Part shown: in pieces, positions 1 to 64,000 of the stretch
Layout of the letters: every line of letters begins with the position of its first letter
Position numbering within the stretch: position 1 is the stretch's first letter
NCBI GenBank assembly: GCA_014904845.1
Contig: MU119267.1
Coordinates: 65,672 to 129,671 of the forward strand
Length of the DNA stretch: 64,000 nucleotides
Source of the DNA: Acephala macrosclerotiorum
Lineage: Eukaryota; Ascomycota; Leotiomycetes; Helotiales; Mollisiaceae
Direction: 5' to 3'
Program-made: the position numbers and the translations under genes
Notes under the pieces: model-generated
The model's input: the letters and a program-made list of their open reading frames with translations, nothing else
Told to the model about the DNA's origin: nothing
Database searches by the model: none

Positions 1-3000
1 TGTTTTTTATATATATTTTGAAATCTAATTTTTTATCGAATATTATATTAAAATATTTAATTTGTTTATTATTTTATAATATTTAATCTTTGATTTTTAT
101 TATTAAATATTTTATTTTTTTTTATTTTTTGAAAATAATAAATTTGTTTTTAATTAATTCGATATATAAACTCGATTTTTTTTTAATATTTTAATAATCT
201 TTTTATTATTTTTATTATTATTTTTAGATTTTTATTTCTCGTTAAAATAATAATATTATTTATATAAATTATTATACGTAAAAGTTTTTTAATAAACGTT
301 ATTAGTATAACGAAAAAAATTGATAATATTAATAATTTTTATAAAAAATTATTATTAAAAACAATAAAAAATTTTTTATTTATTTTTTTACAAAATGTAA
401 TAATTTTATTCGTTATAAAATTTATTGTCCATTTAACGATTTATTTAAAAACTTTTAATTTTATAAAGTTTTTTATTACAACTCTCGAAATTATAACATT
501 GAATACTTTTTTAATATTTATTAAAATTATTACTATTATTTATTTATTTTTATAATTTTTTTTAATAATATTTATAACGATTTATACGAAATTAATCGTA
601 TTTTTTTTACGATTTTATTAACGTAATATTGTTTTAATTATTCGTTATTTATAATTATATAATTAAATTTATTTATTATAATTTTTTTAAATTCTTTATT
701 TAATATTAATAAAAATAATATTAAATTATATTTTTTAAACGAATATATTTTTATTAAAATAATTTTATTAAATAATTTAATTATCGTTTTATTAAAAGTT
801 TTTTATATAAATTTAAAAATCGATATTATAATATCGTCGAATTTTATCGTCGTTATAATCGAATTTATTATAGTTTTTTTTTAAATTTTTTTTTAAATAA
901 ATTTTATTTATAATTATTTAAATTCTTTTTTCAATAGATTTTTAAATAAATTTATATTGTTTTCTTTAAATTTAATTAAATAAATTAATAATTTTATTTT
1001 ATTAGTATTTCGTTTTAATACGTATTAATTTATTACGAAATTTATATTTATATCGTTTAATTTTTTTCGTATTATTAAAGTTTTTCTTTTTTAATTAATT
1101 TTATAAAACTTTTTTAAATTTTTCGTTTTATTAAAATATTTTTTTAATATTCGATAATTTTTTTAAATTATTTACTTTTATATACTTTTTTATAAATTAT
1201 TAAAATTTCGTTAAAATAATTATTTTTTTATTTTTTTTTTAAATTATTTTTCGAAATACTTTTTAAAAAATTTTAAATTTATTAATTTCGTATCGATTTT
1301 AATTTTTCGTTTTTTAACGTACATTGAAATTTCTATTTATAATTAAATTTATTTATATTATAATTCTTTTTATATTAATATAAACGAAATTAAATATAAT
1401 TTTTTTTTCGTCGACATATTTATATTATTAATAATTAAATAATTTTTAAACGTTTAATTTATTATTTTTTTAATCGATATTTTATTTTCGTTATAAATTC
1501 GAAATTTGTATTGATTAAAATTTTCGATTATTATTTAATCGTAAATTTTTAATATTATAATAATTCGTTTTACGATTTCGTTATTATTTTTTTTATTTAT
1601 TGAATAATATATATTATATACGTATAATTCGTTCAATAATGTAATTAACGTTATTTTTTTTAATTCGCTAATTATAAAAATATACGAAAAAAAAAATTTT
1701 TACGTAAATAAATATTTTAAAATGTTTTTTTATTTAATTACTAATTCGAATATATTATAAAACGAATATATTTTAATTCGTTTTTTTTATAATTTATTCG
1801 ACGTATATATAATCGGTTTTTGAATTAAAATAATTATAATTTTTTTTTCGTATTCGATTTGTAATAATATTTCATATTATTATTTTTTTTTATTTACGTT
1901 TTTTAATAAAATTATAATTTTTATATTTAAATAAAAAATTTTTCGATCTCGTTATTTTTAATCGTTAGTATTTTGTTTTTAGTTTTTTTAATAATTTTTT
2001 TAATTTTAATATTTTTTTTTTTATTTAATTATTATAATTTAAATATTAAAATAAATTTAATTTTATAATTTTTTTAACGATCGAAAAAAAATACGATTAA
2101 TTCGTAATCGTATTTTTTATTATAATAAAATACGTATTATAATAATTCGTTTTTATAAATTGCTTTATAATAAATACGTTTATATTTTTTATATTTTTTA
2201 TTTTTATAATATAATTCGAGATAATATTTTTAATAATTCGAATAGAATTTTAATTTGTTTTTTTCGTTTAATGTAATTAATTTTTTTATTCGTCGAAAAA
2301 TTTAATATATTTTTTTAACGTTTTATTTTTTTCGAAAAAAAAAAAAATATTATCGAATTTCGATTTTATTTTTCAAAGTATTTTCATTATTTTAAATTCG
2401 TATTTATATATTTTTATAACTTTTTTTTTCACGTATTTTTTATTAATATAATTTACGTTTTTTTTTTAAAGTTCGATTTTTTTAATTAAAATTTTTTCTT
2501 ATTTTTTCGTTTTATCGATTAAAATTATTTTGAATTTTTTTTCGAACTTTTTTTTCATTTTTAATATTTTCGTTTACTACGTAATTTTTTTATATATAAT
2601 TATAATAATTCGAGTCGCACGACTAATTTTTAATATATTTAAATAATTATCGTTTTTTAAAATAAAATAAATTTAACGATTTACGACGTATTAATTTAAA
2701 AACGAATTTTTTAAATTAAAATATAAAAAAACTTGTAAATCTTTTTTTAATTTAATTTAAATCGAATTAATTTTAATTATTTTTTTTATTTCTTTTTTTT
2801 TCGTGGACTAATAATATTTATTTATAATAATTTTTTATAGTTTTAATGATTTATTTTATTATTTAAATAATAATAATATATATTTTTTATTGTTTATTAT
2901 TAATAATTATATAATTTCATTCGATAATTAAATTTATATTAACGTTTTTTCGATTATTTTAATTAATTTTTTATTTTATTAAATATTATTAAATTATATT

Positions 3001-4740
3001 ATTTAAATTTTAAATTTTATTAAAATTTTTACGATTTTTCGAATACTTTTCAAAATAATATTATAAATTTATTATTTAATATTATTAAAATCAATATTTA
3101 ATATATTTTCTATAAATATTATATTTTTACTAATTCGAATTAAAAAGTTTTTTATAATTTTTTAAATTTAAATTTCTCGAGTTTTTTTTTAAATTATTAT
3201 ATTTTTAAAAAATTTAATTATTAATTTAATATAATCGAGTATTTTATTTTTATCGATTTTTTTTTTATTAAAAATTGAAATTGTAATTATAATCGCCGAT
3301 TTAATCGTCGATATTATAATTTATTATAATTATTATAAATTAAATTTTTTTTTTTTTATTTTTATTTTTTTTGAAAAAATTTTTTAATTATATATTTAAT
3401 TTTTTATTTTTTCGATATTATTTTTAATATAAACAATATTATTATTTATAAAAACGACGATTTAATAAATTTTTCTTTTGAACGTAATATCGTCGTATTA
3501 AATTATATCGTTAAAATTATTAAAAATAAATTTTCGCGTATTTTTATTTTTATTTTTTTTAATTATCGTTTTTAAACGAACGAATTTTAAAATTTAAATA
3601 TTATATCGATATAAAAAATTTTAACGTTAGAAATTAATTATTTGCGAGTAAATTTATTTAATTTTTCGAGTAATATTAATTTTATAATAGATTTAAATAG
3701 TAGTTTATTTATCGTATTAAAGAATTATAATATTAAAAAAAAAAAAATTTCTCGTATTATAAATTTTATTTTTTCGTTTTTAAAATCGATTTTCGTTAAT
3801 ATTGATTAATTTTTAAATAAAATTCCACGTAATATTTGAAATAAAAAAAAATTTAAACGAATATAAAAAATTCGAAAATAAATTAATTATAAATAATTAA
3901 TATACGTAAATATAAATCAAAAATAAAAACTGATAAATATTTTGAATTAAAATCGATTTCGAATTTTATTATAAATAAAACGTAAAATAATTTAAAAAAA
4001 AGAAAAAAAAAATCGAAAATAAAAAATTTAATATTTAAAAAAATTCGAAAATTAAAAACGATATAAATATTTTTTTATTTAAAATAAAAAATAATTATTA
4101 ATAAAAAAATATTAAAATATATATATTTTTTTAATAAAATTCGATATACGTAATTATATATTTAATAATTAAAAATTTATTATATAAAAATATAATAAAT
4201 TTATTAAAATTATAATAATTATAATATAATTAATTAAAAATTTTATTTGTTTAATTAAAAAAATAATAATTTATATAATAACGTTATATAATATAATACG
4301 TTTTAATCGTTATAAAATTTAAAAATTTATATTTAATTATTATATTAAAAATATATATATATATATATATTTCGATTTTAAATAATTTAAAAATCTTTTT
4401 TTAAAAGTTTATAAAATTATAATTAATATTTTTATTATTTAAATATTATTTTATTTTATTTTATTATAATTATTAATTTATTTTCAAATTTCGATATTAT
4501 AATAAAAAATTTGTATTAAAAAAAAATATAATTTTAAAATTCAAAAATATATAAAAAAAAAAAATTAATATATCGAATTTATTTAAATAAAATAAAAAAT
4601 ATACAAAACGTTAAACGTTTTAATAAGCAAAGAGAAATTTATTACGCTTATATAACACCGTATTAAAAGCCACGCTAGTTGTATTAAATTATATATTATA
4701 TCGAATTTATAAAAGGTATAGCGTTCTTTTAAAAGTTTCC
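1..4740. other. AT-rich RIP-degraded block, no intact gene
   Basis: This stretch is extremely AT-rich, has stops in all frames and shows no ORF above 60 codons. The few remaining C and G bases sit mostly in CpG dinucleotides, the signature of C-to-T/G-to-A hypermutation (RIP) that spared CpG. I infer decayed transposon sequence but cannot name a family. From about 4620 the composition returns to normal over roughly 120 bp. Confidence 0.8.
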
Positions 4741-4822
4741 ATGAGCAGCCACGTGCCTGCTTTCGCTCTGCTTTAAACTACTACTCAATCATTCCTATTC
4801 CTATTTTTATCACCAGTAAGTC

Positions 4823-5000
4823 ATAAGCGACCGCGCCAGCGAAGCCCTTGCAGAGGCCTTTCTGCTAGGAAAGCCTCGAACATACGATACTATATCAAAA
4901 CGTAGTAAAGTCCCTTTCTCTACCCTCTATCATCGTACACATAGGCGACGCTCGAAAGAACAGAAGGCCCAAAGCCAAAAGTATCTCACTCCGGCGGAAG
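4823..5000 (+). pseudogene. N-terminal relic of a pogo/Fot1-like transposase
   Basis: A reading frame through 4823-5060 gives a helix-turn-helix (psq-type) N-terminus. It contains the segments EALAEAFLLGKPRTYD and KAQSQKYLTPAEEKAL; the latter is very typical of fungal pogo-like (Tc1/mariner superfamily) transposases. The expected start codon is ATA at 4823, consistent with a G-to-A change of ATG. Similarity fades after about residue 60, and no DDE catalytic region follows. The sequence is not otherwise AT-shifted, so this is a truncated fragment that largely escaped RIP. It lies directly upstream of the interrupted hypothetical gene at 5065-7985. Confidence 0.6.
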
Positions 5001-5064
5001 AGAAAGCCCTCGATGCACATGACGCTAGTATAGATCACGCCGGCTCAAATATCCCCGTGCCTCG

Positions 5065-5319
5065 ATGGAGAACGATATGTGTCTGACGACAGCCGTTGCT
5101 GAGGACCCATATAACATCTGTGGGTCAAATAACATTACCGAAGGTATTTGCACTGGCGGTCCTGAGTCGGGTTTAAAGCTAAAACTATACGTAGGCCATC
5201 GTCGGATCTTCATGTTCAAATCGCCGCTGTCCTTCGTTGAGTTCCTCCGATCTGCATCCGGAAGTGGTTCCGGGGTTCTCCCCCATCCGCTCGTTACTGG
5301 GATGACACCTCAGATTTGA
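5065..5319 (+). CDS. Hypothetical ORF, possible 5' exon of the interrupted gene
   Basis: This 84-codon ORF has normal base composition and ends at a TGA that overlaps the next open frame. That frame is +2 relative to this one and is open from 5241. I do not recognise the product. The residues include a short Gly/Ser run (SASGSGSG) near the C-terminus. It could be the first exon of the gene continuing at 5316-5642 and 7482-7985, joined by an intron or broken by a frameshift, or an unrelated spurious ORF. No clear GT-AG pair decides this. Confidence 0.25.
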   Translation: MENDMCLTTAVAEDPYNICGSNNITEGICTGGPESGLKLKLYVGHRRIFMFKSPLSFVEFLRSASGSGSGVLPHPLVTGMTPQI

Positions 5320-5642
5320 GCAACACAACTTCTCTTCCTCGGATCTCGTCGACACCATTCGATATTCGATGTCACATTGGCATAATAATAATTGATGATA
5401 GGGTTTGCGCGGACACAGGTCTGACTCTAGTACAAAAGCTGGTAGCTGGGAAGATCTACGAGCACTCTGGCCCGGTCATGGAACAAGCTAGGCATGCTGT
5501 GGGAAGAGTGGCGGACACTGCGTTTGTGAGGCGTGTGGCGGCGCTGGAGTTCGTGGGATATACTAATATGGAGAACCCAGACCTTGATAGTCTATGTAAG
5601 TTGGCTCTATCCCTGATGCTGCGGATGTTGACGCCTGATTTA

Positions 5643-5692
5643 TAAGTCAAACCCCCTATTAATCGGCCACCCTCTAAGTCGGCCGCCTCGCT
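5643..5692 (+). repeat. Left terminal inverted repeat of the pogo-like element
   Basis: The repeat starts TAAGTCAAACCCCC and contains two GGCC-rich blocks. It matches the reverse complement of 7430-7479 with about one mismatch, and it abuts the TA target duplication at 5641-5642. Confidence 0.9.
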
Positions 5693-7429
5693 TAATTCAC
5701 CACTACTTACTTTCAACCCCAATAACTTCTTTATTCCTCAATAGTTATATGAGATAAAGTAGAAGCAACGCTAATAAGACTATCAGAGTCTAACGATACA
5801 TTTTAACGGTCTTTAGTTTTTACTTGTGTTTTGTAAATAGTCTCGATATCGACAAACCTAGAATTTGAACTAGTCACTACTTTTCGCCGCTTTCTAAACT
5901 CAAATTGCACTACTCTAATTTCAAGTTGCTTGATTCGACGCTCATATTGTGCAATAACAAAGTTTTTATCGTTTAAATCTTTAGTTATTTTTCTAAAAAG
6001 TACTTTAGTAATTGCAGAGTCGATCATCTCAAGTCTCGTGATTTAACGAGCATAATCTCGAATATTTTCACTTTTTTGAAAAGTTTTAAAAGCAATTAAT
6101 AATATATTCTAGTTTTATTCAAGTATTGAATTTTTTGCTAAAATTTTTAAAGTTTGTTCGATCGCTTTATTACTATTTTCAAGCAATAATCGATTCATAA
6201 AAAACTTCAATAATTTGATCGATTATAATTTTGAAATCGATTACTTTATTTTATAATTTGTAACTATTAAAGTATTTATTTGAGCTAGCTTATAATAATT
6301 CAAAAAATTCCGTTTTTTAATAGAGATTAAATCGTTTAAAAGAGCTAAAGCATTAAATCGCTTTCAATAAACATATTTTAAAAAAGAAAATACGAATAAA
6401 TCCAAAGATTGAAATATATATAAAATGTATAGTAATAAGAATAATAAATAAATATTATTCGAATAATACTTCTATATAAATTTCAATGTTTTATGACTTC
6501 TATAGTCGTCTAATATAAGTAAACGAAACTTTTTAAAGTCACGTAATATCGTTTGAAATATAAAGACTTTTTACAATTATTTAAAAGTAATATCGTTAGA
6601 AGTTTATTTATTTTCAATTGTAATAAACTTTTAATCTTTGTAAAAATGTAATTTTATAGAAAACTATTATTATTAAATTGATTTACTTTTGAATATAATT
6701 AATAAATACAATACTTTTTCGATTACTAAAATATACTCGATAAGTGAAATTCAAATTTTAGATTTTGATTATTTCTTTTAAATAAAGTATTTCTCGATAT
6801 TTTTTATTATTAGTTTATTTTTTTTTAGTTTTCTATAATTTTTACTTCGTCTATATTTTAACGGTTTTTCGATTTAATAGTTTTAATAATCGAAATTTCC
6901 AGTTTTTGAAACCAATTTTTAAAAATATTGAAAGTAGTACTATTAACGCGTGCAAAATCGATTTTGAATTGTTTTTTGATCTTAAAAATAGGATTCCGAC
7001 GAAGAAAACCGACTATTCAACGCTTTTCGAGTAATATTACATTATATCTAGTAGTTAAAATCCGTCTAGTAAAAGCTCGAATCTGCTTATAAGTTGAATT
7101 CTGTTTAAAGCGTTCTTAAATAAGTACTCAATTCGTAAAACGTTGTTTTTAAACTAAAGAAAGCTTTTGACGATATGTATAAGCTTTTGATCGAGAAAAG
7201 CGGTCTAATTTCTTGTTTTGAAGTGTGATTCGTAGTACACTTTACTCGAGACTAGCTTTGCGCTCGAACTTGCTATTAGCTATATCTCTAAGTGCATACT
7301 AAATGTCGTTTTCAGTATATAAAGGCTTTATAATCACTTTTAACTGATTGCAAAGTTTGAAAAAGTTTCATTAAAAAATAATTAAAATATTTAATTCTAA
7401 AGTGAAAATGTGAAAGTAGCGATATGCTA

Positions 7430-7479
7430 AGCGAGGCGGCCGACTTAGGGGGTGGCCGATTAATAGGGGGTTTGACTTA
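7430..7479 (-). repeat. Right terminal inverted repeat of the pogo-like element
   Basis: The repeat ends GGGGGTTTGACTTA and mirrors 5643-5692. It is followed by TA at 7480-7481, the second copy of the target duplication. Confidence 0.9.
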
Positions 7480-7985
7480 TAGTGCAAGAGCTTGTCAGAG
7501 TAGACGGTGGCTTGAATAGCAAGCCTCCATATCGACCCTTATTCTGGAACTGTCACGATATCGCCTGTCGATTTGCATTCCTGGCAACTACACCAGAGGC
7601 GGATTCAACTCTGCTCCGCGAACTATCCGGAAGACTCGAACGAGCCAAATTCCCAATACAGAGAACATTAAATAAAGTTGTGGTTAACGCTTCAACTTGG
7701 CTTCACAGCACATTCAGGACATCAGCAATATACTCCGCAGCAGGACTTGCTAGTCCCGCAATCATACTACCGATGGCTCTGTTACAGTTGGGGGATGTGG
7801 CTATCACCGAAGTGAGCAGATATGCTTTGGTGTCTAGGGCTCTTTCCGAGCGAACAATGTGGGTAGATACGCTTAAGCAGCGTTTCCCCCGTCTGAATCA
7901 TTTGAATGATGTGACTAATGAGGAATGGAATCAACTCCTCCAAATGGGACTGTGGGGGTTCGTTTGTCGATGGATGTCGAACTGA

Positions 7986-8289
7986 AGGACTGCAGCATAT
8001 AACGTACCCCGCCATACAGTTATATATTCCACTTGACTAAGTCAACCTTCATTCATTTGAAATGAATCCCAGTTTTATCCATATTTATGAAGCTCAGTCT
8101 CTTTAAATGGACGAGTCTTACTCGAATTGCTATCAAAAATTCACTAACTTAGTAACTTCTGAAAAGCCGTCAGAGGACTGAGCTTCACTAGCTGCTTGGT
8201 TTCCTTGATGATACGTAACCGATTTCCCGTTAGCGAGCGCCACCCGATCGAAAGCACCACTAAAAAACGCGTAAATTTACCCTTTAACG
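7986..8289. other. Intergenic, normal base composition
   Basis: No ORF or RNA gene is recognisable. The 3' half is probably the leader of the transposase relic that begins near 8290. Confidence 0.5.
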
Positions 8290-8720
8290 ATCACTTCAAC
8301 TATAGCTAGAGTCGATAAATCAGCACGTGTAACCTCCGCAGTGGAAGCAATTAAAAGCGAAAGGTTTAGTAGTGCTAGGGAAGCAATCAAAGAGTTTGAA
8401 GTTTATTATACGGCTGTTATTAAAAGATTGAAAAGTATTATTAAAATTAGACGAAAAGTTTTATTATTTTATTATTAAACATTTATCGATAAACAAAAAA
8501 AGCTTTTAATCGCTTAGATTAATAAGCTTATAAACCGAGAAATACTTTTTATTAGTTAAATAATTAGAAATTTCGTAAAAAAAATTAAAAAAATAAAAAT
8601 CGAAAAAAATTAAATTAACGATTTTATAAAGCGTTATAAAATTAGATTAAAAAGTATTTATTTACGAAATATTGATAATTTACGTTTTTTTATAAAATAA
8701 ATAAAAATATTTATAATATT
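8290..8720 (+). pseudogene. RIP-killed pogo-type transposase, HTH and CENP-B-like region
   Basis: One frame from about 8311 reads through conserved pogo transposase segments: SSAREAIKEFEV (psq HTH), then RKVLLFYY, stop, TFIDKQKKLLIA, stop, INKLINREI, and INDFIKRYKIRLKSIYLRNID (the CENP-B-type second HTH). Each stop (TAA or TAG) falls where Trp or Arg/Gln is expected, the outcome of G-to-A/C-to-T mutation. The sequence grades into anonymous AT-rich DNA after about 8720, so the catalytic domain is unreadable. It is on the plus strand, opposite to the 5643-7479 element, and its N-terminal sequence differs from that element. Confidence 0.75.
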
Positions 8721-10035
8721 TTTTATATTAATAAAATTTTTATTTATATTTGTTTTAATTTATTTAATATTTTAATAATTAACGTATTTAAAATATTTAA
8801 TTAATTTAAATTATCGAAAAATATTATATTACGACGAAAAATTTTTATAATTTCGACGAAAAAAAGTTTTTTATTAATATAATACGTACAATAAAAAAAA
8901 TTATAATTTTAAAAATATATAAATTTAATTGTATTATTAAAAATAAATAAAATAAAAATAAAAAATTTATATTTTTATTCGTATATATATTTATTATTAA
9001 TCGAATAATATTTTTACTATTTATATATTGAAATAAATTAAACGATTTATAAAATATTTAAATATAAAATATAAGTTTAAATAATAAAACATTTTTTATT
9101 AATTCGAATAATAAATAAAATAATAATAAATTTAAATTAATTTAATTATAATAAATTTTTAAACGTTTTTTTAAATTTATTAATTTGAAAATAAAACGAT
9201 TTTTTTTTAATTAATAAACATTTTTTTCACGTTAATATAAAATTTATTAAATAATATAATTTTTATAAAATTATATTTATAATTTTATTATTTTATATAA
9301 CGTATAAATTTTAATTTTTAAATGTAAATTTATTTTAATTATTTTTTATAATATATTTTCAAAAATTAAAAAAATTTATATTAAATAATAAAAATTTTAT
9401 TTTTATTTATTTTTTTAAAAGTATATAAAAATAGAATATAATTAAAAAATTAATATCAAAAAAAAAAATAAAATAAATAATATATTTAATATTATATTAA
9501 AAAACTTTTTTAAAATTTTTATTAAAAATAATTAAAATAATAATTTATTAAATCGAATTAAAAATTAAAATTTAATTAAATAAAAAAATTAAAAAAAATT
9601 AAAAAAAATTATAAAAATAATTAAAAAAATAAAAAACGATTAAAAGAAAAATAAATAAACCGTTCGTTAAATAACGAAATAATTATAAAAAAAAATAAAT
9701 AAAAATTGTTTTTATTTTATTTATTTTATTATAAATTTTTTTTATTGAATTTAAAAAAAAAACGATTAAACTTTAAATACTTATTTTAAAAGTTTTAAAA
9801 GTTAATATATTTTTTTTTTAGTTTTTAAAAAAAGTAATAAAAAAATATTTAGAGTTTAATAGTCATATTAAAAGTAATTATATCGAATTTAAAATTGAAA
9901 TAAGTAAAACGTAATAAGCGTATAATTAAATTATTAAAAAAATTCGAATATAAAAAATAATTTTGCGCGATTATATTTAAATAAATAATAATTCCTTATT
10001 TTAAGTTTTAAATTAATTAATAAAATGGTTGTGAT
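8721..10035. other. AT-rich RIP-degraded block
   Basis: Stops occur in all frames and residual C/G are mainly CpG. It probably includes the ruined remainder of the transposon that starts near 8290. Nothing else is recognisable. Confidence 0.75.
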
Positions 10036-10427
10036 TTTATAAAATTTTGAAGTATAGTAGTATTTTTACGAATAGTAGTACTTTCGATCGAGTAGTGCGC
10101 GCTAACGGGAAATCGGTTACGTTTAACTCTTCCTTTTCCCCTGAGGTGTGACTCCATCGGGTTCCGTTATCGGCTATAATTTTTTTTTTTTGGGGCCAGC
10201 CGTATGATGAGGTCGCAGGTCTAATAATAGCAGAAAGGAAAAGAAACGAGGTTGACGGGATATCGCCGAACACGATTACTATGCTGGTCGCGATGACCGA
10301 GCTTAGCCTTTTAGCACGCACGTGATTGGGCTCCAACCAAAAGGCGTTGGACTGAATCTCACAATTGACGAGAGCTGCGTTCTAGATAACTGTATTCTGT
10401 CACCATACCTTCGTACTTCGAGACAAT

Positions 10428-10775
10428 ATGTGCACAGCTTTCCAAGACCACTGCCCTTCCTGTTGCACGAACCACGGCGGAGTGTATTCCCGTCCCTGTC
10501 CCGTCCTGTACCAGTTACGGCCTAATCAAATGGGCTTCGTTCAGATAAATCACACCATCGATGGACAGAACCCGAAGATAGCACTAGAGATCTGCGACAG
10601 TTGCAAGCGCTGGGAGCGCAAGCGCAGGGAGCAGAAGCACTCATGGTTGAAGGACAAGTGGGCCAACCTCTCTTGGCCGTTCCGGATCAAGGCCTCAGAG
10701 CATACCCCTTGCGAGATATGCCAGAATTACCAAGTGGAAGAAGAACAGCCACTCAGGATCATCCCAATATATTAG
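10428..10775 (+). CDS. Hypothetical Cys-rich small protein with CxxC motifs
   Basis: A 115-codon ATG-to-stop ORF lies in a 1.6-kb GC-normal island between two RIP blocks. The protein has a CPSCC motif near residue 10, a further Cys pair in the next 20 residues, CDSC in the middle (about residue 57) and CEIC near residue 97. These could form one or two zinc sites; there is also a basic RKRREQK segment. There is no signal peptide. I do not recognise a family. It could be a small nuclear or cytosolic zinc-binding protein, or a fragment of a larger gene. Overlapping frames are also open here, which lowers confidence. Confidence 0.4.
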   Translation: MCTAFQDHCPSCCTNHGGVYSRPCPVLYQLRPNQMGFVQINHTIDGQNPKIALEICDSCKRWERKRREQKHSWLKDKWANLSWPFRIKASEHTPCEICQNYQVEEEQPLRIIPIY

Positions 10776-11168
10776 GTCAGTATCAATGAAGTCAAGCAGA
10801 GAAGCGCCATTCCTAACAAAGGTGTTGCAAGGTACGAACCATTCACACAGCCACTCCGCCAACATCGTCCCTGGAGCGCCTGCCCCTGCAACGCGTGGAT
10901 GTACAGTACGGGCACACACGCGGGTAGGACATCGCGAGCTGGCGAGGAGACGAGATATGCTATGCCTTGATGCGCACGAAAGACTACTCGCTGACAATTG
11001 GTAGGAGATGATTCATTACCGTTTCCCTTCTATTGCGCCGTGAATGTGACGAAGACTAACTCTAACGATAAACAAGTCGCGATGCCTAAGCCGGCCTTCA
11101 TCAAAAGACCCATTCGAGCAAAGATTTTCAAATTCCTCTTGCAGCAATCTATTTTCCGCAACCTGTGC
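10776..11168. other. GC-normal spacer with uncertain overlapping ORFs
   Basis: Short overlapping ORFs exist on both strands (10786-11004 plus; 10695-10997 minus), but none has a recognisable motif or support for being real. I leave it unassigned. Confidence 0.4.
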
Positions 11169-11635
11169 TCAGATCATCCGCGCTACTGGTGCCCTCCATG
11201 GCTCTGGCGCTTCAATCGCCCGCTCCACTTCTGGCTCTGGCTCTAGCGCAGCACTCTTACGCTTCCGACCACGTTTTCCCTTGTCCTTTATGGCCCCCTT
11301 CGCAGCACGCTTTGCTCGTGCCTCCTCGATGTCCTCAAAGCTCATCACCTTCGCCTTCCCTAGTACTACTGACTTAGTGGACCGGCGAACTCTAGCTTCG
11401 TTGTTCATCCGGGTCAAGAATTGATTTTGATCCCGAAGAAGGGCAAGTTCGGCAAGGATACTTGCCCGGCGTTGGCAAGCTTCTGCATACGCCTCTGTAG
11501 GCGTTGTTGACTCGTCTCATTAAGCGTAAGAGCATCCTGCTTGATCAGGTTATATAGCGATGTAAAAGCCTCTGCTGACACTGGCGTCACGGGCGTTTGT
11601 AGTACTTCGTCTTGCGGACAAGAACCCACCTTCAT
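11167..11635 (-). pseudogene. C-terminal fragment of a fungal DDE (pogo-like) transposase, frameshifted
   Basis: On the minus strand two frames join near 11455 by a single frameshift. The first gives LQTPVTPVSAEAF and LQRRMQKLANAGQ; the second gives LAELALLRDQNQFL, ARVRRSTKSVVLGKAKVM and a Lys/Arg-rich GKRGRKRKS tail. The RRSTKSVVLGKAKVMS..DIEEARAKRA block is characteristic of the C-termini of many fungal pogo-family transposases. No catalytic region is present: the sequence upstream of the fragment (above 11640) turns abruptly into RIP-type AT-rich DNA. The fragment therefore escaped RIP while its neighbour did not, or the junction is a deletion point. Confidence 0.7.
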
Positions 11636-11640
11636 CTCGA

Positions 11641-13368
11641 GAGTCTTGTATGTTTTAAAGTCGTTACAAATTAGTACTTGTAGTTTTTAATTAATTTGTT
11701 TTTTAATTTAAAAATTAAATATACGTTTAAATTATTTTTAAACTAATTTTAAAATTAATATATTTAAATTCGAAATACATATAATATTATTTAAAAGTAA
11801 AAAACGTAATTTAATTATTTTAATAAATAATAACTAATTAAATAATTATTAATAATAAAAATTTATTATTTATATTAATATATTTAATAATTATTATTAT
11901 TATTTATTTAATATTCGTATTTTTATAATTTTACGAATTGTTTTTATTTATAAAAACTTTAATAAAATCGAATATATATAATATAATTTTAATTTTATTA
12001 ATATTATAAATATTTTTTAATAAAACGATTAAATCGTATAAATTTTTTTTTTAATTATTTTAAATTAATATATAATTTTATTATAAATATTAAATAACGT
12101 TTTTTAATAAAATAAAATATTATTATAATTTGTAAAAATATAATATAATTTAAATATATTAAAAAAAAAAATTTATATTAATATTTATTTAATTTTATTT
12201 ATATAATAAATATATAATATAAAAAATTAAATTATTATAAAATTTTATTTTAAAAAATATTATTATAAAAACGTAATATAAAATTATTCGTAAAATTTTA
12301 TTTTTTTATTTTTTAAAATATATTTATAATATTTAATTTTAATTTTTTTATACGTTTTTTAATAAAGAAATTAAATACGAATTAATTTTTAAATATTTTT
12401 TTATTTATATTATTAAATTTTAATATTAAATTTTAATATATTTTAATATTTTTTTTAATAAAAAAATAATTTAAATTTATAAAATATAATTATTTTTAAA
12501 TTTTAAAAATAAAAAAAATAAAATATAAAATTTTTTTTTTAAAAAACGATTAAATAAAATAAAAATATAAATTTTTTTTTTAATTAAAATAATAAATATT
12601 AAAAAAAATCAATTAATAAATTAAATAAATTCTATATAATAATTATTTTTTTATTAATATTTAATATATTAATTTTAAAAAATTTTTTATATTAATTTTA
12701 TAAATTAAATAAATAATAATTTATTATATAAACTTTTTTTATTATTTTTTAAATTATTATTTAAATTAAATAATAAAATATAATTTAATTTATTAATTTT
12801 ATTTAAAGTTTTTATAATTTAAAGTTTTTAATTTTTTATTAAAATTTTATAAATTTATTATTTATAAATTTTTTAAAATTAATTTATATAATTAATTTTT
12901 AATATTTTATTAAATTTTTTTTATTATTTTTTTATTTTATTTAAATAATTTATTTTTAAATAATTCGATTTTTTTTATTAAAAAATCGTTAAATTAAAAT
13001 TAATAATAATAATAATAATAATTCGTTATTAATTTTAAAATAACGTTAATTAATTATTAATAATTATTAATAATATTAAACAAAAATTAATTAAACGTAT
13101 TTTAATAATATTTTTATATATAAATAATATTTAAAATTTTATTATTTTATTAATTTATTATAATTAATTAATTTAAATATAAATAATAATAATATATAAT
13201 TATATAAATAAATAAATAAATAAAAATATCAAAAAATTTATTATATTTAATCGATTATAATCGAAATTTTTAATATTTTCATATAAATAATTTAATAATA
13301 TATATTTACGTTTTATTAGTATTATTAATCTAATTTTAATTTTTTATTTATTAATATTATATTAAAAA
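11641..13368. other. AT-rich RIP-degraded block
   Basis: There are no ORFs or recognisable motifs. A short (TAA)n run lies near 13000-13020. It is probably transposon debris. Confidence 0.7.
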
Positions 13369-13577
13369 TATCGCGTTATTAATAAACAATTTAAACGTAT
13401 ATAAATTTTTTTTTTGGATTTTAATATACGTATTAATTTATAATTAATTAAAATTATTTAAAAAACGAAATACGAAATATAAAAACTTTATTACGAAAAT
13501 AAAAATAAAATAATATTAATTATATACGATTTCGAGTCGTATATAAATATTATATAATATTTATTTCAATATTAATA
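13369..13577. repeat. Left LTR of the 13.4-19.0 kb element
   Basis: It matches 18754-18969 over its whole length, with mainly transition differences. Confidence 0.6.
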
Positions 13578-16500
13578 ATTTTTTTTTTATAATAAAAATA
13601 TTATTATTTTTAATAATTTAAACGAATAAAATTGTTTTTTTATTATACGTTATAAATATATAAAACTCGTTAATTTTAATATAAATAAAAATATTAAAAA
13701 AATAAAAATTATATAATTAATTATTAATAATAACATTAATTCGTTAATATTATTTTTAAAATTCGTTGAAATTTATAAATTTTAAATTTAAAAAAAAAAA
13801 ATTTTAATTTTAAATTTTAAATAATAATAATATTAAAAATTAATATTTTTTTATTTATTTTTTTTATTTATTTTTTATTATTATTTTTTTAATTTATTTT
13901 TTTATTCGTATTTTAAAATAATTAATATTTAAAAACTTTTTTAAAATTTTATTAAAAATTAATTTCATTATAATATTTATCGAATTATTTTAATTATTAA
14001 TTTATTTAATTTTATATAATTTTTTTTATTCGTATAATTATTATAAAATTATAATATCGATTATTAAACGTTTTTTTTTAATCGTTTCAAATTTAATTAA
14101 ATATTTATAAAATAAATATAAATCGATATATACGATTATTAAAATATTAAAAAAAACGAATTATTTTACGATTATATTTATAATAAATTCAATTATTATT
14201 ATTATATCGATTTTTTTATTATTTTATAAATTTTTAAAATTAATACGATTTTTATAATTTATTTATTTTTAATAAAATTATAATAAATAAAAAATTTTTT
14301 AATTTCGAATTTATTATTATTTTTTTTATTTTCGTTTATAAAAATAATTTTATATTTAATTCAAAAATTGAAATTTTTATTATTTACGAATAATTTATTA
14401 ATAAAAACGAAAAATTTTATTATTAATAAATTTAAAATAATATATTTAAATTTTCGATTTAAGTTTTTAATTTATTATTTTAATTTTTTATTTAATATAA
14501 TATTTTTAATTTCGATCGAATTTTAATATTAAATAATAATAAATAAATCGAAAATTATAACGATATAAATATTTCAAATATATTATTTTTTATATTTAAT
14601 TTATAAATTTAATAATTTGAAATTTTTAATTTTAATTTTTTTATTATAATTAAATTTTTTTTTGTATTAAATTAATAAAATTTTTAATATAAAAATTATT
14701 TGAAATTTTATTACGAATTTTATTTTTTTAAATTAATTTTTTTTAAAAATAAATTTTTTTTTATTAATATAAATATATTGTTCGTTTATATTTTAATAAT
14801 ATTAAATATTTTTTTTCAATCGTAATTACAAAATAAAAATTATATATAAATGTAATTATTAATAATTTTTTATTTTATTTATTTTATTTAAAAATTAAAT
14901 TAATAAAAATATTAATATAATAATAATTCGTTAATCAATTTTTTAAATAATTAAAAATTATATAAAAATATTTTTTTTTATATTATTATATTTTTAAATT
15001 ATTAATTTTAATTTTTCGTATAAATTATTAATAATTTTATTTTTAATTTTATTAATTAATTTCGAATTAAAAATACGAATTTTAATATATTTAATAAAAT
15101 CGAATTTAATAAATTAAAAAAAATTTATAATTAAATTATCGATTTTTTTTATTAAAATTCTTTAAATAATATTTTAAATATAGTAATTACATTTTTTTTT
15201 TTTATAATTATAATAAAAAAATTTTATCGATTTTTTTTTTATTTATTATAAACGTTATAAACGTTTTATTTTCGTTTTCGATAATAATAATAAACGTATT
15301 ATTGAAATTTTTATTGTCGTTATTATTTTTAACGAATTAATAACATTTATTTTATTATAATTTTTTATTGTTATATAATTTTTTCGATCGTTTTTAATTA
15401 TATTATTTTATTAATAATTTTTTTATATAATACGATTTAATTATCGTCGAATAAAATTTAATCAATTTATAAAATATATTAATCGTATATATTTTTTCGT
15501 TTATTATTAATAATTTATATAAAAAATTTTATTATTAAATATATACATTTAAAAAATTAATAAATTTAAAATAAATCTCGTATTTAAATTATTTTTTATT
15601 ATAAACGTATTTGTAATTTAATATTTAACGTATAAATATTATATTTTTTTTAATAATTACGTAAATTATTTTAAAATATATTTTAAAAATTAATAATATA
15701 AATACGATTTTATTCGAATTTATTAAATTGTTTATTATTTTATTTATTATTTATAAAATTAATTTTTTATCGATTTATTTATTAATAAAATATAATATTT
15801 TTTATTTTTTTTATATTATTATAAATTTCGATAAATATTTTTTTAAATTTTAATCGTTATTATTTTCGTATATTATTAAAATTTTATAAACGAAATAATT
15901 TAATAATTTTTAATATATATCGATTTAATATATTCGAAAAATATTTTATATTATTTTTATAAATATATTTTTTAAAAATTTAATTATTTGAAATATTATT
16001 AAATTTATTATTTATAAAATAATTAAATTTATAATTATTTTATAAAATAAATTTAAATTTTTTAAATAATTTATTGTATATTTAATATTTATATTATAAT
16101 TTATATATTAAATTCTTTTTTTATTAATATAATAATATTTAAAAATAATTTTATTTTTTTAAAATAAATTTTTTTTTTAAAATTATCGAATTTAATATTT
16201 ATATTATTTATATTTTAAATATAAAATAAAAATAATATAAAATAAAATAATATTATTTTATAAACGTTAATCGTCGATATATTTAATTAAATTTTTTTAT
16301 CGATTTTTTATAACGTTTAAAATTATAATTAATTAATAATTAATATTTTTATAATTTCGTTATTTAATATAATTTTTTAAAAAACTTTAAACGAATATTA
16401 ATTTTTAAACGTAAATATTAAATTTTTATCGAATTATTATAACAATAAATTATATATATTTTTTTATAATAATATAACGAATAAATTAATTATTTAAAAT

Positions 16501-18753
16501 AATTATTATTTAAATATTATTAATTTTTTTAAATTTTAATAATAAATTATTATAATATTACGATCGATAATATATTAAAAGTATTATCGAAATTTAAAAT
16601 ATATTTATTATCGTTTTTTTATTATATATTTTATTAATTAATAATTTAATTTATTACAAATATAATATTTTTTTTAATAAATTTTTTTTAGTAATTTTAA
16701 TTCGTACGATATTTATTATTATTTCGAGATATATTTTTTTTTTTTTATTAAATCGAAAAAATCGAAAAATCGAAATTAATTTATATTTATATTTTTATTA
16801 CGTTTTTTATATATTCGATCGATTTAATTTTAATTAATTTTTTAAAAATTGTAATTAAAATTATTATTATATTATTATATTTTTTATAAACGTATAATAA
16901 TATCGATTACGAATCGTAATTTAATATAAACGCTTTTAAATATATTTATAAATTTATAAAATATAAAATTATATTTTTTAATATTTTTATAAATATTAAT
17001 AATTTAATTTTGAAAATTGTATTTTATATAATATTCACTCGATAAATTACATTAAATTTATTAAAATTAATCGAAAAATTATTAAAAATATTTTAATTTA
17101 ATTTTCAATCAATTAATAATAATAATTCGTAATAATATAATTTTTTTATAAAAAAATATATAATTATTAATTTTCGTTCGTTTTAAAATACGATTGAATT
17201 ATATTTATTATTATTATAAAATTATAATTTTTTTTTACGATTTTATCGTAATAAAATAAATTCGTACAATTTATAAATATAATAAAAAATATTTTATTAT
17301 ATTAATTTTTTAATAATTTAATTTTAAAATAATAATCGTAAAAAATTTATAATTTAATATTAAAAATATCGAATAATTTTTTATTATATTTTTTATTATT
17401 ATTAATATATATTTTTATTAAATTTATAAACGATATTATTAATATATTTTATAAAAATTAAAAATAATTATATTAAAAATTATTATTTAATTAAACATTT
17501 TAATTAAAATTTATAAATTATTTTATTAAAATATTAATTAATAAAATTATTAATTTAAAAATTAAATATTTAAAACGTTTAAAATTTAAAAACGTTATAA
17601 TTGTAAAAATAATTATTTTAAAAAGTAATATTTTTATCTCGAGTAATTTTTTTTCGAATATTATTTAGATTTTATTTAAATTTAAAATAAAATATATTTT
17701 ATTAAATTATTATTTTAATTTTAATTTATTTAATTTATTTTTAATTTATTTATAATATTTTTTTTATTTATAATAATATTTTCAAATAATTTTATAATTC
17801 GTTTTTCGTTTTTCGATATTTATATTTTTTACTCGTATAAAATTTTTAATAAATTTTAAATAAAAATTAATATTTTTCTAATAAACTTTTTTTTTATTTA
17901 TTTATTAAAATTATTTTTAAAATTTTTTAATATAATATAATTCGTATATTCGTTAAATTTATAATATTTAATATTATTTTATTTAAATTTTTATTTATTA
18001 TATCGATTAATAAATTTTATATTTTTTTTAATATTACATTTTTTTTTTTTTTAATATTATATTTTATTTTTTTAAATATTATTTCGAAAAATAAAAAATA
18101 ATTAATTTTATAAATAATAAAAATAAATAAAAAAAAATAAATAAAAAAATACATATAAAAACGAATATAAAAACAAATACAAAAAGAAATAAACGTTTTT
18201 AAAAAATAAATATTTTTAATAAATATTTAATTAAACGTTCGATTAAACGTTTATAATAAACGTTTTTTATAAAACGTTTTTCAATAGTAATTTATAAAAG
18301 TTTTATATAATCGTAATATAATATCGATATATTATTTAATCGATTAATTTGAAATTATAAAATATGAATATAATCGAAATAAAAAATAAAAAATAATATC
18401 GATTTAATATGATATTTAAAATTAAATAATAAATATAATAATTTAATTAATTATATAATCGAACTTTTTATAAAATAATATTATTTTACGTAATAAACGC
18501 AAATTTAAATTAATTCTTTAAAAGTTCAAATTTTTTTATAATTGATTTTTTTTAAATTCTCGAAAAATAATTAAATATTTTAATTTCGTTTTTATAAAAA
18601 AAAAAAATAATAAAACTTTTTTATAAATTAATAATATTTAATACTATTCGATCGAAATTTTTTAATATTTTTTATAATAAACTTATTAATATTTTTAATT
18701 TATTATATTTCGTTTTTTTTAATAATTTTTTATTAATTCGTAATTAATATTAA

Positions 18754-18969
18754 TATTATATTATTAATAAACGATTTAAATATATGTAAATTCTTTTTTT
18801 GGATTTTAATATACGTATTAATTTATAATTAATTAAAACTATTTAAAAAACGAAACTCGAAATTCGAAATATAAAAATTTTATTTTAAAAATAAAAATAA
18901 AATAATATTGATTATATACGATTATAAATCGCACGTAAATATTATATAATATTTATTTCGATATTAATA
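18754..18969. repeat. Right LTR of the 13.4-19.0 kb element
   Basis: It pairs with 13369-13577. The ends are approximate to a few bases. Confidence 0.6.
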
Positions 18970-21900
18970 AAAATTAATAACGTTAAAAAAAATCGATTTA
19001 TAATATTAATTATTATTAATTTAATAAACGATTTAATAATATTAAAATTTTTTTTAAAAGATTTTAAAAAATACAAATTTCGTTTTATTTAAATTATTTA
19101 TTTTTATATAATTTATTTTCGTATAATTTATTATATTTTTATTAATCGTTTTATTATTATATAATTTATTTTAATTTTAATCTTATATATATAATATTTT
19201 AAATTTTTTTAATAATATATTAAAAATATTAATTTTAAATATATTTTTTATTTATTTTATATTAATTTTAAAAATTATTTTAATATATTAATAATAATTA
19301 AATTTTCGAATTTTTTATTAATAAATTGTTTTATTAAATTATAAATTTATTCGAATTTAAACTTTAATTAATAAATAAAAATAATAAATTTATTTATATA
19401 TTTATAAATAAAATTCATTATTAAATTTTATATAATATATATTTATAATTATTATTAATTTAAATTAAATTATTTTTTTAATATTTTATTTTAATTTTTA
19501 AATTAAATATTATTTAAAATTTTAATTTATATTAATAAACATTTTTAAATAATTAAAATTTTTTAAAAAAAGTTTAAAAAAAATTATAAAATTTTTTTTT
19601 TATATAATTTTATATTTTTATTTATTAAAAATATTAAAAATTTATTTAATTATAATTATTTTTCTAATATTAATTCTTTTTACATTTAATAATATTATTA
19701 TTTTTTTTATATTAAAATTATAATACGTTAAATTTAATATTAATTATTTTTTTATTATAAATTTTTATTTTCGTTTTAAAAATTAAATATATTAAATTTT
19801 AATTTTTTTTTATTTTTTTTAATTATATATTTATTATTTTAATTTTATTATAATTTAATATTTTTTTTAAACGTTTATTTATTTTAATTTAAAAAATTTA
19901 TTATTAAATTTATTTTATAATTTTTTTTAATTATATATAAATATATATTTTATATTTTAATTAATTTTTTATTTTTTTAATTTATTTATTTTTTAAAACT
20001 TTTATTTGTAATTTTTTAATTATTATTATTATATTATTATTTATTTAATTAATAAATTTATAAATTATAAATTTTTTTTTAATCAATTTAATTTCGTTAT
20101 TAATTAAACTTTATTTAAATTTTTTTATAAATTTTTTTTAATATTTTAATAATTTTATTAATTAATAATATTAATATTATTTATTTTTTTATTATTTTAC
20201 GTTTTTACGATTTTCGTATTTTAATTTTTTAATAATAATATTTAATAATACGTAAAAAAATTATTATTATTTTTTTATTTTTAATTTTAAAATTTTATAT
20301 ATATATTAAAAATTAACAATTTTTATTATTATTATTATTTAATAATATTTAATATTATAATCGTTTTTTAATTATATATATATATATATTTTTACGATAA
20401 TATATTTTATAATATTCGTTATATAATATATAAATATTATATATTAAAATATAATTTTTAAACGCGATTTTATATAAATTCGTTTAAAATTATTTCGAAA
20501 ATTAAAAATTAATAAATAATATATAAAATTATAATCATAAAACTTTATAATAAATTTTTAATTATTTTTATAAATTTATTTTTTCATTATAATATTATAA
20601 TTTAAAAAAAATAAAAATCTTTAAATTTTTTTTATATAATTATATTATAATTTTATTTAAAAAAATTTAAATTATAATAAATATAATAAAAAAAAAATTA
20701 TATTTTATTTAATTTTATTTATAAATTTATATAATATTAAAATATTAATAAACGAATATAATATTCATAAAATAATTTTTTAAAAAAAAACTATAAAAAA
20801 ATAATAAAACACGAAAATATATTAATTATAAATAAATTTTTTTACATAATATAATAATTATAAAAATTAAATATAAAAAAAAAAAAAATTAATTTTTAAA
20901 TAAAATATATATTAAAAACTTTATAAATCGCTTTTAAAATTATTAATTAATTATTTAATATTTACGAATTTAATAATTAAATAAAATAATATTAAATTTT
21001 TTTAAAAAAAATTATATATTAAAAATTAAATACGTAAATTATTTATATTAATAATAAAAATTAAAATTAAATAATTATAATATTTAATTTTTAATTATTA
21101 TTTATATAATTAATTTTTTAAAAATAAATTAAATAAAAATTTTTTTAATTATATAAATAAAAATTTAACAAATAAATTTAATAAAAAAAAATTTATAATT
21201 TAATAATATTTAAATGTAATAAATTAAATAATATATAATTTTTATTTAAATTTATTAAAATAATTTATAATATTTATAAAATAAATATATATTTATTTTA
21301 ATTATTTATAATTGTAAAATTTAATTTTTTATATTGAAATTTTTTTTTTCAAATTTTTTTTAAAAAGTTTTATATAATATATTTTAATAAAAACGTAAAA
21401 AAAAAAATTTATTATTATAAAAATTATTAATTAATATTATTTATTTAAATAAAAAAAACAATATTTATATACGTTTTATTATTTTTAATTTAAAACGTCA
21501 TTTATTAAATTTATTAAATTATAATTAATTTAAATTTAAATTAAAATCGTTTAATTAAATTATTTAAATAATAATTTATTTTTTTAAACGTTTTAAACGT
21601 TTTAAATTTTTTAAATAAATTTTAAACAATTAAATACTTTAAAATTTATTAATATATAATACGTAATAAATTTAAAATTAAATTATTTAAAATTTTATAT
21701 ATAAAATTTTTTATATTATAAAATTTTAATTAATTTTATTATACGTATATTAAAATATATTATTATAAAGTTTAAATATAAAATTTTTAATACTTTTTAT
21801 TAAAATACGTTAATATAATTTTAAATATTAATTCGATTAAAATTTTAAATTTTTTTTAATATTTTTAATTTTAAAAATTTTTAATATACGTTTTATTTTA

Positions 21901-24176
21901 TAAAATCTTATTTATTAATTTAAAAATATTTTAAATCGTACTATTTTTAAAAGTTTAAATTTAATAAAATAATTAATATATTATATTTTTTTATTTATAA
22001 AAAGAAATATATATATATATTTAATATTTTAATTAATTACAATTAAAAATATATTAAAAATATACATATATAATTAAAAGTTTTAATATTTTTCATTTAA
22101 AAAATTAATATTTTAAATTTATATATTTTAATTAATTTAAACGCTTTTAAACGTTTTAAACGTAAAATTTATTATTTAATTTAAATTAATTAATGAATTC
22201 GATAATAATTTTTTAATTAATTTAATTATATATATAATAATATTTTTAATAATAAAAAATATTAAAAAAAAAAAATTATAAAAAATTATTAAATAAAATT
22301 ATAAATTAAAATATTAAAAAAAAATTTTAAACGACGATTTATAATAATTAAAAAAATAAATTAATATAAATTAAAAATATTAATAATAATAAAATTAAAA
22401 ATTTTTAATTCGTTTTTAAATAAATATTTATTATTTATTTTAATTATAAAAATATTATATATATTAAATTAAATTATTATTATTAAATAAAAATTTTAAA
22501 TAACGAAATATTATTTATATAATTAATAAATAATAAATAATATATTATATAAAATATATTGATTTTTAATATATAATAAAATAAATTTTTTTTATATTTT
22601 TATTATTAAACGTAATAAAAATATTAAAAATTTTACAAAAAAACGTAATAAATTATTATATTTATTATATTTATTATTTAAATTTTTTTTTATATAATTT
22701 CAAATTTAATTATTATTTAATTTAATAAATATATAAATATATAAATATATTTTTAAAATAATAAATAATATTATAATTATTATTTAATAATATAACGTTT
22801 ATTTTTTAATTTTTTTTTATAAAAATTTTTAAAATTTTTATTATTAAATTATATATAAATTAATTATATTATTTTATTATATTATAAAGTTTTAAAAAAT
22901 TAAAATTAAAATTTTTTTATTGATTTTAATAATATTAATTAATTTATATTATTATTAATATTAAATATATTAATAACGATTATTATAATAATATTAAATA
23001 TAATTTTAATTTAAAATAAAATAAATATAAAAAATATAATATTTATATTATTAAAAAATTTATTATTACGTTTATTATTTTTTAAAAATATTAAAAATCG
23101 TTATAATAATTTTTATATTTTATTAATAAATAAAAAATATAAATTTTATTTATTATAAAAAAACGAATTAATTTTAATTATAATATATATTATTTATAAA
23201 AATCAAAAAAAAAATTTATAATAAAAATCGCGAAATTAAAAATAAAAAATTTAATATTAAAATTTAAAAAAAAATAAAATAAAATAAATTATTATTATAA
23301 AAATATAATAAAAACGAAAAATTAAAAAAATAATAAATAAATTTAAAAAAAATAAAATATTTATTATATTATAAATAAAATGTATTTAATATTAAAAAAT
23401 TAAAATTATTATTATATAATATAAATAATCTAATTTATTAAAAAGTTTAATAATTGAAAATAATAAAATATTATAAATAAATATAAAATTTCAATTATAT
23501 TTAATTTATTTATAACGTTTTAATATAATTTATAAATTCGATTTTAATTTATAATAAATAAAAATCTTTTATAAATATATTATAAATTTTATATAATATT
23601 AAATTAAATTATTTATTATTATATATTAAATTTATTAATTTTTTTTTAAATAATTTTCATTATTAATAAAAACGAATTTATTATTTCGTAATTATAAATA
23701 AATATATTTTTTAAATATTTATTATATTAAATTTATTATTATTATTATTATTATTAAAAATAATTAATAAATTATTTTAAATTAAAAAAAATTAATTTAT
23801 TTCGAATTTTAATATTAATAAATAATTTATTAATATTTAAAATTCTTTTTATATTTTAATTAAAATTAATTAAAAAATTTATTTTTAATTATATTTTTAT
23901 ATTTTAAAAATATATATATATATATATAAACAATTTAAAATATATATATATATTAATTTTATTTATATTAAATAATATTAAAATTAAAATTTATAAATCG
24001 ATAATTAATAAAATTATAATTAAATTTTTTATTAAAATTTTAAATTTAAATTTATAAAATATTAATAATAATATATTATTTGTTTTAAAATTATAATCGT
24101 TTTAATTAATTAAAATTCCATTTTATTATTAATATATTTTTTTCGTTTTTAAAATTAAATTATTGTTTTTTATAAA
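18970..24176. other. AT-rich RIP-degraded block, no gene
   Basis: This is 5.2 kb of very low GC with homopolymer-like A/T runs and only short fortuitous ORFs. Nothing in it can be assigned. Its length and composition fit nested dead transposons or generic RIP heterochromatin. Confidence 0.7.
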
Positions 24177-24204
24177 ATGTTTTTCTCGTATCGAAAGAAA
24201 AAGC

Positions 24205-24252
24205 CCGTTCGGCGGCTCGCTAAGCGAGCCAATAGCGAACGGGCCCTTTTTT
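24205..24252. repeat. GC-rich near-perfect palindrome, end of the dispersed repeat
   Basis: Outer arms GCCCGTTCG and CGAACGGGC enclose a perfect inner palindrome, GGCTCGCTAAGCGAGCC, and the whole is bordered by A-run and T-run. It would form a strong hairpin. A RIPped version, with its CpGs kept, occurs at about 26500-26560 and again in the duplicated copy at about 28475-28535. Confidence 0.8.
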
Positions 24253-24478
24253 TTGATACTCGACGTATATTTTGCTTCGCAGGCCTCGCAGGGGCGCTTC
24301 TGCGAGGGACTACAAAGTCTTCGATTTTAGTAATTTATTTTTATTTCAAATTTCAAGTCGAAAGCTTTTAATTTGAGCGTTTTATAAGGATTTGAAATTG
24401 GAATGATTTTATTGAAGTAGTAGTTTAGATTCTGCCAGGCGGTGAAGCCGATAAGCCGATAAGCTCCTTAGTATGTAA

Positions 24479-24870
24479 GGCAGAACGCCCTCCTAGTAAA
24501 ACTTCAATTTACACTAGGGGGACACTCCCTGGGACCCCCGTCTTTTATATTGAGATGCTACGATCGATTCAATCAATATAAATCACTTTACGTAGTATAT
24601 AATTCCAGGGGGAGACCCCCTGGGACCTTTCCTCGAGAGCTACGTAGTTGTAGAGATATCTAGCATTTAAGTGCCTTAGCGCCTTAGGCAGGAACGCACT
24701 TCTTGCAGAGTCTCACACTAGGGGAACACCCACTAGGACTCCCGTCTTTTATATTAAGTTATTACGATCTATTTAATCACTTTTGATTACTTTATTTAGT
24801 ATATAATTCCAGGGGAAAATCTTTTAAAATCTCCTTTGAAAATTGCGCAACTATAAAAATATTTAGTACT
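24479..24870 (+). repeat. Two tandem ~204-bp units with CCAGGGGG blocks
   Basis: Markers repeat at about 204-bp spacing: CGTCTTTTATATT at 24539 and 24743, and ATATAATTCCAGGGG near 24599 and 24801. The first unit is GC-richer; the second has lost CCTGGGACC-type blocks by C-to-T/G-to-A change. Confidence 0.75.
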
Positions 24871-25019
24871 AAAATAAATAAATATTTTAATACTTAAAAT
24901 AGAAACGCATTTAAAGAGTTTTAGTATTTCGTATCGAAACGATTATCGACTTTAATACTTAAAACAAAAGCGCATTTGAACAATTTTACGATCGCGATTT
25001 TTATTAAATACGATTATAT

Positions 25020-25634
25020 CAAGAAAAATATTTTTTACTAATCGTTTTATCGAAAGATACGTGCGCTAGTAGCGCTATTAGCGAGCTAATAACAATTTAA
25101 TCGATTGCTAGTACTATCGATTATTTTAATTTAATACTAACAATATTAATCCAATACTAATAATATTAAAACATTACTAATAGTATTAATTTAAAACTAA
25201 ATATTTAAATATTTGAAATTTATAATTTATAGTATTTATTTAGTTTATTATAAAAGTTTCAAGTAAATCTATCGAGTGCGTATTAAAATATTAAATTGTA
25301 AAATTGAAAATTATTGAGTTTTTATTAGAAAAAATATTTTTTATTAATCGTTTTATCGAAAAATACGTACGTTAATAGTACTATTAGCGAGTCAATAGTA
25401 ATTTAATCGATTACTAGTACTATTAATTATTTTAATCTAGTATTAATAGTACTAATCTAGTGCCAATAATATTAAAGTATTACTAATAGTATTAATTTAA
25501 AATTAAATATTTAAATATTTGAAACTTATAATTTATAGTATTTATTTAATCTATTATAAAAGTTTCAAGTAAATTTATCGAGCGCGCATTGAGATATTAA
25601 ATTACAAAGTTGAAAATTATTGAGTTTTAATATT
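25020..25634 (+). repeat. Two tandem ~308-bp units
   Basis: Unit one (about 25020-25327) and unit two (about 25328-25634) align along their whole length, including ATCGTTTTATCGAAA, TATTAGCGAG, GTTTCAAGTAAAT and GAAAATTATTGAGTTTT. Each contains short CTAATAGTATTAAT-like subrepeats. Confidence 0.8.
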
Positions 25635-27145
25635 CTTCGCCAAGAAACTAGCGATCGCGCTTTATTCGATCAATAGATTTTTATCGTCTTATAAATCATA
25701 CAAATAAATAAGAATGAAAATTGAAAATATTAACGCTATTTAAAATCTGATCGTAGAATCAATCGATTCAAGCAAAATTTACGCGCGTAAAGAGTACTAG
25801 TAAGTACTGCGAGCGAGTACTACAATTAATCAGTGTTGAGTATTGAGAATTTAAAATAAGACACTTAGAGACTGAGCGGTTCAATTGATTAAGTGTAGCT
25901 GTATAAAGGCCGCGCGCAGTCGTTTGCAATCGCCGAGAATCGAGAGTTTTAATGTTCTTATGAACTTAGATTCATTTGCTAATCGATTATCATTGGACGT
26001 CAAAGTTTTAGACATGCAATAATTGCGTAGCGCGCGCTATTAGCAAACCGCTAGTATTATTGGCAATTAATTAGCATATAAAATTTTTTCTTGATATATA
26101 TTCTATTAATTTATATAATAACAAATTAATAAAATCGTTTAAAATTTGAAATTTAACGATATTTAATCGAGTTTTAATTTATTTTTAAATTTTATATAGT
26201 TTAAATTAATTAATATATTATAATTATAAACGTAATACGATTGTACGTAAATTAAAATTTTAATATTTTTTATTAAATCGATTATATATTAATTCGAAAT
26301 TACTATATAATTATTTTTATTATAAAATTTTTAATAAATCAATTAAATCGTTTTATTTAAATATTTCGATTAAATTTAAATAAAATAATTTATTATTAAA
26401 AATGTTAATATAACGTATATATAAAAAAATTAATATTAATTTTTAAATCGAATAAATAATAAATTAAATAAATAATAAATCGAATAAATAAAAAAAATTT
26501 TTTCGTTCGAAAAAAAAAATTCGTTTAACGATTTATAAACGAATTAATAACGAACGAATTTTTTTTTTTTTATTTGATATATATTTTATTTTATAAATTT
26601 TATAAAAAATTATAAAATTTTCGATTTTAATAATTTATTTGTATTTTAAATTTTAAATTAAAAACTTTTAATTTAAATATTTTATTAAAATAATTATTCG
26701 ATTTTTATCGAATAATAAAAATTAATAAATTAATAAATTTTTTAATATTTTAAATAAAAACGTATTTTTAAAATTTTATATTAAAAAATTTTTTTTTAAA
26801 ATTTTCGTTTTTTATATTAAATTATTATAATCGATTTAATTAATTTAAATTATTTTATTTAATATTAAATAAATATTTTAATATTTAAAATAATAATTTA
26901 TTTATTATAAAATTTTATATTAAAATTTTTTTTTTTTAAAATTTTCGTTTTTTAAAATTTTTTTTTTTTATATTCAATTATTATAATCGATTTAATTAAT
27001 TTAAATTTTTTTTTTAAATATATAATTTTAAAAAAAAACTTTTTAAAATTTTTTTTCGAAAATTATATAATTATAAAATTAAATTTCAACGTTTTATTAT
27101 TTAAATATTTTAAATAAAAACGTATTTTTTATGAAATTTTATATT
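25182..27145 (+). repeat. First copy of an exact 1964-bp direct duplication abutting the gap
   Basis: Bases 25182-27145 recur at 27156-29119 at a constant offset of 1974, with no difference in any segment I compared. The copies are separated only by the ten Ns. Confidence 0.9.
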
Positions 27146-27155
27146 NNNNNNNNNN
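27146..27155. other. Assembly gap (10 N)
   Basis: Ten Ns sit exactly between the two copies of the 1964-bp duplication. This indicates a scaffold join of two contigs whose ends overlap but were not merged. Confidence 0.95.
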
Positions 27156-29119
27156 AGTATTAATTTAAAACTAAATATTTAAATATTTGAAATTTATAAT
27201 TTATAGTATTTATTTAGTTTATTATAAAAGTTTCAAGTAAATCTATCGAGTGCGTATTAAAATATTAAATTGTAAAATTGAAAATTATTGAGTTTTTATT
27301 AGAAAAAATATTTTTTATTAATCGTTTTATCGAAAAATACGTACGTTAATAGTACTATTAGCGAGTCAATAGTAATTTAATCGATTACTAGTACTATTAA
27401 TTATTTTAATCTAGTATTAATAGTACTAATCTAGTGCCAATAATATTAAAGTATTACTAATAGTATTAATTTAAAATTAAATATTTAAATATTTGAAACT
27501 TATAATTTATAGTATTTATTTAATCTATTATAAAAGTTTCAAGTAAATTTATCGAGCGCGCATTGAGATATTAAATTACAAAGTTGAAAATTATTGAGTT
27601 TTAATATTCTTCGCCAAGAAACTAGCGATCGCGCTTTATTCGATCAATAGATTTTTATCGTCTTATAAATCATACAAATAAATAAGAATGAAAATTGAAA
27701 ATATTAACGCTATTTAAAATCTGATCGTAGAATCAATCGATTCAAGCAAAATTTACGCGCGTAAAGAGTACTAGTAAGTACTGCGAGCGAGTACTACAAT
27801 TAATCAGTGTTGAGTATTGAGAATTTAAAATAAGACACTTAGAGACTGAGCGGTTCAATTGATTAAGTGTAGCTGTATAAAGGCCGCGCGCAGTCGTTTG
27901 CAATCGCCGAGAATCGAGAGTTTTAATGTTCTTATGAACTTAGATTCATTTGCTAATCGATTATCATTGGACGTCAAAGTTTTAGACATGCAATAATTGC
28001 GTAGCGCGCGCTATTAGCAAACCGCTAGTATTATTGGCAATTAATTAGCATATAAAATTTTTTCTTGATATATATTCTATTAATTTATATAATAACAAAT
28101 TAATAAAATCGTTTAAAATTTGAAATTTAACGATATTTAATCGAGTTTTAATTTATTTTTAAATTTTATATAGTTTAAATTAATTAATATATTATAATTA
28201 TAAACGTAATACGATTGTACGTAAATTAAAATTTTAATATTTTTTATTAAATCGATTATATATTAATTCGAAATTACTATATAATTATTTTTATTATAAA
28301 ATTTTTAATAAATCAATTAAATCGTTTTATTTAAATATTTCGATTAAATTTAAATAAAATAATTTATTATTAAAAATGTTAATATAACGTATATATAAAA
28401 AAATTAATATTAATTTTTAAATCGAATAAATAATAAATTAAATAAATAATAAATCGAATAAATAAAAAAAATTTTTTCGTTCGAAAAAAAAAATTCGTTT
28501 AACGATTTATAAACGAATTAATAACGAACGAATTTTTTTTTTTTTATTTGATATATATTTTATTTTATAAATTTTATAAAAAATTATAAAATTTTCGATT
28601 TTAATAATTTATTTGTATTTTAAATTTTAAATTAAAAACTTTTAATTTAAATATTTTATTAAAATAATTATTCGATTTTTATCGAATAATAAAAATTAAT
28701 AAATTAATAAATTTTTTAATATTTTAAATAAAAACGTATTTTTAAAATTTTATATTAAAAAATTTTTTTTTAAAATTTTCGTTTTTTATATTAAATTATT
28801 ATAATCGATTTAATTAATTTAAATTATTTTATTTAATATTAAATAAATATTTTAATATTTAAAATAATAATTTATTTATTATAAAATTTTATATTAAAAT
28901 TTTTTTTTTTTAAAATTTTCGTTTTTTAAAATTTTTTTTTTTTATATTCAATTATTATAATCGATTTAATTAATTTAAATTTTTTTTTTAAATATATAAT
29001 TTTAAAAAAAAACTTTTTAAAATTTTTTTTCGAAAATTATATAATTATAAAATTAAATTTCAACGTTTTATTATTTAAATATTTTAAATAAAAACGTATT
29101 TTTTATGAAATTTTATATT
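27156..29119 (+). repeat. Second copy of the exact 1964-bp duplication
   Basis: The copy starts immediately after the Ns and ends where the first copy is cut by them. It is probably the same genomic DNA represented twice. The sequence after 29119 then continues the true chromosome. Confidence 0.9.
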
Positions 29120-31345
29120 ATTAAAATTTTTTTTTTTAAAATTCTCGTTTTTTATATTAAATTATTACGATTAATTTAATTATTTTTAATTATTTTAAAA
29201 AAAAATTTTTTAAAAAATTTTTTAAAAATTATATAATTATAAAAATATTTAATATTTAAAATAAAAATATATTTAAAAAATTTTTAATATTTTTTATCGA
29301 AAAAATAAAATTATCGATTTTAATATTTAAAATATAAACGTATTTAAAAATTTTATAATTATTATTTTTATTAAATATAATTATATTTTATTAATTTATA
29401 TAATAACGAATTAATAAAATTATTTAAAATTTAAAATTTAAAAATATTTAATTAAATTTGAATTTATTTATAAATTTTATATAATTCGTATTAATAAATA
29501 ACTTTTAATTATAATCGTAATATAAATCGAAATTTTAATATTTTTTATCGAATTAATTATATATTAATTCGAAATTAATATATAATTATTTTTATTATAA
29601 AATTTTTAATAAATCAATTAAATCGTTTTATTTAAATATTTCGATTAAATTTAAATAAAATCGTTTATTGTAAAAAATATTAATATTACATACATATAAA
29701 AAAATTAATATTAATTTTTAAATCGAATAAATAATAAATTGAATAAATAATTAAATATAAAAATAAAATTATATATATTTAATCGATTTAAAAAACGTAA
29801 TACATAAAAAATTATATAAATATTTTTAAATTTATTATATATAATTAAAAATTAAATAATAATTTAATATAAATTTTAATATTAATTAATACGTAATTTA
29901 ATAATCGTTTTTATATAATATAATAAAAAAATAAAAAAAAATAAAAAAAAATAAAAAATATATTAAATAATTATATTTAAATTTTTAATATTTAATTAAA
30001 AAATCGATTATTAATTAATAAATAAATTCGATTAATAAAAATATTAAAACTTTCGATTTTCGAACGATTATAAACGATTATACGCGATTTTTATACGATT
30101 TTTATATAATTATATTTAATTAATTAAATTGTTTAATTTTTAAATATTTTAATTTAAATTTTTAATATCGAATAATACAATAATTCGCATATTAGATCGG
30201 TATTTTTACACGTATAAATTTTATTTAAATCGATCGATTTTATAATTGAATTTTAAATAATATTAATATTTTTAATTTTTAATTTTATTTATTTATATAA
30301 TTTATAAAATAATAAAAATTTATTAATCGAATAAAACGCGATTATTAGTTTATATATAAATTTTAATAAAAAATATTAAAATTTAATAATTTTTAATTTT
30401 ATAATTTAATATTTTAATATGTATTTAATAAATTTTTTTAAAAATTTTATAATAAATTAAATAAATACTATAAATTATAAATTTCAAATATTTAAATTTT
30501 TAATTTTAAATTAATATTATTAATATTAAATTAATATTATTAATATTAAATTAAAATAATTAATAATATTAATAATCGATTAAATTACTATTAATTCGTT
30601 AATAATTTTATTAATATATGTATTTTTCAATAAAACGATTAATAAAAATTTTTTTTTTTAATAAATAATATTTTTTTAATTTATATTTATATTAATATTT
30701 TTTTTTATATTTTTAATAAAATTTTTAATATTTAAAATAAAAACGTATTTTTAATATAATTTTATATTAAAATTTTTTTTAAAATTTTTACTTTTTATAT
30801 TAAATTATTACGATTAATTTAATTTTTTTAAATTTTTTTTTTAATATATATTTTAAAAAAAACTTTTTAAATCTTTTTTTAAAAATCATATAATTATAAA
30901 AATATTTAATATTAAATAAATTTTTTTAATTATTCGTTTTAAAAATTAATATTAATTTTTATTAAATTACGTATAATTTATATAATTCGAATTATTTTAA
31001 TTATAAAAAAAATATTAAATTTAATTAATTTATTAAAAATTTTACAATTATATAATTTTAAAATAATATATAATTATTTTAATAAAAAATATTAAAATTT
31101 AATTAAATATTTTTAAATTTTAAATTTTAAAAAATTTTATTAATTCGTTATTACATAAATTAATAAAATATAATCGTATTTAATAAAAATTATAATTATA
31201 AAATTATTTAAATACGTTTTTATTTTAAATATTAAAATATTAATATTTTAAAATTTTATTTTTATTAATTTTATAATTATATAATTTTTAAAAAAAAAAT
31301 TTAAAACTTTTTTTTTTAATAAATATAATTATAATAATTTAATAT
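29120..31345. repeat. RIPped forward and inverted fragments of the dispersed repeat
   Basis: From 29120 to about 29750 the sequence continues the forward repeat, including the tail that ends in the AAATCGAATAAATAATAAATT block. From about 30330 to 31345 the sequence is the reverse complement of units seen at 24740-25330, in heavily RIPped form. The region between about 29800 and 30330 is unassigned AT-rich DNA. Confidence 0.55.
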
Positions 31346-31552
31346 TATAAATATAATATTAATTTAATAATTACGTACAATATTAATTTTAATTCGAATT
31401 AATATCGTTTTATTAAAATTGAGATTATATTTTTTTAATTTTTGCGTATTTTTTTAAAAAATTAATTATAATTTAACGAATATAATTAAAATTATTTTGT
31501 ATTTTCATTTTTAGTTTATTATTAATAATAAGTATTTTTAGTAATACTAATA
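31346..31552 (+). repeat. Left LTR (fully RIPped)
   Basis: It starts TATAAATATAAT, which is TGTAAATACAAT of the right LTR after G-to-A and C-to-T changes. Confidence 0.8.
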
Positions 31553-34500
31553 TTAATTAATAATTGTTTTTTAATTACGAAATAATAAAATTTTTATTTA
31601 AAAAAAACTATTTTAAAAAATATATTAAAAAAAATTTATTTTACGTTTTTAAATATTATCGAATTATAAGATTTACTTTTTACGAAAACGAAATTTTAAT
31701 ATTATACAAATTTTTAAAAATTCGATCAAATAATTAATTAGATTATTATATTTATTATTTAATTCAAATTTATATTATTATATAAAACAATTAAATTTAT
31801 AAAAAATTTAATTAATTAATTAATTAAATAATTATATTTATTATTTAATTAAAATATTATTAAAAATTTATTTATTTTTATTTTAATAAATATAATTTTA
31901 TACGTTTAATTATTTAATTTAAAAACGTAATAATAATATTTTAATATTTTAATTTTTTAATATTATTACGAATTTTAATTTTTTTTAATTCGAATTAAAT
32001 CGAATTTAAATAATAAAATATTACTTGAAATAAAATCGAAATATAATTATAATAAAACGAAATAAAAAAAATTATTCGATTTTACATCGAAAATTTTCAA
32101 TAAAAAATAAATTAATAAATTTATTTTATATATAATAAAATTTTATAAAAAAAAAAATTGTATTAACGATATATTATAAAATTATTTTCGAGAGAACTTT
32201 ATAAAATATATAAAAAAAATATGTTTTCGTTTCGTTTTTCGATCAAATAATACTTAGTAAAATTCGTATCTCGCGAGTATATTTTTATTTTTTTTTGTTT
32301 TTACGTTTATTACGTTTGTTTTATACTCGATCGAAAATAACTATTAATTTAAATTTATTTTAAATTTATTTAACGATTTAAATTTGAAATTAAAAAATTT
32401 TAATTTGAACGTTTTATAAGTATTTAAAATTGAAATAATTCTCGTTAATACGAAAAAAATAATTCGTTTAAAAAAACGTTTTTTTAAAATCGAATAAATT
32501 AATCAAAACTTTATATTAAAAAAATACTCTTTGAAATTTCTATTTTTTATATTGAGTTTTTACGATTAATTTAATTGATTTTAAATAATTATTAAAACTA
32601 TACTTATTAAAAAAAGATTTTTTAAAAATTCTTTTTGCGATCTACGGTTTTTTAAGTCTATATTACGATATTATTAATCGCATTTCTTTGACGTAAATTT
32701 TGTCGAGCGATAAAAACTTTTTAATAAACGCAAATTACGATTTACGACATTTTACAAGTTTTATTTAAATTGCGTAACAATTACTAATTCAAATAAATTA
32801 CAATTGAAAATATAAATAATTTAAATATAAATTCAATTTATAAATTAATTGTAATAAATTTATTACATTTATAAATAAGCAAATAAAATCGTAAAATTAT
32901 TAAAATTTTAATATTTTTAAATTCGATTATATTATAATTTTAAATGTTTAAAGTATTTTAATTTTTTTTTCGAGCGTTTTAAATTAATTATTTTCGATCG
33001 AAATTAAATATAGTATTTTTTATATTTATATTTTATAAATTTTAATTTAATTAAATTTTGTAAATTTTGTTTAATATATTTTATTAAAATAATTATAAAA
33101 AATAAAATAAATTAAAAAAAAATCAAAATCTATTTCTAAATCGTAAAATCTTATTTTTAAACTCGAAAATCGAAATAAATTCTCAATTGCTAATAACGAC
33201 GTAAAAATAATCACGGGATTTAAAAGTTTTCTACGAATAAAAATCGTTTTTCTTTTTTTATTTTACGTTACGTTAAACAAATATTATTTTTAGTAAATAT
33301 AAAACTTATTAAAAATTTACGAGATTATTTTTATAATAACGAAGTTTTTATAATTATAAATAAATAATCGATTATTAAAAAACTCGAAAAATTTATTAAT
33401 AATAATAAATATTATAAATAAATAAAAAATAAAATTAAAATTTAAATAAAAAAAAATAAATTCAATTTAAAATATAATTTAAAATACGTTTAATTTGTAT
33501 TATTTTAATATTTATTATTTTCGATTTTATTATTTTAAATTTTATTATTTTAAAATATATAATTATTTAAAAATACATTATTTAATTAAATATTTTATTT
33601 TATATATTTTTAATTTATAAATTAATATTATTTTTAATCGAATATAAATATTATTTTTAATAATAATTTTTATTCTCGATTATTTAATATATTTTAATAA
33701 TTAAATTAATCGAATTTATTTATTAAATTAATTACAAATTTAATAAAAATTTATAATAACGATAAAAAATACAAAAAAAAATTATATAATATTATTAAAA
33801 TTAAATTTCGAATTTTTTACGATTATTATTATAAAATTAGTATATTTAAAAATTAATATATTAAAAAAAATTTTATAATATTTAAAAAATAAATTATTTT
33901 ATTTTATTATAAAAAACTTATTAAACGAAATTATAAGTTTATATTTATAATAATTTTAATTAAAATATCTTTCGAAATCGAGAAAAATTAATAATTATAT
34001 ATATTTTTATAGAAAAATATTATATTTTTACAAATTATTTCAAAGAATTTATCGAAGATTAAATTAAAATATTTTTAATTATTATTCGAGTAATTATAAA
34101 AAATTTAAAACGATTTATCTTTGAAATATTAAATAAAATACAATTTTCGCGATTAAATTATTAATATTTATTAAAGTATTAAAAAGTACAATTTCGTATT
34201 ATATAAATTTATTAGTATTTTCAAAAGCGTTTACGTTAAACTACATTTTACAATTAATATTATAACGCGTTTATATAAAATATAATAATATTTTATTATT
34301 TTCGATTAAAATAAAAATAATAAAAACGAATACGAAAAATATAATTAAAATTAAATTAATTATATATACGAAAAACGTAATAAAAAATAAAAACAAAATC
34401 GAAAAAAATTTCGCGACGAATATCGTAAAAAACGTAAATATTAAAAAGAATTATATTAAAAAAATATTATATTTATAATAAATCGAAATATTAATTAATA

Positions 34501-37500
34501 AAATATTTAATAAATAAACGATAATAAATTTACGATCGATTTCAATAATAAATTCAATTTAAAATAAATCGAAAAATTATTATTATTTATTATTAAAAAT
34601 TTTTCGTAAATTATAAAAATATTAAAAGTTTAAAAAATAAAAAAAACTAAAAATTCGATTAATTATTTATAAATATAAAAATCGAAAACGAATATAATTA
34701 TTTTATTATAAAATTTAAAAAAATTAATAGTATTTAAATAATAATTATTTTAAACGATTAATTTATTCGTTATATAATTACGAAAAAAAATATATTTAAT
34801 ATTTTATTATTATAATTCGAATCGAAAAAAAGTTTATTTTTTTATTTTTAAAAATTAATATTTATTAAAAGTTTTTTAAAGTATTATATTAAATAATAAA
34901 ATTATTAAAATATCGATTATCGAATAATTATAATTTTTAGTACTATAAAAACTTAATTATAAAATTTAATAATTTTAAAAATATTTTAATTTAAAAAAAT
35001 AAAATTGTTTTTATTATACGAAAATAAAAATATTTTTAAATATTATTATATTAATCGAAAAAAAATTTAATTTGAAATTATTTTATCGATATCGAATTAT
35101 ATTAATTATATAAACACTTTAAACATTTATTAATATAACGTTTTATAAAAGTTTTTTAACGAGTCAATTATAATATAAATATTAAATATTATTATTATTA
35201 TTATTATTATTAAATATATAAATAATTTTTTAAAAAATTTAAATTTATTTTATAAAATAATTATAAATTTAATTATTTAATTATTATTAATATTTTATAT
35301 TTAAATAAAAAATTAATTTTATAAGTAATAAACTCGTTTATAATATTTTAAATTGTTAAATTTTTAAAAAATATATTTATAAAAACGATATAAAATATTT
35401 TTCGTATATATTAAATCGATACGTATTAAAAATTATTTAATTATTTCGTTTATAACGTGAAAAAAAAATTTTAATTTATAGAGTTTCAATAAAACGTTAA
35501 AAAAATATTTATCGAAATTTATAATAATATAAAAAAAAATAGAAAAATATTATATTTTATTATATTAAATTTATAAAATTATTCGTAATAAATTAATTAA
35601 AAAATAAATCAATAAAAAAATAATTTTATAAATAGTAATTAAAATTATAAACGATTTAATAAAATCGAACAATATTATATTTATATTATTAATCTTTGAA
35701 ATATATTTTAAAATAATTAGTAATAATACGTTATTATTATTAATTATTAAAAAAATTAAAATAATTCGAATAATTATTAAAAAAATATATCGTTTATATA
35801 TTAAACGTTAAATTAATAACGCGCTCGTAATAAGAAATAATTTAAATACGAAATTTACGTTAAATTTTTTAATTTTTTTAAATATATACATTTAATATAA
35901 AAAAAACAAATAAAAAAAATTATATTAATTATTAGCGATTAATAATAAAATATATATAATTAATATATTTTACAAGTTAATTAATTTTCGATTTATAATT
36001 ATTAAATCGTATTATATAAAAAAAGAAATATTAGAAATTTAAAACGACGATTAAAACGATAATTAAAATCGTAATTAAAATTTTTTTTTTGTATTTTTTT
36101 CGTCGAACGAATTAAATAAAAAATTAATTTAACGATATAAATAAAAACGTTTAAAAAAATCACGTAATAAAAACGTATTTAATAAAGAATAATATTTTAT
36201 TAAAAAAAACGACGAAAATTTCAAAAATTTTAACGAGTAATTTATTATTATTATTATTAAAAAAAATTAAAATTTTTATAATATTTATAATAAAAAAAAA
36301 AAAAATCGATATAATATTTTTTTTAAAATTATTAAAAAAAAATACGATTACAATTTTTAAATAATTATTTAAAGCGTTTTAAAAAAAAAAAATCGATAAT
36401 TTGATTATAAATTTTTTTTTTAATTTTATCGAATACGATTCGATCGAATACGTTAAAATTCGTATTTTTAATTCGAGATTAATTAACGAAATTAAAAATA
36501 AAACTATCGATATTTTTTTTAATTTAATTTAAAAATAAAAAAAATAAAATATAATTTCGAAATATTATTTAAATTTATATACAATTAATAATAATTTTTT
36601 AACGATTTATATTAATACATTTATTAAAAAAAATACGTTATTTATATTCGTTAAATATAATTATAATAATTTTAAAGTTTTTATATAATATTATTAAAAT
36701 AAAAATATATTAATAAATTACGTATTATAAATACTATAAAAAAATCTATTAATAATTATATTAATATACGATTTTTATTTTTTAATTACAATTATTAAAA
36801 GATTTTTCGACGTTATTAAAATATAAATCGATAATACGTTTATATTAATAAAAAAAAAAATTTAATAATATTAAATTTTTAATTAAATTTAAAACAAATT
36901 TAATTTTAGAAATATTATTAATCTTTAATAAATATATTTTAATTAAATACGAAAATATAATTTATTTATAATAAAAAATTTAAAATAAAAAATTTAAATT
37001 AATAAATATTAAATTTTTAAATTTATAAATTAAATATTAAAAATAGTATATTAAAAAAGTTTATTTTATTATAATTTATTAATTAAAAATAGTATTCGAT
37101 TTATTTATTACTATTTAATATTAAAATTTAATAAAAAAAAAACTATTATATTAAATAAAAAATTAAAATAATAAATTAAAATTTTAAATCGAAAATTTAA
37201 ATATATTATTTTAAATTTATTTACGATGAAATTTTTCATTTTTATCGACGATTTATTTATAAATAATAAAAATTTTAATTTTTAAATTAAATATAAAATT
37301 ATTTTAATAAATAAATAATAATTAAACGATAAAAAATTCGAAATTAAAATTTTATTAAAAATAAACACGTTATTAAAAACGTTTTAATTTTGAAAATATA
37401 TAATATAATAAAAAAAATCGATATAACGATTATAATCGAATTTATTATTAATATAATTATTTAATAATTCGATATTTTTAAGATTTCGATAATCGTTTAT

Positions 37501-38088
37501 ATAAATTTATATTCGTTTAACAAATATTTAATCAAATTAAAAACGATTAAAAAAAAGCGTTTTATAATCGATATTATAATTTTTCGTTAATTGTATAAAC
37601 GTAAAAAATTATAAGAAATTCAATAAATTAACGATTAAAATAATTTAATAAATATTATAATAAAATTAATATTTAATAAAATTTTAAAAAAGTTTTTAAA
37701 TACGAATTATTTTAAAATTCGAATAAAAAAATAAATTAAAAAAAGAAAAAACGATAAAAATAATATAAAAAATTAAAAAAAATATTTATTAAAAAAAAAA
37801 AATAAAATAAAAAAAAAAATTTTTATATTATATTTTAAAATTTTTATTATTTGATTTATAAAATTAAAAAAAAAAAAAATTTTAATTTCGACGTTTATAA
37901 TTTTTAACGAATTTTAAAAACGGTATTAATTTATTAACGTTATTTTTAAAGTTTTATTATATAATTTTTATATTTAAAATATTAGCGAGTTTTATATATT
38001 AATAAATTATAATAAAAAATAAAAATAAAAACTTTTTTTTAATTAATTAAACTAATTAAATTCTCGTTACAAAGAAAAAATTACTAAT

Positions 38089-38275
38089 GTAAATACAATA
38101 TTAGTTTAATAGTCACGTGCGATGCTAGTCCTAATCCGGACTAGTGCCGTCTCGCTAAAGTTGAGATTATATTTTTTTAAAGAATTAATTATAATTTAAC
38201 GAATATAAATAAAATTATTTTATATTTTCGTTTTTAATTTATTATTAGTAATAAGTATCTCTAGTAATACTAATA
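38089..38275 (+). repeat. Right LTR (first third not RIPped)
   Basis: It begins TGTAAATACAATATTAG and keeps a GC-rich stretch to about 38165 (CACGTGCG, CCGGACTAG). All of these are transitions in the left LTR. The end reads GTAATACTAATA in both copies. Confidence 0.8.
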
Positions 38276-39829
38276 AATATAAAAAACGAAAATTTTAAAA
38301 AATATTTTTTCAATATAAAATTTTATTAAAAATACATTTTTATTTAAAATATTAAAATTATAAAATATTAAAATTTAATTTTATAATTATATAATTTTTA
38401 ATAAAATTTTATATTAAATTTTTTTTTTTAAAATTTTTATTTTTTATATTATATTATTATAATCGATTTAATTAATTTAAATTATTTTATTTAATATATG
38501 ATTTTAAAAAAAAATTTAAAATTTTTTTTAAAAATTTTATAATTATTAAAATATTTAATATTTAAATAAATATTTTAATAATTAAAATTAAAATATATTT
38601 AAAAATTTTATAATTGTTATTTTTATTAAATATAATTGTATTTTATTAATTTATATAATAATAAATTAATAAAATCGTTTAAAATTTAAAATTTAATTTA
38701 TTTATAAATTTTATATAATTTGAATTAATTAATATAATTATATATAAATTAAAAATTTAATATTTTTTATTAAATCGATTATATATTAATTTAAAATTAT
38801 TACGTAATTATTTTTATTATTAAATTTTTCATAAATTAATTAAATTATTAAATTTAAATATTTTAATTAAAATTTAATATTTTTCGTTTATAATTAAAAT
38901 AATTCGTATTATATAAATAATACGTAATTTAATAAAAATTAATATTATTTTTAAATTCGATTTAAAAATATATATTTATTAATTATTTAAATTTAATTTA
39001 AAAAAATTTATATTTAAATTAATATTAAAATTTTATATTTTTTTAAAATAAAATAATATTATTTTTAATAAATAATAATTAAATTAAATAATAATAATTA
39101 ATAAAATATAAATATTAATTTTTTATTTGTATTTTAATATAAATCATTATATATAATTACGTATAATATTTTTAATCGATTTATTTATTAAATAATTTTA
39201 AATTAAATTTTTAAAAAATTTAATAATATATTTAATATATAAATATTATACGAATTTATATTCGAATAATTTTTTTTTTATTTATAAAAAATAAATTATA
39301 TTATTAAAATAATTTTTAAATATTTTAATTAAAAAAAATTTATATTTATTATATTTTTATTTATTTTTTATATTTTTATACGTATATTTCAAAACGAATT
39401 TCAAAATAATATAATTATTAATATTAATCGAATTATTATTAAATTAATTTTTTAAATTAATTTTTTTTAATAATTGTTTTTTATTTATTTTATAATATAA
39501 TTTTAATAATTATAAATAAATAATAATAAGTTTTTTAAAAATATTATATATTAAATTAATAAATTAAAATTTTTATAATAAAAAATAAAATATTAAAAAT
39601 AAATAAAAAATTTATAATTTATAATAAATAAAATTAAAAAATTAAAAATTGTAATATAAAATAAAATAAAATTTTTATTTTTATATTAATATTAAAAAGT
39701 TTATTTTAGCTTTTAAAAATTTATTTGAACTTTTTAATTTTTTTTATTAAATATTAATTTTATTAAAAATCGTATTATTAAAATAATTATAATTTTAATA
39801 TTATACTAAGAATAATAAAAATCGAGCTA
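38276..39829. other. AT-rich RIP block with dispersed-repeat fragments
   Basis: 38276-38390 continues the inverted repeat copy that was split by the LTR element. 38400-38960 is a forward RIPped copy of the ~204-bp units and tail. 38960-39790 has no assignable content. Confidence 0.55.
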
Positions 39830-39960
39830 TCGAGAGTAAAGTAAGCAAAAGTGAGTAAAGGCGAAAAAGTGGTGAAGTGCAAATAAAAAGTAAGTGAGTA
39901 TGGGTAAAGATAAATAAGAGTAAGTAAAGATGAGGTAAAACGAAAGTAAGTAAAGCGGCG
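39830..39960 (+). repeat. Purine-rich degenerate GTAAG/AGTAAA tract
   Basis: About 130 bp contain almost no pyrimidine except T in recurring GTAAG, GTAAAG and GTGAG words at 6-10 bp spacing. It marks the border between RIP heterochromatin and the GC-normal segment. The ORFs on its complementary strand are low complexity and not genes. Confidence 0.6.
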
Positions 39961-40008
39961 ATGGGTCACGTGCGCTGCGGCCAAGCGAGCGCGCGAAGGA
40001 GGTGAGGA

Positions 40009-41347
40009 TTGATGGCAAACAATAGAATTGGACTGCCCTACGGCTTGGCTCTCGGTGCTATCGGCTACCCGCTGTACGGCGCCGGCCTCTACACCAACAA
40101 CACCCACCCTACGACTTGGTTCCTACTCTTTGGTAGTGGTGCTCTATGCGGCATCTCGGCTGGATTCTTCTGGGCTGCCGAAGCCGCCATCATTATCGGC
40201 TACCCGAGTCCAAAAGAGAGAGCTTTTTACCTTGCCATCTAGCAGACTGCGAAGGCATCAGGCCCAATCGTTGGAGGTGCTATCAACCTGGGCCTTAACG
40301 CGAATCGGTCAACGGCTAGATCTGTCGGAAGCGCGACATACATTGTCTTTATTGTCATCGTGTGCCTCGGCCTTCCGATCGCCCTGTTCGGGAGCCCAGC
40401 CAAGAAGGTCTGGTGCAAAGACCATACCCGGGTCATCATTCACAAGGAGCCGAACTGGACAGCCGAGTTCAAGGCTGTATGGACCCAGCTCAGCTCTCGC
40501 CGCATTCTGCTGCTGCTTCCTGCCTTCTTCATCTCTTACTTCTACAACGGCTACAACAGCACCTTCTTGACCGACTACTTTACTGTCAGATCACGTGCTT
40601 TCTCCTCCTTCTTGACCAACTTCTCCGGCATCTTCAGTTCCTTCCTAATTGCGGCCCTGTTGGATCGCCAGTCCATCAGAATCACGACTCGAGCAAAGAT
40701 CGGCTTTTCTTGCGTCATCACTGTGCTTATCGGGACCTGGATCTGGGCTTCGATTCTCTTGAAGCAATTTCAGGCCGATCCACCCGTCTTTGATTGGTTC
40801 ACGGGCGGCTTTGGAAAGGCCTATGCACTGGTTTTCTTTTGGGGCTTTGGAGGGCAGGCTTTCCAGCAGTTCTTGTACTGTATGTAACATTCTGCCCTTT
40901 ATCTAACGATATTTTCAGAGCAGAGCTCTTCGCGAGCAGGGCGAACACGGCTCAGCTCCTCGACTCCCAAATCACACTCCAAATCTCGTACTGATTTATC
41001 TACAGGGCTTGTGGGTCAGTATGCTGCGGATCTGTCGTCGCTGTCTCGCGTAACTGGCACCTTGCGTGGATTCGAGGCTCTTGGTCAGACCGTTGCTTGG
41101 GCGTACGTTACCCCCCATATTTTCGTCACAAAAGGATTCGAGACTGACATTTCACAGCATGCAAACTGCTCCCAACGCGAATGGATTCGCTAGCATCGGC
41201 GTCAACTTCGGCATGGCGATTCTCTGCATCTTTCCTACCTGGATCGTGCTCTCTGAACTCGATCATACTCATGAGGTTCAAGACGTTCGGGACTTGAGTG
41301 TGGAGGAAGATTCTGGGGCTACGAAAGAGGGAGCTGATAGCAATTGA
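40009..41347 (+). pseudogene. UNC93-like (DUF895/MFS) membrane transporter, truncated pseudogene
   Basis: Spliced translation gives a polytopic membrane protein of the fungal UNC93-like major-facilitator family. Segments include GLALGAIGYPLYGAGLY, ASGPIVGGAINLGLN, RRILLLLPAFFISYFYNGYNS, FQQFLYW and a final helix FGMAILCIFPTWIVLSEL, followed by an acidic tail. Two introns interrupt it: 40880-41005 (the introner-like element) and 41103-41157 (55 bp, branch-like ACTGAC). Both joins keep the frame. It is broken in two ways. The first ~60 residues (initial helices) are missing, because homology starts abruptly after the purine tract. A TAG at 40240-40242 also stands before QTAKASG where the family has Trp, a G-to-A change of RIP type. 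The gene abuts the AT-rich block. Confidence 0.75.
40880..41005 (+). other. Introner-like intron, copy 1 (126 bp)
   Basis: The intron has donor GTATGT, branch-like TACTGAT and acceptor TTTATCTACAG. Removing it joins TAC T|GG to give LYWLVGQ in the transporter frame. The whole 126 bp is about 92% identical (ten differences, no indels by eye) to the intron at 59519-59644 in an unrelated gene on the other strand. Internally it has GC-rich complementary segments (GAGCTCTTCGC/GGGCGAA) able to fold. Confidence 0.9.
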
Positions 41348-42706
41348 GGTTCACGTGTTGAGATATTATAAGATGTTGTTTACATTGAGAAGATCTGGAT
41401 ACCCAAAGCCCTTCGGTAGATGGGACAATGAAAGTGCATATTCCAAATTTTCCGGCGGCGAATGGTGCCTCGATTTTCGGGCAAGTTCTCCTTCTTCATT
41501 TCAAGGCCATGGCACAGGTGAACGTCACTGAGTCGGACCCGACTGTGACAGTACAGACGAGCGATTTGGAATGGGTATTCTCGCCACTGCGTCTAGAGCG
41601 TCAAGCCTTGTCGCTACTTTCTACACTCCTGGACTCAGAGGAATGGAGTGGGATTAGGAGTTTGGGGACATGACTTTGTTATCATTTGGCGTCATCCGCG
41701 AGTGCGTGTTTACGGTTGGTGGATCCTCTAATTGCATGTCAGTTCTTCTGCTCCATTGTAACTCAATCGACGACATCCGTACCTTGGAATACCTTAACAA
41801 CTGTGAAGAATAGTAGTGACAACAACAACAGAGGCAGCACCTATCTAAAGGCGTATTTATTGTCGTCCCCAACTGCCTACTTCCTATCGTCCAATAACCT
41901 GGCGACGCCCATACCCCACATTGCCGCCAGCAGAGCCCCTGGCCAGGTTACAGAAGGTGTCGATATCTGGAGATCACCTACCTGTTCGGAACGTTGGACA
42001 ATTCCGTTGATTCATGCGTAGATGGTCTCCAGATATCGACACCTTCTGTAATCTTCTCTCCGTTCGCTTGACTCGCTCGTTTTCTCGTCAGGCGCAAATG
42101 TCGCCGGCCTACCAGGACAGTCTCGGGGCGTCATCATCGGAGAAGTGGTGCGACTTAGGTGCCGTCTCTTCGTTTCAACGTTTCTGAGGAGACTGGAAGT
42201 TCAACCCATTAAAACAGAACCATTGACGAAGAAATTGCATGGAGTTCTCGAGGAGCACACGGCTCTGAAATGGGCTCACTTAAGCCCCTTTTCACCTGGA
42301 CGCTTCAGTATTAATAGGGAGAATATATACATCCTTTATAACGAAGGCTTACGATAAGCCGTGAAAGTGTTACCGTGCCAGCCTGTCCGGTTCAAAGCCC
42401 GGCAATCTTAAGCAAATACAATTACATTTGGCCACACCAGGGAAGTATATTCTCCTAGCAACTGAAAGGTTGGGAAAACGATGTATCCATACCTTTGGCA
42501 AGCACCGGAGTCATTGAAGCCCAGAATATGGGGAAAAGAGGCGCGGGCTAGGGCAAAATACCGAGGCCCTCCTTTCCAATCAATACTTTATACAAAATAG
42601 ATCCACGCCCGGTCTCAATACTAGAATCTCTAAAGTCAAAAGTGAGGAAGCGCTCCCTTGAGGAATTGTCTGGCATTTTCAAAGAATATAATCTAGAAGA
42701 GCGATT
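41348..42706. other. GC-normal stretch without a supported gene
   Basis: A possible 81-codon ORF at 41428-41673 and others up to 111 codons are open but match no family I know. A short segment at about 42090-42140 reads ANVAGLPGQSRGVIIGE on the plus strand and could be a gene fragment. A 26-bp inverted repeat lies at 41948-42051. I see no intact gene. Confidence 0.45.
41948..42051. repeat. Perfect 26-bp inverted repeat with 52-nt loop
   Basis: Bases 41948-41973 are the exact reverse complement of 42026-42051. The arms contain the internal hexamer GATATC. RNA or single-stranded DNA from here would form a long stem. No target duplication is obvious. Confidence 0.9.
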
Positions 42707-43474
42707 ATGATCTCTTTGGGTCTATTGGTATGGATGGGCCTCGCGTCCCAAGCTTGGGCTGCAGGCTTCCGAGTATGCCTGCTCTAGCAAGCAATGTCAG
42801 TTATCTGGAGAATGATGCGACCACAGATACCAAGACGGTGTTCTGAGCCGGCCTATCACTATCGACTTCAATCGCAGCCTTTACGATACCACTGAGTGAG
42901 TCATGTCTACGGAGCTATCAGCGGCTACGAACAAAAAACCATATGTTATTCATACACGAATGCTCTTCACCGACGATAGGATCACGACCATTCAATCGGC
43001 TGTCACTACAACGAGTGATTGGGCCTTCAATGTAACTGGGCAACTTTACTAGAATAAACGAGAAGTGTGGGATACTATTCCGGAAGCCAAACGGGACACG
43101 CACGCTGTCATAAAGGCAGCAGGTGATGCATACCTCGATAGCTGGGGAGACGGGACAGTCAAGGCCCCATACGGCGCTCCATGTGCAAGGCTCGAAGGTG
43201 GCTCATATACAGCAGGGAAGGGCTTGACGACAAACACTTGCAAAATGCCTCAGTTCCCACAGCCGTTTAAGATCACGAATAGAAGATATGTTATTGATGA
43301 GGAGTTGGAGGGGTGGATATCTTTAACGACTTTCCGTTCGTTGAGAAAACGAAACCTGATGGCACGCCTAGTACGAATTTCATTAGGGTTGAGGGAGAGA
43401 TGATTAGATATATTCGCGAGGTTACTAAGTGTGCGACGAAAGAATTATGGAAGATGATCGTCACCTTACTGTGA
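42707..43474 (+). pseudogene. Secreted DUF8021-like protein, pseudogene
   Basis: The ATG at 42707 starts a typical signal peptide (MISLGLLVWMGLASQAWA). The remainder matches the fungal secreted family annotated as DUF8021. Visible blocks include NVSYLEND, ITIDFNRSLYDTTE, KKPYVIHTRMLFTDD, DWAFNVTGQLY, DTIPEAKRDTHAVIKAAGDA, PCARLEGGSYT, NRRYVIDEELEGVDIFND and NFIRVEG. It is dead: there are in-frame stops after the signal region (42788-42790), in KTVF-stop, in TTE-stop, and TAG at 43049-43051 where the family has Trp, plus frameshifts near 42800, 42845 and 43315. Several stops are RIP-type transitions. The gene sits 79 bp from a retrotransposon. Confidence 0.65.
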
Positions 43475-43552
43475 GAGAAATAATGTTCTCTGTGTGATGG
43501 AATTTGATTCAGCATATATATTATAGCTCGCTTGAGACTTGATGATTGTGCT

Positions 43553-43687
43553 TGTCAATTTGAGTGATATATTCGATGGATTTGATGGTCTGGTTGATTG
43601 ATTTAGGTTGAAAGATCTAGTTAGGTGCGGGGACATTATATCCATTGTAGTGTTTACTCAGCACTAAAACTACTCGAAAGTTTAATA
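43553..43687 (-). repeat. 3' LTR of the minus-strand copia-like element
   Basis: It is 135 bp and collinear with 48843-48977. The differences are mostly transitions. Confidence 0.85.
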
Positions 43688-46600
43688 CGCTTCCTACAGA
43701 GAAGTACTGTAGAGATATATCCATTCCAATGTTCAAAGTAATGTAAATAATCAATATCTTCACGTGACCATTGCACTAACTATTATTATGATTTATCGTC
43801 CTTTATCTCTTATCAATTGCAGCGTCGAATCGTCGTAAAGAGTCTCATTAAACTCTGTGGCGCTAGTCTCAACCGCTTCGTAAAAAAAACTTATAGAGAA
43901 CTAAAAAAAGTCTACTCTTTTTATAAAAATTCGATCCTAAATAAAGCATTTCCAACTTTTATTCCATAGTCAAAAAATACTTCAAATCTACTCAAAAAAG
44001 CCTTCGTCTTATTCCAATTCGTTCTCTTATTACTATTGTTTTAATCCTTGAAATCCGTAAACAGCGCTACAATTTTCTTTGTATCAAACCAATTTTCATT
44101 CAAATTTATTGTAATTTTGTAAATCGTAAACTAATTGTAAAATATTTATTTTGTAAAAATATTTACGATTTAATCGTTCTTTGAAATTGATTTTACTTTC
44201 AATTTATTTCTAGTAATTATATCGTTTTTTATATAGAAATATCAAATTTTAATATACTTAAATTTATTCGAGAATTTCGTATTCGTATTAAAATCGATTG
44301 TAAAAAAATTATTACAATATAAAATAAAAAGTTTTTTAAGGGGTTTTTTAATAATTTTCGATTATAGTTTTTTTAATTAAATTACTTTTTTTGCGATTTT
44401 ATTTACTATTATAATTTTTATTTTTATCGAGTTTTGTATTATATTTCGTTATTTTTGTACTATTTATAAAATTATTTTATTTTTTAGTATTATTATTTAT
44501 TTTAAAAACGATTTGCGATCGTTTTCAATTTTTTATATAAAATCGAAAAATATATTGTAATTTTTAATCGACGTTTTTTTGTAAATAATTTTTATCGTTT
44601 TCGTTTTATTGAAATATCGAAAAAATTATTTCGCAAAATGCAAATATTCGAAATACGCGTTAAATATAAATCTAATAAATTAATTAACGTGATAATTGAT
44701 ATTTAATTTCGTGCAATTAATTAAATAAATCGTAATATTAATAATTTATTTATTGAAATAAAAATCGTTTTCGTTTAATCAGTTTTTTTTTTTCTTTTTC
44801 TCATAAAATTATATTTTACGAGAATAGTAAATTCGTTTAATTCGAATATTCGAAATCGAATCGTAATAATAATTTGTTTGTATACATTTTTTAATAAATT
44901 GTAAAAATATAATTCTCGTAATTTCTTTCAATTTAAAATTCTACGAAAACGATAATAAAATTAAAATTTTTGTTTTTTTAACGTTTTTTGATTTTAGTTT
45001 TAATAACGTTCGTATTTACTTTATTTTCAATAATTAGTATATTATTAACAAATAAAAAAATATAAATTTTTTCTTTTATAAAAAGATTAAAATTAATTTT
45101 AAATACAATAAATTTCAATTTTTTGAAATATTATTTGATTTTATTGAATTATACTCAAAAAATAAACATTTCTATTTTTGAGTAAAAAATAAACATTTCT
45201 ATTTTTGAATTCAAAGTAAAATTTATAAAAGAATTCAAAGATTTTTATATAAATTTTCTCTTTAAAAAGAAAGTTCAAAAACATTAAATTTATATCAATA
45301 TAATTTATCATTAAATTATATTTTGTAATAAGTATTAAAAGTATTCGTAGAATTATATATTTTATAACAAAAATAAACGTTTCAAAGTAATTAATACTAT
45401 AAATTTACTCGAATCTTTTGATAACAATTTTAGTTTTACGTCGAATTAATTTATTACGAGTATTGATTTTTTTTTTTAATATTTATTTGCTTAAAATAAT
45501 TTTTTTATTATTTTGTAATTTTCTTGTAATAATTTTATAAGTATTTGTTTTTTGAAGAATTTCGAGTTTAATAACGATTACTATTATTTAATTAAAAGCG
45601 TTTTTTTTTTAAAGTTTTATTAACGATTAAAAATTCGAATAAAATATTAAATACATTTAAAGAAAATAATTTCTTTTCGTTCAAATAAATAGCGTTTAAA
45701 GTTTTTATTAATTGTTTTACTATTTAAAAAAAAAGCATTTTTTTATTGTTTTTTTCGTTTTAATAAGAGAATTATAAGAATTTTTGATTTTTTTAATCGT
45801 TCGATCGTTGATTTTTGATATTTGAAATAAATATTACTTTTGAGTTTAATTAGAATTCTAAATACTAAAATTTGATTCGATTACTAATTTTGAATTTGTT
45901 TTAATTTTAATTTTGTAAATACTTATTTCAATATTATCAATTATCTCATTATTAGAAAAGCGATCAATTGAAATATTAATAACGATATAATTATATATTA
46001 TATTATTAGTAATAAACAAATTTATTACAATGTATTTAAACTCTTAAAAAATAAAAAACTTTAAAAACTTATATTTATAGAATTTAATATCAATTGAAAA
46101 AATCTTTTTCAATATTCTACAATTTAATAATTTGTAAATATTGTTTTTAGTAATATCTACGAAAATATACTTTTTTTTGATTTTAAAAGTTTATTTGTTT
46201 AATTAGTCTTTAAATTTTTTAATATTGATTTAATATTCAAAAACAATTAAAATTTTCTACAATATTAAAAAATCGAATTTCTTTTCAATATAAACTTCAA
46301 ATAAAATACATATTTTTTAATTCTTTGATTCAAATTTTAAAATTGATCATAGAAATACGTTTATTAATACTCTATTTTTAATTCAAATTGTATACTTTAC
46401 GATATAATCTTAAAAAATCAATAAAAATTTGATTTCGTAGATTATAAATTTAGCGATATTGTCTATTGTTTGTATTACTCGTTTAATAATACTATTTAAT
46501 AAGTATTTATATAGTAAATAAAATTTATATTTAAAAGAATTAAATAATATTTTAAATTATTTTTAGAAATCTTTTTTGAACTCGCTCGATTTATTATTAC

Positions 46601-48549
46601 ATTTAAAATAAACAATATTTTCTTTTGTATCTCTTTTAATAATTCTATAGATTTCTCGAATATAAAATTAGATTTTTTTCGCATTTTTATCTTTCAAAAA
46701 TCTAATCTAAAAATATCTCATTATATCGTTCGTAATTATAAAAAAAATATTAATTCTCTCTATAAAACTTGAACAATTTACTAGAAATATTATTATACAA
46801 TTTTTTTCTCTTTCTAGTAATTCTATTATTTGTTTTCTTTTTAAAAGTTTCTTTGATTTTACTCGTTATACAAATTTTACATATTTTATATTCAATATAT
46901 AGTCTAAATCTCAGTATTTTTATATTTGTAATATCGACTAATTTTCGAAGTACATTATAATTAATATAATCAAAATATCAATATATAAATTCTCACAAAA
47001 TTTTCTTAGAATTTACTATTTTAAAAAATTCTATTAATAATCGAATTCTCATCGATACATTCGAAATAATATTCGTCGAATATATAACAATATTATTAAT
47101 ATTTTAATATTGATTTAATATAAAAAAATTATTTTTAGAATTTTTAAAAACTATAAATATTACTTTTTTATTTTTATTATTTGTAATACTAATTATTTAT
47201 TTTCTTTTGAATATAATTATTATTTTATTTTCTATAAATTGTAAAATAAAAATCAATTTCATTACTTCAAAACTTAATACATATTAAACTTTTTTAAATC
47301 TCAATTTTTTTTAAAAAATTATTCAAATTTGATTTTAATATTTAATCGCGTTTACAATAGTATTATTTGCTATAACAATTTAATTTAATATTTATCAACG
47401 TTTTAAATATATGAAATCAAATTATATACTATTAAAGTATTTCGAAATACTAAAATCTAAAGTAAATAATAGAATTTAAACTCATTCAATCAATACTCGA
47501 AATAATAAAAATAATAAAAATAAAAATTGTTTTTTATTAATATAAACTTTTATTTATTGAAAATAATAAATAGAGTTTTTATATAAGTATTCAATATATT
47601 TTTTAATTTTATTTTTGAATAATAATCGAATAAATATTATTATTACTAATAAAAATACTATAAATACGATAAAATAAACAAAAAAAAGAAATTCTATTGT
47701 ATTTTGCTTATAATTACTATATTTACTCTAATAATAAATTCAATTATTGTAATTTTTGTTTGTTTAAAAAAATTTTGATTTTGTTTTCTATTAATTTTTT
47801 TATTTTTTCGTTTTATTTTATATTTAATTTTATAATATTCATAGTATATATACTAATTATATTAATTTAAATTAAACTTATTATAATTAACGAGTTTTTC
47901 GTTATTACTATTATTATTTTAACGATCTTTAGATTTTGTAAAACGAAATACTAATAATTCAAATCTTTTACGATTATTTTTTTTTTTTTTTTACAATATT
48001 CATTATTATTATTATTGCGATTATCGCGATTAATCTTTCGTTTTTTATTTCTAGTTTATTTACTACTACGAAATTGTTTACGATTATACTATTGTTTTTT
48101 TCTACGAATATAATTTGCAATTACTAAGATTTTTTTCTTATTATAAACTTGCAATATAATAATCGCTTTATCGAGTATATATTCGACTTTTGACAAACGA
48201 AAAATATAATATTTCGTACTTTCGTAATTATTGTTTTTAAAAATAATTACTATAATTCGATTTAAAATCTTATTATTAGTAATTAGTCTTTCGATCGTTA
48301 CGAATTGAAATTTGTAAAACTCGAGACGATTTGCGAATTTTTTGATTTTTTTAGAAATCTCGAATTTTTTTTGTTTAAAGTTCGTTTGTTAAATAAATAT
48401 TTAAATAAGATTAACGGTTTATTGTATTTCTTGAGTTCATTTTAAATTCTTTTCATATTTTCGAAAAAAACTAGTAGAAAAATCTTGTTTTATAGTCTAT
48501 CGTTTACACTATTTGAAATGATTTGAATAGTTTTAATAATCTTCTTTTC

Positions 48550-48825
48550 TTAGATCGTAATTCGATCGATTAACGTAAAAAGAACTAGTTTCAATTCTTT
48601 ACTATTAATTAGTTTTATGGCATAAATACTAATAAAAGCGACTAGATAAAAGTTTTTGAATCGAGAATAGTTATCCTTTGTAAGAATTTCAATTTTACTC
48701 CACTTACAAACGTAGTAAAATGCTGTAGAAATAGGTGCTATAGTACCGATTAAAGCTGCTAAAGTCGCCATAGTGAATAGGATTGATATTTTAGAATAAA
48801 AAAATACGACGGTTTCAATAAGCAC
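48550..48825 (-). pseudogene. Gag N-terminal remnant of the copia-like element
   Basis: A 91-codon open frame starts 17 bp inside the 5' LTR. It has a hydrophobic N-terminus and the motif KWSKIEILTKDNYSRFKN. Continuation below 48550 is still alignable to Gag style (KIIKTIQIISNSVNDRL) but carries stops. Confidence 0.5.
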
Positions 48826-48842
48826 TTTCCGGGTTTATAACC

Positions 48843-48977
48843 TGTCAATTTAAATAATATATTCGATAGACTTGATAGTTTGGTTGATTGATTTAGGTTG
48901 AAAGATCTAGCTAAGTGCGAAGACATTATATCTATTGCAGTACTTACTCAGCACTAAAACCACTCGAAAGTCTAACA
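48843..48977 (-). repeat. 5' LTR of the minus-strand copia-like element
   Basis: On the coding strand it runs TGTTAGACTTTCGAG to AATTGACA (TG...CA ends) and is followed at once by the primer-binding-like site. Confidence 0.85.
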
Positions 48978-49742
48978 GTACTGAAGTCGGACATTCAAGA
49001 CCAAGAAACGAGAATTATAGACTGCTTGTAATCAGAATATCTTTAGCAAAGAGTCAGCAGGTATTATTATGTGAAAGTTATGCAAACTATGCAACTACGC
49101 ATGCATCTATTCAATTTCCCCAACCCCCCTGTTCTTATCATTGAATATATTCTGACTTCCATTGCCTTCGCTCCATCTCCACCTGCTGACGTTATAGCTC
49201 TATCTGTACTCGTTATTGCTCTCTCCTTCGATAATACTGGTGAGAAGCTTCTTGTATAAGGATCAGAAATTTTATAATATGAAGGTCACGCTAGAGATAT
49301 TACATAGATATAGATATATGTCCTGTCCTTAAGACCTTCTTAATTCATTCCAGTTTCCCCAGAGTGACCCCATATTTCCTTAGCTTTCTATAATTCCCAA
49401 CCTCCCATCCCAGTCCATAGGAGGCCTGTCATCTCTGTTGACGTACGCTTGCAGTTTCTCCTCCCTTACCTTTTCTCGAAACTGAAAATGGTTACATGAA
49501 TACGATACGCTGCAGACAGAGCTAGAACTCACACAAAGCCTGAGCCCTGCGTCGCGGCAGGGGTCGATATGGTGGCTACTATGGCTGCATTTGAAGTGTG
49601 TGGTTTGCATATAGCACGTTGTTTCTCGGATAGAGTTTTCTGTTTTAAGTTGATGAAATTTTACCGGTGATTTACAATTAGTATATTGAGTCATATCCAA
49701 AGGGTAGTGGTTGGAAGAAGTTTCCTTGATTGGGAATGTTCC
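48978..49742. other. Intergenic, no supported gene
   Basis: Base composition is normal. Small ORFs on both strands lack any recognisable motif. The segment 49260-49740 is presumably the 3' flank of the minus-strand gene that ends at 49743. Confidence 0.5.
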
Positions 49743-50744
49743 TCAATTATTGTGATAAAAATTTGCGCTCTCCTCATCCACCTCTCTGAAAGCATGCTTT
49801 TGGATAGCGTGTCGGTAGAGATACCACCGATAGCACGCAAATATCAATATTAAAAATGCACCAGCCTCGAACACCAATGTTTTTTCGAAGCTGATAGTCC
49901 AGCGCGACTCAAATGAGTACCTTATGATAAGACCTCCGAAGAAAACTACAGGTATACAAAGAAGTATTCGAGAATTCGTCTTATTCCCGTTGTTGTGTGT
50001 CTTTTCGGTCTTCTCAAACATGTGCGTAAAGACCTGAAGGTCAACCTTGGCTCGAGGTACGAACTCTATGTTGTCCCATGCAGGTTTAGAAGTAGGTATA
50101 TATTTCGCGTAGTCTATGTTGGTGCCAAGACCGTACTCGATTTGATCGACCTCTGGGGTGGCATATCTGAAAATGTTCATGCCTGAATACGAAACTTCTT
50201 GACTAACAAGACGTCAGTTTTGCGTCTTACATTGGGTGTGAGAAGACATTTACTCGGCCCTAAGTTTCGAAGCCCAGTTGATCTGGTTGGTTGTCCCTTC
50301 AATGTACTTCTCAATGCTCTTTAGAACAGCTCTCTCCACATCTCTGAGCTCTGGAAGTCCGCTCCCGATAACTCTCCTCTTTCTAGGATATGGCGACTTG
50401 AGTTCGAGCATGTTGTGGAAGTGTGCCTTGCGAGTGCCACGAAAAGTAATCTTCTTGCCATTTAGGAGGTCGCAAAGTGTTGCGAATCGCTTTGGCAGAA
50501 AGCCATTGCATTCTTCAATCATGTCATAGAGGATTCCTTTCAAGCCTTGGTCTTCATGATTCTCAGCTGGCTTTGATTGATATACCTCGTTGAGTTGTGC
50601 ATCGAGAGCCTGGACTTGTCGTGTCAGGGACCAAACCTCTCGTCTCGAAGATCGAGTGGTAAGCAATGTTGTGATAACTTCCTTGAAGTTGTCCGAGTCT
50701 GCGAGATTCTTTTGAACATTGCCTGTAGGGTGGAGAGGCAACAT
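49743..50744 (-). CDS. Hypothetical two-exon protein with two C-terminal membrane helices
   Basis: Two open frames join through an 87-bp intron (50167-50253; donor GTAAATG, CTGAC-like branch, acceptor TTTTCAG). This gives a 304-residue product whose summed exon length is divisible by three. The N-terminal half is helical with a possible coiled coil (VWSLTRQVQALDAQLNEVY). The C-terminal third has two hydrophobic segments, ILLCIPVVFFGGLIIRY and VFEAGAFLILIFACY. The layout (cytosolic helical domain, then two short C-terminal helices) resembles fungal DUF6594-type proteins, but no diagnostic motif was seen. The true start may lie upstream: the frame is open for 12 codons above the chosen ATG. A GCGGGG site lies at 50815-50820. 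Confidence 0.55.
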
Positions 50745-51025
50745 GATGATGTTCTCAAGTTGAGTGAGATTTGCCTTTCATCTCGTAGAAGGAGGCGGCA
50801 CTGAGATTATCAGGGCGGGGGAGAATGTTGCAGAAGTTTGCTATCTAGCCGTTGATTCAGTCAATTGTGCTACATTCTCTTCTGTCTTGGCTCATGGCAA
50901 ACACCTCTAGCTCCAACCCACCCGATCTCTGCCGAAGCAAACCAAGGTCCACACGAACACCGTTCTAGGACTCAAATCTCCTGAGCGCATAATATTCTGT
51001 GTCACACCGAGTCCAAGTACTGTCT
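50745..51025. other. Intergenic spacer
   Basis: No gene is visible. It probably carries the promoter of the minus-strand gene ending at 49743. Confidence 0.5.
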
Positions 51026-51768
51026 TCATGCATTCACCTTCATCTTTTCAAGTAGAAAGTCCTCAGTCTTCACCCAGCGCGGCTTTACATAGATTTCAAC
51101 TGTAGGTAACTTGAAGCCAGCGAAAGGATTGACAGCTCCAACTTCTTCCCAAGGATAGCCAAAGCGGTCTTCAAATGAGCTCAGATGTGTCTCCACTCTT
51201 GAAGACACATATCCCTATTCCTGTTTCTCCCAGAATTGTGGAACAGTAACGAGGACTCTGCTGACGGTAAGACCAGAAGATAAAACATCGCCTAAATGGA
51301 AGTCTTTAATCCTGCCTTCTCGTAATGAAGCATGCAGCGACTGTGGTAGAAGCGGCTCGTGACAGTTTGAATGTTGTACCCAGGGTTCGGAAACTCCACC
51401 ATGCAACATGCTGTAGTACGGTTTGCTAGTCGGTGCTCTCTCAGATATAGAACATCTGATTCTGAATTATAGGGCATGGGGTACTAGCAAAGGTTGCCTA
51501 GGCTTGAAGGTTGAACTGGTGAGGCAAGGAAGATAGAACGGGACTCGGAGCAAGTGAATGAAAGAATTAAGGGATCCGCATTTGCCGTGGCAAAATCTTG
51601 TTGTCCTTCATAGCGGAGCTTAATGATCCAACAATTTGAGAACGCATGTTGCCAGATCTGGAGCCGTGGCTCTGTCGAGAGCGTGCTGAATGAGGTAAAG
51701 GTCTCTGATGTTAAGCATGGCGTCGAGCCTGAGGGCAGACTTTGAGGAGAGGGATCCTGGTTAAACAT
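51026..51768 (-). pseudogene. 2EXR-type domain protein, broken
   Basis: The frame from the ATG at 51768 contains FTSFSTLSTEPRLQIWQHA and, further on, CSESRSIFLAS. These correspond to the FxxFxxLPxELRxxIWxxAL and CxESR elements of the fungal 2EXR family. The reading frame is interrupted by a TAG at about 51484, then a frameshift near 51310 (between MLHYEKAGL and KDFHLGDVL), and another TAG at about 51215. The final block ends MKVNA-stop. Introns cannot fully explain both stops, so I call it a pseudogene. An annotation with several tiny introns is the alternative. Confidence 0.5.
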
Positions 51769-51989
51769 AGATGTTGTCCTGTTGGCGAAAATCCGGAATT
51801 GGAGAGCTTGAGACTTAGATGCGATGTCAGAATAGGGAACGAGGGTGCTTTTCAAGGTAACTTCTTGGGGTAAGAGTCTCCATACACAAAAGAAATTCAT
51901 CAAAACGCTTCTATGTGACCCAAAGCTATAAGAACAAAGGTTTTCACTCAACTCAAGCGAGCGGAGAAGGCACCAGCTCCTATTCGCCC

Positions 51990-53178
51990 TCATTTCCGCA
52001 CACTTTCATTCAACCACTTATAAACAACCCTAGCATCTTTCCCCTTATACCTTTCATCGCTTCTCGCCTCCGCGAACGCCTGCAGTGTCGGTCCATCCAG
52101 AATGGTCCTCGCACCCACGTCCTTCGCTAACTCGCTCCCCATTTTCAGTACCTTCTCACAAAGCTCAATCCTAAATCCTCCTTCATAGTCCCTACTACTC
52201 GGAACGTCCTCCTGCACTCCAGGCACAGGATTACTCTTACTCGTGACCCAACACTGCCCACCAGAAACATTGATAACATCCGTCAACAACTTTAAATCCA
52301 ACCCCATCTTCGCTCCAATATTCAGTGCTTCGGAAGCTGCGAGGCTCGTAATCGCGCTCAAATAATTATTGATAACCTTGAACGCCGTCCCCGCACCAAC
52401 ATCTCCACAATGAAACACCGAATCTTCCTTACCCATATACTTCAATACCCCCTTAACCTGCTCAAACGTCCCTTTCTCCCCCGCACCAACCATAAACGTC
52501 AAGCTTCCATCCTGCGCCCCCATCGGGCCCCCACTAACCGGTGCATCAACAAATGTCAAAACAGGTTCACTCCTCACAAACTCATCATGCTCTTGTTTCC
52601 TGCTGGAAGAAGTAGGGGATGAAGGAGAGCCGGAGGCAGCATCGGCGACGGAGAGAATGGTGGCGGTTTCGATGGTGCCACATTCCATGAGGATTTTGTG
52701 GCGGGGGAAGGTGGATGTGGAGAGGGAGAGGGCGGTGGGGATTAGGCCGGTGTGGGGGTCGAGGTAGACGGCTTTGACGGCGGGAGAGTTAGGTAGCATA
52801 GTTATTATCATATTCTGGGAAATTTTATTTAGTTTTACTTTCTCTTAATATTTTGGATCGAAAAGAGGAGGAGGCGAGAGAAAAAGGGAGACGAACAGCT
52901 CTCTTGACTGCCTCTGATCCATTCTCCACCACCTCAATTGGTCCTTGACCCCCCATCTCCTTTTGAAACTTCGCAATGGCGTCTTTGTTCACGTCGCAGA
53001 TGAGAAGTGTGTATTCAGAGCTCAATCCCTTCCGCAGATTTACTGCCATTGGGTAGCCCATCACCCCCAGGCCTATTCGCACCCATCAGCCCCACTCCCA
53101 ATCTTCCCAAATCATAACAAGACACATACCAATAAACGCAAAAGTCTTCGCAGGATCCGCCATATTTTCAGTAGCCAT
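51990..53178 (-). CDS. NAD-dependent beta-hydroxyacid dehydrogenase (3-hydroxyisobutyrate type), paralogue 1
   Basis: Three exons (53130-53178, 52897-53072, 51990-52814) total 1050 nt and give 349 residues. Introns are 57 bp (53073-53129) and 82 bp (52815-52896). The first intron splits the Rossmann loop, which on splicing reads FIGLGVMGYPMAVNL. The substrate signature DAPVSGGPMGAQDG and the catalytic-lysine helix FKVINNYLSAITSLAASEAL are intact. The family oxidises 3-hydroxy acids (3-hydroxyisobutyrate, tartronate semialdehyde and similar) with NAD(P). A Ser/Thr-rich insertion (about residues 125-145) is unusual. A second paralogue lies at 60323-61344 and shares the position of the second intron. 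The upstream region holds two CCCCGC sites (53367, 53399). Exact substrate unknown. Confidence 0.9.
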
Positions 53179-53366
53179 TCTCAAAAGATCTGCGATATTC
53201 CGATGGGATATAACTCTCTTAGCGGATAAAATATGCTGCAAAACACGTTATTGCTCTAGTGCTCATGATCTGACTTCAGATGAGTTTAGGCACATGAAAT
53301 GTAAACAACACGAGATGATCGATCCACGTTGGAGAACGTGGAGTTTGAACGTGTTGCGTGCAGGTA

Positions 53367-53404
53367 CCCCGCACTGCGATGGTGGAGTGTTATTCCCTCC
53401 CCGC
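53367..53404. promoter_or_regulatory. Two CCCCGC(A) sites upstream of dehydrogenase 1
   Basis: CCCCGCA occurs at 53367-53373 and 53399-53405, 190-225 bp upstream of the ATG at 53178. They match the GNGGGG half-site predicted for the cluster's C2H2 regulator and also the CreA/Mig1 consensus SYGGRG. Confidence 0.5.
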
Positions 53405-53548
53405 ATCTGGAAACCGCCACCTCCTCTTGTCGGCATGGTGTTCCGACTTGGCGTTCCTGGAGTGGAAGGCCTCAAGAAGTAATCCGAGAATAATGGTCGT
53501 GTGCTTTGAATCTGGTGGCGAAATACTTTCCTCAATTTTGAGATGTTT

Positions 53549-54544
53549 TTACGGATGTCCTGGCAAAAACCTATCCCTATTCCTCTCACTCCACCCTTTG
53601 TCATGTGCAACCACGACCTCGACTTCCATACCTCCACCACCTTCCTGTACCACTTTGCCACTCTTCAGCAATCCCCCAATCCTCGAAATAGTTCCCTTCG
53701 CGGCATCGGTATCCAAATGCACACTTCTTAGCCCTCCATGCCCATCATCGTACATCGCTACATCGCATTCTCCTGTCAGAATTCGAACATCGTGACAACA
53801 ATCTCCTCCTAGATAGACCCATTTCGAAGATGATATTCTAGCCAACAAATTGACATGTCCGATGAGATGACCAGGACTGTCTACTATGTAGACGCTACCA
53901 TCGCCGAAGAAGTCTACTACGGCAGGAAAATCTGCGAGAGGTTTCCATATATGATCCGTTTGTTGCTTCGCAGCTTTCTCGGAATCCGATGTACTTGAAG
54001 GCGGAAGTTCGTAGGTACGATCAAAAGGTAGTTCGTCATGATTAAAGAGCTCAGCCGGGTATAGAAGTCCTGCGCCATTCGCAAGTAGATGCAAAGTCCC
54101 AGATCCAACTACAAATCTCGAGTTTGGAAAATCGCCCGGCGTCCCAACATGATCCCAATGTACGTGACTGAGAATCACATTATCGATATCTTTCTCAGGA
54201 TCGACCCCTCCTGCTAGCAGACTCGCAGCTGCATCTGGAGAACTGACTGTAGGCTGGCGTTGTGAGGCGTGGTGTTGTTGCGCTGTCCTGTATTTTGTGA
54301 AATCGCGTTTGAGACTGAGGTCGAAAACGAGGTTTGTTGAACGACTTGGGAGGTTCTTCGAGGAAGAAGGATGCCGAATAATGAAGGCGAGGGAAGGAAC
54401 CGTTGTTCGCTTCTCGGGTGCAGCGTTGGTGATGAAGAGGTGTTCTGGAAGAGTCAACCAGCCTGCATCCAGCGCTGAGATGGTCACATATATTTGATCC
54501 TCAGCCGGAGCCGGAAGGGTCAAGACTTGAGATGTCTTCGTCAT
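53549..54544 (-). CDS. Lactonase-type metallo-beta-lactamase-fold hydrolase, paralogue 1
   Basis: The single-exon product is 331 residues from the ATG at 54544, chosen because it matches the start of paralogue 2; an in-frame ATG at 54631 would add 29 residues. The metal motif HVHWDH (H127, H129, D131, H132) is followed by PGHLIGHVN, the bridging-Asp region GGDCCHD and a late AHDKGW. This is the ligand order of AiiA-like N-acyl homoserine lactonases and related dinuclear zinc lactonases. It likely opens a lactone ring in the cytosol; no signal peptide is seen. It shares a 327-bp divergent promoter with the alcohol dehydrogenase at 54872. The substrate is not evident, and a lactam or ester is also possible. 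Confidence 0.88.
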   Translation of the reverse strand: MTKTSQVLTLPAPAEDQIYVTISALDAGWLTLPEHLFITNAAPEKRTTVPSLAFIIRHPSSSKNLPSRSTNLVFDLSLKRDFTKYRTAQQHHASQRQPTVSSPDAAASLLAGGVDPEKDIDNVILSHVHWDHVGTPGDFPNSRFVVGSGTLHLLANGAGLLYPAELFNHDELPFDRTYELPPSSTSDSEKAAKQQTDHIWKPLADFPAVVDFFGDGSVYIVDSPGHLIGHVNLLARISSSKWVYLGGDCCHDVRILTGECDVAMYDDGHGGLRSVHLDTDAAKGTISRIGGLLKSGKVVQEGGGGMEVEVVVAHDKGWSERNRDRFLPGHP

Positions 54545-54705
54545 TCCGATTGATATTGACAGCTTGTAGCATCTCGAGATCAGCCACCATCTCAGAATGT
54601 GAAGTCCAAGTTCATTGTGATGCTGCCCCACCTCCCATTGGAGAAGGTTTGGGGGAATGCCGATGGCCGACTCGGTGCAGGCTGGAGCGAGGGTTTAACA
54701 TGCTA

Positions 54706-54718
54706 CCCCGCAGCGGGG
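54706..54718. promoter_or_regulatory. Palindromic CCCCGC-A-GCGGGG site in a divergent promoter
   Basis: The perfect inverted pair CCCCGCAGCGGGG sits 162 bp from the lactonase ATG and 154 bp from the dehydrogenase ATG, almost at the centre of their shared promoter. Two regulator molecules could bind head to head. Confidence 0.6.
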
Positions 54719-54871
54719 CTGGAACAACACGCACGCCACCCGAAGCCGTTGAACTACATTTGAAATGCTGATCGTGGTCTGAGCATGAGCTATTCCACCA
54801 CTAGAAGCCTTCTTCAGATTAGCATCATCAATTTGTCCAAGACGTTGTCCAAATACTATTTATTTTCAAAC

Positions 54872-55996
54872 ATGGCGTCCTCAACTCTAGCTCTCCCAAA
54901 GCTCATGAAAGCGCAGTTCCTGGACGACTTCAAAAAGCCTTATGAGCTTCGCTCTGCGCCTCTACCGAGCTTGAGCTCACCCCACGATCTCCTGATCAAA
55001 GTCGACGCGGCATCGTACTGCCATACCGACGCCGTCCTAGCCGATGGTCTCATGCCACCATATCCACCTTCATTCCCACATGTTGGCTGTCATGAATTCG
55101 CGGGTACAATCGTAGCTCTGCCATCCGGCGGATTATCGGACTCTTCGTTGAAGATTGGCGACAGGGTCGGAGTACCGGGACGAGGTTTCCATCCTTGCGA
55201 GTCATGCTTCGAGTGCTTGAGTTACCATGATTCGGAAAGCGATCCACCAGGCTTCTCAGTTTATTGTCCAAAAGCTAAGAATCGTGGAATAAGTGCTGAT
55301 GGAGGATTCCAAGAATACGCAGTCGTCGACGAGAGACAGATTGCTCGAATACCAGAAAAGCTCAACGCGGTTGAAACAGCACCTCTGATGTGTGCAGGCG
55401 TTACGATCTATGCTGCGATCAAGAGATGCGGGTTGACACCAGGCCAGAGACTCGGCATTTTGGGCGCAGGGGGCGGCCTAGGGCATCTGGGACTGCAATT
55501 TGTGACGAAGATGGGCTTCAAAACATATGGCATGGACAACTCTGAGGCTGCTTTGGAATTGGCGCGAGGGCTCAAGACTGGTGCAAGAATTGTTGACGTC
55601 AGAACAGAAGAGGCAGATGAGGTCGTCCAGCAAATAGGGAAAGAGGATGGAAAGGTAGTACGAGGAGAAATGGGACTGGATGCAGTGATCATCTTGCCCG
55701 AGAGTCAAAAGGCCTTTGACTATGGAGTCGGCCTACTGCGCAATCATGGCAAATGTGTCGTTGTGTCGTTCCCAGACAAAGGCTTCCATTTCTCGGCGCA
55801 TGCTGTGGTATTCCGAGACATCTCGATCATCGGCAGCTTGGTTGGTAGCAATAAGACTCTGAACGAGATGCTGCAATTCGCAGCCAAGCACAACGTGAGG
55901 GCGATTGTGAAAAAGTACCCGCTTTCCAAATTGAACGAACTTGTCGAGGAGTACCACAAGGGAGGTGGAGGAAAGCTGGTGATCGATATGGCCTAA
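54872..55996 (+). CDS. Zinc-dependent medium-chain alcohol dehydrogenase
   Basis: The 374-residue intronless protein starts at the ATG at 54872, giving MASSTLALPKLMKAQFLDDF; an upstream in-frame ATG at 54785 would add an unlikely 29-residue leader. The N-terminal GroES-like domain has the catalytic zinc region SYCHTD and the GCHEFAG motif, with Cys where most members have Gly before His-Glu. The structural zinc site is C-E-S-C-F-E-C followed by YCPKAKN. The cofactor loop is GILGAGGGLGHLG. The family oxidises primary alcohols or reduces aldehydes with NAD. It is divergent from the lactonase gene and converges on the regulator gene 96 bp downstream. Within the cluster it could act on an alcohol or aldehyde released after ring opening. 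Confidence 0.92.
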   Translation: MASSTLALPKLMKAQFLDDFKKPYELRSAPLPSLSSPHDLLIKVDAASYCHTDAVLADGLMPPYPPSFPHVGCHEFAGTIVALPSGGLSDSSLKIGDRVGVPGRGFHPCESCFECLSYHDSESDPPGFSVYCPKAKNRGISADGGFQEYAVVDERQIARIPEKLNAVETAPLMCAGVTIYAAIKRCGLTPGQRLGILGAGGGLGHLGLQFVTKMGFKTYGMDNSEAALELARGLKTGARIVDVRTEEADEVVQQIGKEDGKVVRGEMGLDAVIILPESQKAFDYGVGLLRNHGKCVVVSFPDKGFHFSAHAVVFRDISIIGSLVGSNKTLNEMLQFAAKHNVRAIVKKYPLSKLNELVEEYHKGGGGKLVIDMA

Positions 55997-56092
55997 TATA
56001 TGAATGCAACATCCAGATACTGCTGAATGAGTGTGTTGGTGATAACTATGGAGTGCCCAATTTGATTGTGGTTCGAGATTAAAAGATGTCGA

Positions 56093-58786
56093 TCAGTTAG
56101 GCTCCAACATATCAGCGTAGATGTTCAATGAGCTGCCAATAACATCTACTATCGCCCATGTCTGAGCTCCCTTGAAAATTGTAGCCCAGACTCGAAGGAC
56201 GCCCGCACTCAACCACTTTCTGGTCGCAGGTGAGTCAAGTGGCATGTCAGAAGGCACTGCGAATTCGGTCTCATCCAGCATCGTCTTCACGAGCGAAGTA
56301 ATCCGCCGCTCGTCATCTGTGATTGGTGGGTCCGGATCGGGCTGTGAAAGTGCCTCCAGCCATTTACTCAGCAAGAAAGCACATTCCAGGGAGCAGAGCG
56401 AGTGCTGAATGGACCAAATGAAGGTCTGTGTTTTTGCCACGAGACGTACTCCGATTTTGACAGGGACACTCAGAGCATGAGCTGAATGTAGGACAGCGCG
56501 AACTAGCTTCGGTGTCCGTCTGATAGCTGGACTTTCACGAAAAGCATTTGCGATCTGTACCGGATCACGTGTGTCCAAGGCTCGACCGGGACCGGTATCC
56601 ACGTTGAGTCGGATGTAGGCTAGTCGGAGGAGAGCAGTTGAATTGAAGGCGACAGGACCATTCGGATCTGCTGGGTCGAGAGATGACTCGGGGTTGCGCT
56701 TCCATCCAACCTGCCAGTTCCGCAAAGCATGCTCAAGTGACGAGACTTCCTCTGATTTGAGGTTGGGTCCATCATAACGACATTTTGCGATCTGGCGAAC
56801 GAAGAAGATGTGTTGTATGAGGGCGTGGATCAGAACATAATTTCCCAGAGATGAGTTGAAGCCGGTCTTATCCTTTCCGCTTCGCGAGAACAGGCGTCGT
56901 AGAGCCTCTTGAAATTCCAGTATCTCAGGGCCATTTTGTTTGGCCTCACGCCACGCTTCTTTAGACTGCGCCTTGAATTCTGCTGCGCTCGAAGGTAGAG
57001 AGAGCTTGATTTCTGAGTTAAGGATGAGTGGTGGAATGTTGTATACAATGCAGTGTAGATTAAAGAAGCAGAAAACTATGAGCTTAGTTCTCTTATTGAT
57101 CTCGATACGCGCCCACTCTTCCCACGAGACGTCTTCAGGGGCTGGTTGGCTTTTGAGGCCGTCGTCTCGGATGAGCGTGGCGAGGATGCTCTGGATTGCT
57201 AGTGCCTCGCGAAGAATCTCCTTGTGCTTGGCCCATGTTGCCATCGCCATCAAAATGAGCAATGCTTGGGCGGTCTGTATCAAGTCCTCTTGTTCCGAAG
57301 TGGCGGATGCCTCAGTCTCCGAAGGCAAACCTAGAGGGCCAGAATTGGACGAGCCTATTGGAGGTGTGTCCGCATTTGAAGAGCTATCCGCTCCTCGTGA
57401 CAACGTAGAGAATTCTGATTCCGCTCTTCGATGAAAGCTCACCAACCTGGCATCTCTTCGTCGAATTCTCTGCACTGCGATCGCTTGGCTAACGTTGAAT
57501 AATTCAACACCTTTCTCTCCCTCAAAGCAATATTGGGCACCGACAGCAGCCATTCCCAAGACTAGTTCAACTGCACAACCTTGAATTGTCATAGTCGGTA
57601 AATGAATCAGCGGGAGATGCTCATGGAACCCGTTCACGTACGCTGCGATGTAGCGACACAATGCTAGGCGAGTAGGCAGTTGGAAGTCTTCTGGTAACAC
57701 AGAAGTAAATTCTTCCAGTTTGGTTGAGATGTTCTGTCTGTCATCAGACGAAACCTCGTAGAAGGGACGCGATTGTGTTGTTTGATGCTCTGGGCGAGAC
57801 CGAGGTTCTTCTGGCTGCAGTGATGGAAGGCGTGACCCAAAGCGAGAGAACGAGTTGGAGTCCTCAATATGTTGATTATGTTGCCTGGACCCAGGAGCCG
57901 CCTGGGTTTCATTGTGCGCTAGGAAATCATTCGCATAGTTGAAGGATTCTGGAGAGAAGAACGGAAGCTGTTCAGCACTCGTCAATGACGAGAAGTGATA
58001 GGATGACAGAGGTTCGTTGTCCAGGAAAGCAGCAAGACTGTCAAGAGATTCCTCAAGTCCAAGTCCCTGCATGTGACCTGTGTTCTGCAATGCCAAAGGA
58101 TCCGAGAGTATTTCGATCTGGTCGTTCTGGGTGTGCAACGATTGGTAATGCGAGGCATTGTGGTCAGGTGCAGGCGGAGTGAGAAATGAGTTGTGCAAAC
58201 TACTGTATTCGGCGGCCATTGACAAAGCAGCGAGAGAGTATTCATCACTCTGGTTTGCAATCATCGAGGAAACGAAAGTCGGATTAGTCGATGAGGATGT
58301 GTGCCGCATGCTCTGCGGGGTCAACCCAGTCGTTCCGTTGTTGCTGTCCATCCCATACGGAGCAATTGCTGCTCTCCTCTTGTTGGGTCTTGATTGAGAA
58401 GTGCCATCTTCATCTTTATCGTGTTCATTTCGTTGAGCAACGGATGAAGTCTCTCTATTGTGAGTGAGCCTCTCGTGGCGAATGAGCAGATCACTGGGAA
58501 GTCAGCAAGCCCTATCAAGGTTCTCGTTTCAGATGCGATACCTCCGGGTGAAGTGATGACCACATAGCCGACATCCGAAAGGCTTTTCTTGGGTGTCTTC
58601 AAGCAAGCATAGAAATCAGCATTGCGACAGCAGCGAGTAACATGAGGGCTCACGGATTCTTTCGTGACGTTGCAAGTGCTCTAATCGTGCAAAGCGTCGC
58701 TGGCAATGCTTGCACAAGAATCTCTTGGGCTTCTTCACACTTGCAGGAGCTGTTCCTTCCGTGGTGGTTTCTGCAGCGTCAAGCAT
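56093..58786 (-). CDS. C2H2 zinc-finger plus fungal-specific transcription factor, likely cluster regulator
   Basis: Three exons (58654-58786, 58542-58596, 56093-58493) sum to 2589 nt, 862 residues, with introns of 57 bp (58597-58653) and 48 bp (58494-58541). Spliced, the N-terminus has two fingers: C25/C28/H41/H45 with helix RLEHLQR, and C53/C56/H69/H74 with helix RSDLLIR, joined by the linker HTQEKP. A basic PNKRRAA segment follows. The C-terminal half (from about residue 310) is a fungal_trans-type helical domain. Finger helices resemble Mig1 and predict recognition of GNGGGG. Its own promoter has GCGGGG at 58997 and 59007, so autoregulation is likely. The intron boundaries cut both finger modules, and predictions that start at the ATG at 58351 lose the whole DNA-binding domain. 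Confidence 0.9.
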
Positions 58787-59433
58787 ATGAAGAACGAGGA
58801 CGCGACGCGTCGTCGGACATTAGGGAAAGAATGTAATTGGCCAATTCCGGTGCAGTTCCAATTTATGATACAAGCGGTATTAGAGATGTGTTTTTTTCTT
58901 GTTTCCTCGGGGTCAGAATAGCTGGTGTTGGAGATTGATCATAGACGTCCTTCTGTTGTTGAAGTTTCGAGGTTGGGAGGAAAGGAAGGAAAGAAAGCGG
59001 GGAAGTGCGGGGGACTTGGCCCGCACGGTTGTTATTTCCAAGTTGGGCTCATCAGGTTTTGAATTTCCTGTTTTATTATCTTGATGCTGTCATTTCATCT
59101 CAGATCCATTCAATCAAGCGTATTGCTTGAGAATGTCTTGTAAAGCTCTTCTGGGGGAGATGAACGAAAGCTGGATACGAGTACGAGCAATGTAATTATA
59201 GCCGAGGTAAGAGGTGCACAAGGTTTACAAGGGTTGAAGCAAACAAAAACGGCTTCGAAAGAAGGAAGTTGATATTCTCTGGGAAGTTTGATCGTCTAGA
59301 GGCGTGAAATATAATTTCGAAGAGATATATTCATTCTGAAGTGTCACAAAAACTCTCGTCGAGGTTCCTTAGAGTGCGCTTCTTACCAACCAGTATTTAG
59401 GATGCATGAATCCTCTGAACAGTCGTCGTACTC
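58787..59433. other. Promoter and spacer of the regulator gene
   Basis: The 647 bp hold no gene. Two GCGGGG sites (58997, 59007) lie 211-221 bp upstream of the regulator ATG. The region after 59100 is the 3' flank of the CMD gene. Confidence 0.6.
58997..59013. promoter_or_regulatory. Tandem GCGGGG sites upstream of the regulator
   Basis: GCGGGG occurs at 58997-59002 and 59007-59012 in the same orientation, 10 bp apart (one helical turn). This fits cooperative or autoregulatory binding. Confidence 0.55.
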
Positions 59434-60099
59434 CTATGCCTTTGCATCCTTACTCCCAAGCTCTCTCGCATGCTCCCCCTTCTCCGCCATATCATTCAAC
59501 ACCTTCTCCGCCGTTTTCCTGTAGATAAATCAATACGAGATTTAGAGTATGATTTGGGAGTCGAGGAGCTGAGCCGAGTTCGCCCTGCTCGCGAAGAGCT
59601 CGGCTTTGAAAATATTGTCAAATAAAGGGCAAAATGTTACATACATAGCATCTACACCCGCCAGAACCCCACAATAAGTCGTAGCATGTATAATCGCCTC
59701 CCTAATCTCCAACTCACTCAACCCATTGTTCCTCGCGCCCCTAATATGGACCGCCAATTCTGGAGCTCGATTCAAAGCCATCAGCATGCCGATATTGATC
59801 AGACTTCGTTGCTTCTTGTCCAAGCCAGGCCGTGTCCATGCGTATCCCCAGCAGAATTCCGTGACGAGTTCTTGGCCTGCGCGGGAAAATTCGGTATTAC
59901 CGTTGGCGAGCGCTCGGTCGACGTATTCGTCGCCAACAGAGCGGCGCATTTTGAGGCCTTCGTCGAAGAGTTGTTTGTGAAGGGCATCAAATTTTGGGTC
60001 TTGAGACATTTTGGAGGTATAAAAGTGGATGTTTCGAGAAGAAATCCGAGATATTGGAGATTGTTGGGATTTAGTTTGACTGAAAAGGATCGATCTCAA
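59434..60099 (-). CDS. Carboxymuconolactone-decarboxylase-family protein (single domain)
   Basis: Exon 1 (59645-60099) and exon 2 (59434-59518) flank the 126-bp introner-like intron. Splicing joins DAM|KTAEKVLND in frame and gives 179 residues from the ATG at 60099, or 149 from the ATG at 60009, the more usual CMD length. The longer form adds a Ser/Arg-rich leader that could be a mitochondrial targeting peptide. Conserved CMD features are WTRPGLDKKQRSL, LNRAPELAVHIRGARNNG and EIREAIIHATTYCGVLAG. 4-Carboxymuconolactone decarboxylases remove CO2 from a lactone in the protocatechuate branch; the AhpD-like relatives do redox chemistry but need CxxC, absent here. One CCCCGC site lies at 60203. Confidence 0.88.
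59519..59644 (-). other. Introner-like intron, copy 2 (126 bp)
   Basis: On the minus strand it runs GTATGTAACATT to TTTATCTACAG with branch-like ATTGAT. It is the same length as, and about 92% identical to, the intron at 40880-41005 in the UNC93-like gene. Six or seven of the ten differences are transitions. The host exons of the two genes are unrelated. Confidence 0.9.
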
Positions 60100-60202
60100 A
60101 GGGAGGTTATCTCTTCAAATGTCTTGTAGTTAGTTAATTATGAGAGGCAATTTGTTGGACGTTTGCTGAGGATGTTGACGTTATTCAAAAACTGGGGACT
60201 TA

Positions 60203-60208
60203 CCCCGC
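60203..60208. promoter_or_regulatory. CCCCGC site upstream of the CMD gene
   Basis: It lies 104 bp above the first possible ATG (60099). CCCCAC and TTCCCC words follow directly, so the site is GC-run rich. Confidence 0.45.
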
Positions 60209-60322
60209 GAGACCCCACTTCCCCAATTGGGATCCACCATAACAATTGATGGGCATCCGATCTCGGAATCAGGAATACACAGAGATTCTATGAAGAAGTC
60301 TATCCGTATTTGAGGCTAAGTA

Positions 60323-61344
60323 CTACTTTCTATCATGCTTCGCCTCCCAATCCTCATCTCCACCCAGATATCTATACACAACTCTCGAATCCAAGTCTCT
60401 ACACCTCGGGTCATTCATTGCACCAGTATAAGTCTCCAGCCCCACTTCCCCAAGAACATTTTTCGATCCAACTCTCTTCGCCATTTCTACAGCTAGATTG
60501 AAATCCTTTCTCATCAATTGCACCTTAAAACCCTCTTTATATCCTCCCGTCGAAGGTGCTTCGGGATAAACTCCCGGTACAGGACAGAATCGATCACAGA
60601 TCGTGTTCTGAGCTGTACCAGCAGCATACACTTTCGCAAGAACCCTTGGATCAAGCCCAGACCTCATACCCATATCCATTGCCTCAGAACAAGCAATCGC
60701 AATAATTCCAGACAGGTAGTTATTCGACAACTTCGCTGCGAGACCGAAAGTAGGTCCACCGCAAGGTATAATTTGTTTCCCCATCATCTGGAGAAGGGAA
60801 GTCATATGTGGCAGATTTGGATCTGTACCCGCTGCTCCTAGAAAGAACGCTATTGTGCCTTTGATTGCTCCTACCACTCCTCCACTGACAGGAGCATCGT
60901 AGAAGGATGCTGTCGGGAAGTGTTCGGCGATGTGGTCTTTGATGAGGTGGCTGGTGGCGGTGTCGATTGTTGAACAATCGATGAGTAGTTTGCCTGATAT
61001 ATCCGTTTGGCATATACCGTTTTGAGGATCTAGATAGACTGATTTGGCGTGTGCTCCTTCCGGAACCATTGTTATGATTGTTTCCTGTGCTTCAAATCAG
61101 TTGAAGTCCTCTCTGCAGTAGCGTGGTAGATGTTCACCGATCTCTCCGCCACATCCTTTGCATTTGAACCTTTCAGCGCCTTTTCTGGGAATTCCTTACA
61201 GATATCATCCACTATATATTCCACAACATCGTAGACATAGATCTTCGTTTGTGCTGAGAGTTTGTTCGCCAAATGCCCCGCCATTGGCCTCCCCATGGCA
61301 CCCAGGCCGATGAAGCCGATAGCACTCTCCTTGACACAACCCAT
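60323..61344 (-). CDS. NAD-dependent beta-hydroxyacid dehydrogenase, paralogue 2
   Basis: Exons 61138-61344 and 60323-61084 total 969 nt, 322 residues, with a 53-bp intron (61085-61137). The Rossmann motif is AIGFIGLGAMGRPMAGHL at residue 8. The substrate motif is DAPVSGGVVGAIKG, and the catalytic helix is AAKLSNNYLSGIIAIACSEAM. The intron falls just before ETIITMVPE, the same place as intron 2 of paralogue 1 (before NMIITMLPN), so the two derive from one ancestor. Paralogue 1's extra first intron is missing here. The two differ clearly in sequence, so the duplication is old or the copies were gathered. The start is set by the MGCVKESAIGF context; a run of 18 A residues lies directly upstream on the plus strand (61348-61366). 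Confidence 0.9.
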
Positions 61345-61494
61345 TGCCAAAAAAAAAAAAAAAAAATTGAAAATAAAACTATACACAAATTTGAATGAAT
61401 ATAAAAAACTCTTGGGAAGAAGTTTATCGGCCTCGGACACTTTCTCGACGTCACATTGAACTCGGAATGCCCCACTAAGTCTGGCACACCAAGT

Positions 61495-61500
61495 GCGGGG
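61495..61500. promoter_or_regulatory. GCGGGG site in the divergent promoter of dehydrogenase 2 and lactonase 2
   Basis: It is about 150 bp upstream of the dehydrogenase ATG (61344) and 172 bp upstream of the lactonase ATG (61673). A CACGTG palindrome at 61512-61517 lies beside it. Confidence 0.5.
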
Positions 61501-61672
61501 AAGGCACTCCCACGTGATCCTTCCCCAAACACCTTCTAGGTGTCAGAGTTGTGAACGCAATCGCTCCTTCTAGCTATGTGCGGCTTGAAACTTCCGATTC
61601 TCTGGGAGCCTCATCTGTATATTTCGTCTTCATGATCCACATTCATTTGTTTTCGACGATGATTGCCTAATC

Positions 61673-62729
61673 ATGTCCGACATCTTCGTGAAGCAGACGG
61701 CTCCTCCTTCGCCTCCACTGTATGACGCGTTGGGAGTTGTCCAGGTGCATGCTCTCTCTGCTGGATATCTCACACTTCCTGAAAGTCAATTTGTACATCC
61801 TGCTTTGGATGAAGTGAGGAGTACAGTTCCATCGTTAGCTTTTCTCATTCAGCACGAGAATGTCGAGACTGGTAGAAGGACGAGAATAGTCTTTGATCTT
61901 GGACTTCGGCGGAATCTAGAGCGATATCCAGAGCCAATACAACGGCATGCTGCTACAAGACAGCCGATATCTACAGACCCTGATGTTGTCAAAAGTTTGA
62001 AGGCCGGAGGTTTCACTCCTGATGACATTGACTATGTCATATATTCCCATGTGAGTGTACTGATCTCTCTGCCATTCCTGCATAAAAAACGAGTTTGTCT
62101 AAAACCCAAGTTTCTTTCCATAGGTACACTGGGACCATGTAGGAGAACCACGCGACTTTCCTCAGAGTACGTTCGTTGTCGGACAGGGAGCACCCGACCT
62201 CCTCCACGGAACCTCAACATCTCTACGCGGCGGACATTCATTCTTCGAATCAGACCTCATACCTCAAGACCGAACAATCGAGCTATTATCGCCTACACAG
62301 TCACCTTTCAAGATCACTCAATCCCACACACAGAAGCCTGGGTCACCAAACTTCTACCAACCTTGGACCCCTCATCTCCACCTCCCTCGCGTCATCGACC
62401 TCTTTCAAGATGGAACCCTCTATATAGTAGACGCGCCTGGTCATCTACCAGGACATATCAATCTCTTAGCTCGAACCGGACTGAATGAAAGCGTGTATCT
62501 TGCAGGTGATGCGTGCCATGATAGGAGGATCTTGAGGAAAGAGAAGACGATTGGAACGTGGCCTGATGCTGAAGGGTATACATGTTGCATACATGCGCAT
62601 CGTGAGAAAGCTGAGGAGACGATAGAGAGAATAAGGGAACTAGAGAGACAAGGCGTTGAAGTCATTTTTGCACATGATATTGAGTGGAAGCAGGATCCGA
62701 AGAACAGGAGTCGGTTTCTGGGGTCATGA
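61673..62729 (+). CDS. Lactonase-type metallo-beta-lactamase-fold hydrolase, paralogue 2
   Basis: Exons 61673-62050 and 62124-62729 (intron 62051-62123, 73 bp, GTGAGT donor) give 327 residues. The intron cuts the metal-binding motif: SH|VHWDHVGE, with H126 on exon 1 and H128, D130 and H131 on exon 2. PGHLPGHIN, AGDACHD and AHDIEW complete the ligand set. Paralogue 1 has no intron here, so presence/absence differs between the copies. Shared N-terminal blocks are SAGYLTLPE and STVPSLAFLI, and IVFDLGL equals VFDLSL in paralogue 1. No signal peptide is seen. It is transcribed divergently from dehydrogenase 2. The reaction is probably lactone hydrolysis; the substrate is unknown. Confidence 0.9.
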
Positions 62730-63270
62730 ACCAATTTCAGCTAGCTGAGCATCAAAACCGAGCAATGATTACTTTATGCCGTTATTTGGTACAGTCAAGA
62801 GTATATCAAAGCTATTGCCCTGACAGTTTTGAGACATTATACCCCTGAGAACCGCTCGCTTCCCCAGGTTTCGCTTAAGAAAGGGGGCTGGCTTCTTACC
62901 CACCTGCATGCTTCGTTAGATCCAAAAAGGTTTTAGAAAAATAACGCAGAATCTCCTCTTCTTCCATTGACTCAAAAGCTACTTCGCGATGCATCCTGGA
63001 TGCAGAAACTCGCACAATACCAATGCCGAGGCATGTGCAAGAACAACTCGGGTTTCCCCCAACAGCCCCACATGTTCTCCAATTGCGGGGATTCACACCC
63101 CGTCTTTGACATCAACAAGACAGTGTCACAAACGTGTAGCTGAAGTGAGAGTCGGCAGATCATCGACACCACTTACAACGCAAGAATATTCAAGTCCTGC
63201 TCGATTGGTCATCTCACCAAATTCACCAAATTTTTCACCTTCGGCTCACCAACCCCGCCATTCGTCAATA
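62730..63270. other. Intergenic, promoter of the double-CMD gene
   Basis: There is no gene in 541 bp. A GCGGGG site at 63085 and CCCC words around it lie upstream of the ATG at 63271. Confidence 0.6.
63085..63090. promoter_or_regulatory. GCGGGG site upstream of the double-CMD gene
   Basis: It is located 181 bp above the ATG. An inverted CACCCCG follows at about 63096-63102. Confidence 0.5.
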
Positions 63271-64000
63271 ATGGCGTCCTCAACCTCACAAGAAGCTGTC
63301 AAACAAAAATTCATCTCCACCCTCGGCGCCTCCTCCTTCGCACCAGCCTGGGAAATTATCTCAAAGCTCTCGCCCGAAATAACAGCAGCCAGCATCCACC
63401 TCTCCTCCATCCCTCTCGAAAAGTGCCACCTCCCACCAAAAACCCAATCCCTAATCTCCCTCGCCGTCTCCTCCTCCTCAACCCATCTCTATGTCCCCGG
63501 AATCGTAAAACACACCCGCGCCGCTCTCGAAAATGGTGCTACGGCCGCTGAAGTGATGGAAGTACTCGAATTGACGAGTACACTGGGGATTCATGCTTGT
63601 AATATCGGCGTCCCGCTCTTGGTCGAAGTGATGAAAGAGGAAGGGATTTACAAGAAACACTTCCCTTCAGGATGGGACGAAGGAGCAGAGCGAAAACGAT
63701 TACGTGAGGAATTCACGCAAAAGAGAGGGTACTGGCATACCTTCTGGGAAGATTTTCTGCGTCTAGACCTGGAGTTCTTCGGTGCTTATCTGGAGTTCTC
63801 TACTGTTCCTTGGGTGCGTGAGAAGAAAGAAGGAGGGTATTTGGAGCCGAAAATCAAGGAGTTGGTATATTGTGCGTTTGATGCGGCGAGTACGCATCTT
63901 TATCAGCCGGGATTGAAGTTGCATATGAGGAATGCGTTGGGGTTCGGGGCGACGCTAGAGGAGATTATGGAGGTGTTGGAGTTGGCTACTTTGTTGAGTT
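63271..64000 (+). CDS. Carboxymuconolactone-decarboxylase-like protein with two tandem CMD domains (partial)
   Basis: The frame is open from the ATG at 63271 to the window end (243 codons, no stop). Two related segments are visible. The first, about residues 67-120, has THLYVPGIVKHTRAALENG and EVMEVLELTSTLGIHA. The second, from about residue 198, has THLYQPGLKLHMRNALGFG and EIMEVLELATLLS. Each corresponds to the helical core of CMD/AhpD domains, and neither has the CxxC of AhpD peroxidases. Tandem-CMD proteins are common in fungi and usually uncharacterised. It forms a pair with the single-domain protein at 59434-60099. It ends outside the window, probably within a few dozen codons. Codon use is like its neighbours. 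Confidence 0.9.
   Translation, partial: MASSTSQEAVKQKFISTLGASSFAPAWEIISKLSPEITAASIHLSSIPLEKCHLPPKTQSLISLAVSSSSTHLYVPGIVKHTRAALENGATAAEVMEVLELTSTLGIHACNIGVPLLVEVMKEEGIYKKHFPSGWDEGAERKRLREEFTQKRGYWHTFWEDFLRLDLEFFGAYLEFSTVPWVREKKEGGYLEPKIKELVYCAFDAASTHLYQPGLKLHMRNALGFGATLEEIMEVLELATLLS

Follow-up and report, generated by a model that had tools for sequence, protein, structure and literature searches.

Introner-like introns in two unrelated genes of Acephala macrosclerotiorum and their probable genome-wide family

The origin of new introns is a long-standing question, on which multiplying introns of fungi bear. Introner-like elements (ILEs) were described for the Dothideomycetes Fulvia fulva, Dothistroma and Zymoseptoria (van der Burgt 2012, as cited in PMC4457414). 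Earlier ILEs prefer AG/GY sites according to PMC8469720; this preference is a reported tendency, not an ILE-defining trait. The sister stwintrons of Hypoxylaceae and Xylariaceae have a nested, donor-split make-up, and other introns there are cropped forms of them; PMC8469720 and PMC12403724 describe target sites which are apparently random and free of phase bias. According to PMC9860276, ascomycete families form an outlier without terminal inverted repeats or target-site duplications, and fungal introners are said to be the main case lacking any DNA-transposon signature. The elements described here, from the root-dwelling endophyte fungus Acephala macrosclerotiorum, represent a known yet poorly understood route of intron gain.

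Two near-identical introns and their host genes

An earlier note, made from the letters of a 64,000-nucleotide stretch of the genome (the window), had singled out two near-identical 126-bp introns in unrelated genes and read them as introner-like elements. Coordinates, strands and length are borne out, and both segments are almost certainly ILEs, copies of a multiplying spliceosomal intron of A. macrosclerotiorum. The features of both loci are as follows.

40240..40242, plus strand: in-frame TAG of the UNC93-like transporter (Trp in 8 of 8 printed relatives)
40243..40879, plus strand: UNC93-like transporter remnant, coding stretch from the in-frame TAG to the ILE
40880..41005, plus strand: ILE copy 1, subfamily A1, 126-bp spliceosomal intron of the UNC93-like transporter; T|G flank, phase 1
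40918..40953, plus strand: GC-rich palindromic core in the centre of copy 1, of the GAGCCGAG..CTCGGCTC type
40981-40997, plus strand: small hairpin of copy 1 (AAATC-N7-GATTT), overlapping the branch-site-like ACTGAT
40990..40995, plus strand: branch-site-like ACTGAT of copy 1, close to the acceptor
41006..41102, plus strand: UNC93-like transporter exon downstream of the ILE
41103..41157, plus strand: ordinary 55-bp intron of the UNC93-like transporter, not an ILE
59434..59518, minus strand: exon 2 of the CMD (4-carboxymuconolactone decarboxylase-like) gene, stop included
59519..59644, minus strand: ILE copy 2, subfamily A1, 126-bp spliceosomal intron of the CMD gene; AT|G flank, phase 2
59529..59534, minus strand: branch-site-like ATTGAT of copy 2
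59571..59606, minus strand: GC-rich palindromic core in the centre of copy 2
59645..60009, minus strand: exon 1 of the CMD gene

Both copies align without a gap at 92.1% identity and thus differ at ten positions, in agreement with the roughly ten differences and no indel counted in the note, and they share an identical donor (GTATGTAACATT) and acceptor (TTTATCTACAG). Exact matches of the donor 12-mer within the window are confined to these two copies, and in a whole-genome search the second copy is matched with an E of 7.2e-46. The likeness is far above chance level, and the flanking exons display scattered matches at most, in line with the claim that they are unrelated. ACTGAT and ATTGAT are presumed to be branch-site-like from the branch-site consensus. 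In the ILE tree, copies 1 and 2 are sisters (support 100/97). Other ILE pairs reach up to 99% identity, so that this one, at 92%, is not the youngest. GC-rich complementary segments had been proposed as a structural hallmark; the palindrome is indeed conserved throughout the family, but its core lacks covariation. Thermodynamic folds of copies 1 and 2 are not unusually stable (z of -0.78 and -1.31), and the consensus fold is weak (-3.19 kcal/mol, 2 covarying pairs).

The insertion point of copy 1 lies inside a Trp codon of the transporter that is conserved in 8/8 printed relatives, that of copy 2 inside a Met codon of the CMD gene conserved in 7/7. Neither position is interrupted in paralogues from the same genome, among them C62 and C668 at the transporter site. 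As stated in the note, both splices restore the frame: the CMD gene yields the 149-aa public protein P0001, the model of which splices out copy 2, and the transporter frame is continuous in P0121. The latter is identical over 87% of the transporter query and runs on across copy 1 and the second, ordinary intron. Its source tag, lgn, presumably denotes a protein from assembled public reads; copy 1 is missing from this read-assembled coding sequence, as expected if spliced. Read-based evidence of splicing and transcription, which the note had proposed to seek, thus covers one ILE copy in one host gene. A protein search with a third ILE host (L043) gave no identical read-assembled protein among the matches listed and is therefore neutral on splicing there. 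The note's remark that the transporter copy resides in a pseudogene holds, given the in-frame TAG at 40240-40242.

A genome-wide family and its insertion sites

A whole-genome count of the 126-bp segment, likewise proposed, revealed dozens of relatives. The best 40 of 81 candidates found with the window copy were scored, all at E<=1.3e-18, as were the best 40 of 80 candidates for subfamily B. A 21-base ILE core occurs at 97 genomic places, compared with 0 for a reversed control pattern; 10 of the 97 belong to another repeat, leaving 87. In all, 57 ILE copies were counted, and the reading of the 87 core places covered all but 31. Both ends were parsed in 55 of the 57, among which L039 carries CT instead of the donor GT. 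The acceptor of L046 is present even though the script missed it, the AG of L011 is lost, and both splice sites are kept in 55/57 copies. Both copies in the window, like almost every relative counted, possess their own donor, acceptor and branch-site-like motif.

In 31 of 55 copies a Pfam domain spans the junction on the element's own strand, and the families of these domain-confirmed hosts are diverse. A further 20 copies are without a Pfam hit and 4 have one elsewhere; since the scan covered the element's own strand only, a minority of copies may be intergenic or antisense. After removal of the ILE, an open frame of at least 20 codons is found on both sides in 52/55 copies; the reverse strand gives 23/55, and control deletions at shifted positions give 1704/2750 (62%). 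The mean spliced stop-free run of the 55 copies is 227 codons, that of the reverse strand 90 and that of shifted deletions 138. Individually, 18/55 copies failed to beat all 50 shifted controls, and the reverse-strand run is longer in 4/55. A stop in every frame is present within 49/55 elements. Assignment to ILEs is thus supported by whole-genome copies in unrelated genes, by frames and domains that run on across the junction on the strand of the element, and by splicing evidence. The earlier note had also suggested recent or local spread. This is consistent with copies 1 and 2 as a sister pair 18.6 kb apart, but local spread is not demonstrated as a general rule, since the only other counted pair less than 50 kb apart (L005/L037) comprises two different subfamilies; it was rejected as a family-wide pattern.

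Insertion motifs vary with the subfamily: T|G, C|AYGG and CA|T. Subfamily A is mostly inserted at T|G, while in subfamily B an A precedes the insertion in 31/33 copies and a T follows in 21/33. Phase-0 insertions are scarce, and three distant MFS transporter genes carry an ILE at one common conserved Trp codon. AG|G was found at 0/55 sites, and G at -1 at 2/55. Across the whole family, flank similarity tracks ILE similarity to an extent reached by 0/2000 permutations; the association is absent within A (360/2000) and within B (1554/2000), and is therefore a between-subfamily effect. The site chosen goes with the subfamily to which the intron itself belongs, and this is not predicted by a spliceosomal mechanism of a purely generic kind; being unexpected for such a spliceosome, the subfamily-specific motif counts against an RNA-linked picture of insertion.

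A same-register repeat across the junctions, as expected of a target-site duplication, was not observed (154/300 permutations reach the observed match). Of 39 shift/set combinations, a single one, for subfamily A at shift -6, gave a match that 0/300 permutations attained; given this number of combinations, it is taken as chance. Short duplications (AG, AGT) were ruled out by reasoning on the frame arithmetic of the flanks.

Copying route and rival explanations

New copies would arise from an excised ILE, either the RNA itself or DNA copied from it, by seamless integration into a transcribed gene; the coding strand would be the target, and a short, subfamily-dependent motif the site. The new copy would cause little harm because it would be spliced out of the host transcript, and would later decay as ordinary introns do. 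RNA-linked insertion, by reverse splicing into DNA and perhaps at R-loops, is the likeliest copying route, with about an even chance of being correct.

Alternatively, ILEs could be miniature DNA-transposon derivatives with fortuitously splice-competent ends, moving as DNA and having decayed inverted ends; we regard this as possible, but tentative. Both ends of an inverted-repeat element of 1-1.3 kb contain a match to the ILE core (positions 33-59); in the L091 repeat 25 of 27 bases agree, and the match lies at a nearly equal distance from the terminus (34-60). The consA score was reached by 0/1000 shuffles for each of 6 repeat ends, that of consB by 0 to 4/1000. The 3' end of the ILE, reverse-complemented and anchored at the left terminus of the repeat, outscores 262/262 control intron-like ends in L091 and likewise in L093, and 257/262 in L092; this test was picked after an alignment had been seen, and the three repeat copies (L091-L093) are related. 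Each of the two ILE ends has a resemblance to the left end of this resident repeat, and the similarity points toward DNA and away from an RNA-linked picture. However, the outer 32 ILE bases are without a match to the repeat, the ILE halves show no significant symmetry, and the anchored 3' end fits the right ends poorly (57 to 852/5000 shuffles, consA). Moreover, a target-site duplication is absent, and the top background match in 337 kb falls only 3-6 bits short of the inverted-repeat element. Occurrence of the core near both ends of this element is a lead to DNA-transposon ancestry. The fuller proposal, that ILEs descend from its ends, with the termini having become donor, branch site and acceptor and with duplication-free, coding-strand insertion at a subfamily-specific motif, is doubtful, yet the resident repeat with matching ends provides a testable candidate ancestor.

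Rolling-circle (Helitron-like) insertion between A and T would explain the missing duplication, the flanks of subfamily B and the small hairpin close to the ILE 3' end, but is improbable: Helitrons possess 5'-TC and CTRR-3' ends and insert between A and T, whereas ILEs end in GT..AG, the A/T flanks are found mainly in subfamily B and subfamily A is mostly inserted at T|G. This candidate was rejected on these hallmarks, and among the titles listed in a literature search for Helitrons and intron gain none was on point. There is hardly any likelihood that exonic bases, three per element (CA..T or AT..G), travel with each ILE and lengthen the host gene by one codon per insertion. This model, prompted by the conserved flanks and the few phase-0 sites, for which it would account, was ruled out by alignments of six host genes to solved homologues: none of the six shows a gap at the junction, and insertion is therefore seamless, with no residue gained or lost. 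Conservation of the split Met and Trp codons in the printed relatives also argues against it. Equally remote is an ordinary repeat, or inheritance of introns by duplicated genes. The shared Trp position in the three MFS genes would fit common descent, but protein identity is 34% over 146 residues for L013/L018 and 42-44% over 24-27 residues for the other two pairs, and their ILEs are 79-80% identical without being sisters in the tree. The diverse Pfam families of the domain-confirmed hosts speak against both variants. A location mainly outside genes, missing splicing or a position shared by descent had been named in the note as refuting its reading; none of these materialised within the copies and own-genome paralogues compared, with 31/55 copies being domain-confirmed in genes, one read-assembled host coding sequence lacking the element and the two host genes in the window being unrelated.

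Comparison with known introners

The Acephala elements share several features with the ILEs of Dothideomycetes, for which cf, ds and mg families have been published, as described in PMC4457414: spliceosomal introns that are nearly identical between unrelated genes, more than one family in a species, a great length for fungal introns and decay following insertion. The earlier note had likened the elements to those of Dothideomycetes; the assignment to ILEs stands, but the class differs, as A. macrosclerotiorum belongs to the Leotiomycetes. No earlier introner host from this class was found in the literature searched, and the Acephala family extends introner hosts to it. In contrast to the AG/GY preference of earlier ILEs (PMC8469720), the 55 Acephala sites include no AG|G, and the motif depends on the subfamily.

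Seamless, duplication-free insertion in the coding strand only, as well as internal inverted repeats, are features shared with the sister stwintrons and cropped introns of Hypoxylaceae and Xylariaceae (PMC8469720 and PMC12403724). In Acephala, by contrast, the ILEs are single introns, their target motif is clear and phase-0 sites are scarce. From the DNA-transposon introners known in algae and other protists they differ by the absence of a target-site duplication, and the ILE itself has no clearly inverted ends. Both are multiplying introns with a possible link to an inverted-repeat element (PMC9860276). If descent from a DNA element were true, fungal introners would no longer be the RNA-only outlier.

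Window copies and host genes

The earlier note proposed that two introns of the window, located in an UNC93-like transporter and in a 4-carboxymuconolactone decarboxylase-like (CMD) gene, are introner-like elements (ILEs):

40880-41005, plus strand: ILE copy 1, 126 bp, in the transporter
59519-59644, minus strand: ILE copy 2, 126 bp, in the CMD gene

Re-examination reproduced the length of exactly 126 bp, coordinates and strands of both introns, and the reported count of about ten differences without indels corresponds to an alignment with 92.1% identity, ten differences and 0 indels. Donor and acceptor stretches are the same in both copies, and the exons of the two host genes are dissimilar on comparison, in line with their description as unrelated. 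A repeat finder reports the copies as an inverted pair (128 nt, 92%). They are sisters in the ILE tree (support 100/97), which, in combination with their spacing of 18.6 kb, suggests a linked event or coincidence.

Splicing of the CMD gene yields a protein identical to P0001, which is a public Acephala macrosclerotiorum protein. P0121, the transporter protein matched in the protein search, shows full identity with the window transporter over 87% of the query and runs without a break across both the ILE and an ordinary 55-bp intron. Its source tag (lgn) presumably denotes assembled public reads; a genomic contig would have shown a broken frame. The Met codon split by the ILE in the CMD gene is kept in 7/7 relatives (best 8 of 376 matches, one being the window's own), and the split Trp codon of the transporter in 8/8 (best 9 of 338 matches, including P0121). 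Since these residues are conserved in relatives, the codons predate the insertion and nothing was added. At the ILE position, paralogues (not orthologues) in the same genome are uninterrupted, C62 and C668 for the transporter and C102 for the CMD gene. The CMD paralogue (G000:C102:70685-71065) breaks near residue 99, probably at an intron of its own.

The assignment of the transporter copy to a pseudogene agrees with an in-frame TAG at 40240-40242, where Trp is found in 8/8 relatives among the matches listed. No matching N-terminal frame was found from 39950 up to where recognisable residues begin, and the transporter, searched from 39950 onward, seems to lack its N-terminus.

The broken transporter adjoins a very AT-rich block. 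Positions 1-40000, ending near this gene, are mostly AT-rich, with GC as low as 3.5% in 2-kb windows, and contain long degenerate inverted and direct repeats, which may be RIP-mutated transposons. Inside the block, at 26248-28467, lie identical 246-bp copies, 1974 bp apart, which probably belong to a longer direct duplication.

A genome-wide family with intron properties

The genome-wide search with the 126-bp segment proposed in the earlier note was run on G000 (69,661,192 bases, 778 contigs; window at C66:65672-129671) and gave at least 40 matches; for copy 1, 40 of 81 candidates were scored, all with E<=1.3e-18, and a search with the second subfamily had 40 of 80 candidates scored. The 21-base core common to ILEs occurs, with up to 3 mismatches, at 97 places (45 + 52), the reversed control pattern at 0. 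Ten places represent a different repeat, leaving 87; six of these ten (L091-L093) were read, three are adjacent to hits of the same repeat, and the tenth (C50) was assigned from matched letters alone. The family count of 57 comprises 56 read members of the 87 and one copy with a 4-mismatch core; four further copies with altered core (L029, L032, L088, L090) stand outside all counts. Subfamily A is mostly 126 nt long and subfamily B mostly 129 nt, with pairwise identities inside B of up to 99.2%.

Both ends were parsed by script in 55/57 counted copies; in L046 the acceptor is present and was missed. L011, without acceptor AG, and L039, among the 55 and without donor GT, are apparently decaying copies. 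Assigning to each copy the phase and frame of its longest stop-free run, the mean run (n=55) after splicing is 227 codons; same-length deletions nearby give 138 and the reverse strand 90. The spliced run exceeds all 50 shifted controls in 37/55 copies and does not in 18/55, and the reverse-strand run is longer in 4/55 (L002, L004, L009, L023). At least 20 codons on each of the two sides are found in 52/55 spliced copies and 23/55 on the reverse strand, a criterion weak by itself because 1704/2750 (62%) shifted deletions also pass. On the element's own strand, a Pfam domain spans the junction in 31/55 copies, including three that extend few residues on one side (L002, L003, L031) and one under Pfam's own cut-off (L006); 4/55 have a hit elsewhere and 20/55 none.

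Target choice, phase and junctions

The sequences flanking the ILEs are not random, and differ by subfamily:

A1 (n=18): -1 T 13/18; +1 G 15/18
A2 (n=4): -1 C 4/4; +1 A 3/4; +3 and +4 G 4/4
B (n=33): -2 C 26/33; -1 A 31/33; +1 T 21/33

Insertion between AG and G is found in 0/55 parsed copies. Flank similarity tracks ILE similarity over the whole set, a level reached by 0 of 2000 permutations (by 234 of 2000 for distant flank positions); the association is absent inside A alone and inside B alone. In three distant MFS transporters (L013, L016, L018) ILEs occupy the same conserved Trp codon of a WRW.FY motif. The L013 and L018 proteins share 34% identity across 146 residues, the pairs with L016 42-44% across 24-27 residues; their ILEs, 79-80% identical, are not sisters in the tree. 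These ILEs were apparently gained independently, and parallel insertion guided by sequence is the best reading of the shared site.

Phase-0 copies are fewer than expected from the target motif, with 2/55 parsed copies in total (A, 2/22, expectation 0.40, P 0.0015; B, 0/33, expectation 0.19, P 0.0008) and 1 among the 31 domain-confirmed copies. In six genes picked for their solved homologues (L007, L014, L028, L030, L043, L057; two or three alignments per gene), all 6/6 are ungapped across the junction. Across the junctions, a permutation test revealed no repeat in equal register within a copy (154 of 300), one of the 39 shift and set combinations being reached by 0 of 300.

An inverted-repeat element and known introners

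The different repeat carrying the ILE core was read at three loci:

C56:239400-240750: L091
C228:87500-89000: L092
C101:157950-159550: L093

It is non-coding, about 1-1.3 kb long, with imperfect inverted ends and inner tandem TCTGCTCGAGGTTTGG-like units; no target-site duplication is evident by eye at these loci. A 261-base probe finds six genomic places. The core is matched near both ends, in L091 with 25/27 bases, where positions 33-59 of the ILE align with positions 34-60 of the repeat, counted from its terminus. For each of six repeat ends, 0 of 1000 shuffles reached the score of the subfamily A consensus (consA), and 0 to 4 of 1000 that of consB. The local match alone (38.3 and 35.4 bits) is only modestly above background, the best non-ILE match in 337 kb of other sequence scoring 32.6 bits. 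Anchored at the left terminus of three mutually related repeat copies, the reverse-complemented ILE 3' end beats 262, 262 and 257 of 262 intron-like control ends, in a test selected after the alignment had been viewed; the right ends match poorly. The outer 32 ILE bases do not match the repeat, and a test for ILE self-symmetry found none. Common ancestry of the two cores is likely, and derivation of the ILE from a DNA transposon is possible.

Among the titles listed, our literature search found none pointing to introner-like elements in Leotiomycetes or Helotiales, and the portion of PMC11889510 consulted names no such element in Leotiomycetes. The supplement of PMC9860276 may list species, and an earlier listing of the Acephala macrosclerotiorum genome is possible. 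According to its abstract, PMC3510045 concerns two dothideomycetes. The comparison with introner-like elements of Dothideomycetes was right in element type and wrong in host class, Acephala macrosclerotiorum belonging to the Leotiomycetes (Helotiales, Mollisiaceae).
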